Positions 1 to 64,000 of a stretch of DNA of 64,000 bases are shown one piece after another. How positions within the stretch are numbered: position 1 is the stretch's first letter; each line of letters begins with the position of its first letter. A program made the translations under genes and the position numbers. This DNA comes from Mytilus galloprovincialis (taxonomy: Eukaryota; Mollusca; Bivalvia; Mytilida; Mytilidae): positions 36,869,958 through 36,933,957 of the forward strand of contig NC_134842.1 of NCBI RefSeq assembly GCF_965363235.1. Direction: 5' to 3'. The notes below the pieces were generated by a model. The model did no database searches. It was not told the DNA's origin and saw only the letters and a program-made list of their open reading frames with translations.

Positions 1-199
1 GCAAGAATAACTAGCAATAAGAAATGAAAGCAAGTAAATTGTATATCATGCTGATAAAAAGTTAGCAACCAAAATAGTGCTTAGCAACGGTTAAATAATG
101 TTGGTTTTTTTTGTAAACCGAAGTAGGTTTTTGGCATTATTATTACATTTTGATGATGTAAATATTAAATCATATGCTGTTACCAAAATTTTAGTTTCT

Positions 200-410
200 T
201 GTGTATAATTCGGAGTTTTGTATGACGTCAATAATTACTTAACTAGTATACATATTTGTTTGGGGGCCAACTGAAAGATGCCTCAGGGTGTGGAAGTTTC
301 TCGCAGCATTGAAGACCGATTGGTGGCCTTCGGTTGTTGTCTGCTCTATGGTCGGGTTGTTGTCTCTTTGACACATTCCCCATTTCATTCTCAATTTTAG
401 TATTAAATAA
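200..410 (-). repeat. Dispersed repeat family R1, fragment
   Basis: This block contains GGCCTTCGGTTGTTG and GGTCGGGTTGTTGTC. It is the reverse complement of longer copies at 8670-8820 and 24545-25200, and a fourth piece lies at 55243-55345. I know this wording as a common mussel repeat. It has no coding frame of note. The short open frames across it are chance. Family class (SINE or miniature DNA element) is not settled from these copies. Confidence 0.75.
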
Positions 411-529
411 AATATAGCTATCAAGAAAATGGTCGGTTTATTAAAAAAAAAGGATAAATACAAATAATATTGTCACATAATAATAAGAAGTATAAACATT
501 AACAAATTAATAGGTAAAATAAACAAGAA

Positions 530-775
530 TGTGTCCCCAGTATAGTATACCGTGAAAATGGGGCAACATCTCTAATTTGGCATTAAAACTAGAAATATCA
601 TATCATAGGGCACATGTGAACTAAATTTCAAGTTGATTGGACTTCAACTTCATCAAAAACTACCTCGACCAAAAACTTAAACATGAATCAGGACAGATGG
701 ACGAACGGACGGACGAACGAACAGACAGACGGACAGACCAGAAAACATAATGCCCATAACTGGGGCATAAAAAAC
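530..775 (+). repeat. Dispersed repeat ending in GGACGGAC-rich stretch
   Basis: The block runs from a GTGAAAATGGGGCAAC region through CAAGTTGATTGGACTTCAAC to a degenerate GGACGGACGAACG microsatellite, then TAATGCCC...GGGGCATAAA. This arrangement is familiar from bivalve genomes as a dispersed non-coding repeat. A related microsatellite fragment occurs at 2290-2400. Confidence 0.6.
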
Positions 776-1325
776 TTTAAGTTATATAAGAAATAGCAGA
801 CTTATAATTCATAAATAATAGTTGAAGTTATGAAAATAGCATTTCACATTTACATGATGATTATCGTTACATTGAAAAACCCAAATGGATTAAAACTACT
901 ATTGAAGATTCAGTATCAGATTTATACAGTATGTATAGTAAATATGCATATCATGTACAATGTCATTGTTTGTCACTTAAAGAATCGTACACTGTGAACT
1001 TTTTAACACAATATTTTAAAGACTGAAATGCTGAAAACAAAGTTCAAAGTGTTCGATGAGGTCAGGGTTTAAGACGTTATAAATTCATTAAGATATGTAG
1101 ACAAAAGAGGTATGAACATCTTCAAGCTTCTCTAAAAAATCACTATTTCTACGATATATATCCTGAAATTAGCACATTGATCGCCGGTGTATAGTATCAT
1201 GTGCAATCATACCACATGTTCCTATCTTATCCAAAATGTTATGCTTTTTTTTTAATTAAACAGTTGTTGGTAAGTAGTATTTCATGAAACCCCAAAACAT
1301 TAGAATTTGATTAGAAACGTAGACA

Positions 1326-1450
1326 TACTTCATTAAAGGGTCTCGGTGGCCGAGTGTTCTAAGAAGTTACAACTGTAATCACTAGCCAGTCAACACTGAT
1401 GTTGTGAGTTCGAACCCAACTCGTGCGGGTGCACTCGTTTTCAACCTTAA
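1326..1450 (+). repeat. tRNA-derived SINE head
   Basis: The stretch begins GGTCTCGGTGGCCGAGTG, which resembles the A box of a leucine or serine tRNA. About 60 bases later it has GAGTTCGAACCC, a B-box-like RNA polymerase III signal. The sequence between does not fold as a normal tRNA and no acceptor stem closes. I therefore read it as the promoter head of a tRNA-derived SINE, not a tRNA gene. The SINE 3' end was not found; the foldback at 1521-1838 follows closely. Confidence 0.6.
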
Positions 1451-1520
1451 TTCTCCTTTCTATGTTGATCTATTTATTATTTTCATTCTGAATGTCTTCA
1501 CTTGCAGGACTGAATGTCCA

Positions 1521-1838
1521 GCCAAAAGGTTTTAACTTTCAAGATTTACAGCCGATTTCATTGAGTGTGAAGCCAAAGGTAAAATCTTTGGTACGCTTGC
1601 TTGTTGGCTGAACCGTGAAGTCATTATTATGTAAGGTTTACTACCCTCCTTTCGAAGTAGCATAGTCCATCAGACAGATAGATTGGTAATCTGCTGGACT
1701 AGTGTATTCTTAAAGGAGCGTGGTTAACCTGACCTGACAATGACTTTATGGTTCATCTAACAAACAAGCTAACTAAAAATATTACCTTTGACTCCGCACT
1801 CAATCGGCTGTAGAAGTCACAAAGATCAACCTTTCCGG
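1521..1838. repeat. Foldback (long imperfect inverted repeat)
   Basis: The left arm contains TTTACAGCCGATTTCATTG, then GCCAAAGGTAAAATCTTTGG and GGCTGAACC. The right arm read in reverse contains TCTACAGCCGATTGAGTGCG, then TCAAAGGTAATATTTTTAG and GATGAACCATAAAGTCATTG. The two arms of about 130 bases meet near CTGCTGGACTAG. This is the shape of a non-autonomous foldback DNA element. No clear target duplication was resolved. Confidence 0.6.
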
Positions 1839-2169
1839 TATTGAATAAATATTTGAAGTTACTAAAACAATCTTATTTATTAAATTAGGGACATTAAACT
1901 GTAGTACTAGTAGTGCAAGTTGTGCCTTCATTAGCAAGTGAGAGGGAAAACTAGTTCAACTACCGTTTTTGGTGAATATTTAACAACTACCCTAATTGTT
2001 TTTTAAGTAGCAAGAAATATTGACTATAAGTCCAAAAATCTGACATTTTTAGAATATTTGAAGAATAATAAAAATCTGATAGCAACATATGCTTCAATTA
2101 TGTGTACAATAAACCTATTAGGTATTTTAAAAAGTTGTATCATAAAAACAGTAGGAGGATAACCGACTC

Positions 2170-2191
2170 TATATATATATATATATATATA
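2170..2191. repeat. (TA)n microsatellite
   Basis: A run of eleven TA units. Nothing else is seen around it except AT-rich sequence. Confidence 0.95.
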
Positions 2192-2289
2192 GCTTGTACC
2201 AAACATACCGGACATTTAAAGAAAATTTTATAAAAAAATCAAAACCATGTAGACATACACACCTCTGTTATAAATTAAAACAATTTTAG

Positions 2290-2400
2290 GTCAAAAACTG
2301 TTGGAGATAGCTAAACGTATATGTCCGGAGAGAAACAGACGAACGAACGAACGGACGGACGTTCGGATGGATGGACGGAAAAATCTAAATTAACGAACGT
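2290..2400 (+). repeat. Fragment with GACGGACG-type microsatellite
   Basis: GGAGATAGC...GGACGGACGTTCGG resembles the tail of the repeat at 530-775. It is short and degenerate. Confidence 0.4.
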
Positions 2401-3054
2401 GCTCGACATTTTGTCCCGTGAGGGGAGGGGGGAATGTGAAATTTGATTTCATTTTGCAGTTGGCCGTCTGTTTCTTTACAAATGGTATTTCTACAGACTT
2501 CAGTGTATAGTTCATGTCCTCATTTTATATCGTATCAATTAAGTAGTGTCCACGTTTTACTTGGACATTCTCCCGTTAACTCTTCGACATGTTATAGTAC
2601 CACGAAATACCTGTCAAGTTCTTGTTCGACAGGCTTAATCAAACATAACTTATTTATAAATTAAAACTCATCACAGGTATCAGAAATCGAATTTTTCTAT
2701 ATAAGTAGCATACTCTTATATTAAACGTATAGAAAATGAGTTATTTTTTTCTGCTTTAACACTTTACGGCTCATTCTCAGCCATTATATAAAACAGTCAT
2801 ACATATACAGTATTAATCACGGCCATTTATATCAGTATAATATACAAATATTCATCAATCTAAAAAAAAACCATAAATATAATGTTAATATACAACATTT
2901 ATAGCCATTACTTTTAGTCGCCTTTTTAATGTCTAATGGAACGACTTGCCTTTTGGCTTAGAATCCACATAAGGATAGAGTAAACATTTTACTATCATTT
3001 AAGCCCTGTCGTAGAAACTTTCTAATATGCAGATTTTTGTAAAATCGCGATAAA

Positions 3055-3317
3055 GTGTTATTTTCCGATTTGTTTCTTATTTTTCGTCATCTGACAATCT
3101 CCCAATTGATACGATATTCCCGTGCTTGCATTTCCTATCATGGGTTACTGTTCACAAGGAAGCTATTAAACCAAGAGTTCCAAATGGTGAAGTTGGAATC
3201 ATCCCTTCGTAAATTTTACGGACGCCATTACGAGTTGGTTGACCGTTATGGAATAACCGTTTCACAAATGATATCGGATATGTTCCTTACGTCGTAACTA
3301 CAATCCCCTTCCCTTTC
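3055..3317 (+). pseudogene. Reverse transcriptase C-terminal fragment (non-LTR or Penelope-like)
   Basis: Translation gives QLIRYSRACISYHGLL, then FTRKLLNQEFQMVKLESSL and RKFYGRHYELVDRYGITVS. This is the tail downstream of the catalytic core in a reverse-transcriptase family that I recall as abundant in molluscs, cnidarians and lancelets. Matching segments occur at 28700-29300 and 27455-27720. Only the last 75 or so residues are present, so the copy is a 5'-truncated remnant. The class (Penelope-like or LINE) is inferred. The adjoining block at 3318-3632 is the same element's 3' tail in opposite orientation. Confidence 0.7.
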
Positions 3318-3632
3318 AAAGGGACAGTCAAACTCATAAATCTAAAACAAACTGACAACGCCATGGCTTAAAATGAAAAGGACAAACAAACAAGAGCACA
3401 CACGACACAACATAGAAAACTAAAGAATAAACAACACGAACCCCACCAAAACACTAGGGGTGATCTCAGGTGCTCCGGAAGGGTAAGCAGATCCTGCTCC
3501 ACATGTGGCACCCGTCGTGTTGCTTATGTGATAACAAATCCGGTAAATAGTCTAATTCGGTAGGTCACATTCATGAAAGGGAAGGGGATTGTAGTTACGA
3601 CGTAAGGAACATATCCGATATCATTTGTGAAA
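3318..3632 (-). repeat. Inverted 3' tail of the same retroelement
   Basis: Read on the minus strand, this block holds the family's 3' region: the end of the reverse transcriptase, GACCTACCGAATTAGAC, CACGACGGGTGCCACATGTG, GGAGCACCTGAGATCACCCC and CCATGGCGTTGTCAG. Bases 3575-3632 are the reverse complement of 3260-3317, a 58-base inverted overlap with the fragment to the left. Related tails lie at 14726-14890, 15072-15320, 29303-29600, 42885-43080 and 54225-54385. Confidence 0.75.
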
Positions 3633-3639
3633 GACAACG

Positions 3640-5420
3640 TTTGAACAAAAATGACAAAATTGTTTACCAATCAGGGAAAAGATTGACGACAACGCCCAAG
3701 TTTTTCCCATGGTTTAGAATTATTTAAGGATGTTTGCTACTCTTGCTTATGACCTTTTGTCAGATATTCTGAATCCTCCAGTTTTATCTATATCTATGTA
3801 GTGCCAATAAAAAATGTGCCTGCTCGCCCTTACTTTTCTTTTCATAATTATTATTACATCTAGTTAAAAGAATCAATTTTGAAAATCTTCTAAAATCCTT
3901 GGTTTTTACACGGACCTGTAACTTTTTTCCTACTTTTTAAGTTCCGTTATTTATAAAATAAAAAAATATCACAGTCTTCTTTAAAGCTTGATTTTTTTTT
4001 TAAACAGAGGAGCGAACGTCCTTTAGGGTATACGATACAGGTACACGAGAAATGAAGTTGGTAACATAAAATGTTAGTTTACGCGACGTCAAACTGTGAC
4101 AAATTGAAAAAAAGGTACACTATTCGACTTATTTTAATCATCAGCTAGAAAACGAGTACATTGAAACTTCTTTTTTTAAATCACATTATCAAAAATATTT
4201 ATACCAATTTTTATAAAGAAAAAAAATAACCAATTTCTTTAATTAGATAAATATACAGCAAAAATGCCGTTTTTTTTTTTCTTCTTCTTAAATTGTGATT
4301 CTATGATAAAAATGAATTATTTTCAAAGAATTGTTACACACAAGTAGAGAAAACATATGTATCGAAGATTTTCCAAATGCTTTTACAAAAATCCGCTTGT
4401 GTTAGTCTTTTGAACAAAACGGTTATGTATGTATTTCCAAACGATAGAAATGTCCAACACCGCACTTTAGAGTAAATGTTAAAAAATTCCGACCCAATTT
4501 ATCTCTACACATCTAGCACATGAAGGTATATTTTTATTACATATATTATTATTTGAATTGATTAGGTGAAAATTAGCTTGTACATGTATGCAACTTTTCG
4601 TAAAATCACCTAGGAATAAAAACTGTTTCGTATGCATTTAACATGCTTAAGCCATATGATACAGCTAAAGGAGAAGTAATCACGCTGCGAATATAAAATA
4701 ACTTCATTGACCCTTGTTTTGCATAGTGAAATTTGTTTCGGAAAATTGTTTGTATAAATTTCTATAAAAAAATAAACCAACCATACTTTGGATTAAATAT
4801 TATTTACTACTACAGGTTTTACTAAAATATTGAAATATATTACAATTGGTTACATTAAAAAAATCACAAATTTGAATCATAATTTCGAAAAGAATTTATG
4901 CCAAATGCTCCATTAAAAAAATCTGCATGTGTTTAAAGTTGAAATAAAAGTATTATGTATATTTGGCCCAATGATACAAATGTGAACAAGAGCGAAAATA
5001 ATTCGACCGTATTTATATCTGTATGTAGCACATTATGTGTACGCATGAAAATGCAATTACACAATGGACAAAAAGGGAAAAAAGATGATAATTTGTTTTG
5101 TACAATATTCTGAATATTATATTTCTGCGTATATGTCGATGTCGTAGTCTTAGATGCATTAAAACTTCAGCCGCCATATTTGTTTACAACTCATGTTAGG
5201 ACATAATAACGATGTTTTAACGTATTACTATCACAAGACCATCATAAGACACATTTCGTTTAGTCTTAACTTCATTACCAACTTTAAGAGATGTCCCAAG
5301 TAAGGACTACTTTGTGAAACCTACTTAGGAGTAAGATATGTCGTAAGACCATTCTTATACACTCTTAATCCTAAGCCACCTTTGTGAAACTGGCCCCAGA
5401 TGCTTTATAGCAGCAACATT
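3640..5420. other. AT-rich stretch with no recognised gene
   Basis: Six-frame reading shows only short chance frames. Near 5210-5400 there is wording such as CTTAGGAGTAAGATATGTCG and AACTGGCCCCAG that may be another dispersed repeat, but I could not pair it inside the window. Confidence 0.6.
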
Positions 5421-5685
5421 TGAGTGTTTGAAGATAGATGTAGCATGAGTGTTTGAAGATAGATGTAGCATGAGTGTTTATAGATAGATGTAGCATGAGT
5501 GTTTGAAGATAGATGTAGCATGAGTGTTTGAAGATAGATGTAGCATGAGTGTTTATAGATAGATGTAGCATGAGTGTTTGAAGATAGATGTAGCATGAGT
5601 GTTTGAAGATAGATGTAGCATGAGTGTTTGAAGATAGATGTAGCATGAGTGTTTGAAGATAGATGTAGCATGAGTGTTTATAGAT
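5421..5685. repeat. 25-bp minisatellite, about 10.6 copies
   Basis: The unit is TGAGTGTTTGAAGATAGATG followed by TAGCA. Variation is mainly GTTTGAAGAT versus GTTTATAGAT. The variants alternate, so higher-order duplication of unit pairs or triplets is likely. Because three units make 75 bases, the minus strand stays open in more than one frame. That is an arithmetic effect and not evidence of a protein. Confidence 0.95.
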
Positions 5686-5689
5686 CATT

Positions 5690-6630
5690 TAGAGTTTGCA
5701 TTATTACTTCTATCAGTAAAATCACAGCCTTATACGTTAGGAACGAGTATCTATTTCTACTTGTTTGAGTTAAGCTCATTGCTTGGCATAGTCCTTAACT
5801 GAAACCATTAGTATTTTCAAGCTATGTTTCCCGTAATGAATGTTTCGTCCTGTGGTATACATATTTTTTGTTGTTGATACTGTTAAGACCACCAGTTATA
5901 ACATTGCCAGGGAGATTATTTGTGTAAAGGGCATTAGCAAAGATGCACATAGGGGGTTATGACTTGAAGTTATCAATAGCGATCTTTTAAGATCATGCAA
6001 CACGTGCATGTAATTCAAAATTGTAGTCGCCATAAGTGTTGTATATGTATAAGTCATGATAGGAACATATATTATGGATTACAAATGTGTCGAGTTTTGT
6101 GATTGGATAACAACACAGAGATGTCAGTACCAATTGGAACCTCAATTACGTCATCATAACGAACGTTACTGTGTGACGTAGTCTTAAGTTATAACACTTT
6201 ACAAATGTCAGAGGCTCACAGAGGGAAAATTATGACATGTATCTGTCAATAATACGTTTTGAATTTAAAATCACGCGATTTACACATCCAACACTAAATC
6301 TATGTCTTAAAGCGTTATAATTACAAATTATTGCATACACGATAGGATAATTTTCACCGCTAATTACATAATCCTTCATGTACACGGGAAAATATCAGGT
6401 TGGGATTTTCGATATTTTTGTTGTCTAAAAATGTCATAATACATAAAAAGTCACAAACATACAAACAGTATGCATGAAATCTAAAAACTTAATTGAAAAC
6501 ATATTCTCAACGAAGAAAAAATATTTGTCAAGATAAAAAACTTGCATATAAACATATACTTAATTTATATACAGCATGGGGAATGTTTAACAAATACCTT
6601 GTACTGGAAAACATATTAGGGCAGGGGTAA
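5690..6630. other. No gene recognised
   Basis: The stretch is AT-rich and all frames are short. No repeat pairing was found within the window. Confidence 0.6.
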
Positions 6631-6634
6631 TCCG

Positions 6635-6722
6635 TAATATATGTGTAATTCAGGTTTCAGACAGGGTATATAATTTGACATTATATACCCTGTCTGAGAC
6701 CTGAATTACATATAATATATTG
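6635..6722. repeat. Near-perfect hairpin
   Basis: Left arm GTGTAATTCAGGTTTCAGAC then AGGGTATATAAT pairs with right arm ATTATATACCCTGTCTGAGA then CCTGAATTAC. Only about 8 bases form the loop. It is probably a miniature foldback element. Confidence 0.85.
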
Positions 6723-7363
6723 ATATTTGAAGTTGGGAGGTATGTCCGATTGAACTGATTAAAATCCGATTGAACTGATTAATGACGAAGGAAATTATCT
6801 TAATTGAAGGTACAACTGGTTTGAAAAGTCTGTAACTTGCAATATCTGCAATGATAGGTGTATTTGTTTGAAATGGGTATTTGAAATATTGGATTTAAAA
6901 TAAAAGCTGTACAGAGAATAAAGTATCTAAATGAATCGACCTATAACGGTAGATAATGAACATGTGCAGATGGGTTTGTAATTTACTTATAGTAAAAGAA
7001 AACAAATAACCAGTATTGTTATAGAGGAAGCCACACAAGTGTTCTCTTTTGACGCTAGCCAAACGGATCATTTTATAACATCTGATTTTACATTGGATAT
7101 CCTAGGGTTCAATTATTAGTTTTCTGCGTTGTATGATGTGAAAAGGTCTTATTTTGTTTGACTTTTTTCTTTTGCTATTGTATGTTTTTTCTTTTAATCG
7201 TGTTTTGATTGCACCTTGGCATCAATTAACCTGTTTGATTAACTACTAATAACTACCAGATTGGTAAAAAGACTTTTGTTATTGATCTTAACATTTTCAT
7301 GAATATGTAACACGCTGTGTACTAAACCACGTTGATCGAATAATGATTGTGCTAGCGCACAAA

Positions 7364-10300
7364 CACTGTGTCTAAACCACACCGGCAAAATTTGCTCGGA
7401 CTCGATGTTATCTAACATCTGGCACAATGACGGAACACCAATAGACAAAAGAAAGGTAGGTTTCTCCTTATTTTTTTATTTTTTTTATGATATCGAAGAA
7501 TATATATACATATACAACTATTTTCTATTGTGAGATGCAATATTTTCTACAACCGTTCTATATTAACGGAGAAATAAGTCAAAATGCATGTCAAAATGAC
7601 GAATTGAGTGAACCTTGCCTCGAAATTGTTTAATTTCTCGTTAAATTGATCACATTGTACGAGAAGAAAGGTACGGGAAGATAAATATTGACACGGAGAT
7701 TGCAAATTTAGTTATTATGAGCATCTCCATAATTGTACCTCTGTGTATGGAACGAAAGAAATAGGTCATGTCAAAATGGAACTGGCCGGTTTCGTCAATG
7801 TATACAACCCGGTTTCGTCATAGATTTCAAAATGCATAACCCGGTTTGGTCAAACAAAAAAAATCATAATTGCATTACATTATAATTGATTATTTAACTT
7901 CAGCGTTCAAAAGGAGTTTTGTGGGTCGTTGGAAAACAAGTTCGTTCACCGGACAACGGCTTATTATTTATATGAGTCTCGGATTCAAATAAATGATAAG
8001 CAAAAACTTGAATTCCTACTCTTATAGAACACAAATATTTTAATTTACTTTGCATTCCGAAATTTTTTAACAGCATATTGAGATTAAAGCTCTCTAAATA
8101 TGCGTTTTCTATATGAGTTATGGGAAAATATGTTGAACATGTTTATACTTGAAATTAAAGTTAACGGTCTTAAAAATCGAAACACACAATTGGTATGTGA
8201 TTTTCTCGCACAAAAGGATGGACATGCACCTTTATAAGTAATCTAATCATTCTATGTATGTAATTTTTTCCACAATCGTTAAAATAAATCTTCTTAAGGA
8301 TAAAAGTTGATAATAAGACAACTGTATATGCATGCATAATCGACATAGAACATGAATGTAGGATTACAACTACCATGCATTAAAATATTTTTTTTATCCC
8401 TTATTGTAACTATACTGCTATGTACAAATTAGTATAATAGTCTCAGATCATCGACAAAATTCAATAATAATTATTTTGTTAACATTACTAAAAAAAACGA
8501 GTCTGTACTGTCGCCGTTGTGTTATGATGATCGTACACTGACGTTGGTCAATATATTTTGACAATATATACGGACAGACGGATTCAGTTTATTTCAAATT
8601 GGACGTAATTCGAACAACTTTTACATACCGCCGAGCGTATGTCTATCAACATGAAAAGTTCATACAAATTCCAAGCGACAACAACCCGACCATAGAGCAG
8701 AAAACAGCCGATGGCCACAATGGGTCTTCAATGAAGCGAGAAACTCCCGCATCCGGTGGCGTCCTTTACCTGGCCCCTTAATAAATATTTATACAAGTTC
8801 AGTGATAGTGGACTTCATAGTAAACTGCGAATACATGTATATTTATTATATTTAAGGGATAATTTTAACTATGATACAAGTTTTGGCACACATCGCGCGC
8901 ATTTACTATACAGGCTCTGTCATCGGACGAGTTAAGGTTTTTTCATCATTTTTTATTATTTGTACTTTTGTTGTACTGTTTGAGTCAGCGACAACACTTT
9001 GACTCAGTCCATTCCCGAATCACACGCTTGTAATTCCATGGTTGTTATAGCTTGCTTTCATGCAGTTTGTGTGTTTTTCTCATTGTTTAAGGCATACGCT
9101 GACCTAAACTTAATTAATTCAACATAATTTTTGTGTCTAAAAGAAAGTTGTCTCATTGTCAATGTTTATGGGATAAGTGGTTACCGTCACTTCCTCTTTA
9201 TAAGACCTAGATATAAATGACGGTCATGTTTTGCAAACCAACTTTTATTCACATTGAAAATACAAAACTGTCAGATATTGTTTTCGAAAGTTATCTTGAA
9301 GTTTCAATTGAATTTGAACTGTACAAAAAATGAATTTGAACTGTAAAAATAATGTGAAAAACATGCCTATGAAAATAAATGTGCCTACCAGAAACTGGGA
9401 GAAAGTTACAAATCTCACTGCTATGTTATGGATGCTTAAGTGTGAAAACTCGCTTTAGTGCGCAAGTAACATAGTATATATAGTACCAGAAAATCTGGCA
9501 GGACTGCATGCATGATTAATTTGTGCAGAACAGTATAGACTATAGTCGGTTTGGGACTGTTCGTCAATGATTGAATGCATAAATGTATTAACAATTGATA
9601 GTAAATATTGTAAAGTAAGTGTATATAATATAGTATAGTAAATTAAAATTATGGCACAATCAAAACACATCCTTTTATTTTTTATCTTTACATACTACTA
9701 TTATAAACAAAGAAAATATAATAATGTTACAAAATAATTAGATACCAGTGTTTGCTATTCAGTATTTATATTCCATTTAAAATTAGTTTGAAGTTAAGTG
9801 AAATAAGGGATACGCCTTTCATTAGGAAAATGTGTATTATCATAATTAACTATGTCCAAAAGTGCCCGTTTAAAATAGATTTTAACACGCCAAGTTTACT
9901 TTACAATAAATATATATTTAAATTCTCGAAAGACAATGTTCAGATCCGTGCCAAAGTTTCTTTTCATAAATTGTTTGTTAAAAAAAAACCCAAAAAAACC
10001 GGGTGATATATATAGACGAAACCGGGTGATTGTGTAGTAACAACATTGACGAAACCGGTTTATTTTAATTTGACATGACCCTTTTCTTTCGTTCCATACA
10101 CAGAAATACAATTATGGAGATGCTCATAATAACTAAATTTGCAATCTCCGTGTCAATATCTATCTTCCCGTACCTTTCTTTCCGTACAATGTGAACAATT
10201 TAACGAGAAATTAAACAATTTCAAGGCAAGGTTCACTCAATTCGTCATTTTGACATGCATTTTGACTTATTTCTCCGTTAATATAGAACGGTTGTAGAAA

Positions 10301-10480
10301 ATATTGCATCTCACAATAGAAAATAGTTGTATATGTATATATATTCTTCGATATTATAAAAAAAATAAAAAAATAAGGAGAAACCTACCTTTCTTTTGTC
10401 TATTGGTGTTCCGTCATTGTGCCAGATGTTAGATACCATCGAGTCCGAGCAAATTTTGCCGGTGTGGTTTAGACACAGTG
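7364..10480. mobile_element. 3.1-kb DNA transposon with long TIRs, Transib-like ends
   Basis: The first bases CACTGTGTCTAAACCACACC recur in reverse at the far end. The arms stay alignable for about 480 bases (7364-7850 and 9990-10480) with few differences at the tips. Both ends are flanked by ACAAA (7359-7363 and 10481-10485), a 5-bp target duplication. CACTGTG ends plus a 5-bp duplication fit the Transib/RAG-like superfamily. The interior of about 2.1 kb has no frame longer than about 85 codons, so the copy is non-autonomous. The arms carry repeated CCGGTTTCGTC motifs near their inner ends. A copy of repeat R1 sits inside at 8670-8820. The superfamily call is inference from ends and duplication length alone. 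Confidence 0.7.
8670..8820 (+). repeat. Dispersed repeat R1, nested in the long-TIR element
   Basis: It contains ACAACAACCCGACCATAGAG, GGGTCTTCAATG and GTTCAGTGATAGTGGACTTC, matching the copy at 24545-25200 in the same orientation. It lies in the interior of the 7364-10480 element. Confidence 0.75.
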
Positions 10481-10979
10481 ACAAAGTAATAATTTAAAAG
10501 ACGAAGAAAGATATATCAACTTAATTATCCGACACCCTTTTCTAAACCTAGTCTAGTAGATGATTTTTTTTTATATGTATTTAATTCGTTTGGGTGCTTT
10601 CCAGGTTTAAGTTCAACATTAACGCTCAGATTTAAACATTCGAAAATCGGGGATGCATACATACGTAGACACGAACTCATCAAGGATTAAAATTTGTACG
10701 CAAGACGCGCATTTCTTTTACAAAAAGACTTATCAGCATGATCAGTGACGATAGAATAAAAACAAATGTAAAAAAAAGTACAAAGTTGAAGAGCATAGAG
10801 GACACAAACATCTCGAAAGTTTTTGCCCAATATATAAAGGTCTTATTTTGTTTGACTTTTTTCTTTTGCTATTGAATGTAATCTATTCCTTGAGTAGAAA
10901 ACCCTTAGTATTTCGATTATTTCGAAGTTAAGTATACAGCTAATTTATAATTATGACCATATCAATGATAGTTCATGTC

Positions 10980-11115
10980 AACACAAAAGTGCTGACTATT
11001 ATGCTGGTGATACCCTCGTGGAGGAAAATCCAGCAGCAGTAGCATCTACCCAGTGGTTATAGGTGGCACGCTAGTATTTACATTCCGTAATTCAGGTTGC
11101 TCTTTTGTGTACCCT
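10980..11115 (-). pseudogene. Diverged neighbour of the 11606-11882 reading frame
   Basis: On the minus strand this shares TTGACTTAAG, a TACTGCTGCTGGA segment, then CACGAGGGTATCACCAGC and AGCACTTTTG with the 11606-11882 sequence. Order and spacing are the same. No long frame is open here. I read it as an old tandem duplicate of the same unrecognised sequence. Confidence 0.4.
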
Positions 11116-11605
11116 ACTTAAGTCAATGAACAGTGTGATTGGACAAAACATACAGTATCTTCTGATTATACTTTTCAAAACTGAGGGATGAATCAGGTGT
11201 AGAAAAATAAGATTTTTTTTTACATGCAGGTGAAAATGAATTTTTTAGATTTTTTTTAAATTTTGTATTCACTGTTTGATTAAATACCTAAAAGCACTAG
11301 TGGCCTTTGGTTTATAAAGATAGCAAAAAACGTAAACGGTCATGACACATATTCAAATCCATTTCTAAATATCATAATGAAAATACTAAATAAAAGTAGA
11401 TTTTTGAGCAGTGTTAGAAAGTGGTGAAAATTCTAAAATGGCTATCATTATCCCTATGGACCAGGAAATACTACCGTACCCCCTATAGGAGGTATATACT
11501 CAAAATCGACACATAGAGTAACCATATTCATATAGTTCAACTTTGGTTAATAATTTCTTTTTAATTTGAATATCAAAGGGGAATGAAAACAAGTGTATGT
11601 TATGA

Positions 11606-11882
11606 ATCATATCAGCTCCAAAGCACTGTTACTACGCTGGTGATACTCTCGTTCACAAAACTTCCACCAGCAGTGGTATATACCTTGTGCTAGTAAATGA
11701 CAATAAATTTGATACAGGCGATTGGGGAGCAAGGTGAACTGTGGTTTATTTGTATCAATAGTACCGCTTAAGTCGACGCTAGGGGCCGTCTTGACCTTGT
11801 CGTAGGGTATGAATGATTCGTTCATTGTTGAAGACGCTACATCAACTGTCAAGATGAAGAACAGGAATAAAAGCCCTGTTCA
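11606..11882 (-). CDS. Unrecognised secreted-type reading frame, possibly partial or decayed
   Basis: The minus strand encodes a strongly hydrophobic leader, LLFLFFILTVDVASS, followed by a polar segment TMNESFIPYDKVKTAPSVD and a part with three cysteines. It ends at TGA. The leader looks like a signal peptide. However, no ATG lies in its own frame: the nearest ATG upstream is in another frame. It may therefore start in an unseen exon, be decayed, or carry an assembly error. A donor-like CAAG/GTATAT lies inside. A diverged duplicate is at 10980-11115. It sits about 120 bases downstream of the receptor gene's stop and on the same strand. I do not recognise a family. Confidence 0.4.
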
Positions 11883-11945
11883 TTGATATTTTTTTTTTTA
11901 TGTATTGTGTCCGATTTTGTCCCATGTACATTTACTCCATATCCT

Positions 11946-11951
11946 TTTATT
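11946..11951 (-). promoter_or_regulatory. Polyadenylation signal of the receptor gene
   Basis: AATAAA on the minus strand lies about 50 bases after the stop codon at 12002-12004. It implies a very short 3' untranslated region. Confidence 0.5.
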
Positions 11952-12001
11952 TTCTATTGATACAAAATATACAATCGTTTCTTTAATTAGTGTGAAACAA
12001 T

Positions 12002-12142
12002 TCATTCAATCATATCAATGTGGCACATCGGTGGATTGTTTTTAAAGTACATCTTTGGTAAGTCGTCATCGTCACAAATTTCTGGCATACAATCAATATT
12101 TTCCTGTTTATTCTCGTAAACCATATGAATGATGTTATCCTC
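12002..12142 (-). CDS. Receptor exon 10: cytoplasmic tail and stop
   Basis: The acceptor TATATTTCAG precedes EDNIIHMVYENKQENIDCMP and then EICDDDDLPKMYF, ending NNPPMCHIDMIE and TGA. The exon is 141 bases, phase 0 in. The tail carries a tyrosine in VYENK and an acidic cluster DDDD. No ITAM, ITIM or TIR domain is seen. Confidence 0.8.
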   Translation of the reverse strand, partial: EDNIIHMVYENKQENIDCMPEICDDDDLPKMYFKNNPPMCHIDMIE

Positions 12143-15100
12143 CTGAAATATATGAAAGCGTTGAACGTCCTTTAGTGTAACAAAATCGATGATGTTCTAA
12201 TATTATATATAGAGATGATTTTTTTTCGTAACGTAGATGCAATAAAATACGTGTTTCTGAATGTTGATGTAAAATTAATTCAATCTATAGATTAAAAACC
12301 AATTGTTCAAAGATCAATTGAAGGTCTTTCCACCAATAAGGATCTATTTTGAAATGAAAATATTAAAATTCAGTTGAAAATGTCAGTTCCTATGGTTAAA
12401 TGATATATAAATATGAATTTCAAGCAAAGGTCAAAATCTAGAACGTCCAATTAACCTATGACCTTGACCTCAATTTTAAGGTCATAAACCAAGGATCCCA
12501 AATTAAAAGACCCTAGGTCTGTATTATGTATGGTTCATGAGTAATATCACTTTACGCATAATTCTAAATATAACAGGGGCAGAAATCCCATTTATTCTCT
12601 TCGCACCCTTCCAATCAAAATTTATAAGTTACGACATGTCGCAACTAACAATTTAGTAAAAATAATTTGTTGAAATCTTATTGAGTGAAGGTTAATGAAA
12701 AAGAGTGAAAATAAGCCAAAATCAAAATTTAAAATTTGACCTTGACCTTTGACCTTGACATAATTTTCATTTTTTTGGACCAAGGATCTTAAATCAAAAG
12801 ACCCAAAGCCTTTACTTTATAATGATAATGAGTTATATTACCATACAACTAATATAAGATATAAAAGGGGGAAAAGTCGCATCAAATGTTTACGTACCCT
12901 TTTAACTAAAATTTACGTGTTATGCCATGTCGTAACACACATTTTGTGAAAATATTTTTTCTATATCTTATAGGATTTCTGAAAATAAGAGATAACAAGC
13001 CAAAATCATATTTTTGAACATGACCTTGACCTTTGACCTTGACCTCATTTTTCATTTTTTTGGACCAAGGACCTCAAATCAAAAGACCCTAGGACTCTAT
13101 CACTAATGGTTTTCCAGTAACAAATTTATTTCATTTATTTCATTACAAAAGGGGAAATAACTCTCATATGGAGTCTTCGTAAAGCTTCGGTGAAAATAAA
13201 ACGTAACATCCTGAGGATATAACGAGCAATTTGGAAAAATAAATTTGTCGCTTTCTTTTACAGTTGTGGAGGAGATCTGATAACAAGAAAAACAGTGTTT
13301 GGGGAGATAACTCTAACAAAGAAAAGTGTTCAGTTAAACAGGGTCAGTTTCAAAAGCGTATAGACTGAATGCTATCATATACAAAAAAACTAAGCGACAT
13401 CTTTTGAAACATTTTTACACCGCAAGAAAAAAATTAGGCGGAAGAAAAAAAAAATAATCAGAACAAATTCAATAGGTCTTTCCACAAGAAAGGTGGAAAG
13501 ACCTAATTATTGTGCAACAGTTAAAACATAAATCTTTTGTCAAATTTATGTTTAGAAACGAGAAATTACTCATTGTATTGTAAATTATAGATCCTACAAA
13601 AATATGAAAACATTTATAGAATAAAATTTGCCCTATTGCTACGTAATGTAAAATTCATTTTATTAAAAAAAAACTTGGTTAAATTGTGAACTTCTGCTTA
13701 ATTATGCTGTAAAAAAATTTGACAACTTAAATTTTATTGGAACGATAAATCGACTCACCAACAAACACTCATAAAACATGCTCAATTCATAGCGGTGTTC
13801 AGTCTCAAGTGGCGTTATTCTTTATTTAGACAACGGTTAATTTTGATTTTGTATTATATAGAATTAGAATATCAAAACTCTTTTCCATGTTACTGGTGTT
13901 AGATAGATTCCCTTTATGTTTTGTTTTTTTTTTTCTTTAATTTTACTGTTATCTTTTGGTGTATAAATATTTGTGTGTTGCACTTGGGAAATGGAAGATC
14001 GTAAGTTCGATAAGATTGATGCAGATGTAGCAATTATTGTGAAGTAAAGGGTTGTATAAAATGCACATGGACTACATATTGTTGATATGTGACACACTTT
14101 ATAAAATAGTTTTACGTATCTAGGCGCAAATCTTCAGTTGGAATTCTCAAGTGAGAATCCGGCTGGATAATGGATGGGGGTCTCACGGGTGAAAAAAAAC
14201 GATTTAATTTATCACAATGGTAAATCTATAAAAATCACCGTTGACTATATAATAATAACTAGTGATTAAGACTCTCAGAACAATAATGTGCATAATAGCA
14301 TTGTCTTATGACTTTCAAACATGAATAAATGCATCTTTTATACATATTGCTTTATGTTTTACCGTCTTAAAGTTTATAAATGATCACATACCTTGGGTCT
14401 CCGGTGTTTCTTCAACGTCATTGTCAGATATTTGATAAATACCAGCATCCCAATTGAACTAGCTACTGCGACAACCAAGACAGACACCAACAGATAAATA
14501 TGTCCTATTTTGAAGCAGAAATTGAATTAATTATGTAGTATTCATTGAGAATGATTTCGCGTGAGTAATGGGATCTAATCTATAACTATTTTATCTTCAT
14601 TATTACTGTAGAGAAGGGTTTCATAAGAATAAAAAATATTAAGGTGCTATACATTGTACCATCACTCAAAATAAATATCTATGCAACCAACCACAATTCT
14701 CACAGCTGTCAAAATATTACATTTTAAATGTAACACGACGGATGCCACATGGTAGCAGGATTTACTTACTCTCCCCGGGCACCTGAGATCACCTTTAGTT
14801 TTGTTTTCAAGGGGTTTGTGATTCTCTTGCTCTAGTTATAAATGTTGTTCTTTGTTTCTTGTGCTTTTTAATGTGTGTTTATACCAGTAACAATCTCGTC
14901 TATCCTTTGTAATGAAACACGTATTTCAATTTCACATTTGGTTAAGTTTCAGGGTTAAAAACACAATTACGTGACCGATGGTTTAGAATTTGGTGATGTC
15001 TTCGGGTAAGACAAAAGTCAATTGTCATCCGTTATTGCGTGATGTCCAATCACATGATATAACTTTTTTTATAGGAGTAACACGACGGATGTCACATGTG

Positions 15101-18100
15101 TAGCAGCAGGGTCTGCTTACCCTTCCGGAGCACCTGAGATTACCCACGGTTTTTTGGTAGTGTTCCTGTTGCTCTGTCTTTAGTTTTCTCTGTCGTTTTT
15201 TGTATACTGTTGTTCATGTTGTTTGTCTTTTGTTTTTTCTTCTTTGCCATGGTTTATTTTCGACTTATGAGTCTGAATGTTTCTTTGGTATCTTTCGCCT
15301 CTCTTTGATAATCTTGTAAAGTGACAAAAAACCAACCTCATCAATTTCAAAACAATTGTTATCCATCAAGTCAGTACCGAAGCACTGACAAACTGATTTG
15401 ATGATATATCCTCGGAAAATAATAGTCAATCAGCTGTGCTATAGACCCAGTTTTGGAAAATCGAAAAAACACTGCCTTTTTGGATTCATCTTGATTATGA
15501 ACGTTCAAACACAAACCTTTTCAAGCCAAGGATGTATGAGACTAAAACGCCTCAGAGTATTATGGTTGTAAGGGACATACAAATAGCCAAATTCTATCAA
15601 CTTTGCATTAGAAAGAGTCAGATCCTTAGTTTCTTCATAATGTCTTTATCATCAACGTAGAATTTACGAAAAGTGTGTTATAAATAATTCCAGTACCGAA
15701 CCATTGCTTACAGGACAGGAGTCGGTTTCACAAAAAAAAACTCAGGACTAAGATTGTTCATAAGTATACTGAATCGTTAATGACTTTACGATCAATCTTA
15801 GTCGAAAGTTTTTTTTTTTTTTTTAACTCCTGGTGATGATATTCATGCACCATTATCGTTTCTATTACCTTCGGTATTAGGAATTGACACTGGCTTTTTC
15901 GCTCCGCTCAGATCTGCAAAATAAGTAAAGAAAATTCAATTTGTATATCATTTCAAAATTTCTTTCGATAATATAGGAGCACCTACATCGTATTGTATTC
16001 AAGTATTATACAAAAAATGTAGTTTCTTTCGAAATACAATTGTAAAGTTTATGTAACAATTTGAAATGAAAATTAAAGGTAAGTTATTGTAATTACAAAA
16101 TAATTTTATTATTTCTCGGACAGTGATTTTGTGCAAAAGTTTTCCTGATTGAACACTAAGCGTAAAGCCGGATAGCGCGAACGGACGACGAACGGACAAC
16201 TTTTTTGCCATTCGTTCATGTCCGTTAGACGTCCGTTCTTATCCGTTAGACGTCTGTTCATATCCGTTTCATGTCCGTTCAGCGTCCGTTTTATCCGCTG
16301 ACGTCCGTTGGACAATTTTGAGCATGTTCAAAATGCTGAACGTCCGGTAGGAGTCCGTTTTTTACGGTACTCGTCCGTTTCGTTTCTGTTTTGTATACGT
16401 TACTTGTCCGTTATTCATCCGTTGGAGGTCCGGTAAACCAATTCACCAACGGACTTCTACCGGACGTATAACGGATAAAACGGATGATGAAAGAATGTGA
16501 AATGGACATAAATGGAAGGATAACGGATAAAACGGATACGTACCGAATGTAACACGGATAATTGCCAATTGAAAATTTCGCGTCAGAAATGCCAATTATT
16601 GGTATGTCAGATTTTTTGAGTGTCATGAATGTTTATTATTCATTTTGGATCACGTTTTCACAATCAAGCAGCTACACGGAAACTTTTTAATTATTTTAAG
16701 GTCACGTGTGTGTGATTTACATGTATTATTATTGCCGCCTTTAATTTTCCGCTTATCTTGTTTATCCGTTTTATCCGGTACGCTTCCGTTATGTGTTCGT
16801 TTTGTGGCCCGAGAACACAGTTATTTCGTAGTGCATTTCTTTTAGACAATAAATTCAAATTAAAAAAATCGCACCTGCTCTTTCTCAAAAAGATTTTTAC
16901 AGTGTAGTGTACTACTAGTGAGACAAATAATATCAAAATTATAGAAATTTCTACCAGCTCTAACTCAAAATATTGACAATTCTGTGTTAAGGGGGTGTAA
17001 AATTCAGTTTGACAGCTTCAGACGTGATAAAATTTGACCTTTTAGAACTGGACCAATTCACTACTTAACATAAAGATTCAGCACCCACATTTTTTTGACA
17101 TGTAATTACATCCCCCTACTTAATATTTCATGCATTTAATATCAAGAAATAAATTGGGAAAGTGTATCAAATAAAACATGCAAGTTATACACTGTTTACA
17201 CTAGGGACTATATTCGTAAACAACGAAAACCAAAGGACGATAACTGTGTCCTTGGACCTTATGCGGTACTCTACCGTTGGTTGTACGTTCGACATCCGTT
17301 CTGTCCGGTACGTTTCCGTTTCTCGTATGTTGCACATCCTGTGTGTGTCCGTTAAGCATTCGTTACGAGTCCGTTTTATTTGGTCAGTACATCAACGGAC
17401 TTCCAAAAGATAAACATTTGTCAACGGAAAATATTTGTTTTCATCCGTTGGGCGTCCAATCGAGCTATCCGTAAGGTGTGACCACAGCTTTATATAATGT
17501 TATAAAATGATACATTTGCAGTATGAAGTTATTTGGTATATTAAACGTTAATTAATTTAGAAACAGACCAAATATATTCTAGAATAGGAATTTGCATTTA
17601 ACTGTGCGCATTCACGTTTTCATTCGAGCAATGAACTTAAAGTTGGGGGAGAAAAACAAAGTAGAAATTTTGTTTAATGCCTGTAAATGTAGATTGTGAA
17701 AATTAAACGGGAGCTACCAACAGTAAGCCATAACCATGTTACATAACGTGACAAGAGGGAGATACGAACAACAAGCCAAAACCATGTAACATAACGTGAC
17801 AACAGGGAGATACGAACAACAAGCCAAAACCATGTTACATAACGTGACAAGAGGGAGATACTAACAACAACCCAAAACCATGTAACATAATGTGACAAGA
17901 GGGAGATACGAACAAGCCAAAACCATGTTACATAAAGTGACAAGAGGGAGATACGAACAACAAGCCAAAACCATGTTTCATAACGTGACAAGAGGGAGAT
18001 ATGAACAACAAGCCAAAACCATGTTACATAACGTGACAAGAGGGAGATACGAACAACAAGCCAAAACCATGTTACATAACGTGACAACAGGGAGATACGA

Positions 18101-21100
18101 ACAACAAGCCAAAACCATGTTACATAACGTGACAAGAGGAAAATACGAACAACAAGCCAAAACCATGTTACATAACGTGACAAGAGGGAGATACGAACAA
18201 CAAGCCAAACCCATATTACATAACTTGACAAGAGGGAGATACGAACAACAAGCCAAAAACCATTATACATAACGTGACAAGAGGGAGATACGAACAACAA
18301 GCCAAAACCCTGTTACATAACGTGACAAGAGGGAGATACAAACAACAAGCCAAAACCATGTTACATAACGTGACAAGAGGGAGATACGAACAACAATCCA
18401 AAACCATCTTACATAACGTGACAAGAGGAAAATACGAACAACAAGCTAAAACCATGTTACATAACGTGACAAGAGGAAAATACGAACAACAAGCCAAAAC
18501 CATGTTACATAACGTGACAAGATGGAGATACGAACAACAAGCCAAAACCATGTTACATAATGTGACAAGAGGGAGATACGAACAACAAGACAAAACCATG
18601 TTACATAACGTGACAAGAGGAAAATACGAACAACAAGCCAAAACCATGTTACATAACGTGACAAGATGGAGATACGAACAACAAGCCAAAACCATGTTAC
18701 ATAACGTGACAAGAGGGAGATACGAACAACAAGCCAAAACCATGTTACATAATGTGATAAGCGGGAGATACGAACAACAAGCCAAAACTATGTTACATAA
18801 CGTGACAAGAGGGAGATACGAACAACAAGCCAAAACCATGTTACATAACGTGACAAGAGGGAGATACGAACAACAACCCCAAACCATGCAACACCACTTT
18901 AATAAGTTTAATACACATGCTACACCATCAGTTTTCTACCAAATCCCGATGAACTCTTTGACTTTGCTTTATCATGCATTTTGCCATATTGTTTTGTGCT
19001 CCCACCAAATACTTATTTCAAAATTTTTCCTTTATGTTAACTTTTACAAAACTCTTCCTCTTTAACACTTCAGGACGAAATTGAACCAAACTTGGGAATC
19101 TAGTTTTAAAAGTGTGTTCAATAACCCGCTGCCAACCAACATGGTTAAAAAATGTCCAGAACGTTAAGATATACGCGCTGTCTATAGCTATGTCGACCAA
19201 AATTTGTAGCCGACTACTTCAGGTATATCTTGCCTTAAAATGTCGATTTTTACCTATTAGTTTTGGTTTTGCTAATTATCTTAAAATGTTTAATAGATAT
19301 AAAGACATTTACTAACAAATATGATCAGCAAGAAACGATTGACTCATAAATCAACGTGACTGAAATTGTAAGTCGACTTCTTCTAGGAGTTATTGTCCTT
19401 GAATGAAGGTTTTTGAAGTATGTTTTACCCATTTTTTTGTTTTGCGTAACTATAGAAAAAAAACATTCATACAGCAAATTTATCTCCGAAACGATTGGAA
19501 TACAATTTGTACAGTGATAAAACAAAGTAAATGTAAAAAGTTAAGATTTGTTTTGTTGCTGTGTTAAAATTGTAGAATGCATCGACGTGCTTGAGGTCAA
19601 TGCTCCTTCTTGCAGTTTTAGTGTGTATTCTTGAGATGAAATCAGTTGTTAAATAATATAGTCTAGTCTTAGGCAGCAACCATTTGATTTTCGGGGGGGG
19701 GGGGGGGGGGCTATGTTTTTTTTGGAAAAAAAAGTTTGTTTCCAGTTTTTGGAGAAAAAAATAGTTTGTTTTTGACCCTGAAAAAAAAATTGTTTGTTTT
19801 ACCCTCAGCTGCCACTATTTGTAATACTAAAATTGAAACGAAATCGAAAAAAGGCGAAAAAAAAAGTTTGTCCAGAAAAAAAATCCATAGCCCCCCCCCA
19901 CGAAAATCAAATGGTTGCTGCCTTATTTATTTATTTGTGTCGTTGATGTATGTCACTGATATAATTTTCGCCGTATTCAAAAGGTTATTAATAAATAAAC
20001 AAAAGTTCATTTACACAAACAAATTAAAATGTTGGCGCTATTCTGTACCAAAACTGGGAATGACATGAAAAGATAAAAATATGTAAAATAAGGAGTAAAT
20101 AGATTTTTAAAAATATTGTTTTTATTCGATTGCAGTTGGCCGAACATACTTCCAAAGATACAACGATTATAAAGGCCACACAAATTATTTCCCGTTGTAT
20201 TACTGTTTTTAAATTTAACAACTCTCCAATTTTTTATGTGAACAGTGGACTGGAGAAGATAACATTGTTTAGAAAACAGTACACTGATCACACCAATACT
20301 CACGGTGAACTGGCATAGTTCTGCTGCTTTGAAGTAAAGACAACGCTTCTGTAAGTTTTGCATTGATAGTAGTACTCAAAGGACCATCATTTTCCAATGT
20401 TGTGATTTCGTCACCAGATGGATAATCTTCGACAATTCTTGCTTTTACAAAAATAAGTATAGTTGTTACCATATGAAGAAACAGGTATAAACGTACTAAG
20501 GTATTAATTACTGGACAAGGAAATGACAGTTTCCATTCAAAGCAAAGATTGCTTTTGTCCATAAATAAGCATTTTCTTTCAAAATATACTAGTAGTTTTT
20601 AGTAAAGGTACTCTATGTATTAAAATTTTTCAGATAATAGGCAAAAAGACAAGGCAAATGGTACAAAAAATCGTCATTTGTGGTCTATAACTCCTGTAAG
20701 TAGTCAATTAATGATTTTATCAATGTTGTTGCGTTTATCAATCTTGCTGATAATGTTTGCTATTTAACGTTTCTTTCTGTCAATTATAGTTTTTAAGATG
20801 ATATGTATTATCATTTAAGTAGGGCAATAACTTCTTCAAGGAGTCGTCTGACACGTTTTGACTGAATGGATAATGATAACTTCTCATAAGTTCAAACAAA
20901 TCTTCCCTATTTTTAGTACTTTACAAGAAAGATAACCGAAAATACTTGCATTTTTTCCCTTTGTTATTTTTTTTTCTTTGGTAGCCATATGAACTGACAG
21001 GGGGATTCACGGGGCATTTTTGTTACCTAGATACACAAGAACTTATGTGCGCAAGTTTTATTTTAGCCTAGTAGTTTCAGAGGAGGAGATTTGTGTTAAA

Positions 21101-24100
21101 ATGAATATGAGACGGACGCCCATTGATAGCAGTAGCATACACATGACATCTGGACAAGGTGAACTACAACAAACCTTATACTCAAAATGGAGTGAGACAC
21201 GATGTGTAGATATGGTAAGCATTTCCTGTTATACACATTCAGTCTTGTATAAACGTTACAAGAAATATTTACGACATTTCTGCTAGTTTCATACTTGGAG
21301 CGACAAATGTAACATAAAATCAAAATGACTACGCAATCTGTAACGTTACTGACAAATAATTAACGTACATGTTATGGAAGAAATACGTGTGTCAAAAAGA
21401 AAGAAAAGCAGTACCATTAGTTTAACACAAAGTTATGAAGAACATGTACTGCCCTCAAGTTATAAGATCGAACCACAAAGGTACAAGTAATATACCTTTC
21501 TTCACCATTTTGTTAAGTTTTAGGTAGACTCAATTCATTTACATACGTGTATAAATAAACCTATCATAGGTAGTACATCCTTCAGCTACATGCATCTCAT
21601 ATTGTTTAGATGTCTCATCCCAATAACAACATTTACTCTCGTTGAACGGTAACGCCGCTTGTTCTATGTTCAATAACTGGCAGGTCGAATTCAATTTGTT
21701 CCAAACGAACAGTTCACATGGAATTCCATTTTCAGTACTTTCATTGCATTTCAGTAAACAATCGGCTAAGCTGTTTAGCCTGACTTCAAATACTATGTTT
21801 AACCCTTGGCCAACAGGCCTCACGTTTTCAAATTGGGTGTAGTAGAATTCCTCTGAAAAATACACATTAAAAAGGCAAAGTGAATTGTCGTCCTTAAAAA
21901 TGGTGTTGGTTATGGTTTTAACTAGAAGATAAGAAGCGCTTACGTTGACCGTAAAATTGGTACTGTAAATGATACTAACTTATACATGCATTTGTGTAAG
22001 TGTAATTTGGTTCAGCATGATTCAATTGACAATGCTACATAAATTTATTCAAAGGCATTGCAAGAACAGACAATTTATCTTTCTTTTACTTTGTTACGAA
22101 AACAATTGCAACGAACGCAAGTGATATTCGTTTTTTTATGTGAATTATTTTTGTTAAGTCATTGAGTGATACAAAAATATATTCCATCGGAATTCTATTT
22201 GAAATACATAATTATCAAATACTTCTTTTCACTGGTTCTATTGAATAACACTAAATCGAATCCATATCGTATAACGGTAAATAACTACAACTGAACAGAT
22301 ATTAATTGACTACAATCCAATTGTTTCAAAAATACTAAATGTACCGCTGTGAATAAGTCTGAAAATAGACTGAAAAAATCCCAAACTGAAATTGATTAAG
22401 AAATGAATTGTCTAGTCTTTTTAAGAGCTTTTCAGATTAAAATAACTGTTTCAGATCAATATTAGTTTACTACTGTCTAAAATAAAGAAGATAATATGAC
22501 ATTAACAAACATATACCTGATTCACTTTCACAGATAAAACTTCGACTACTGTTTAAACAAAAGTCAGACATCCAGGTTAATTTGTTGGGCTCTAGCGGTC
22601 TCTCTATAACAACGTATGCACAGTAATTGCCTCCAATGTCAGCATTATATGAGGAACTATTTATTGGCAATAGTGAAACGGTAGACACATAATTAGACGT
22701 TCTATGGTATGTCCAGAAAGAATTTATCCTACAAAAATATAACATCCTAAACATTAAGCGTGTTTTTACGAAACCCAATGTCAGGAATTAATTTTCTTTT
22801 CTCAAACAAATCAACTATTTGGCAGGTAACAATGAATGAATATGTTATTGGGGATGAATTTTCATTTAATTACATTCTAATCTTGTCATGCTTATTAACT
22901 TTCGAGTTTGTTGTCGAAGTTTACCAAATCATGACATTGATAAACAATCAAAACAGAGCCCGTGGAGCACGTGAGAAAAACGTTAAGGGACAGAGTCATG
23001 ATATTTTTTTTTAAATCCATGCGTTCCCATTTGTGTATTTAACTTTTCCCTAACAGCTAGTTGTTAAATTATTTGATGATTTATTTTGTTCTTTGAAAAT
23101 CAGTTATTATCATTTACCTTCAAGTGGACGTTTGTTTTCATCATTTCATCACGGTTTTTCCCTCGCACAATCTGTGCGATGGCCGAAGTTTTAACAAGAG
23201 GTCTCATAGTTAAGATTACTGCACATGGGAAAATATTCCCGAATAAGGGTACGGGAAGACAATAATTTATAGCATTACATTGATGAAAATTTTGATAATT
23301 TAGTCATTCAAGTATATAAAACATATTGAACTTTTTTTTTAATTTTAAGTTTCGTGTGGCTTTAAGACTTACTCTAATTTTAAATATTACATTTACTTAT
23401 ATTAGGAGATAAGTGTATGAAAACAATCAAAAACCGTAAAAGTGTGGCCAACAAAATATCATACTCATTTATAATTAAGGTCAGTTACCAACCAAGTGCA
23501 CACAATAATTTAAAAATAACGTTAAATTTAAAATGCTTCTGTTCTACATTACAAAACTGATTTTTTCTTTATTAAGTTAAGTTACGAACCTTGTATTAGA
23601 CCAGTATCCTTTAACCAATAAATAGTCTAGCTCACCATATGTAAACGGTCCGTTTTCTAGCATAAGAGAGCTATTTCTTTCTTCACAAAAATCATTTGCA
23701 TCTGTCCAGGTTAAATTGGCTATATATAGTGTCATAATCTTTTTATCTGAAAAAAAAACATTAAGTCAAAAAGACATTAAGTTATATTAAAATATGATGT
23801 ATTTTCGTAATGTTGTTGTTAAGCATAACAACATTAGAACAATTTACTGAAAGCATCTTTTAAAAACTTGGCTAGCAACGTGCATTAAGTGTCACTGGTA
23901 AATGCATTTTAGTCTTAAACGGTTATTTTGATCTAAAAATCATCTGAAAAGTCTGATCAACAAACAGGTTTGTCATTTTCAGTCTTTCAGTCAAATTTCA
24001 GACGTAACTACTGCAGTATGCTAGTATTCAATACGGTTTAGATAATTTGCTGTTAATTAGGTAATGTTCAGTAGCTTCTCAGACAATTCAGTATAGTGTA

Positions 24101-27100
24101 CAGGTAAATAACAACTATTCAACATTCTATACATAGATTGAAAATATCTTGATTGACTGAAAGCGAATTGAATGAACAGTAATGCATTTACTGCAGTGGA
24201 TATTTCTAAAAATTGACTGAAAGGGCTGAAAATGTCTGACTTATTATTTTTCAGTTTATTTTTTACTAACGAGTTTGAATGTCACTTTGATATGTTTTTC
24301 CCTGTCTTTTAAGATAAAAATGACCGTTTCAGTTTAAAATTGGTTTAATAGTAATTATGTTTAGACATTTTTATCGAAATCGCGCCAAAAACAGTGTATT
24401 TAAATTCTATTGATCGATATCTGGATCGTGTGTGTGGGGGGGGGGGGGTATGGGTGTGTGTGTGTGTTTGTATTTGTTCGTTTGTTTGTGAGAGAGAGAG
24501 AGAGAGAGAGACAATGTGTGGGCGACATCATCTTTCTGTACTGACTCATGATAGAATATAAAATTGAGAATGGAAATTGGGAATGTGTCAAAGCGACAAC
24601 AACCCGACCATAAAGCTAACAACAACCGAAGGCCACCCATGGGTCTTCAATGTAGCGAGAAACTCCCGCACCCGGAGGCGTCCTTCAGCTGGCCCCTAAA
24701 AAAATATGCATACTAGTTCAGTGATAATGGACGTCATCCTTAACTCCGAATTATACACAAGAAACTAAAATTAAAAATCATACTAGACTAAAAAAGGCCA
24801 GAGGATCCTGACTTGGGACAGGCGAAAAATGCTGCGTGGTTAAACATGTTTATTGAGATCTTAACCCTCCCCCTATACCTTTAGCCAATGTAGAAGAAGA
24901 AAAAACACACAACAATACGCACAGTAAAACTCAGTTTAAGAGAAGTCCGAGTCCGAGGTCAGAATATGACACAAAAGAAAATAAACAAAATGACAATGAT
25001 ACATAAATAACAACAGACTATCAGCAGTTACTGACATACCAGCTCCAGACCTCGATTAAACTGATTGAAAGATTATGTCTTCATCATATGAATATCAGGT
25101 ACAATCCCTCCTGTTATGGGTTTAGTATTATACCATCATGAATTATATGAGAAGAACATAACCCTTGTCATGCCAATAGGTTCCACTTTGTAAATACAGC
25201 TGTTTCTTAAACCACGCCTCTTTTGGGGAGATTTAGAATATTCATAGAAAATAAATTTTGTTTACATACTGGTTCCCAGTTCTGATCTGTAGGTTGCATC
25301 TCATAGAGACATAACTCGGTAAAGTTACCAGAAAATATACATGTGAATATTGTTTATATTGAAATCTATGGTAGCCCTACAGTCGAGGTAGGGATAGTTA
25401 AGAAATTTAGTGTTAGTTTAAACTCTTAGTAGTTCGGGGCATATAAACGTTGAAAATTTGCTGCACAGCCCTATATTTTGACCTCTGAAAAAAATAGTAG
25501 TGCATATGAACTTTCCATTCTAAGATATGATTTTTTTCAAAACTTCTTAGTAAAAGTGGTACAGTTTTAGCCGTAAAGGGAGTTCCTATTGGAACATTTA
25601 TTGTCAATATTTACAGAAATGCAACCAATAACTGGTTTAAGAATAAATGTGTTTAATTCCGATGCAAAAACCCTATAAGTAAATCAATTTAAAGTCTTAA
25701 TATTGGCTTATAACAAACGGGATTTAAAACTTGAATATTTTTTTAACATAGTCAAAATAATAAGAATCATACATAAAAAAAAAAGGTTCAACGTCAAAAA
25801 GTCACCAACCACGACTGTCATTATCGGTTAATTAAAAAAAAAATATCGTGAAAGAATCAGTAACAGTAGTAAAGTATTTCGATAAGATCATGACAGATCA
25901 GGTATAGGATCGTATGACATAAAAGTAAACACACATAATTTTGTTCATTATATGAATGACTAAATTACTTTTCTCTGAACACTTTCGTTCTATTTTAAAG
26001 TTCAAAATGGCTCTCAAAATAATTTTGCAGTAGCTTTATCAGAAAATGGGTCAAAATTTGAATATATGTGTAAATTTGGTATTTGGTATTTATGATCGCG
26101 AAAAACTTTGTACGACTTTTTTTAGATCGTAAAAAGGATCGTAAAAGATCCGTTGTCGCTTATTTGTAATTATACAAATTTATGAAACTGTTCAATAATA
26201 TGAAAATTTATAATGTTATTATTACAGCAAAAGACTGGACTTTTAATTGAGTTTACTAAAAGGTTTGTTTTTAGAAAATAAGGTGGGGTTTAATTGCTTA
26301 CATCCACTTCATTTTAATTCTGGAGGATAGTGGTTTCATTGACAATCATACCACATCTTCTTATTTTTGTATTGACGGTTAATTACACTCAAAACAAATA
26401 CGTTCTTATTAAGATATCACATGCTTCAATCAATTATAAACATCATTGGTAAAATACATTTTATTTTCTAATGATAACTATAAAACAAATGAGAAGATGG
26501 GGTATAATTGTCAATAAGACAATTATTTATCAAAGACCAAATGACGTAGATGTAAGCATTTGTATGTCACCGTGTGGCTTTCCACGATGAGCAAAAACGT
26601 AGTCTTATCTGGCCACGCATTGCTTTCGAATTAAAAATAACGCGTTACCTGGCCTTTCACAAACAATTTCGATTGAAAATCAACAAAATCCTTCTTTTAA
26701 AAAATAATCTTAACCATTTTAATTGAAAAACATTACTTCCATTTTACTGTACTATCTGACAAACAACGAATGCAATTTCAAATAAATCATCTTTTGTTAC
26801 AATGTGATCATAGTAGATCTAAAACTTTCTATTTTTTTTTAATCATTCGCTAAATGTTAAGTATCACCTCTTTGTTTTTTGTTAAGTACTGAACAAAGAC
26901 ATATACATCCGAATAGGAGCAAGAATATTTCATATTATGACATCTAAAAGATAAAAGGCTTGATTAATACAAATTTACGTTTGTCTTCTCCTTTTTTACT
27001 GTATTTGTCACAAACAAGATATATGCTTTCCTCTCATCATTAAACATGATATGTGTTTGAAATATCATAAAAAAAATCACATGATACATAACTACCTTCA

Positions 27101-30100
27101 GGAAATACTATATCGCAAACCAATCCGTGACGTGCATTGCTGTCGTTGCATTCGTCTGCCTCCCATCCAATTATTTTATTCACACTCTCGTACACAAGGA
27201 AAACGCACAGCAATAACGACGAATCTTCTTTGATGTTGTCAAGCGGAAAGTTGTCATAATACCTTTGTGCTTTAACAACTGTGTGGTTACTCACTTGATG
27301 GGCTGTCCAAAATGTGATGTTGCTATGATAATAAACATGAAAATAATGAATATTTAGATAAATAATGTTAAGATATATAAAATGTAGGTAAACAATATAT
27401 TTCAATTTAGTGTCATTGCCATGATGCTTAAATCTTTGATGAGTTTCAGTGAATTTGAAATTAAGGATACTATTGATACATGAAGGACTGCTTCATACCT
27501 TGATCTTTTCCTCAATGTTGACACAGATGGACGACTTCACACTAAAATCTATGACAAACAAGATGATTTCAACTTCCCAATTATCAAGTTCCCATTTATC
27601 AGCAGTAACATACTCTCTGTTTCGTCGTATGGAGTTTACATAACTCAATTGATACGTTATGATCTTGCATGTTTACACTATACGGACTTCATATGCAGGA
27701 GTGTGCTCCTTACGTAGAAACTGCTCCAACAGAGTTATGAGGAGGAAAGATAAATGAAGGCAACAGTAGTATACTGCTGTTTAATAGTCAAAATCGATAA
27801 AGCGAAAACAAATCCGGGTCACAAACCAAAACCGAGGGAAACAAATAAGAGGAAAATAACGGAACAACGGAAACACTGAACTGCAACAACACAAACGCCA
27901 ACATACATACATGTAGAAACGGACTATCTGATAACAACTGCCACATTCCTGACATGATAGAGGACATTTTAAGAAAAAAAACTGTGGGTTGAACCTGGTT
28001 GTATTGCTAGCCAAACCTCCCGCTTATATGGCAATGTTAAAAATACCGCTATAATGACAACATTACGTGACCGGAATACAGTACTAATAAATGCAACAAC
28101 ACTCAGGACAGAGAAATACATAAAAAAAAAAATATAATACTACATTAGAACATGTAAACCACAGAATAACAACGGACACCTCCCATGAATTTACGACAGT
28201 ACATCAGGACACCACAATAGAATTATGAATTGTTCGCCAAACGAATGTATCAAAGCTTCAAAAAGTTACATATTTTTTTCTGACGTCACAAGTGAATTTC
28301 TAAACATTTCTAAGTTTTTAGCAGCGGTATACTACCGTTGCCTTTATTTGTATATATGTAAATATATATTTCAATTTTAAGTGAATAGTAAATCATCCGA
28401 CGTTGCCATAAAAATTAGAGAAAATAATCATGAGTTCTACCATCACTTATGGAGGAGGTAAAAAAATCTATCTAAGACTCTTGCAATATTATTAAACATT
28501 TGACGTTTTAATTTTACACAAGTATTCCCTATTCCAAACTAATATACAAATTAAAAGAGTTGGTCCTGCTTTGTTTCATAAAAAAGAATGGCCACTGAGA
28601 TACAAGTGTATTGTCTTTGGGGGGATAAATCGTACTTCACTAAAAAAATCACTATGATTCAAACAAAAAATTCTCTGAAACTGTGTTTTTCAACAAACAA
28701 TCGGCATTTCCATGGGAACAAACTGTGTCCCTCTTTTTTGCCGATTTGTTCCTTTATTCATATGAGGCTGACTTCATACAGGAACTTCTAAGAAAGAAAG
28801 AAGTTAGCAGTATCCTTTAACTTTATTTTCTGCCATATGGATGATGTTCTCTCACTAAATAATTCAAAATTTGGTGACAATGTTGAACGAATCTATCCCA
28901 TCGAACGTCAGAAGAAGGATACAACAGATACAGTTAAGTGTGCCTCATATCTTGACTTACATCTAGAAATTGACAATAAGAGTCGGTTGAAAACAAAACT
29001 TTACGAAAAAGGAGATGATTTCAGCTTCCCAATTGTGAACTTCTATGTAGCAACATTCCAGCAGCGCCTGCACACTGTGTATATATCTCCCAGTTGGTAC
29101 GATATTTAAGGGCTTGTATTTCCTATCATGATTTCCTTGGTAGAGGGTTGCTGCTCACATAGAAATTATTAAACCAAGAGTTCCAAGTGATGAAGTTGAA
29201 ATCACCCCTTCGTAAGTTTTACGGACGTCATCACGAGTTGGTTGACCGTTTCATAGATGATAGCGAATATGTTCCTTATGTCGTAACTACAATCCCGTCC
29301 CCTTTTCCCGAATGTGACCTACCGAATTAGACGAAGTACCGGGTTTGTACTAACATGAGAAACATGACAGGTGCCACAAGTGGAGAAGGATCTGCTTACC
29401 CTTCTAGAGCACCTGAGATCACCCCAGTTTTTTGGTGGAGTTCGTGTTGCTAAGTCTTTAGTTTTCTATGTAGTATTTTGTGTACTATTGTTTGTCTGTT
29501 GGTCTTTTTGGGTTTTTTTTTCCATGGCGTTATCAGTTTATTTTCGACTTATGAGCTTGAATGTCCCTCTGGTATCATTCGCCTCTCTTTTTCAGTAATG
29601 CTCGAGGCCAAAAACATTTTGAGAGTCAAAAACCTAACACAAATTTTGAAGAGCTGATAGAGCCTAAACGAACCAAAGTTAAAACCAAACTTAGGGAAAT
29701 TGTGTAGTGTAGTATTTAAAAGAATAAGGCTTTAATGAGGTAATAAACTTATCTAATGACTTTTATCCAGATCAAATGTAATGTACAAACATACAATTCA
29801 TGTTAAAGAACTCCCAAAAAATAATATTAAACTTTCTTATTCCATAAATGGAGCCAACGAAAAACACAAATTAAAGTACTGTGGTTATGCATCATCATCT
29901 TATTTATTATGCTAGCTTTGCTTAAGCATATACCTTTATTGTACAAAAACGATATTTACCATCCGCAATTTATATCTTCGTACATATACTGAAAGTCTGC
30001 TCGTACACTAGGAGATACATATACAAGCCTTCTACTTAGAGATTTGCAATACTCATATCCTCTCCGCCATGTCATCTGTTCTTCTACTGGTAATACTGAT

Positions 30101-33100
30101 AAAGGTGATTCCACTGTAAGTTAAGTACAAAACGCTGGTCTATATTTTTTATTCACTTGCTTTAACTGATGCAAAGACAAAACGTGTGCTTACTAAACAT
30201 GTATCCTTAGGTTCAAATTAACAAAATTAATAAGTTAGTTGTATTGACCGATGTCTTTCTTCATTCAATGAAATACAGACTATGCTCAGCCTATTAAAAG
30301 GACATTAGCTACGAGATATACCAAAAATTAAAAAAATGATTTGTTTTTGTTCATTAATGAAAGTGAAATAGTGAAATAATAATTCGCTTATAGCAGCTAT
30401 TTTGGTTCAATTTTGTCAAAATAAGATAAGAAACGTCGCTGATGAATTATTCACTAGCAAGTGAATAATTCGTCCTCATTGGACCCGTATGCATGTGACC
30501 TTCGATTCAACCCCTTAGCTAGCGACAGGTTACGCATAAACTAGGCGTGTTACAAAAGGAAATAAATGTCAACATTGAAGGTGAAACAAGGGTAAACCAT
30601 TTGATTGCCTGATTCGATCCACAACAACTCATTCTTATACAGGGAAAAAACGATGATTCTAATATGACGTGCTTCTTTCGCTTTGTAAGCAACACCGTGA
30701 TAACGTGATAAAATTCTCGATATATCTATACTTAGCGCAGACTCCGACATGTATATAATAATTGCTGTTAAAATATACCTCCCACGGTAAACCACATGTA
30801 TCTTAACCTATGTGCAAACGCTTTGTCGATTTCGCTGTGTTGAAAAAAAAACCTACAGAACCTTTATTCTTATTCTGAGGCATAACAAAAAGAATTAATG
30901 CATTGGAGATCGGAAAAATGTACAAAATCAAAATAAATTAAAATTCCGCGAAATTCTATTATTTTTTTTGGCGCATTAACGTCGTTTCAAAACATGACGT
31001 CAGACCAATGAAAACGCCACAGTTGAAGGTTTTCCCACTGCGTTTACTTTCTAAACTCGGATAATATTGCATTAAAATAAAGTTTTGAGGTAGGTGTTGC
31101 TTTTTTTCTATTCTATTGCATTATTCGCAAATCTAATGATTTCAGCAAGTCAACATGGCGGCTCCTTGGTTATAAAATGCCAACAGTGATGACGGTAGCT
31201 TACGAAAAAGAAATGTAAATTAAACAAGAGGCTCTCAAGAGCCTGAATCGCTCACCTTAATTGTTTTGGTTAAATCTCTCATCAATGATTATTTTGGCTT
31301 TTCAATTTATTTAAATGTTCTTTGAATCGTCCTATTTTCTTCAAAAGCAAAAAAAAATCATTTTCTCCTATGTTCTATTTTAGCCATAGGAGCTATGTTT
31401 CTGACATACAAGGAAATGAAATATAAAATTTATACCAGATACTCTGAAACTCATTTAGCTTAAGTTTGGCTGAAATTGATACAGCAGTTTCAAAGGAGAA
31501 GATTTTTTAAAGTAAGTCAACATGATGAACAAATTGTGAAAAAAGTCTTTAAAGGGCAATAACTCCTTAAGGGGTCAATTGACAATTTTGGTCAAATTTG
31601 TGCAGGATAATCTAAGGAACAATCATGATAAGTGTCATCCAAATCCATTCAGTAGTTTCAGAGGAGAAGATTTTTTAAAGTTAGCAAATGTGATGAACAA
31701 ATTGTGAAAAATTGTCATTTAAGGACAATAACCCCTTTAGGGGTTAATTGACAATTTTGGTCATATTAACTTATTTGTAGATCTTACTTTGCTGATCATT
31801 TTTGCTGTTTACAGTTTATCTTTATCTATAATAATATTCAAGATAATGACCAAAAACTGCAAAATTTCCTTAAAATTACCAATTAAGTGGCAGCAACCCA
31901 ACAATGGTTTGTTTGATTCATCTGAAAATTTCAGGGCTGATAGATCTTGACCTAATGAACATTTTTACCCCGTCAGATTTGCTCTAAATGCTTTCGTTTT
32001 TGAGATATAAGCCAAAAACTGCATTTGACCCCTATGTTCTATTTTAAGTAACGACGGCCATGTTTTTGACGGATCAAAAATCCAAGCACACACTTTGTGC
32101 AGGATAATCTAAGGAACAATCATGCTAAGTTTCATCCAAATCCATTCAGTAGTTTCAGAGGAGAAGATGTTTGAAAAATTGTTAACGACGACGACTACGG
32201 ACGCCAAGTGATGAGAAAAGCTCACATGGCCTTGTAGGCCAGGTGAGCTAAAATTCAAATGTTGGGTTTAAGAATTAAAAGAATCAACCATATTTTTCTA
32301 GCGGTTATTTAAGAAATGATTCATGCAAGCTACAGATTTATTAGATTTGTTTTACATTTATCTTACAGTGTAGAACAGCCACACACACGGCATACCTATC
32401 CTCGCTTCAGTTTTTTAATGACCGTATTTGTCCTATTAGAATCGAAATAATTCATGAAAGCCATAGATTTGTTGGAAATTTACACATAGCCTGGGCCGTG
32501 ATATTCGACAAATCTAAGGCTTCCATGAATTATTTCTTAATTAAAATATTTTTTAACCTATAATATGAAATCAACAGACCTACACAATCCATTTCCACGT
32601 GTTCACGCTATCTGTTTATTTCCATGTTTATGTTTACATCAGGTTGAATGACCGTCGGCAGTCTTCGGAGGTCACCTTGATTGTTAATTTGATGGCGTTT
32701 AGACTAGAATACACACGAAATGCTGATACTTAATATCGAGTCCATGCATCGTAAATTTTTAACTTTATACTTTTTATAGTTTGGATATACGTTTTATATA
32801 AATAAGAATAAGTGGTATGGGTGCCAATGAGACAACTCTCCATCCAAGTCACAATGTGTAAAAAGTTAACTATTATAAGTGGTCACAGTACCGCTTTCAA
32901 CACGAAGCCTTGGCTCACACCGAACAGCAAGCTATATATAAATGGCCCCAAAATGACTACTGTAAAATAATTCAAACAGGAAAACCAACGGTCTAATCTA
33001 CATGAAAAACGAGAAACCAGAAACACCTATGAACCACACCAACAAACGACAACCACTGAACAACAGATTCCTGACTTAGGACAGATGCATAAACATGCAG

Positions 33101-33755
33101 CGGGTCTAAACGTTATAACAAGCGCCAACCTTCACCATAACATAAGACATTATTGTAACATTACAATATAAAAAGAAACACTATGAAATATCAATTGAAA
33201 TGGCTTAACTCGATCAAAAAGACATTAAAACAAAAACAAGTAAATAAACACTGAACGAATACGTTTGATCTATGACACAATATAAATACAAAACGCAAGT
33301 GCCTAAATAAAATCAAGTATAAGAATTTGAGTCAAATCGGTGAACATGAATTTAACAGCTAATGCCCCTTTAAATAACCAATATAGGCTATACTTGTATA
33401 ATACTTTCCAATCTTCCATTCAATTTGAATGGCTATGGCAGTCACACATAACGATTGATTTGTTCTTACATTCTATGATGTCAAAATCATGAATTATGTG
33501 TTGAACAGGCAGATGTTCGTAGTTATCTGTAACACAGATATTCATGTTAATCAAATCATGATGGCATCTGTAAAATGTTCGAGGTGTTGATTTACAAATT
33601 AGAACCATTGGTTGAAAGGTAAGAAGCAACCTTTTGTGATTTGAGTCGCAAGGCCTAAAAATCATGTTTTTATTTATATATTCCTCATGTCGTAAAGTTA
33701 ATGCGAAAACAATTGAAAAAAGTATCGTGTGTCGTTTAGTTGTATTTCTCAACAT
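12002..33755 (-). CDS. Type I membrane receptor, CTLD-CTLD-PAN-stalk-TM, 10 exons, 592 aa
   Basis: Exons in transcript order are 33755-33470, 30113-29960, 27322-27096, 23746-23590, 22728-22517, 21852-21547, 20441-20304, 15913-15869, 14504-14392 and 12142-12002. Together they make 1779 bases, 592 residues plus stop. Every junction has AG/GT borders and matching phase, and the frame stays open throughout. Order of parts: signal peptide and four-cysteine segment (1-95), C-type-lectin-like domain 1 (96-222), domain 2 (223-345), PAN/apple-like domain (346-447), stalk (448-508), transmembrane helix (about 511-532) and tail (533-592). About eleven N-glycosylation sequons lie outside the membrane. 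The family suggests adhesion or recognition of non-self at the cell surface. The ligand is unknown. The exon 1 assignment is the least certain part. Confidence 0.8.
12322..13504. mobile_element. TIR element with three degenerate internal units (intron 9)
   Basis: The element starts AGGTCTTTCCACC and ends GGTGGAAAGACCT, a 13-base inverted match. Inside are three degenerate units of about 285 bases. Each has TGACCTTGACC wording, then a TTTTTTGGACCAAGGA-type segment, an AAAAGACCC segment and an AAAGGGG segment. Units start near 12465, 12735 and 13015. It is non-coding and lies in the last intron of the receptor gene. The right end has a second AGGTCTTTCCAC that forms a small hairpin. Target duplication is unresolved. 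Confidence 0.65.
14392..14504 (-). CDS. Receptor exon 9: transmembrane helix
   Basis: The acceptor GCTTCAAAATAG leads into HIYLLVSVLVVAVASSIGML, then VFIKYL and the basic stop-transfer segment KKHRRPK. The donor is CCCAAG/GTATGTG. The exon is 113 bases, phase 1 in and 0 out. The hydrophobic run followed by positive charge sets the topology: N terminus outside, C terminus in the cytoplasm. Confidence 0.85.
14726..14890 (+). repeat. Retroelement 3'-tail fragment (intron 8)
   Basis: TAACACGACGGATGCCACAT, then CACCTGAGATCACC and TTTTCAAGGGG match the tail of the reverse-transcriptase element family seen complete at 28700-29600. Coding sequence is absent. Confidence 0.7.
15072..15320 (+). repeat. 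Second retroelement 3'-tail fragment (intron 8)
   Basis: It has the same family wording: ACACGACGGATGTCACATG, GGAGCACCTGAGATTACCC, CCATGGTTTATTTTCGACT and TTTCGCCTCTCTTTG. It lies about 180 bases after the previous fragment and in the same orientation, so the two are separate insertions or one tandem pair. Confidence 0.75.
15869..15913 (-). CDS. Receptor exon 8: membrane-proximal stalk (45 bases)
   Basis: The acceptor TTATTTTGCAG and donor GAAG/GTAATAG bound a 45-base exon encoding LSGAKKPVSIPNTE. It is phase 1 on both sides, so it could be skipped without breaking the frame. Very short symmetric stalk exons are common in such receptors. Confidence 0.7.
16155..17490. mobile_element. Element with TCCGTT-rich arms (intron 7)
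   Basis: Near the left end is GCCGGATAGCGCGAACGGACG. Near the right end, in reverse, is TTACGGATAGCTCGATTGGACG. Between them are many degenerate GTCCGTT/AACGGAC words at 16185-16560, 16755-16800 and 17240-17460, pointing inward from each side. This looks like a non-autonomous inverted-repeat element whose arms grew by duplication of a short word. No coding sequence is seen. Exact ends are uncertain. Confidence 0.5.
17705..18890. repeat. 48-bp minisatellite, about 24-25 copies (intron 7)
   Basis: The unit reads ACAAGAGGGAGATACGAACA, then ACAAGCCAAAACCATG and TTACATAACGTG. Most copies differ by one or a few bases, for example AGGAAAATAC for AGGGAGATAC and GATGGAGATAC. Some early units are shortened. 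Because 48 is a multiple of three, long frames stay open on both strands and repeat a 16-residue word. I treat these as a by-product, since the array lies in an intron and no start or splice context was found. Confidence 0.95.
19672..19922. mobile_element. MITE, poly-G type, TTA duplication (intron 7)
   Basis: The ends are GGCAGCAACCATTTGATTTT followed by C and a G-run, and the mirror image at the right. TTA flanks both sides (19669-19671 and 19923-19925). A 3-bp TTA/TAA duplication fits the PIF/Harbinger superfamily. The interior is A-rich. The copy is 251 bases and non-coding. It is a relative of the elements at 35627-35945 and 48298-48597, which share ACCATTTGATTTT. Confidence 0.8.
20304..20441 (-). 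CDS. Receptor exon 7: stalk
   Basis: The acceptor TTTTTGTAAAAG and the strong donor CACC/GTGAGT bound 138 bases, phase 1 to 1. It encodes RIVEDYPSGDEITTLENDG, then PLSTTINAKLTEALSLLQSS. There are no cysteines. The segment is polar and probably extended, with a short possible helix in the second half. Confidence 0.7.
20640..21135 (+). repeat. Old copy of the Helitron-like repeat R5 (intron 6)
   Basis: Degenerate matches to the 31226-32255 element include GGGCAATAACTTCTTCAAGG, TTGCTGATAATGTTTGCT and TAGTTTCAGAGGAGGAGAT, followed by GACGGACGCCC. The order is scrambled or decayed. Confidence 0.45.
21547..21852 (-). CDS. Receptor exon 6: PAN/apple-like domain
   Basis: The acceptor TGTATTTTTCAG and donor ATACAC/GTATGT bound 306 bases, phase 1 to 1. 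The core reads FEVRLNSLADCLLKCNEST, then PCELFVWNKLNSTCQLLN and a later KCCYW and EGCTTYD. The spacing Leu-x-x-Cys-Leu-x-x-Cys...Cys-x-Leu-Phe...Cys-x-Leu-Leu is that of PAN/apple modules, which bind protein or sugar ligands. It has seven cysteines and sequons at NES, NST and NES. Confidence 0.8.
22517..22728 (-). CDS. Receptor exon 5: second half of C-type-lectin-like domain 2
   Basis: The acceptor TTATATTTTTGTAG and donor AATCAG/GTATATG bound 212 bases, phase 2 to 1. It encodes INSFWTYHRTSN, then NYCAYVVIERPLEPNKLTW and MSDFCLNSSRSFICES. The three cysteines, the tryptophan between the first two, and the FICE ending are the C-terminal half of the fold. The usual WND calcium motif is replaced (WMS). 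The EPN here lies after the third conserved cysteine, not in the calcium-site loop. Confidence 0.85.
23590..23746 (-). CDS. Receptor exon 4: first half of C-type-lectin-like domain 2
   Basis: The acceptor TTTTTTTTCAG and donor ACAAG/GTTCGT bound 157 bases, phase 1 to 2. It encodes TLYIANLTWTDANDFCEERN, then SSLMLENGPFTYGELDYLL and VKGYWSNT. The segment LTWTDANDFC matches the first helix and cysteine of the family. The donor GTTCGT is weaker than the others. Confidence 0.85.
24427..24512. repeat. Compound microsatellite (TG, G-run, GA)
   Basis: The stretch holds GTGTGTG, a run of ten or more G, then (TG)n, (GTTT)n-like words and (GA)n. Confidence 0.9.
24545..25200 (+). repeat. Dispersed repeat R1, longest copy (intron 3)
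   Basis: Starting with AATTGAGAATGGAAATTGGG and ACAACAACCCGACCATAAAG, it continues through GAGAAACTCCCGCACCCGG, AGTTCAGTGATAATGGACG and AAAAAAGGCCAGAGGATCCTG. It runs to about ACCCTTGTCATGCCAATAGG. It is non-coding and gives the best internal reference for the shorter copies. Confidence 0.7.
26318..26375 (-). repeat. Dispersed repeat R2, fragment (intron 3)
   Basis: In reverse it reads AAGAAGATGTGGTATGATTG, then TCAATGAAACCACTATCC, the head of the family seen at 32803-33140. Confidence 0.65.
26490..26610 (+). repeat. Dispersed repeat R2, fragment (intron 3)
   Basis: GATGGGGTATAATTGTCAAT, then CAAAGACCAAATGACG and GTCACCGTGTGGC, is a diverged copy of the same family. Confidence 0.55.
27096..27322 (-). 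CDS. Receptor exon 3: second half of C-type-lectin-like domain 1
   Basis: The acceptor TTTATTATCATAG and donor CTGAAG/GTAGTT bound 227 bases, phase 2 to 1. It encodes NITFWTAHQVSNHTVVKAQR, then LLLCVFLVYESVNKIIGWEA and DECNDSNARHGLVCDI. The LC...W...EC...VC pattern mirrors exon 5. No QPD, EPN or WND motif is present, so classical calcium-dependent sugar binding is unlikely. Confidence 0.85.
27455..27725 (+). pseudogene. Reverse transcriptase fragment (intron 2)
   Basis: The frames read LFLNVDTDGRLHTKIYDKQD, then DFNFPIIKFPFISSNILS and YGVYITQLIRYDLACLHYTD. This is the segment after the catalytic box in the same element family as 28700-29300. The two differ clearly, so they are separate old insertions or subfamilies. 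The miniature element at 27753 follows almost directly. Confidence 0.75.
27753..28347. mobile_element. Non-autonomous TIR element (intron 2)
   Basis: The left end AAGGCAACAGTAGTATACTG is matched in reverse at the right by AAAGGCAACGGTAGTATACC. Each end also contains a small palindrome (CAGTAGTATACTG). The interior has no gene. The chance minus-strand frame at 27781-28014 is ignored. I know GGCAACAGTAGTATACTGC as a common mussel repeat end. Confidence 0.75.
28700..29300 (+). pseudogene. Reverse transcriptase fragment with MDD box (intron 2)
   Basis: The frames read ADLFLYSYEADFIQELLRKK, then MDDVLSLNNSKFGDNVERIY and SYLDLHLEIDNKSRLKTKLY. They continue with the QLIRYSRAC-type tail and RKFYGRHHELVD wording. 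MDD is the catalytic aspartate pair of the reverse transcriptase palm. The copy is 5'-truncated and the frame is broken in several places, so it is inactive. Catalytic box, the LDL box and the C-terminal tail appear in the expected order. The family is Penelope-like or a LINE, unresolved. Confidence 0.8.
29303..29600 (+). repeat. 3' tail of the same retroelement (intron 2)
   Basis: GACCTACCGAATTAGACGAA, then ACATGACAGGTGCCAC, CACCTGAGATCACCCC, CCATGGCGTTATCAGTTTAT and TTCGCCTCTCTTT follow the coding remnant directly. Here coding part and tail are in the same orientation, which defines the normal arrangement for the family. Confidence 0.75.
29960..30113 (-). CDS. Receptor exon 2: first half of C-type-lectin-like domain 1
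   Basis: The acceptor TTAACTTACAG and donor GGATG/GTAAAT bound 154 bases, phase 1 to 2. It encodes ESPLSVLPVEEQMTWRRGYE, then YCKSLSRRLVYVSPSVRADF and QYMYEDINCG. MTWRRGYEYC is the first helix and first cysteine of the fold. It has the same size and phase pattern as exon 4. Confidence 0.85.
30430..30470. repeat. Short palindrome (intron 1)
   Basis: GAATTATTCACTAGCAAGTG followed by AATAATTC forms a hairpin with arms of about 12 bases. Confidence 0.6.
31226..32255 (+). mobile_element. Helitron-like non-autonomous repeat R5 (intron 1)
   Basis: It begins AAGAGGCTCTCAAGAGCCTG and ends TGGCCTTGTAGGCCAGGTGA followed by GCTAA. The right end has a short hairpin (TGGCCTTGTAGGCCA) about ten bases before CTAA, as Helitron-type ends do. 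CTCACCT near the left mirrors AGGTGAG at the right. Inside are two unit-like duplications with TCCAAATCCATTCAGTAGTT and TCAGAGGAGAAGAT. This is among the most common repeat types I know in bivalves. The Helitron class is inference from the ends. Confidence 0.65.
32445..32530. repeat. Inverted repeat hairpin (intron 1)
   Basis: GAAATAATTCATGAAAGCC, then ATAGATTTGTTGG, pairs with CGACAAATCTAAGGCTTCCA, then TGAATTATTTC. A related word, AAGAAATGATTCATGCAAGC, lies at 32308. Confidence 0.7.
32803..33140 (+). repeat. Dispersed repeat R2, longest copy (intron 1)
   Basis: It starts AAGTGGTATGGGTGCCAATG, then AGACAACTCTCCATCC. It continues with GTACCGCTTTCAACACGAAG, GGCCCCAAAATGACTACTG and AACAGATTCCTGACTTAGG. 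It is non-coding and abundant in mussels as I recall it. Confidence 0.7.
33470..33755 (-). CDS. Receptor exon 1: signal peptide and four-cysteine segment
   Basis: ATG at 33755 opens MLRNTTKRHTILFSIVFALT, a basic start followed by a hydrophobic run typical of a signal peptide. The rest contains RPC, LICKS, FYRCHH and NICVTDNYEHLP, four cysteines in about 60 residues, and ends in DFDIIE. A strong donor, GAAT/GTAAGA, closes the exon in phase 1, which fits exon 2. If the donor is not used, the frame reads on for 16 more codons to a TGA and adds three cysteines. So it could alternatively be a single-exon secreted protein of 111 residues. I do not recognise the four-cysteine segment as a named domain. 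Confidence 0.6.
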
Positions 33756-33779
33756 CTCGACGCCACATTCTTAATGATA

Positions 33780-34530
33780 GTCAGAATATGAATTGCACCT
33801 TACTTGTATGTGGTTTCCCCTATGGAGTTAAAGGGAAATATACAATCACCACCCTGTGAATTATTCAGTAAGATTACCTTTACTTATACTATATAACAGA
33901 ACATTGAGATCAAAAGTGAATGCTAGCTTTTTTTTATTTTTCTCTAGGACATTTGTATTAAAACTATCTCAAATAAATAAGAAGCGATCTATCATAACGA
34001 GGAAGGTCTAGTGCTTAATAAAAATGTCTAAACGTCAAATAAACGTAATAACTGTGTTTTTATTTCAGTTTTCAAAAGCAATGTTCCGATGATATCAGCT
34101 TCCAACATTTTGTTAAAAAAAATCTTTATATCGTATCAACATTTTTAAATACGAGCTTTCATTTTGGCGAAACCTATCCTGTCGATAAAAAAACACGCAA
34201 AACATGTCAGAATTTACGCTTTTCGTTTGTATAAAAAAAAAGTGGAATAATTCTTGCAATCTTACTTTAGGGATGGTGAATACGTACTTAAAGGTAGTAA
34301 AGTCAAATGTCTTGGCTATTACCCAAGAGGAAGACCACAGATTTTATGTGCGGATTATACAGATGTTTTTATGATGAATTTCTAATTCCCACCACATTTA
34401 GATTACAAAATCACATGTTTTGTGCAGCGGTACATCATTTCTGTTTACAAATTGAGTTCAATTGATTACCTGAAATTTCCTTTAAAACTATTAATATGTT
34501 CTTGAAAAAAGAAGGTTTATGTGATGTAAA
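33780..34530. other. Region upstream of the receptor gene; no gene seen
   Basis: It must hold the promoter and 5' untranslated region if exon 1 is right. I see no clear TATA box at a convincing distance and no other coding signal. Confidence 0.4.
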
Positions 34531-34534
34531 TTAA

Positions 34535-34807
34535 GGTGGTACCCAACACTTTCACTAAAATTAATTTGGCTCGTTTAATTTTTATAAAATTTTGTCAAAG
34601 CATTTACTTTGACACTTTAACAAAAATATAAAAATTTTTAATTTTTTGAACCAACCGTTTTGTCAGAAAAATTACACTGGTTATATAGCAGATTGACAAA
34701 CACCAATTTTGATCATTGAGAAGCTTAATATTCCCTTTACAACACAACGTAATTAAAACGTTTAGCTGATTTTACAGAGTTATCTCCCTGTAGTGTTAGG
34801 TACCACC
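34535..34807. mobile_element. MITE with TTAA flanks
   Basis: GGTGGTACCCAACACT at the left is mirrored by AGTGTTAGGTACCACC at the right. TTAA stands directly outside both ends (34531-34534 and 34808-34811). TTAA duplications are the hallmark of piggyBac-type elements. The copy is 273 bases and non-coding. Confidence 0.75.
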
Positions 34808-35039
34808 TTAAGGCGACAATAGTTAACGGATGTTCAAATCTCGTAAATCGATTAGGAAGAGGACAACCGGCAATACTCCCAGAAGTAGGTAATAAGGGAC
34901 AAAAGTGGGCAATATGAATTACGCAGAGACAAATCATGATAATCAACACAAACTATTGGAATGGAATGAACTCGAAAAGGAGTGAGAACTGATGCATTGA
35001 CAAGTTAAGAGTCTACTGCTATGTATGAATCATCCGCCA

Positions 35040-36175
35040 TTCGAAATTGTAAAACATGTACTAATAGAGGTCGGTCATTTACAAACGTATCAACCGTATC
35101 GTATACGTTGACGTATCCGCATCTGCAGTTATATCAAAAACTATTATGCGATTCCGAGCTTATTAATAAGACCATGCTTCATTTAAAAAAAAAACTAATT
35201 TGAATCGCTTCGAAACAATCAAACATACACTTTCAATATTTGTGATAGTGGTGTTTTGTAAAACAAAAATAAGGTGTTCTATCACAACTACTTTTACATG
35301 CCCTTAAAAATGAGCCAATTTAGGGCAGGTACACGAATATCGTACACAATCCTTTAATAATTTAGTTAAAAAATATTTCAAGATCTTATATGAATAAACA
35401 CAAAAAAAATCAAATGTAATACTTATATACATGTAAGGAACTTTGGATATTTTTCATTTTATCATAAAAGGTAATAGAAAGTACTGAGTATCACTCTATT
35501 TGTCAATTAACAATTTGGTTCCACGTGAGCACAAGTTCATACACAAACAAACGATTTTACCGTATTCACTCCTATCATGCCTGTAAACTGTTCCAACTAT
35601 CCAGAATATCTTTAAAAGTAGGGTTAGGGAGCTACCATTTGATTTTTTTATGGGGGCGGGGGGGGGGGGGGGGGGGGGCTAGGATGAAATTTGAAAAAAA
35701 TGGGAGGACAGGATTTTGAGTAAAAAAAAAGGCAGGATGAGTAACTTGGCAAAAAAAAAGGCAGGATGACAATTGTTGTAAAAAAAGTCAGGATAAGCTA
35801 AGAAAAAAAAAGGCAGGACCGAATAGACTGAAAAATAAAAAGGCAGGACAGAGATTACAAATAAAAAAAAAGGCAGGACACAATTTTTCATCCTAGCCCC
35901 CCCCCCCCCCCCCCCCCCCCCCATAAAAATCAAATGGTAGCTCCCTTACATATTCCACAAAAACTCGATATTTCCTTATTGTTTTGTAAATTTCTGCATT
36001 AGAAATTAATCAGTCGCCTATTTGCATTATTGAAAGTACATAAAATTAAAAGCTCGGGATCATATACTGTTTTTTTGGTATATCAGCAGATGCGGATACG
36101 TCAACGTATATGATACGGTTGATACGTCTTTAAATGACCGACCTCTAATACAGGTATAGTAGAGATTTCCAATAA
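35040..36175. mobile_element. Foldback-type element with a nested MITE
   Basis: The left arm contains AGAGGTCGGTCATTTACAAA, then CGTATCAACCGTATC and GACGTATCCGCATCTGC. The right arm in reverse contains AGAGGTCGGTCATTTAAAGA, then CGTATCAACCGTATC and GACGTATCCGCATCTGC. Arms are about 130 bases. The poly-G MITE at 35627-35945 lies between them and is a later insertion. Confidence 0.7.
35627..35945. mobile_element. MITE, poly-G type, TTA duplication
   Basis: The ends are GGGAGCTACCATTTGATTTT, followed by a long G-run and CTAGGATGAAA, with the mirror image at the right. TTA flanks both sides (35624-35626, 35946-35948). The interior has five to six AAAAAGGCAGGA words. It is 319 bases, of the same family as 48298-48597. 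Confidence 0.9.
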
Positions 36176-36299
36176 AATGACATACGTACGTAACTTGACG
36201 TGCGGACCTAATGGGACTGGTTATTACCAACCATTGAATTTTATTCAATACGTCGCTCAAGATTAAACAAAGTATTTCAAGACTTTTAAAATCACACAC

Positions 36300-37040
36300 T
36301 GGAATTTTCGTCCATATGAAATAATCTTATCATGACGAAAAATGATAGAAATCTTCATTTTTTTTTATCACGTGGTTCTCAATATTCCCGCCTTTACTTT
36401 CACTGACATAAGCTCACGTATAAACACACGTATCCCATACTTATCATAGTATTATGTACGATTATGAGTATCTTTCATGGTTTTGATAATGACAATTATT
36501 TGTCAATATACTATGCAGATGAACGCCCCATTATACTTTTTTTCTTTCTTTCTTTATACATGTTATAGTTTATCTATCCTTTATTATATTTGTTGCGGGA
36601 AATATATTTAAACAGATATTTTTTTCTTACAATTTTAGAAATATCAAAACCAGAGTTTGTCAGAATCTGTCTCTTTATAAAAGTTGAAAATTGAGATAAA
36701 ACTATCGCTTCCATTTAATTTCTAAACAAATGTATTTTTCATTTTAATTCAAAAAATTTTGATTAAAAAAATCCCTATATATGTTGTTTTTTAGAATTAA
36801 GGTATGTTTGATTATGGATTGTTCTGTATTGATTTGTTTAACGAGAATGCTATCGGAGTCCAAATACAAAAGACATTTCCAGGCAATTTTTGTTATATCC
36901 CTTGAAATAAATTAACTTATAGTATTTTATCTATTTTATTGATAAAAAACTAAAAGGAGGTCACCGAATTCGTTTTACTGAATAAATCATTAACGGAAAT
37001 TAAGTTAAGAAACAATGAACAACATGAGATATGATTTCAT
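36300..37040. other. AT-rich, no gene seen
   Basis: All frames are short and no repeat was paired. Confidence 0.5.
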
Positions 37041-37042
37041 TG

Positions 37043-37100
37043 CCAGATGTGGATCCAGGATTTTGAAAAAGTGTGTGTGGGGGGAGGGGCGGGGGATATA
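37043..37100 (+). repeat. GGATCC/G-rich repeat R4, fragment
   Basis: TGTGGATCCAGGATTTTGAA followed by a G-rich run resembles the left end of the copies at 61085 and 63632. Confidence 0.5.
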
Positions 37101-37239
37101 GGCAACGTTAGAAGTGGAACAAAAATACAAGTATTATTAGGATTTATGGCCATATATGTAAGTGTTCGTTGCATATGTAATTTACATATGCATATTTAGG
37201 ACGAGAAGATGAATATGAACAAGACTTTGTATTATACTG

Positions 37240-37420
37240 CAGGAGGATATTTCATCCTACCCGGACACATGCGTTTGACCCTGGAATGACCAATCTTTGC
37301 TCTAACTCCTGAATATTGCGTACGTGGCAGAGAGGCAGTCAATTTTTGAATTGAAACGGGCAAGGATCGAGCCCAAGACTTCCCGCACTCGAGCAGTGGT
37401 GTAGCTTTCATTGACGCAAT
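37240..37420 (-). repeat. tRNA-related SINE
   Basis: In reverse it reads GGGCTCGATCCTTGCCC (a B-box-like word), then ATTGACTGCCTCTCTGCCAC, GTACGCAATATTCAGGAG and GTGTCCGGGTAGGATG. The minus-strand open frame at 37302-37745 runs through it and is not credited. Confidence 0.5.
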
Positions 37421-38267
37421 GAGGCAATCGCCTCACCAAATTTTGACCATTAAAAAAGAGAGGATAAGAGAAGTATATACATTGTCCGTCATAGTATAAA
37501 GTACACCGAGTACCACGGTTCAAAACGTTGATTTCTTTCCTCCTTAATCCCTTATTCCTTATTATTAACGTCTTGAAAACGTTCTTTGATAAAGTGAATG
37601 TAGATTCAAATATCTTTTTTAAGTAACAGACAAAGTATACCTCGCAAAAAAATGATTCAAATAAGAGATCATAACTGTGAAACTGATATGATGCTTGATT
37701 TTTTTTATATACAACGAACTTTTTAACGAAATTTTCAACAGACAATTGGCATTCCTACATTTTATGTAGATCTGTTCTACCTTGGTTAATATAAGCAAGA
37801 CTTCATAGTTCACCCAGTTATTATCATCCATACATTTTGAAAAAAGCTAAACGTATAAAGTTCAAAGACGTAGTTAATCTTAGATTCAATATCCCCGAAT
37901 CTGCACAAAAGCATTTTAGAGGAGGTCGTACATACATGTATAATTCTGTCAATTATTTTTGTTTTGAGCAGGACCTGTCTGTAACTGAGAATTAATCCTT
38001 TAACTAGCAGTTTCCTTAAAATCTATTGATTTAATGCGCACTAGAAAAAATATTTCATGAAAGAATTCCACAAATCTGGATTTTTTATAGATCTTTTTGC
38101 CAGTGTGTTACCTATCAAAAGTATGATCACCTACACCTATTTTGCGAGTCATATTTTCAATTAACCGCTCAATCCCTATTGTCATTGACGTCTTTTAACC
38201 AAATTGAGGCTTTGACTGCCAAGATTCAAATTATTTACCTCACCAGAAATAAAATCCAAGTTACGCT

Positions 38268-38560
38268 ACTGTCGATTGATTGATAGCTGGTTGCTTAACG
38301 TCCAGTGGCAAATATTTCATGTTTAATTAACGTGTAGAAAGAGTGGTATTCTTTCTACTAGAGGCATCGAATTTATCGTCCCGACTCTGACCGGACGGGA
38401 CTGCATACTTGTACATCCCGCACAACCAAACGGACTCCCCACTTTGGCAATGGTTTAACTGCCGATCGGAACAGAACCAGCAGTGACCATATTTCTATTC
38501 CCCCGATCACTTTTGATTGTTACTGTCGAGGCGAGCTCGCGTCCAAAGAGGCAGTTGTGA
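38268..38560 (+). repeat. Dispersed repeat with TTGCTTAACGTCCAGTGGC
   Basis: TTGATTGATAGCTGGTTGCT, then TAACGTCCAGTGGCAAATAT and TTCATG, leads into a GC-richer stretch with CGGACGGGACTGCATAC and GGCGAGCTCGCGTCC. I recall the first part as common in molluscan DNA. No frame is open over the whole. Confidence 0.45.
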
Positions 38561-39045
38561 ACATGTACGTATATTAATCAAAACATTTGCAACAAGAATG
38601 TGTGGCCGTAAGACACCGTGCCCTTTCACATGATCATATTTCCATGTTCAGTGCACCACTTAATCCGGATCAAACTCTAATTTGGTATATAATTTTAAAC
38701 GTTTTATATTTTGAACAGAACGAAGAACGGACCAATGCACAGACCAGTACATATGATATCCCCTTGCTATAAAAAGTTGGTCATACAACTAAAATGATCA
38801 CCATACTTAACAAAACTACAATCAAATATTCCGTATATGTCCTTATTTCATACGTATTTGTATAAAGGGAAACTTCGCAAAAAAATCAAAAATTGATATT
38901 ATGTTCATTCAGTATAAAAATGCTCAAATTCATAGTTATTTAAGTTTTATTCCGCTAGATAAGCGATCACCATCGATTTTAAATTTAGAGTATCAATTCT
39001 CTGCGTTCGGCCATTTTGTCTTCTTTCCCGATTAATAACAACAAT

Positions 39046-39210
39046 ATGTCTAAAAACCACAAAAGAACAAAACTACAGTACCGATGTAGTCGTAATTGCG
39101 TGTCGATAACTTGTCAATCGTACCGTTGTTTCATCCGACTAACTAACTTGATACTGAAAATTTTCTTATTTTTTTTAAATTACCATGGTCTGTTGTTTTT
39201 AAACTGTTGA
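39046..39210 (+). CDS. Small cysteine-containing frame, doubtful
   Basis: ATG in good context (AACAATATG) opens MSKNHKRTKLQYRCSRNC, then VSITCQSYRCFIRLTN and a hydrophobic end to a stop, 54 residues. Its first half resembles the start of the frame at 39357 (M-A/S-K, then C-x3-C, then I-S/T-C, then R-x-T). It could be a first exon or a decayed duplicate. No good donor was found. Confidence 0.25.
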   Translation: MSKNHKRTKLQYRCSRNCVSITCQSYRCFIRLTNLILKIFLFFLNYHGLLFLNC

Positions 39211-39356
39211 TATTGGAATTAGGTAAAAAGTCAAAGTTGAAATCATAAATAAGTGTTTCGTAAAAATTGTTTTCGAAAATCTAATTTATTCATAATTCTT
39301 TAAAGTAATAAACTTTTTTCAAATAAATTCTGATCTTCCCTCATCTGATCACCAGC

Positions 39357-40924
39357 ATGGCTAAAGGTGTCCCCCCCCAAAGATATTACTTCCAAAGGTA
39401 TTGTGAGGTGACATGTCCAGGTATTCAAGCGATTTCCTGTCGGGCTTGCAAGTTCATGCATCGTTTCACCTCTGCAGGTATTGATCAGTGTACACGGCGG
39501 ATAACTTATAACTTTCCATTTTGAACTATCAGATGAATAATATACAACTCTGTCTTACTTGTCATTACTAAACTCATACGCTTGTTTATAAATAACATTT
39601 CTGGTGTAAAGAATATTATTCATAAAAATATAAATAATACCCAAAAAATAAGATTTGATGAAATCAAAATCTATTTAAATATTTTTTCCAAGGGTGAATT
39701 TGGGAAAATGTAATATAAACTCATTGTCAATAGTGAAGGACAGATTGGAACATACCAGAAATATTGATTTAAAAAAATGTACGCACTTGTCGACGATTCG
39801 TTTATACGACTGGGTAGAAAGTTACGGACCTATAGCGCAATTTAAAATATATACATGTATACATTGAACATAAGAAAAAAACATATATTTTGAATAAATT
39901 GGGGTAAAAGTTTTGTAAATAAACTAGTCCACGTATGCCAACAGTATGTAATCATCGAATGTCGATAGACTATTGTATACCAGAAGAAGAAGAAGAAGAA
40001 GAAGAAGAAGAAGAAGAGAACCAATTTGATTTAAATACAGGTCGATGTATAATTTGCTTTGGTTCATCGAAGTTGTGGACATAGTAAAATCACAGATTTA
40101 TATTTCAATAAGATTGTTCTCGAACAAAGGAAGGAATTCATCATCACAATTGTTATATATGCCACTGGACGAACACTAATTATCCCCAAGGGATGTGAAT
40201 ATTTTGCTGGGAAACTATTGAGTATCAAAGTTTCAAATTAATTTCGGGATTTATTTTCTTTCTTGGTATTCAAGGGAAATATGACATTAAATTGGTTCTG
40301 TCTTTTTTTTTAAACATCGTTAAAAAGATGTGTGTCTAAGGTGGACGCCACAAGAACCCTGTAATACTAGTACGAGAGTATAGCATGTAAACATTCCTTC
40401 TCAATAATATGGTTGTATTGGAAATCTTTTCATACAGATTGACAACTCATGGTCCGATATGCATGTAATATTTGCCACACGACGCCCATAGTTCTTTCTA
40501 CGATCATCATCTTATTCTTTGATATTGCTGTAAACATCGATGGTTCACACCCAAACAAAATAGGAGTAATGTACCTTCAGAGCTTCTCCGTGGTATACAC
40601 TTGTGAAACTTAGTATATAGACGAAATTTCTGTATTGAAATGAATCTACATCTTTAAATAACGATTTTGAGTAATCACCTTACAAACCAATATAAACGTA
40701 TGGCAAGATATAACCATGAAGGAATTTAGTTTTTGTCAGAAGCAAGAACTGATCACTATCATAAACGTATACGTATATATGCATGCAGTTTCAAATATCA
40801 AGAACAAGCGGTCGATGTCGATAGTCCGTTTTCTAACTGTTCAGAGTTAGACATGTCACTTGTTCATTCTTGGAAGCCTTCATATTCCCCGTCCAACGAT
40901 GGGAACTCTTTCTGGTTGTGTTGA
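39357..40924 (+). CDS. Possible two-exon small cysteine-rich protein, 101 aa
   Basis: Exon A (39357-39477) starts ATGG in good context and encodes MAKGVPPQRYYFQRYCEVTC, then PGIQAISCRACKFMHRFTSA. It ends at the donor GCAG/GTATTG in phase 1. Exon B (40740-40924) has the acceptor TTTAGTTTTTGTCAG and encodes ARTDHYHKRIRIYACSFKYQ. It then has a serine-rich end SWKPSYSPSNDGNSFWLC and TGA. Phases agree and the joined frame is 306 bases. An alternative acceptor at 40042 would instead add RCIICFGSSKLWT and stop. There is no signal peptide. The C-x3-C...C-x2-C-x3-H spacing could bind zinc. The family is not recognised. Confidence 0.3.
39980..40018. repeat. (AGA)n microsatellite
   Basis: About twelve AGA/GAA units. 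It would lie in the intron of the possible small gene above. Confidence 0.95.
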
Positions 40925-40929
40925 CTATA

Positions 40930-42425
40930 AATGCTTGTATGGTAATTCTGTCGTTTATCTGTACAAGTGGTTGCATTTCCTCTCCTTTCACAACAACCAA
41001 ACTAACGAAACGCTACTAGTCTGCTTTCTCTAGAGCTCATCCTCAATGGCGCTTATACGACAGGAAACTTACATGTATACTTATAATGATTGTTTCAAGA
41101 ACAACGATGTATGGACGAACTATTCTAAATTCGTCAATATCAGTTATGCATGACTAAAATATAAGTTTTATTACAACTACTGTATTACATATTTGGATTA
41201 ATGACGGCTATCATGTTCAACATTTAACAAATATTATCATAGAATTTTAAAAAAAAATGTACAAAAATCCTCAAAAAAATAATGCCTTAGCTTAGATCAT
41301 TGGTATTCTTTTCACAAAAAGTTCGTGTAAATGATTGTCAAATGAATTTAATTATGTAAGAATGAAATGTTAAAAAGAAACTAAAAAAAAATCATGCATG
41401 TTGTATGTTGTATTTTATTTCAATTAAAAACTTTAAAATTGCGATAGTTTTATGAGCATTAAACACAGCCAGATTTTAATACAAGTTAAGAAATTCCGGT
41501 AAAGTCAATGATATCAAACAGGTGTGCAATGGTATATCAATTTGGGAAATATTGCATTTAGTTTTTATTAAAGATTAAAACTACTATTTTTTACTTCATA
41601 TTTGAATCTTTACGCCAATTGCCGCTAAGACAGTAATCCAAAATTGTTTCTTTTTATTTTTATACACTTTCGGAATTATGAATCTGAATTTTATTTTCAA
41701 TTAATTTACACAATTTAATTATTGTATCTTTATTCTCATCGTGTATTAAATCTTAGTGTATTAAATACAGCATACTCTTTCTAATCCTTTCTGTTTATCC
41801 TTTCCAAATAACAATATTCATACATGTGTACGCTTGAACTCACACCTGCGGCTAAATAGCTACAAGGTAAACGAATTGACCTCAAGCCGAGAAATATATA
41901 GTGACCTTTACAAAATAATATACACACTCTGCTCACATATTAGTTGCATTGAAATAATTATCAAAACAATAACGGTAAATAGAACTGAAATATTTTCAGT
42001 TCAATATCAGTAAAAATGTTCAATAAATATTTTATGAAAAAAATCTCAACAATAATTAATGAAATTTATTCGAAAACATTTACTAGAGATAATTTTATAG
42101 GAGTTTATATCAATCAATACAAAACGGTATATGCATATTCATTTTCGTTCATTGTTATATTGTGGTTAATAACTACGACCATTCGTCAGCTGTGCGCTTT
42201 TAATTACGTATATTGTCGATAAGCTATAAGAGTTCAAGAAATCGGGCTAAACGTCACGACCCACTCGAGAATTCAACCAAAAAAGTTACAAATACTTGAT
42301 TTTCTCCGTTCTTAGAAGGAATATAAATTTAAAACTTTGCAAATGTGTTTTTTATGTTAAGATGAACATAATTAGATGATAAGTAAAAAAATCGCGGAAT
42401 TTCCCTTAAGTTAAACGCCAAACAT
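40930..42425. other. AT-rich, no gene seen
   Basis: Only chance frames. GTAAAATGAACATAAT-like words near 42350 are not paired. Confidence 0.5.
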
Positions 42426-42429
42426 TTTA

Positions 42430-43230
42430 GGTAGCAATACACAGCTAGGAAAAAATGTAAAAATTTACTCTCAAAAATTTACTCTCTTTCTTACAATTTA
42501 ATTCACTGTTTGTGTCAAATATGTGCATTGGTTTTGTAATCAGTATCTTCCATAGATTTGATATTCAATAGTTCAAATGGTAAAATATCATTTCTTTTTG
42601 GTGTATCTATGGCAACAATCTGCATTTATTTGCTATGAAATAATGCAAAAAGGGGGTAAAGATGTCATATATTTCCCAAAAATTTGGCCAGAAGTAGAAT
42701 TTCAATCCCTTGGAATGATACCGTTTCTGAAACTGTTTACATATATCTATCAAGAAATTAAAAACAAATCATATGTCTTTCGTCGCATTTTTTGTAAAAT
42801 TCCGTCAACAACTTCGTGTAGAAAAAAAGTGTTTGTAAACATTACATTAATTTCTGGACCTACGGCCGGTCTAGTTATGAAAATACGGACAGTCAAACAG
42901 AAAATAACCCGAAAAAAGAGGCGAAAGATACCAGAGGGACATTCAAACTCATAGATCGAAAATAACCTGACAGCGCCATGGCTAAAAAAAAACAAAAAAA
43001 AAACAGACAAATAATAGTACACAAGACACACCATATAAAACTAAAGACTAAGCAACACGAACACCACCAAAACATGTCACAAATACTCTTCATGTTCTTA
43101 TAAACCAACTTTGATGGCTAAATTAGTACTCAGCTGTCTAAAATGAATTGCATTCCACAATAACTTTCATATTAGAATAATCCATGGGGGCCAAAATGCG
43201 AAACCACACTCCTAACTGTGTATTGCTACC
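42430..43230. mobile_element. TIR element, TTA duplication, with nested retroelement tail
   Basis: GGTAGCAATACACAGCTAGG at the left mirrors CCTAACTGTGTATTGCTACC at the right. TTA flanks both ends (42427-42429, 43231-43233), fitting PIF/Harbinger. The reversed retroelement tail at 42885-43080 is a later insertion. The 125-codon frame at 42577-42954 crosses that border and is not credited as a gene. Confidence 0.8.
42885..43080 (-). repeat. Retroelement 3'-tail fragment, nested
   Basis: In reverse it holds GTTTTGGTGGTGTTCGTGTT, then GCTTAGTCTTTAGTTTT, GCCATGGCGCTGTCAGG, TGAGTTTGAATGTCCC and TCTGGTATCTTTCGCC, matching 29303-29600. Confidence 0.8.
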
Positions 43231-43489
43231 TTAGAAAAACAATTTAAGAGCAATGACGTTAAATTACGCATACGTTTGTACGGGCACTTCCTAGATTCCT
43301 TGCATCATTTTTATTAAAGACAAGATATAACAAAAAATAACTGATCAGTAAAGTGTAATCATATTTTATTCTTGAAGATGCGTTCTCATAAATTCCATTT
43401 GATAAAATTCTACGGAAAGGCGACGAAGTACTATCAGAAAGATGCATCAGTGATCTGTATTTTTACCTTTGACAAAAGTATCATGAAAT

Positions 43490-43760
43490 AAAGTATAGAA
43501 GAATGCTAAAATAAAAGAAGAAGCAAGTCGTGTACACCTTTTACATTCCGGCGTGTTTGAAACTCTTGTTTTAATCTTATAAATTTTAATACAAAAATGA
43601 GGATATGATCTCGCTTCAGATTCCATTATTTTTATTTTTTCAAACTGAATTTTGTTTTTGAAGCTTTAAGAATTCATCGTTTGAGAGATAAATATATGGG
43701 TCAAGTGAAATGACAAAGTACTGATCGGTGCATTGGATTACTGATAACTAAATTAATTAT
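43490..43760 (+). repeat. Diverged dispersed repeat, copy 1
   Basis: GTGTACACCTTTTACATTCC, then GGCGTGTTTGAA, CTCGCTTCAGATTCCATTAT and AATATATGGGTCAAGTGAAA align in order with the sequence at 47690-47990. Confidence 0.5.
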
Positions 43761-44718
43761 TCCCTTTAAAGGTTGTTGTCAATGAATCATCCCAAATCTA
43801 ATAACAAAATATGTAAAGAATTAAAATAGTTGTTTGTGCTTTTTTTTTAAATATCATCTATTCCAATAAAGTATATGTATTCAACGAGCCACAAATTCAT
43901 GCAGTCTATGCTCCCCTCCGTCATCCTTCAATGCAATAGGCAGAGATACGGTTAGATAGGTTGGTTTTGTCGAGTAATGTCATTTTACTGGAAGTCTCTA
44001 GTGAGATGCAATACAACCTAGCTACAGAAGCAGACTTATTCTGCACTCTTTATACTTCCAACGAAAGTTATTCCTGGTTTAAAAACATGAAACCTTTGAA
44101 TTATAATTCAATCAACATACACTATATTTCGTCGCCCAAATGTCGTCAATGTATCGGCAAAAATGCCGATTGATTACATCTCTTATCTTTTATATTGTAG
44201 CTAACAGGAAATGAGGTTATTTTTTTCCATAGGACAAATTACTTTTGATTAAACATCACTTAAACTTAAATTCAATATAGCTTCAATATTAGGTGGCACT
44301 AGGGCACTCATTTCTAATGTAAAGATTGTGTGATTCCCACACCTCTGCATAATGAAAAAATATATCCACAATCGTAAGAATATAATTTCCACTGATTTCT
44401 CACTAATTTAACGCATTCAACATACCATATGGTGTAAAAATAAAACGTATTACAAAAATATCGAACTCCAAGGTAAATAAAAAGGGTTAGTCCATAAATA
44501 CTGACAAAATCAAACGTTAAGACTTTATCAACCAAAGGAAAGAATAGAAACAACTTTCATTTTCCTGACTTAGCACAAGCATGTTTTTCCTTGTCAATTG
44601 ACCATTATGGTAATGAATATGAAAAATAATAAAACCTTACTGCACAAGTTTATTTACTCTTCTTCTATAAGCCCTAAACTATTATGGGGTACAATGTCAC
44701 ATTTTACTCCGCAGATTA

Positions 44719-44919
44719 CTGTAAACCTACTTATTTTGGCGGATACTTTATTTCGCGTTTTCCCCTTTCTAGTCCACTTCGCGGCGATTTAATTTCGCGA
44801 TTCTCAAATTTACTTGGTGTAGTCAAATAAGAAAATATCCAAGTTTTACATATTCGCGACGATTAATATTCGCTCTATTTTTCTACTTGCGAAAGTCGCG
44901 AAAATAAGTTGGTATGCAG
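44719..44919. mobile_element. MITE with TA flanks
   Basis: CTGTAAACCTACTTATTTTG at the left and the reverse CTGCATACCAACTTATTTTC at the right form imperfect inverted ends. TA stands outside both, as in Tc1/mariner-type elements. A second copy is at 51868-52087. Confidence 0.75.
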
Positions 44920-44999
44920 TATGCTTTACCGAAATCAGATGTATCGGTAATCCATTTTAAGAGCAATGTAATGCTGATTTACTGAGGTAATTTTGTAGG

Positions 45000-45810
45000 T
45001 TAAGCCATTGAAAATTTTGAAGTTAAAGAAATGATCCCTTTTCTATTCCCTTTATTCTCTATCTCACTTACCTTCATCTGTCTGAATAGTGATTAATCCC
45101 TTTAACAGTATTCCAATCTGTAATAATATAAACAAATATATACACTTAGATTAATGTATTAAGGTAGTTAGTGGGTATGTTGGATATGAAAGATTATGGG
45201 AAAAAAACTATGTTACATGAGTATTTAAAAAAAAACTGAGATAAGTCTCGCATGTCGGCAGAATATTCAGAAAGAGACAATCTGATGGACATCAAATTGC
45301 TAATTAGTGCAAAGCTGAACGATATGACCTACTGGACAGGACATCGCGATAGTCAACAAACTACAGTGTACTGATAGAAATATATCTTTAAAAAAATAGC
45401 ATTGATATATCACAAGTAGTTTCTATCAAACTTATTAGACCAGAAAACTTGACATTGAAAATTGCTTACTAATTGACAGTCGCTGGAAAATGACCAAGGG
45501 TACAGAGCCTCGAAATATTTTGCCGTTTTTTGTGTAATACAAGTGTGAGACTTCCAAATAAGCTACTAAATGTAGATATTTATCAATAATTTTGATCTAC
45601 ATTACAACAATCATTACAGGTAGTTCACCTGTTCGATTTTTATGAACATTGAAATATAACTTTTCTATATTCAACTCTTCAACAATTATATTGAAATAAA
45701 ATATAACTTATAATTTATCAGATTAAACTCAAATGAGACAGTAACCCTAAAGCCCAATAATCCAATAACAGATACATGTACGTACCATGTCATGTCATTG
45801 TGGAGAGGGC
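45000..45810. other. No gene seen
   Basis: AT-rich with short frames only. Confidence 0.5.
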
Positions 45811-45814
45811 TTAC

Positions 45815-45890
45815 ATAGGCTATGCCTGTTGCCCAATCCAAATCAATTTATTTGAATAAAATATTGTTTAAACTAAACTAAACCATGTCA
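45815..45890 (+). repeat. LINE 3'-end fragment
   Basis: GCCTGTTGCCCAATCC, then TTTATTTGAATAAAATATTG ending in TTTAAACTAAACTAAACC looks like a LINE tail with a short TAAAC-type terminal repeat. No coding part remains. Confidence 0.4.
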
Positions 45891-45899
45891 TGTCAAACA

Positions 45900-46735
45900 A
45901 TGGTACAAAATATAAAAATGCAATTTTTTCAGTTTAGCATATATTTTTTAAATTATTATGGATTTCTATAATATACAGTTTCAAAATCATGCTGCAAATA
46001 TTAATGGTATTCTAGTGCTATTCAGTAAACTTCGTTGTTGATAAAAATAATAAACAAGCCAGAAAACATTTTTAAGAAAATAAAATAAACGAAGATGAAA
46101 TAGCCCTTGAATGGTCAATGGTAATTTTGAACAAACATTTATTTCATCTTTCACGGCATAAGTGTGTACAATTAACATGATAAACAAGCCACACCTTTAA
46201 CTCGTTAACCTATATATTGCTTATAACGTACAACTTACCAAAATAAACATTTGAAAACTAATAATGTGCTGTATACAATTGCCACATCTACTTCAAACAG
46301 ACAAAACAAGATTTCAATGAAAAGAATTCACATTTCCTGCCGTTTTTAAGAGGGTATATGTTTATAGAAATCTTCAGTTTTTATATTAATTGTTTGCTTT
46401 CACAATACCTATAATTTAGGCAAAGGAATTATTTATGAAACTTTATAACAAATATCATGATAAAAATTGATAGTATTGAAGTTTTTTTTTACTTGAATTC
46501 ATGATATTAAACTATGGACATAAGATTGAATATTAAATTACAACTACATCAGAGATATCACATTTCGATCACATCAGTCATTTTACTTTAATCTTCTATA
46601 AGCTATTTCAATATCTTTGAAGTAAATGTCAGTTGTTACATATAGCATGTATAGTGTTGTAAATTTAAATAAAAAATACGTTACTATATTATGGAACTAA
46701 AATTGATGAATACTTTCTTCATTATCCCAGTAAAT
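45900..46735. other. No gene seen
   Basis: AT-rich with short frames only. Confidence 0.5.
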
Positions 46736-46739
46736 AATA

Positions 46740-47060
46740 CAAGTGACCCCCAAGGGCGACTGGGGGATACAAGTAATGTCACCTTTGGTCCTCCGTCCGA
46801 CCAGCAGTAAAACCCTCGCCAACGTAGGGCGTCCGTATCACTGTGCGGGATGTACAAATTTGCAGAATGGGGACGTTAAATTCGATGCCTCGTGTAAAGA
46901 GAGTGCCACGCTTTTGCACGTTAATAACCCTTGTAACAACTCTTTGAGGGGTCCATAGGTGACCTGTTGCAAGGCTAAATTTCGGTTCCTATCCAATATA
47001 CCCTCATTTTCCGTGGCAATCTACATTTCTCCGATCTTAATCCCGGACGTCTCTATTATA
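46740..47060. other. GC-richer island of unknown nature
   Basis: From GTGACCCCCAAGGGCGACTG to about CGGACGTCTCTATTATAG the base composition is clearly richer in G and C than either flank. A 71-codon frame exists but has no recognisable domain. It may be the untranslated region of a repeat or a fragment of a host transcript. Confidence 0.35.
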
Positions 47061-47574
47061 GAACCTATCTATTGCATTTTAGTGCGGTGACTGAAGGCAT
47101 ATTTTTTTTAATCTAATCTCCCCACCGAACAGACACCTATATAGTATATCATTCGAAAGAGGAAACCTTGTTCAATAACAATATGCCTGTCGTAAGGACT
47201 TGATATGGTCACTTATTTTTTAAATTGAGGTCAAAGGTCATCTGTTCAAATCTGTGAAAATCTTGTAGGGTTTCAATTTTGACATTTTTTTCTATTTCTA
47301 ATCCCAGCCTCAATACAAACGATACTGTTTTGGCTTTACTCAGTCGGAAACCCGGTTGAAATAGAACAAAAGAATCGAAGCTCTGTGTTAGAGAAGGCGA
47401 TAAATGTGTAATGTTTAATATAGTGACAAAAGTTTTAAAAGTTAATAGAAACAAACAAAATTACAATTTTCTTCTCAATTACGAAGTGTTTTATTTTAAA
47501 AACACCATTTGCATAAGTTTTCAATTTATCTAGTACATAGTTAAGCAGAAAAATTATATATCAAGTCGACAACA

Positions 47575-48110
47575 TGGGTATCTTTCAAGTTGGATGACAA
47601 AAATGCATAACCTCCGATTTTTAATTTTTGTTTACCACGGACGGAAAACATATCAATCTATCAGTTCGGTAATTTTCGTGTCTGCCCTTCCATTATGTGA
47701 CTCAAGAAAAAATTCAAAAATGAGTAACAATAGTATCGAATGGAGAAAATCGAGTGCACCTTTTTATGTTAGGGCGTGTTTGAGTTGAATATTTTGTCTT
47801 GATATCGTACAAATCAAGAATATTTCATACATCGTCTCGCTTCATATTCTATTATTTTTTTATATCAAAGCTACAGGTTGACTTTATAACATAAAAAAAT
47901 CACAGTACTACAAGATGCAATATATGGGTCAAATGAAATACCTATCTAATGAATCACGAAAACAGAGTAGATGGGTTCGAATAGCTATTTTTTTTACTGA
48001 AAGTACTTGACGATAGTCTTTCAAGTTGAATGATGAAAATGCATATCTTCGAAAAATTATAATTTGTTGTGTGTGATAACTAGGGTTTATAGTCTTCAAC
48101 CATTAAAAAA
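47575..48110 (+). repeat. Diverged dispersed repeat, copy 2, with internal duplication
   Basis: The words at 43490-43760 recur here at about 47750-47960. In addition TCTTTCAAGTTGGATGACAA (47581) is repeated as TCTTTCAAGTTGAATGATGA (48017), so the element may consist of two units. Confidence 0.45.
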
Positions 48111-48297
48111 ATCTAATCTGCCCTTCCACGAAATTTTTAATTAGAATTTTTTTAAATGTTTATGAATTTTTGAGAATTCCACCTGACAACCGATCAGACA
48201 ATAGTTTTAAGTTGAATCAATGCAGACAAGATCATGAACTGATGCTCATTAGCTAGTTGATACATTTGTCTTTTTAAATACAACTGACATAATATAA

Positions 48298-48597
48298 GGG
48301 AGCTACCATTTGATTTTTATGGGGGGGGGGCTAGGATGAAATTTGAAAAAAATAGGCAGGACAGGAGTTTTGAGTAAAAAAAAAAAGGCAGGATGTGACA
48401 CTTGCAAAAAAAAAATAGGGACGACATTTAGGTAAAAAAAAGTCAGGATAAACTAAAAAAAAAAAAAAAGGCAGGACCGATTAGAGTGAAAAATAAAAAG
48501 GCAGGACAGAGATTACAGCTAAAAAAAAATGCAGGACAAAATTTTTCATCCTAGCCCCCCCCCCCCCCCCCCCCATAAAAATCAAATGGTAGCTCAC
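48298..48597. mobile_element. MITE, poly-G type, TAA duplication
   Basis: GGGAGCTACCATTTGATTTT at the left and AAAATCAAATGGTAGCTCAC at the right, with G-run and C-run inside. TAA flanks both sides (48295-48297, 48598-48600). The interior AAAAAGGCAGGA words match 35627-35945. It is 300 bases. Confidence 0.9.
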
Positions 48598-49124
48598 TAA
48601 GGATCGTAATGGTGCAATGTAGATAAATTTATCGGTTTCAAAGAGCAAAATTGGTAGCGCGTCATCCCTACAATGGCTTCAATTTCTACGATTGTGAAAA
48701 TGAACTGGCGTAATGGGGAGATAATTTTGACGAAGTAGAATCCTGACTGTAATGTTTGTTATTATATATAAACCTTAATCATTAAGATTTTTTTATACAA
48801 AAATTTTCCAAAACGACGTTTTATAAACAATACTTCAAAAATCCAGTTTTCACCTCATAAAATGTTTAGAGCACTTAACCTTATAAATAATTTCAAACGA
48901 AGGCATTGACTGAATTGAAGAAGGAAGAGACAATTCATCAGACGTTGGATATTCTGTCGAAATCTGTAAAGTTTCGATGCCTTTTCTAAGTATACTTGCT
49001 GCGGAATGCAATATCTGTCCGTTATTTATGTCTATTACAACATTGACATTGAGATTTTGAGGTCAGCTTTAAATTAACTAGCAGCTGATATTGCTTTTCC
49101 AATAGTTATTTTACTACTGAATGT

Positions 49125-50160
49125 TATGTTAAATTTACGTTTGTAACTCGTGCGCACAAGATAGTAACTCGTGCGCGCAAGTTGTAATTATTTTTTTGCG
49201 TGGCACTCCAGGGCTCCCGTAGGAATGTAAAGCAAATGATATCTCTGAACAGAAAATAATATTTGACTTTGTGTTTATCTTGTGAAATAAACAGATGCGC
49301 CATGAGCCCATGATACGCCCGACGTCTTGTGTGGAAGTTTTATGCAATAATCATAAATAGTTTCTGAGAACGTTTTAAGCAATAATCATAAATAGTTTCT
49401 GAGAAAGTTTTAAGCAATAACCATTTATTGTTTTTGAGACATGGCGGGACATGTGAAACCCCCCGCCCAAAAAGTATACAGATCTTTAGATTAATATAAC
49501 AAAGAAGTGTGTAAAGTTTTAAGCAATAATCATAAATTGTTTTTGAGATACAGCGCGACATGTAAAATAAACAGCTGGGCCATGAGCACATGATAGGCCC
49601 GACGTCTTGTGTTGAAGTTTTATGCAATAATCATAAATAGTTTCTGAGAAAGTTTCATGAAGTTTTAAGCAATAACCATTTATTGTTTTTGAGACACGGC
49701 TGGACATGTGAACCCCCCCCCCCCCCAAACCCTGTTTTTTTTTTATTTATTTTTATTTACAAAAAACTAAATATCACTAAAATAAAATTTTGAATCAAAC
49801 CAAAAAGTATACAGATCTTTAGATTAATATAACAAAGAAGTGTGTACAGTTTCAAGCAATAATCCTAAATTGTTTTTGAGATACGGCGCGACATGTAAAA
49901 CCCCCTCCCCCTTTTTTACAAAATACTCAATAACTCAAAAATGGAATTTTGAATCATCACCAAAAAGTATACAGATCTTGAGATTAATATAACAAAAAAG
50001 TGTGCAAAGTTTAAAGCAATAATCATAAATCGTTTTTGAGATACGACGCGACATGTAAAAAAAGTCTCCCCCTTTTTTTACAAAATACTAAATAACTCAA
50101 AAATGAAATTTTGAATCATCACCAAAAAGTATACAGATATTGAGACTAAAACAGTCTCCG
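49125..50160. repeat. Composite tandem array with AAGCAATAATCATAAAT units
   Basis: A core of AAGCAATAATCATAAATTG, then TTTTTGAGATACGGCGCGAC and ATGT, recurs at least seven times from 49347 to 50060. From 49790 on the period is about 170-185 bases and includes AAAAAGTATACAGATCTTTA. Further left a longer segment with CATGAGC, ATGATA and GCCCGACGTCTTGTGT occurs at 49295 and again at 49575. Short C-runs mark the units. No protein is credited. Confidence 0.8.
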
Positions 50161-50324
50161 GGACAAGTTTGCAATTCCGCTGAGTGCAAAAGTTGTCACC
50201 TTAATTTTTGAAGTTAAGTCAAAATGAAGTTGATAACTTGGTTGGTATTGGTTCCCTGATATTTGTCCTAAATTTTTTTTGCTCTAGCACCACTGTTGAA
50301 AAAGTTATGCCCCTTTTTTCAACA

Positions 50325-50830
50325 ATTTCCTCAGAGGAAAAGTAGTTTTCCTCAAGGGAAATCAAATTTCCCTAAAGGAAAAAGATTTTTCCTCAAGGGA
50401 AATTGTTTTTTCCTCAAGGGAAAAAAATTTCCCTTAGGGAATTTGCTGCATAAATATTTCCTTTGAGGAAATTCTATTTCCTTAGAGGAAATTCTTTTTC
50501 CTTAGAGGAAATTCTTTTTCCTTCGAGGAAATTCTTTTTCCTTTGAGGAAATTTGCGGCATCAAATTTTCCTTTGAGGAAATTCTATTTCCTTAGAGGAA
50601 ATTTGTGGCTTTAAATTTTCCTTTGAGGAAATACTTTTTCCTGTGAGGAAATTTGCAGCTTCAAATTTTCCTTGGAGAAAATACTTTTTCCTGTAAGGAA
50701 ATTGTTGACAAACACTTTTCCTTAAGGGAAAATTCAAGACAACAAATTTCCTCTAAGGAAATCATTCTTCTTCAAATTTCCTCGAAGGAAATTTCTGAAC
50801 ATCAAATTTCCCTTAAGGAAATGTTTTCCC
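50325..50830. repeat. Array of short palindromes TTTCCT-N-AGGAAA
   Basis: About 25 short self-complementary words such as TTTCCTTTGAGGAAA, TTTCCCTTAGGGAAA-like and TTTCCTCAAGGGAAA follow one another with spacers of 3-20 bases. Spacer words such as TTGCGGCATCAAA recur in part. The array is not a simple tandem repeat because the spacers vary in length. A plus-strand frame at 50653-50910 reads ISSKEI-type repeats, an effect of the word. No gene is credited. Confidence 0.9.
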
Positions 50831-50839
50831 TTATTTTTA

Positions 50840-51860
50840 AATTGTTAAACATTTCTTCACTATACCATGCATACAAACAGTATGAATATGATTTTTACAA
50901 GACTGAATAATTGACATGATTGATACAAATGATATTTAAAACTTTAATAAATGTTTGACTCAACATTTTAATGACATTGAAAATTAATAAAGTCTGACTG
51001 TTTAGGTCTAGGTATTGTTCATACTTTTTATATAACTTTAACTTTGATTTATAAAAAAAAATTGTACCAAAGGATTCTGTTTTCTTTGTAATTGTTTCAA
51101 CACAATACATTAATAAGCAACCAATTTGAATGTCATACCATTTGTAGTGTTCTAAAGAATTTGTTTATATTTGCAGATTAAATAATAAAATAAACACTTT
51201 TCCTGTTATTTTAAATTAAAATTTTCTTCTGTTTCAGCTTGTGTAGTTATTCAATCCACTCGTAAGAATTCAGTGAATACATAATTCCATTCACTAATAT
51301 TTTCCTTCAATTCTAAGAGAAACATTTTTGCAAATTGTTCTTCAATGATCTTCTTCTGTATATTTGATATGAGGGAGCAATGTAAATGAGTGGATAAAAC
51401 TGGTGTTCCTTTTTACCAAAATAGTACTTTTTCTGCATTTCTCCTTTCTTTCGACTAATATATATAATATGTTGTTGCTTTTATACAATAGTGTTTTTGT
51501 GTATCTATGATAGAACTCCATTTTGTTGAAGGCCATTATCATGTGATTATGATGAAATTTCCTATTTCTTTTTTTGCCGGAAACCACACATTCCAGTTCA
51601 ATTTCCTCTTCAGTAATGACCTATTGGTCATGAAAACAAAGATGTCTGATAACCTATAAATACACAAAATAAACAAATAAAATGTTATAAATGGAGAGAG
51701 AAACAGCAATAAAAGTTTATTTTGTCATGTTTATTAACATTTTAAATTTATTTCCTTTCTTTTCTTGCATTAGTTTTTATGGATTTCTAACTTAAGCTGT
51801 CAGTTACTGTGAGTACTTAAAACTTTGTGTCATTTCAATTTAGGGAAATGTATAAATTTC
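50840..51860. other. No gene seen
   Basis: AT-rich with short frames and no paired repeat. Confidence 0.5.
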
Positions 51861-51867
51861 TTGCTAA

Positions 51868-52087
51868 CTGTAAACCAACTTATTTTCGCAAGCGATTTAT
51901 TTTCACAAGCAATTTATTTTCGCATTTAGAAATATAATGCGCATATAACTCGTCGCGAATGTTTTTCATATGTATCTTCCCTTATTAAAATAAACTTAAA
52001 AATTGCGAAAAATGAATAGCTTCGATGTAGACTAGAAAGTATAAAACACAAAAATAAAGTATTCACGAAAAATTAGTTGGTTTACAG
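51868..52087. mobile_element. MITE, same family as 44719-44919
   Basis: CTGTAAACCAACTTATTTTC at the left and in reverse CTGTAAACCAACTAATTTTT at the right. The right end has TA outside, the left has one differing base. The copy is 220 bases. Confidence 0.8.
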
Positions 52088-52124
52088 TAGTCCAGTCTGT
52101 GTTTACAGGAAATTTACATCATTA

Positions 52125-52175
52125 GTTGTCTGGTGGAGAGTTGTCTTATTGGCAATCATGCCACATCTTATTTTT
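52125..52175 (-). repeat. Dispersed repeat R2, head fragment
   Basis: In reverse it reads AAGATGTGGCATGATTGCCA, then ATAAGACAACTCTCCACC. Confidence 0.7.
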
Positions 52176-52539
52176 ATATAATCTTGCCATATATTCCAAT
52201 TGTGCCTGTCCAAAGTTCGGAGCCTGTAGTTTTTGTCAGTTTACTCAGACACTTAAATTTAGTGGTTGTTGTTGTTGTTTCATACTGGTCATATTTATAT
52301 TTTGTAATTTATTTTGTTATAAACTAGGCAATTAGTTTTACAGTTTGGATTGTTTCAATTTTCATCTGAGGGTCTTTTATAGCTGCCTACTTTGACTATA
52401 GGGTATGGATTTTCTCATTATTGAAGATCGTCACAGGCCTACTATTGGTTTCTTAAAGCCATGATCAATAGTTTTCATATCTAATATACCACATCTTTTA
52501 ATTTTTATAGTAATCATGAAAATCATCTTTCAAGTTCAA

Positions 52540-53430
52540 TAACTTTTTTAAAAACAAAAGTGGCGCCCTTACCATTTACGTTTAGTTGGCTTCTGCAAAT
52601 TTTAAATTGTCTATCATTTCTGCTGTTTATAATTTCTCTGTATCTTCTATAGTTCTTGTCCTATACATAAAAGAGTAAAAGTTATTAATGAATGACATCT
52701 TGCATCAATATTTTTTTTGCTGTTTAATGTACATGATGTATATTAATGTGTGTTTAATAAAAATCTGTACCATGAGTGCTTGATAAGCTTGTTGCCCTTT
52801 TAGCTGGTCTTTATGCTTTAAATGAATTTTAAAAATCAACTAGAAAAACTATGAGCACTGCGCAAATTAGACCCCCCCCCCCCTCAAAAAAAGGACATGC
52901 AGACACAGTGGTATTCATTGACATAAAACATGAAGATAATTTGGTTCCATTTAGAGATATCTTGATTACAATTTTAAGGCTGTGATTTTTTAACAAATAA
53001 ATTTCTAAAACCTTTCAAAGTTTGAAAATGGACAGATTTCAAATAACTTTCCAACAACTAAAGTTCCTTAACTCTGCATCTTATACAAAAATATACATGA
53101 TAAATAGGGGATGATACTCCAGCTTGCATATTACATTGTATCAATTATTCAAAGTTTTAAAGGAACATAACTGAAGAACGGTAAAAGATTTACTACCAAA
53201 ATTTGAAATTGATCTGATTTTTGTGGTAAAAAGTATTGTTTTCAAGTTTAATAAAATTTGGTTGAGGTAAACTTAAGTTAGAGGACAGAAAACGAAAAAT
53301 TTATTATTTTTCCATTTTTAAAGAATATAACTCTAGAATAGAAAAAGAGACACTACCAAAATTCAAGTATTATGAAAATTTTATGATTAATGTATTCTAA
53401 TTCCAAGACTATCTAAGACATGGTTTGTTT
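52540..53430 (+). repeat. Old bivalve-type dispersed repeat
   Basis: AACATAACTGAAGAACGGTA, then TACTACCAAAATTTG, AATAAAATTTGGTTGAGGTA, AACTTAAGTTAGAGGAC and TATAACTCTAGAATAG are words I know from decayed bivalve repeats. The part before 52990 has weaker likeness to element R5. Confidence 0.45.
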
Positions 53431-53581
53431 GAATTAAAAAAGTTGGAATAAAGTACCTGCTAGAATTCAGGAGAATTAAAGCAAATCAGGCTATCTTCTA
53501 GATTGTCAGACAATTGACCATTTGACTGTAGAAAAGGAATTTTCTTTTTCTTATTTAGCTATTTGTTTTCTCTGTCTTTAA

Positions 53582-54144
53582 AGTCATAAGAAACGAGTAA
53601 CCGATGAAAAATAATCTTCCTCCAATTCTTGAACCAATGCATACAAACATCATAAACTTAGTCTTCTATTCAAGAATTTTCCATTTTTTTCGCATAAATT
53701 TCGTTTTATAGTAAAAAAAAAAATTTCAATCGGTCAGTGTTGTTGGGAAAATATGGCAGGTAATTAAAGTTCTTGTTTTGAAGCCGAAGTTTAATGATTG
53801 TCACCTGTTTGTCAACAATCAACAAAAAAGCATGCAAATTGAGCACGTGTTTAACATGTTAATTCAGATAATAGTTTATTTTAAGGACATCCATGCGTAT
53901 TGCGATCACCCGATTTTTACGAGATGGGTCACACTGAGGTCACTTTGCATATGGAAAATATGTCAGTGGAATTGCTTCCTGGAAGGAAGCAATTAAAATA
54001 AAGTAAACTTCTTCTAAATATGAATAAATTAAAGAATTTTCTTCAGAAAAAAGTTTATGTACATAAGTTTTATAATGAAAACTATCCATTGAGTTATAAA
54101 AAACATACGCATTATTTTTTTTTAATTTGAGGTTTCTTATGACT
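53582..54144. mobile_element. TIR element with TTAA flanks
   Basis: AGTCATAAGAAAC at the left mirrors GTTTCTTATGACT at the right, with TTAA outside both (53578-53581, 54145-54148). The interior contains a small palindrome around GCTTCCTGGAAGGAAGC. The only frame, 72 codons at 53778, has no recognisable domain. TTAA suggests a piggyBac-type non-autonomous element of 563 bases. Confidence 0.7.
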
Positions 54145-54224
54145 TTAATATCTACTGAACTAAGCCAATTTGTTCACATATTTTTTTTTGTCTTTTCTCT
54201 CTTGTTATTTAACATAACAAAAAA

Positions 54225-54385
54225 AAAACAAAGAGAAACTGACAATGCCAAGGCAAAACACAAGATGCAGAAAAGAAAAACAAAACAAAACACTTAGCAA
54301 AACCAACATCACCAAAAAAGTAGTGTTAAATTCATGTGCTCAGTCAGTCAGTGAGAGTTGGCAGATCCTGACCCACTATATTTAT
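54225..54385 (-). repeat. Retroelement 3'-tail fragment
   Basis: The words AAACTGACAATGCCAAGG and GCAGATCCTGACCCAC on the plus strand are diverged reverse complements of the family tail (GCCATGGCGTTGTCAG, AGGATCTGC). Confidence 0.5.
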
Positions 54386-54473
54386 GCTTAAAAACCTAAA
54401 AATCATAGAGTACTAGACATATTTTGTAAATACTTGATTAAAATGTTGTCATAAATAGCATAGACAGCTCTTA

Positions 54474-54700
54474 GGGACGACATCAAAAGTTCAATGTAGG
54501 ATAAAAAACTTAATTCACATAGTTTTTTCGCTGACCCCCCTACCCCCCCTTCTTAACTTAATTTGGGAAAAATTGATTTACCTATATGGATATATGTAAA
54601 ATCGATTTTAGATTAACAAAATTTGCAGCAATGTTGATCCCCCCCCCCAAACTATTCGATTTAAGTTTTTTATCCTACATCGATCTTTTGATGTCGTCCC
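54474..54700. mobile_element. MITE with TTA duplication
   Basis: GGGACGACATCAAAAGTTCA, then ATGTAGGATAAAAAACTTAA, mirrors TTAAGTTTTTTATCCTACAT, then CGATCTTTTGATGTCGTCCC. TTA flanks both ends (54471-54473, 54701-54703). It is 227 bases, of PIF/Harbinger type by the duplication. Confidence 0.85.
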
Positions 54701-55082
54701 TTAGTCTTGAGAACCACATGTGTTAATTGTGTGAGTATAATCATGATGATAATCATGCACAAGATTTGACTTCTAAAAGCCTATCTATTAAAATTTTCTG
54801 AAGATATTGCACGCATTTATTAATATGACCAATTTTAAGATGTGAGATGATTTATATAATTGTAATTTCAGGAAATTACAGAAAAGGCTTTTAACCCCAC
54901 TGCATTTTGCACTTTTCTACATGTCAGGAGCCAGAAGTTATGGCCATTGTGACCTCTGTATGATTTTTATTTTAGTTTCTTACTTTATATCGAGGAGTAT
55001 GAGGTCTATTATCATTATCACTCAACTAGTATACATTTTTGTTTAATGGCAAGCTTTTAATGGCAAGCTAAAGCTAGCTCAC

Positions 55083-55235
55083 AGACACAGATCCAGGGGG
55101 TTCGAAGGTTTGAACCCCCCTTTTGACGATCAATGCATTTGAATGGGGAATATAGTTCGAACACCCCCCCCCCCCCCATTTGTCCTGGGTTAGGAACCCC
55201 CTTCTTTAAATGGCTGGATCCACCCCAGTCTCAGG
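55083..55235 (-). repeat. GGATCC/G-rich repeat R4
   Basis: It holds AGATCCAGGGGGTTCGAAGG at one end and TTAAATGGCTGGATCCACCC at the other, with a C-run between. The orientation is opposite to the copies at 61085 and 63632. The inverted GGATCC-containing ends suggest a miniature DNA element. Confidence 0.7.
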
Positions 55236-55242
55236 TTGTGGG

Positions 55243-55345
55243 ATTTTCTGGTTGCATTGAAGACCCATTGGTGACCTTTGGCTGTTATCTGCTCTTTGGT
55301 CAGGTTGTTATCTCTTTGACACATTCCCAATTTCCAATAATAAAA
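55243..55345 (-). repeat. Dispersed repeat R1, fragment
   Basis: GGTTGCATTGAAGACCCATT, then GGTCAGGTTGTTATCTCTTT and GACACATTCCCAATTTCC, is the same family and orientation as 200-410. Confidence 0.7.
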
Positions 55346-55656
55346 TAGCCTTGCAAGACGTCATAATTATTTGGACTACAGTAGGTTTTCACCACCATCA
55401 ACATAATTTTTTGGCTAAAGATTGTCGCACTGTGGAAGAAACGAGTTTGGCGCGTTAACAAAAATATAATTGTCTGTGCTGACAGGTTAGCATGTGTGCA
55501 TACCAATATTTAAATTTTCTAAGCCTTCTTTCTGAATATTTTGTCCATTTCTTGGTAAAATACTGTCAGACCTCGAGTGTTGTTGTTTTACAAAAACGAT
55601 CAAGTAATGTAGGGGAGAGAAACTAACTTAAAAGACCAAAATAAGCCACAACTTAT

Positions 55657-55873
55657 GGGGGTCTCATTGGGAGTTTTGTTGACGGATCCCGCTTAGTTAC
55701 TTTTTTTTTAGATTCCCGCATCCCGCTTACACTATGAAAGTAAGCAATTCTGATATTTTTGTAATTTCCCGCGTCCCGCTAAACTTCCTTTCCCGTTTTC
55801 ACGGCACAATAATTTGACTTTCATGTGTCACGCTTATCCGCCTCGACAATCCCGCGTCCCGCTCAGACCCCCC
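55657..55873. mobile_element. MITE with TCCCGC words and TTAT flanks
   Basis: GGGGGTCTCATTGGGAG at the left mirrors CCCGCTCAGACCCCC at the right in part. TTAT stands outside both ends (55653-55656 and 55874-55877). The interior repeats TCCCGCGTCCCGCT. It is 217 bases and non-coding. Confidence 0.65.
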
Positions 55874-55879
55874 TTATAG

Positions 55880-57140
55880 GTACATAAATAGTTTACTATG
55901 CAGTCAGTAGCCAAATACACATGTATAATATACTTTTAGACGACCTTAGACTCATTTCACAGAAAAATCGAAAATACTCATTGGTAATGAACATTTAAGA
56001 TCACTTAACATTTAGATTTTATAACTTAAAACAGAGACATATATACACATCTTCTTCTTCTTCTTCTATAGATTTTTAAAAGATCATTTAATCGAAAGAT
56101 GATAATTTGTCAATGAGTACCTGTAACCCGGTACTGCATTTTTTTATTTTTTTTTGCACGCGTCAAGAAACAGTTAAAAGTGCCGGGATCTGACAGAGCT
56201 TTGAAGAGCTTATTTTCTCGTATGATCTATGTCTGCTACTGTGAATGTATTATATATATTTATCACAAAAAGCTAGTGCTATTTTCTTTTCTTTTAATAT
56301 AAAGCCCCACCCCTCCTCCAGCTTATCTGATTAATTTACGATCACTCTGAATGAAGAAAGTAAAAAAGTCACAAATCTTATATCAGGTATTTTAAATTCT
56401 GGTCGATAGTTGTACGTCTCATTACGAATCATTTAATTATTTTAATACATCTCCTTATTTTTTAACAAGAAAGCTTTATTTAGATGCGGTATAGTGATGA
56501 ATGTGTATCATGCAGCATGGTTGTAAATAATTGTTAAATGCAGCACAAAAGATACATCATATATCACACTCAAGTCAATCCGCATGTAAAAAAAAATCCT
56601 ACCAAATGACTAGTAGTCTATAAAAAGAATCAACTATATATTCCTATAGATCTCATAACCATACGAAAAAAAAAGGCAGATTATGTGTGTGTAAGTTTTC
56701 AGAAAATTTCAGAGAGACACTTCCTAATCAGGTGATATCAAAATACCAATTTACAAATACAGATCTTCTGCCTGTTGTATATTGCTTACTTTGATTGTAT
56801 ATTGCCAAACTACCACATTTAACAAATTACATCGTAAATATACATGTTTGTTGCGGATGGTAGAAATTCAAAATTGATCCTTCAAGAGACAAGCGAATGT
56901 TGGAAATACTCGGTCATTCCCTATTGTTAAATACTGATTAATACCGTGTACGCCTAAACAGTACTAAAGAAATGATGTACATGTATGTTCCGGAAGAAAA
57001 CAAATTATCAAAATTAACAATAAATACGATAGGTAGGTCTTGTAATTGAGACCGCCCGTAATACGGTCGGAATATTTTCGACTGCCACTGAAAAGGAATG
57101 GACAGAAAATTGGCACTATACCAGGCTACTAATACAGCCG
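55880..57140. other. No gene seen; contains (CTT)n at 56050-56068
   Basis: AT-rich with short frames. A small CTT microsatellite is the only feature. Confidence 0.5.
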
Positions 57141-57146
57141 GGTTCC

Positions 57147-59125
57147 GTAGAAATACCGTAAAGGACCTCCTAAGTGCACTACGAACAAAAAAGTGCACTA
57201 AAGACCTTGACATAACGACCTATAACTAACATACGTCCTTGCTTGACATCAGTAATAAAGTTTTCTTTCATAGACGACAGTTATGACTTGTATTGAAACG
57301 TCGCACGATACTGGTGTCACCTAACGTTACACACTCAAAGACGTAAGCCAAAATAAAAACGTTGGAATGCATGTTGTTCAGATGGCTTTTTATTATAAAT
57401 TTTAAAGGATTGATTTTTTTTTCCTCAGAAAGGATTAATTGTTTTTTCTTAGATAAAAGATGTTAAGCTTTAGTTTTATTAACAAATTAAAAATAAAAAA
57501 GTAACTTGAATTGAAACCATTTGTTTTATATACATTTTAATTATAAAGGCAATCGATTACTTTTTTAATGGATAAACTATGCACTGCAAATGCACTCATC
57601 TTTGCACTCCAGAATGTCAAGGCGAAAGGACTACGACATATCTAGCATGTTAGTTCTGCACAAATATATGCAAGGGAATTAGCGGGAACAATTATTATTG
57701 CTGTTTTTTTTCTATTAATTTGTATTATAGTGGATCCGACTATTATAGTCCGGAAAACACTTCAGTTCCGCGAGAAAATCTCTCCCAACCCCTTCTTTAT
57801 GAATCGGTAGAGCTTCCACATAAAACATTAATTTTAAAGTTTTCTTATTAAGCAACAAAATAAAATAGCCGTATTCCAAATCGTCTGTGAAAACCGCAAT
57901 AATGACAATTAGACGGAACGTTAGAAGTATATTTTATTAAATAACGTCAAAATCGTATGTGGGGACATTGTATCGGACATTTTAGTTTTATCTGAAATCT
58001 CGTATATTATATTTAATTTATGGGAATTTAATATCAAAATAGAGCTAATTTTTTGTACTTTTATCCATTATAATTTGTTTTATGTAGCGAATGGCACTGT
58101 ATTAAATAAACATCATGAAAAAACAGAAAACGTAACCATACGTTTAATTTAGTTTGAAGGGGACAAAATGTCGGACATTGCTATTCAACTCGAATAATAA
58201 GAATTTATTTTAAAAAATCCTGATTATTGCATGAGGCGAAAGTGTGATCTTTGTACAAAATACTAGTATAAGAATTATTTACTTTCGACATGGGGATTAC
58301 TCTGAAATTCCCTTTTTTGAGACAATTTAGCAAAAATTACGGCAACCTTTCGTGCATGGGACAAATAATTTGCATCATCTTGATCCCTTTTTTTATATTT
58401 CCGTCTTTTCGAGAGAAAAAAATCGACATTACGTCATTGCCCAATTATGAATTGCTTGTTCTAGACAAAACTTGTATATCGTTTGGTAATAAAATTTATA
58501 TGTTTTTTACGGTATTCAGAATTTCACAAAACTAAAAGTGTAACGCGGGACAAGGAAATCATATTGCAAAATAAAGGTTTTATTCAGTTTTAATTAATGA
58601 AAATGGTCTGTTACATATACAAAATTGCAATTATCTGAAAGAAGAGTTTAAAAGCGTTAAAATGATATACAACACTTTATAATATCAATTTTTATGTTTA
58701 AAAATTAATAAGATGAATGTGTCTTGTCCGTGATTTTCCCAAAGTAACACCAGTAGCGTGCGACGTTTCATAATTCTCTTTTTCACCAACTTGAAATTAT
58801 ACCACGCTAAACCGTTAGTTTATTCAACAACCACCATTAATTAATCAATTAGTAACGATCAAGAGACCATAGTTTTTTGGATAAGGTTGATTGAACATGA
58901 TGATTGGGAAATTCCGAATTTGCAATAAGCCGTTGGTCACGTGCCGAGTGGCACGCGCAGATTAAAAAGTTATTTAACATCTTTTGAATGACACTAAATT
59001 TTATAAATTTATTTACTCATATCCTCCATGTTCTTTGGGGTCTTATAACATCGTTTTAATGTCCTTAGTGCAAAAACTTACTTCCTTTTGTACTAAGAAG
59101 TCCTTTGCGGTATTTCTACACACGG
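57147..59125. mobile_element. 2-kb element with interrupted inverted-repeat arms
   Basis: The outer match: GTAGAAATACCGTAAAGGAC at 57147 and, in reverse from 59125, GTAGAAATACCGCAAAGGAC; TGCACTAAAGAC and TGCACTAAGGAC follow. A second inner match: GAAACGTCGCACGATACTGG at 57295 and, in reverse from about 58770, GAAACGTCGCACGCTACTGG. The right arm is longer because unrelated sequence lies between the two matches. The interior has no credible gene. Confidence 0.55.
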
Positions 59126-59126
59126 C

Positions 59127-59440
59127 CAGAGACATATAATTATGTATTATAAAAGGTATGGCCAATTTCTGGTTTATTTGTTTCGTTATTTGGTTCCTAT
59201 ATGTTCAAATAAATTGATGAATTTGATTTAAAATCCTTGTTAATATCAGAGACATATAGTATTATATGTCTCTGTTAATATAGAAAAGCAAGTTAATCTT
59301 TTCATCTGCACGATAGTCCCTTCTCTATTTTGGGGTTGAAAAAAAATATCTTTAAAAAATGCGGGTTTGAGCCTATTTCTTCATTTTAATTTGGTAACAC
59401 GTTAATAGAGACATATAATTCTGATATGTCTCTGACGTTA
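59127..59440. repeat. AGAGACATATAAT inverted-repeat cluster
   Basis: CAGAGACATATAATTAT at 59127, a palindrome CAGAGACATATAGTATTATA then TGTCTCTG at 59250, and a second palindrome AGAGACATATAATTCTGATA then TGTCTCTG at 59408. The spacing suggests two short elements with such ends, or one with a nested copy. Confidence 0.6.
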
Positions 59441-59578
59441 AGCAATAAGTGACACTAATATGGTATATTTCCAATACTAAGGCCATACATTTGAAGCTGT
59501 TCAAAATTCTGTACATTATAGGTACGTGTATCAGATCGAACATTTTTTTTTAATTGTATATATAAAAAGAAGTACTAT

Positions 59579-59720
59579 AAGCAAGGACTTGTAACTTCTT
59601 ACTATACAAATCCTTGCTATAAATTATCTAGTATGAATGTCCACTGGACCGACCGTGCAAGTGCTGTATAGCCAGTCAAGGTCCTTAAAAACTTCCATTT
59701 GTTGTTGTCCACTGGAAATA
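59579..59720. repeat. Hairpin AGCAAGGACTTGTA plus dispersed repeat
   Basis: AGCAAGGACTTGTAACTTC and TATACAAATCCTTGCT form a hairpin of about 40 bases. Then GTATAGCCAGTCAAGGTCC and TTCCATTTGTTGTTGTCCAC follow, words known to me from mussel repeats. Confidence 0.55.
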
Positions 59721-60134
59721 AGCTCTTTAAAACACGAATCCCCGTTTACTTAATGCCAAATTTATTTGTTAATATTTTTAAAACTTTTTCTTATGATTTT
59801 ATCATAATATCTTTTTTATGAAATTTGTTGTGTGGTTGAACATGAAATTGACACCGATGCTACAAAGAAAATTTATGTAATGTCATCTGTTGCAATATAT
59901 ACTAAGTATTACACGTGGACAGGATGTTCCCAAGAAAATAAGTTATACACACCCCTTGGGTATACACACTACTGTCATATGGAAAATTACTGGGTCACCT
60001 GTAAGATGGCAATCAGCCATGCAACTAATCAGGTGACTGACCATGTCACTATATACAATTTAAAAAGTTTATCTTGAGATTAAATTGAAATATTCATTTT
60101 AATTACAAAAATTAAGAACTAAAGGATTTATCAT

Positions 60135-60300
60135 TATTGAATGAATGAATCAATCTTTATTGCATTAGCAACAACATTGCTTTAGCATAATACAAGGCAT
60201 ATATATATGACAAATATGACAGAATACAGAGAACAATTAAATAAATTAAATAATGCACTATTATGAAGTGAAATAATTTAACCAAATCGTATTATTTCCC
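60135..60300 (-). repeat. LINE 3'-end fragment
   Basis: In reverse: CCTTGTATTATGCTAAAGCA, then ATGTTGTTGCTAATGCAATA and AAGATTGATTCATTCATTC. An AATAAA-like word followed by a short tandem ATTC tail is typical of LINE 3' ends. Confidence 0.5.
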
Positions 60301-60842
60301 AAACGATTATATACATATTTTTTTTTATCTATATACCGGGAAAAAATTGAAAACTGTATTTATAATTTTAAATTTATTTTATAGAAATCCTTGTAGGTCT
60401 CACGAAATGGAACTCACTCATGCCTAATTAAGATTTATAAATTTATTGAAAAATATAACAAATTTAGTCTTGATATTAAATTACAGTTACCTTTCCGCGC
60501 TATAATTTATTTGATATGACATGAATTAATCAATTTTTGTTGAGGGATATAACGGTTTGTCCATACAACGTGTATGTAACGTTATTAGTATTTCACATAA
60601 CTTAATTGTTTTCGCCTTGAAGTGCTGCTCATTATTCAAAGTGTTTCAGACAAGATGTTGAAAATAATAATGTGCAAGATACTTTTTTCGATCATCGTGA
60701 AGTGATAATTGTAATTCCCATTCCTCCATGCACTCTACCCCTGTTCAATTGTATATTTATAATTCCTCATGCTTTAATTTACCCCCTCTTTGTGATTACC
60801 GTTATGCCAACAGAAACCCGGGACTTGATTTACATGTAAAAT

Positions 60843-60905
60843 CAGGAGCGGATCCAGCCATGATAAAGCATGTAAAGGGGGTTCCAACTACATGTCTCCA
60901 TTAAA
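60843..60905 (+). repeat. GGATCC/G-rich repeat R4, fragment
   Basis: GGAGCGGATCCAGCCATG and AAAGGGGGTTCCAACTAC, left part of the family only. Confidence 0.6.
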
Positions 60906-61084
60906 TAAGGGGTGTCGTAAATTGTCGCTGGGTTTCTGTTACCCCACCGTTTTCATATAATTTAGATTTCAAAAGTGTATAACTTTTCATATATATTGTG
61001 TAGGTTAAAATGTTATTTTTTCCCATATTGTTTGCGTTTTGCAATGTTTTGTTTGGTGTGTAATCATGGTAATGTAACAGTGCA

Positions 61085-61215
61085 CAGGGGCAGATCCAGC
61101 CATTTAAAAAAGGGGTGTCCAAATAAATGTCCCCATTCAAATGCATCGATCGGCCAAAACAAAAGGGGGGTTCCAACCCCCAGAACCCCCTCCCCCTCCT
61201 TCGACCTGTCACAGA
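61085..61215 (+). repeat. GGATCC/G-rich repeat R4
   Basis: GGGGCAGATCCAGCCATTTA, then ATGTCCCCATTCAAATGCAT, AAAGGGGGGTTCCAACCCCC and a C-rich end. Confidence 0.75.
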
Positions 61216-61627
61216 ATATAAATATTGAATGTTATTTAAAAGTCATTTACTAGTACTAGATCAGAGCACATGTTTTGGGATATATATGTCTAATTTACCG
61301 TATATAACTGCATGCGAGAAAATGAATAATACACCAGCTGATAATTGTCTCTTCTCTGCTAATTAAATATTCACTCTGATTTACTTGTGAGACCACCGAC
61401 ACTAATAATTACCTCAAAGTTAAAGGTGCTCCGTTACTGGGAAGATCATATCGGATCCGACCAATTTATTGGTTCCATTCCCCCATATAAGTCAACACGG
61501 CTCCTTAGAAAAAATGCATTGCAATGCGTCATAATTATCTGGACTACTAAGCACTTCCATATAACTTCGAAAACGGACAATAATTTATTTCACTGGATGA
61601 GACTGGGCTGACGGATTTTTTAATGGA

Positions 61628-62692
61628 TTGGTAATTTTTATTTTTTACACAAATTTACATGGCAAGATTCTTCACCTTTTTCACCCTACAAAATTCAAAT
61701 GGTTGCCGTACACATTACAGTCTTCCTTATATAATCTTGAAAATATTTTTAAAAATCTTAAGTGTGAGAATCTCCATCTTAAATTTTCTAAATTTATACT
61801 TGGTGTACACAAAAGGAGTGTCAATTTTGCTGTATTATCAGAACTGGGACGTTTCCCCTTACATTATGATATTGTAAAGTCAATTGTAAAATACTGGTAT
61901 AGATTTGAAAATCTTACAACTGAATTCAGTCTATTGAAAGATGCTTATAAATGCAGCCAAGAGCTTCACAAATCTAACATAACTTCTTGGTTCTCATTTG
62001 TTAAAAAAGTATTAGAAGTTTTTGAAATTAAACAAGAAGTAAAACATTTCGGACAATATAAATTTTTGAACATATCTAGTAAATTAATTCACACTAAATA
62101 TATTAGCAATTGGTATGCTAGCCAAAATAAAGCTTCCGATGGAAAACTGTTTAATTATGTGAAATTTAAGCAGAATTTTGGTTATGAAAATTATCTTTCT
62201 TTAATTAAGAACTTTGATTTTAGAAGATCTATATGCAAATTACGTATTTCTGCTCATAAGCTTCAAATTGAAGTTGGTCGTTTTTCAAATATTCCACGAA
62301 ATGAAAGAATTTGCAAAAAATGCTCCTCTGGCTGTGTTGAAGATGAAATCCATTTTTAACTAACTGTGAAAATTTTAAATCAGATAGAGATGCTCTCTTT
62401 GACTTTGTTTGTCAAAGAATTCCAAATTTTTCTACACTTGATAATCAGCATAAATTTATTTATTTATTAAACTGTGAAGACAATCAGGTCCTTAATGCTG
62501 TTGGTAAATTTATTAAAGTGAATATGAGTTAGTAATTGTATTGTAACTGTATGTAAAAAAAAATGTTTGTATCTATGTATCTATGCAAATCAATATTCTT
62601 TTGCCTTATTCATGTATACTCTGTATGCCCCTTGTGGGCCCTTAATTGGAAATAAAATATGTTCTGTTCTGTTCTGTTCTGTTCATTGTTAC
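61628..62692 (+). mobile_element. 5'-truncated LINE, C-terminal part of ORF2
   Basis: The 243-codon frame 61628-62359 contains LKFSKFILGVHKRSVNFAVL, then SELGRFPLHYDIVKSIVKYW. Near the end it has LRISAHKLQIEVGRFSNIPR and ERICKKCSSGCVEDEIHF. The frame then shifts by one base. The next frame reads TNCENFKSDRDALFDFVCQR and ends KFIKVNMS with TAG at 62532. Cys-x2-Cys...His...Cys is the zinc knuckle at the end of many LINE polymerases. The tail TGCCCCTTGTGGGCCCTTAA, an AATAAAAT word and a TGTTC pentamer repeat close the element at about 62692. Reverse transcriptase palm and endonuclease are absent. Confidence 0.85.
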
Positions 62693-62782
62693 ACCTACAC
62701 GAACTGAAAGATATGCATGTAAACATTTGGTATCATTCATTTTCTGTGACAACTCTTCATCAGTGACCTGAGTGTAAGGATG

Positions 62783-62935
62783 ACAGTGGCAGATCCAGAA
62801 CTTTTCATTTGGGGGGTGGGGGGGGGGGGGTGTGGCTTGCTCCAGTCATGCTTCAGTGATTCTCGATATAATCATGATAATCAACAAATTTTCACACGAA
62901 AAGGGAGGGTGGGGGGGGCTTTCCCCTTAATTAGA
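62783..62935 (+). repeat. G-rich repeat related to R4
   Basis: GTGGCAGATCCAGAACTTTT followed by a long G-rich run and later GGGAGGGTGGGGGGGGCTTT. Related to, but not the same as, the other R4 copies. Confidence 0.5.
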
Positions 62936-63631
62936 AATCTCTATTTTCAGACATAGGGTCATATAAATTTGCCTTTTGAAGAACTGAGATAAAAACATGA
63001 GACGGCTAATGAGTTTTCAGCTAATTTACATCATTGTACATTAAAATACATCATGAACATAATACATATGACATACACAATTATATATAGAGCCATTTAA
63101 AAAGCTATTTTTTGCAATACTTAAATAATGCCGGATCAAATCTTGATAATATATGTACCGGTAGTTAAAATTGTTAGCTTTAAACATTAAAAAATGAGCA
63201 CCCAAAGTTTAAAAATAAGAATGACCATTTAGTCTTTAATGTATGTGCTATTGCCATGAAACTAGGTCATTGTAGGTAAAATGTCATCTTTTCCCTTAAG
63301 TCTGAGTTCACGCCAATTATTAATTAATTAAAATTAGAATTAAAATTAGTCGAGTATAGCTACTCTATTAGGTCTCTAGTTTGGATAGTGTATAACTTGC
63401 AAATTAAAATCATACTCCCTCAAAATTTATTTCTTTAAATATTATGGATGAAATAGCAAGTAAGGGATGAAAATAAATTGGATAAATGTGGCAATTTTTT
63501 TTAGGTAAAGTAGTGATTTGGGATAGTTTGAAAAGGTAAAATATTAGTATGTCAAACTTAATTATAAACCCTTTAAAAATAAAATTATCCTTATTTTGAG
63601 TTATAGCTTATAGATTTTTCTATAATGTTGA

Positions 63632-63770
63632 TCAGAGGCGGATCCAGCCATTTAAATAGGTGGGGGTCCAACTTATGCTTCCATTCAAATGCATTGCTTG
63701 GCAAAAGAAAAGGGGTGGTTCCAACCCCCGGACCCCCCCCCTCCCCCCTTGGATCTGCCAATGTTGATGT
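63632..63770 (+). repeat. GGATCC/G-rich repeat R4
   Basis: GAGGCGGATCCAGCCATTTA at the left and, at the right, CCTTGGATCTGCCA, an inverted end. Between are CATTCAAATGCATTGC and GGTTCCAACCCCCGG. It is the best preserved copy with both ends. Confidence 0.8.
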
Positions 63771-63837
63771 GGTTCTGTCCCAAAAGTAGTACACTGCACT
63801 GTAAAAGTCTTTTTTTTGGATAGAGCCAGTGCAATTT

Positions 63838-64000
63838 TTACCTCACTGTTCTAATGGAACAGTAAGATTTTGCCATCACTTGGTGTCTGTTGTTGTTTGT
63901 CGTCGTCTGTCTGGTGTTCTCCTCTAAAACTACTTTACCAATTTCTACCAAACTTAAGCTGAATGATCCTTCATGTTATATCTATGGGTATCTAAAACAC
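63838..64000 (-). repeat. Helitron-like repeat R5, partial, runs off the window
   Basis: GCCATCACTTGGTGTCTG, then GTCGTCGTCTGTCTGG and CTCCTCTAAAACTACTTTAC, is the reverse of the R5 end (GACGACGACTACGG, CCAAGTGATG). Confidence 0.6.

What the first reader, a model, noticed from the sequence alone, without database searches (positions are those of the whole stretch)
12002..33755. A complete CTLD-CTLD-PAN transmembrane receptor gene hidden in ten small exons
None of the exons stands out alone, yet all nine junctions have AG/GT borders, agree in phase and leave one open frame of 592 residues. The two lectin-like domains are each cut by a phase-2 intron and bordered by phase-1 introns. That pattern points to duplication of a two-exon cassette. 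I do not know a named receptor with two C-type-lectin-like domains, one PAN domain, a helix and a short acidic tail. It may be a lineage-specific immune or adhesion receptor.
Basis: partly seen in the sequence, partly recalled or inferred. Interest (0 to 1): 0.75.

Follow-up and report, generated by a model that had tools for sequence, protein, structure and literature searches.

The report
Mussel-like two-lectin PAN receptor gene
A real cell-surface receptor gene with two lectin-like domains and one PAN domain appears to be spread over at least nine small exons, and it belongs to a family of such genes in this animal, although the proposed first exon is doubtful and its job is untested.

Summary
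The ten-exon chain exists as described: 592 codons, minus strand, nine AG/GT junctions, phases 1-2-1-2-1-1-1-1-0. Comparison makes it more than a drawing. Nine of ten exons recur in order in two diverged paralogues 15 Mb away (B, C), with in-phase splice sites and no stop in the codons compared, the 45-base microexon included. Eight counterparts, two by sequence match and six assigned by eye, lie in order on another contig (D), where three more loci keep the order. dN/dS is 0.45 against C and 0.72 against B. PAN passes Pfam's cut-off in five of five copies scanned; CTLD2 just passes; CTLD1 does not. So this is a family of type I CTLD-CTLD-PAN-stalk-TM-tail receptors. The weak part is exon 1: broken in B, not found in C, background-like codon use, no Pfam match. 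'Complete' is not shown. An immune or adhesion role is inference. Seven searches of the held library showed no paper pairing PAN and CTLD in a bivalve receptor.

The parts
33470..33755 (-). Proposed exon 1 (95 codons: possible signal peptide and a 4-Cys stretch); DOUBTFUL
   Evidence: ORF and donor aat|gtaagaac; only in A1 and A2; B copy broken by indels and an about 2.4-kb insertion; codon-score z 0.8; single-sequence model pLDDT 36.7; no Pfam match at E 0.1
29960..30113 (-). Exon 2: first half of CTLD1 (phase 1 in, 2 out)
   Evidence: counterpart in B and C; in D assigned by eye; dN/dS 1.68 against B and 0.84 against C
27096..27322 (-). Exon 3: second half of CTLD1 (phase 2 in, 1 out)
   Evidence: dN/dS 0.30 against B and 0.24 against C; 36% identical match in D
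23590..23746 (-). Exon 4: first half of CTLD2 (phase 1 in, 2 out)
   Evidence: dN/dS 0.48 (B), 0.40 (C)
22517..22728 (-). Exon 5: second half of CTLD2 (phase 2 in, 1 out)
   Evidence: exons 4+5 alone give Lectin_C 23.3 bits, cut-off 22.6; in B an in-frame loss of 20 codons
21547..21852 (-). Exon 6: whole PAN domain (phase 1-1)
   Evidence: PAN_1 26.6 bits, cut-off 21.4; B 25.6, C 23.1, D 33.5, F 30.6
20304..20441 (-). Exon 7: stalk, threonine/serine-rich (phase 1-1)
   Evidence: 68% identical over 28 residues in B; C has a weakly similar shorter one in the same place, not recovered by the per-exon search
15869..15913 (-). Exon 8: 45-base microexon of the stalk (phase 1-1)
   Evidence: B has a counterpart with acceptor and the donor gaag|gtaata; C has a 45-base phase 1-1 counterpart in the same place (tblastn E 0.013); not sought in D
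14392..14504 (-). Exon 9: transmembrane helix and basic stop-transfer KKHRRPK (phase 1 in, 0 out)
   Evidence: 66% (B) and 55% (C) identical; in D assigned by eye
12002..12142 (-). Exon 10: 46-residue acidic cytoplasmic tail and stop codon
   Evidence: 57% (B) and 44% (C) identical; in D assigned by eye, 28%; an AATAAA lies about 50 bases after the stop, at a density close to chance

Best explanation
A protein-coding gene for a type I membrane receptor with a tandem of two divergent C-type-lectin-like domains, one PAN/apple domain, a glycosylatable stalk, one transmembrane helix and a short conserved acidic tail. It is one member of a multi-locus receptor family of this genome. Shown by comparison: exons 2-10, their order, phases, constraint, domain identity of PAN and (narrowly) CTLD2, and the family. 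Inferred: the CTLD-CTLD-PAN ectodomain binds a ligand at the surface of a haemocyte or epithelial cell, probably without calcium-dependent sugar binding because no EPN/QPD motif stands in the long loop; binding is passed on by the conserved tail through an unknown adaptor or endocytic partner. The signal peptide must come from exon 1 or, more likely, from a 5' exon not yet located.
For: Exact model. Nine of ten exons have counterparts in B and C in the same order, with splice sites of the same phase available, and 0 stops in the compared codons: 413 over 8 exons of B, 411 over 7 exons of C (the microexon was not in that comparison, and the stalk of C was not recovered by it). dN/dS 0.45 (C) and 0.72 (B) overall. 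D on another contig: counterparts of 8 of 8 exons sought, with sites of the same phase available, the donor of CTLD2a being weak; E, G and H keep the order 1a-1b-2a-2b-PAN-TM-tail. No indel in any of the ten exons between A1 and A2, while alignments of the surroundings carry many gaps. PAN_1 over cut-off in A, B, C, D, F. CTLD2 profile finds the PLA2 receptor in the PDB at E 6.9e-5. 10 of 11 N-glycosylation sequons lie between residues 148 and 416, the ectodomain. Tail positions E10, P20, D25, P37, P38 and I45 are invariant among A, B, C, D.
Against: No transcript could be examined. CTLD1 of the window gene has no Pfam match, nor have CTLD1 of C, D and the C9 locus to Lectin_C; its PDB profile hits reach only E 0.11, although all nine rows are C-type-lectin-like proteins. 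Exon 1 fails the comparative tests. Exons 1a (1.68), 2b (1.28), TM (1.05) and tail (2.45) have dN/dS above 1 against B (few sites, no significance test), and CTLD2 of B has lost 20 codons with one of the four cysteines, so B at least may be decaying. Splice sites of a wanted phase are easy to find, so their presence in B, C and D is supportive only together with order and position. Several matches in E, G and H contain stops, which may or may not lie outside the exons (not examined).
Confidence: 0.8

Rival explanations
1. The gene is exactly the 592-residue product as drawn, with exon 1 (33755-33470) as its true start and N-terminal 4-Cys segment.
For: Good donor, right phase, hydrophobic start; only such candidate in the 9.9 kb scanned upstream; intact in A1 and A2 with one amino-acid change; part of the relic in B lies about 300 bases before CTLD1a, so its position next to the gene is old.
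Against: Candidates of this kind occur 5 and 8 times on the two strands of the 64-kb window, so one in 10 kb is about chance. Broken in B, not found in C, no other copy in the genome. Codon score z 0.8, GC 0.32. Similarity to B continues past the proposed donor.
Confidence: 0.25
2. The locus is a decaying copy (pseudogene) of a once functional receptor.
For: Four exons have dN/dS above 1 against B; the window contains many dispersed repeats.
Against: No stop, frameshift or lost AG/GT in the ten exons of A1 or A2; dN/dS 0.45 overall against C.
Confidence: 0.07
3. The second, near-identical copy (A2, about 95 kb away) is the other haplotype wrongly placed in the assembly, so there is one gene and not two.
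For: Mostly 94-98.6% nucleotide identity, two pieces at 87% and 91%, with many indels, a range that I recall as possible for alleles in mussels; the copied block reaches at least from about 7 kb to 48 kb of the window.
Against: Nothing decisive: a recent tandem duplication would look the same. B, C and the C12 cluster do not depend on it.
Confidence: 0.45
4. An ordinary sugar-binding C-type lectin receptor (calcium-dependent).
For: CTLD2 alone over the Lectin_C cut-off; one EPN triplet at residue 321.
Against: That EPN lies between the second and third cysteines (311 and 332), not before the second as in the canonical long loop (position recalled); no QPD or WND; CTLD1 has PLDN there in A, B and C.
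Confidence: 0.1

Closest known systems
Bivalve-specific multidomain C-type-lectin proteins ('CTLDcps', category C) of Mar Drugs 2023;21:254, PMC10140915 (passages and section 2.4 seen)
   Same: C-type-lectin-like domain combined with other domains in an expanded bivalve repertoire, uncharacterised
   Different: The passages name WSC, sushi, scavenger-receptor, apextrin and Ig partners 'among others'; of two matches to 'pan' in the text I saw one, 'pan-genome' in a reference; the figures that draw the architectures are not held
Mannose receptor family (MRC1, PLA2R1, DEC-205)
   Same: Type I receptor with tandem CTLDs (recalled); the CTLD2 profile finds PLA2R at E 6.9e-5
   Different: That family has a ricin-like domain, FNII and 8-10 CTLDs (recalled); here two CTLDs and a PAN domain
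PAN/apple proteins (HGF, plasma kallikrein, factor XI, Sarcocystis SML-2 lectin)
   Same: PAN domain by Pfam; the first 15 Foldseek rows are all SML-2 or HGF fragments (SML-2 is a PAN/apple lectin and the HGF N domain a PAN domain, recalled), best E 0.25, not significant, on a model of pLDDT 52.8
   Different: None of these has CTLDs in a membrane receptor (recalled)
NK-cell type CTLD receptors (NKG2D)
   Same: Best PDB match of the CTLD1 profile, E 0.11; calcium-independent protein recognition (recalled)
   Different: NKG2D is type II with one CTLD (recalled)

Membership tests
[quoted passage not shown]
   CTLD2 23.3 bits scanned alone (over 22.6), 17.8 in the whole protein; CTLD1 no match; CTLD1 of B 22.2; CTLD2 of B 13.5 and of C 15.8
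[quoted passage not shown]
   CTLD1 C118, C186, C205, C216; CTLD2 C243, C311, C332, C341 (assignment by eye, pattern recalled); kept in C; CTLD2 of B lacks the counterpart of C311
Calcium-dependent sugar-binding CTLD | EPN or QPD in the long loop and WND | tested here: not met
   only EPN at 321, outside that place; no QPD, no WND
PAN/apple domain | Pfam PAN_1 above cut-off | tested here: met
   A 26.6, B 25.6, C 23.1, D 33.5, F 30.6 bits against 21.4
Type I membrane receptor | N-terminal signal peptide | tested here: inconclusive
   exon 1 has a hydrophobic start but no comparative support; no signal-peptide predictor was available
Type I membrane receptor | One hydrophobic helix with basic stop-transfer, then a cytoplasmic tail | tested here: met
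   hydrophobic stretch from residue 511, then KKHRRPK; counterpart in B and C and, by eye, D; no topology predictor was available
Mannose receptor family | Ricin-like domain, FNII and eight or more CTLDs | tested here: not met
   two CTLDs and a PAN domain; the whole-protein scan lists only PAN_1 and Lectin_C
Bivalve-specific CTLDcp | No orthologue outside bivalves | not testable with these tools
   no other animal genome is held
Immune receptor | Expression in haemocytes or induction by microbes | not testable with these tools
   no transcript data

The most novel reading that the evidence does not exclude
An unrecognised bivalve receptor class: a multiplying CTLD-CTLD-PAN family with the full set of parts on two large contigs (and CTLD-CTLD-PAN on a third), with a fast-changing outer half of CTLD1, a variable stalk and a short cytoplasmic module (acidic run, then PP) kept between contigs, acting as a diversified non-self or self recognition system with its own signalling partner.
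Probability: 0.2. Interest if true: 0.7.

Novelty: new variant of a known kind. Interest (0 to 1): 0.45.

Why it matters
Bivalves live without antibodies and carry large lectin repertoires (recalled, and in line with PMC10140915). A membrane-anchored family with one fixed architecture and a conserved tail would be a concrete candidate for how lectin-like recognition reaches the inside of the cell, and the exon map given here makes its members findable, because no single exon except PAN stands out in profile scans.

Tried and rejected
Signal exon elsewhere: scans of 9.9 kb upstream in A (1 candidate, exon 1), of the stretches held upstream in B (5.0 kb, 1 candidate) and C (5.9 kb, 2 candidates), in D (3 kb, none) and in short stretches of two C9 loci (420 and 840 bases, none) gave nothing that the copies share. 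A 150-base similarity between A (34811-34663) and C looked like an upstream exon, but the same sequence also lies in L048 on C7, so it is a repeat.

The ORF at 11879-11607 looked like the first exon of a next family gene; it is a dispersed repeat (150 scored matches of 1158 candidates, many with stops).

Two other exon candidates that I tried by hand did not hold: the one at 25.3 kb does not fit in phase, the one at 14.2 kb does not fit the tail in phase and shows no more conservation than the intron around it.

PAN gave pLDDT 52.8 and no significant structural match; the frame of exon 1 gave 36.7.

Full report
WHAT WAS CLAIMED AND WHAT IS THERE. From open frames and splice borders I first joined eight exons (531 residues); the stalk exon then came up by conservation with B and C, and the 45-base microexon, already among the candidates and conserved with B, completed a chain of exactly 592 residues. 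The nine junctions have AG/GT and phases 1-2-1-2-1-1-1-1-0.

IS IT MORE THAN CHANCE. In DNA of about 32% GC, frames and AG/GT pairs are easy to find, so the chain alone proves little. Comparison inside the same genome does more. The window lies at C5:36869958-36933957 of a 1.38-Gb assembly; that the large contigs seem to be numbered 1 to 14 would suit a mytilid mussel (karyotype recalled; no call names the species). A search with the eight-exon protein found 39 matches at E 0.1 or better: the window gene (A1), a near-identical copy about 95 kb away (A2), diverged copies at C5:51.898-51.914 Mb (B) and 51.950-51.961 Mb (C), and weaker matches elsewhere. In B and C, counterparts of exons 2 to 10 were found (9 of 10), in order, on one strand, with acceptor and donor sites of the right phase available. 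There is no stop in the 413 codons compared over 8 exons of B, nor in the 411 over 7 exons of C (the stalk of C was not recovered there, being short and only weakly similar, and the microexon was handled). The microexon, which nobody would call from one sequence, is present in B with an acceptor and the same donor motif, and in C as a 45-base stretch in the same phase and place (tblastn E 0.013). Overall dN/dS is 0.72 against B (dS 0.33) and 0.45 against C (dS 0.81). CTLD1b is the most constrained exon (0.30 and 0.24); 1a, 2b, TM and tail exceed 1 against B on few sites, not tested for significance. Introns of A and B still align in patches at about 68-91%, so B is a duplicate of the segment and not a chance match.

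THE FAMILY IS WIDER. PAN_1 (150 scored of 888 candidates) and a CTLD1b-like query (20 matches) lie near each other at three more places: C12:24.04 Mb, C12:23.69 Mb and C2:21.30 Mb. At the first (D), CTLD1b and PAN match the window gene by tblastn at 36% and 26% identity; I assigned CTLD1a, CTLD2a, CTLD2b, a Thr-rich stalk, a TM helix and an acidic tail by eye from the open frames between and after them. All eight have sites compatible with the phases of the window gene; of the seven donors, that of CTLD2a looks weak. A search with a joined D protein shows four loci on C12 (D, E, G, H) with matches in the order 1a-1b-2a-2b-PAN-TM-tail on one strand, plus one partial locus (PAN, TM, tail) (35 matches). 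Several of those matches contain stops, which may be intron sequence beside the exon; I did not examine this. The full set is thus matched at A1, A2, B and C on C5 and at D, E, G and H on C12: eight loci, or seven if A2 is an allele. C2 (F) has CTLD1b, 2a and PAN, and a likely 2b, in order; its TM was not identified in the stretch held.

DOMAINS. PAN_1 is above its cut-off in A, B, C, D and F. CTLD2 of the window gene passes the Lectin_C cut-off by 0.7 bits when scanned alone, but not inside the full protein; CTLD2 of B and C score below it (13.5 and 15.8) and that of D has no match. CTLD1 of the window gene has no Pfam match; CTLD1 of B scores 22.2 against 22.6, while CTLD1 of C, D and the C9 locus have no Lectin_C match. 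A profile of five CTLD1s finds only C-type-lectin-like proteins in the PDB (9 of 9 rows, best E 0.11); the CTLD2 profile finds the PLA2 receptor at E 6.9e-5, and two of its 17 rows are unrelated proteins (E 0.098 and 0.82). CTLD1 and CTLD2 profiles align at E 1.5e-4, probability 52%, 17% identity, so the two are probably related, and the duplication seems older than the split between C5 and C12. No EPN/QPD stands in the long loop and there is no WND, so classical sugar binding is unlikely.

THE WEAK EXON. Exon 1 is the part without support. A genome search with it returns A1, A2 and 11 rows at E 0.098 or worse. In B the corresponding stretch carries frame-breaking indels, a stop in the aligned frame and an insertion of about 2.4 kb, and the similarity to A runs on past the proposed donor. 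In C nothing like it was found in the 5.8 kb before CTLD1a. Its codon score lies 0.8 standard deviations from background, while seven of the other nine exons score between 1.6 and 2.9, the microexon 0.8 and the hydrophobic TM exon -1.6 (training on six CTLD loci). Starts with a hydrophobic stretch and a phase-1 donor occur 5 and 8 times on the two strands of the window, so finding one within 9.9 kb is expected. For it: it is intact in both A1 and A2, and part of its relic in B lies about 300 bases before CTLD1a, so it has long been the gene's neighbour. I put the chance that it is the true first exon at about one in four.

A1 AND A2. The whole codons of the ten exons differ at 11 replacement and 11 silent codons and by no indel, while the alignments around them carry many gaps. 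Identity is mostly 94-98.6%, with pieces at 87% and 91%. The copied block reaches at least from about 7 kb to 48 kb of the window. Whether this is a young tandem duplication or a haplotype placed twice cannot be settled here.

HOW IT MOST LIKELY WORKS. Shown: architecture, constraint, family. Inferred: the ectodomain (10 of 11 sequons lie in it) recognises a ligand through the CTLD pair and PAN; the Thr/Ser-rich stalk, made of one normal exon and a microexon, lifts it from the membrane; the helix with KKHRRPK anchors it; the 46-residue tail acts through a conserved module. Between A, B, C and D the tail keeps E10, P20, D25, P37, P38 and I45 invariant, with an acidic run before the PP pair. A scan found no ITIM-like motif in the tail. 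A partner by endocytosis or by an unknown adaptor is a guess.

LITERATURE. Nine searches of the held library were answered. Seven were about PAN or apple domains together with lectins, receptors or bivalves: five returned nothing, one listed a Cryptosporidium and a plant-kinase paper, one a marine-lectin review, seen only as listings. None shows a CTLD-PAN receptor of a bivalve. Of the other two, led to PMC10140915 on bivalve C-type lectins (passages and section 2.4 seen), which describes uncharacterised bivalve-only multidomain CTLD proteins; its figures, where architectures are drawn, are not held, so this family could be among them. One search gave nothing of use. Much of the literature is not in the library, so absence here is weak.

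VERDICT. A real gene and a real family of one architecture, correctly spotted from raw sequence; the start is doubtful and the function open. A new variant of a known kind (multidomain CTLD receptors).

Noticed in passing
window 11607-11879 (-): An open frame that looks like a signal peptide plus Cys-rich segment right after the gene; it is a dispersed repeat with 150 scored matches (of 1158 candidates) across the genome, many with stops.
   Followed up: yes
window 17709-18888: A 48-base minisatellite of about 24.6 copies inside the intron between stalk exon and microexon; it gives long open frames on both strands.
   Followed up: partly
window 5421-5679: A 25-base tandem repeat, 10.4 copies, 96% matches.
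   Followed up: no
L039 (C5:51893001-51898026), B copy: The exon-1 relic of paralogue B is interrupted by an about 2.4-kb insertion whose two ends look, by eye, like inverted repeats of each other.
   Followed up: partly
window 61601-62359 (+): An open frame of 252 residues without Pfam match at E 0.1; it may be a piece of a mobile element.
   Followed up: partly
C12:23.68-24.10 Mb (L060-L062): A cluster of four CTLD-CTLD-PAN receptor loci with the full set of matches and one partial locus, all on one strand.
   Followed up: partly
window 47341-48000: A repeat of about 660 bases with dozens of copies at about 91-94% identity on many contigs.
   Followed up: no
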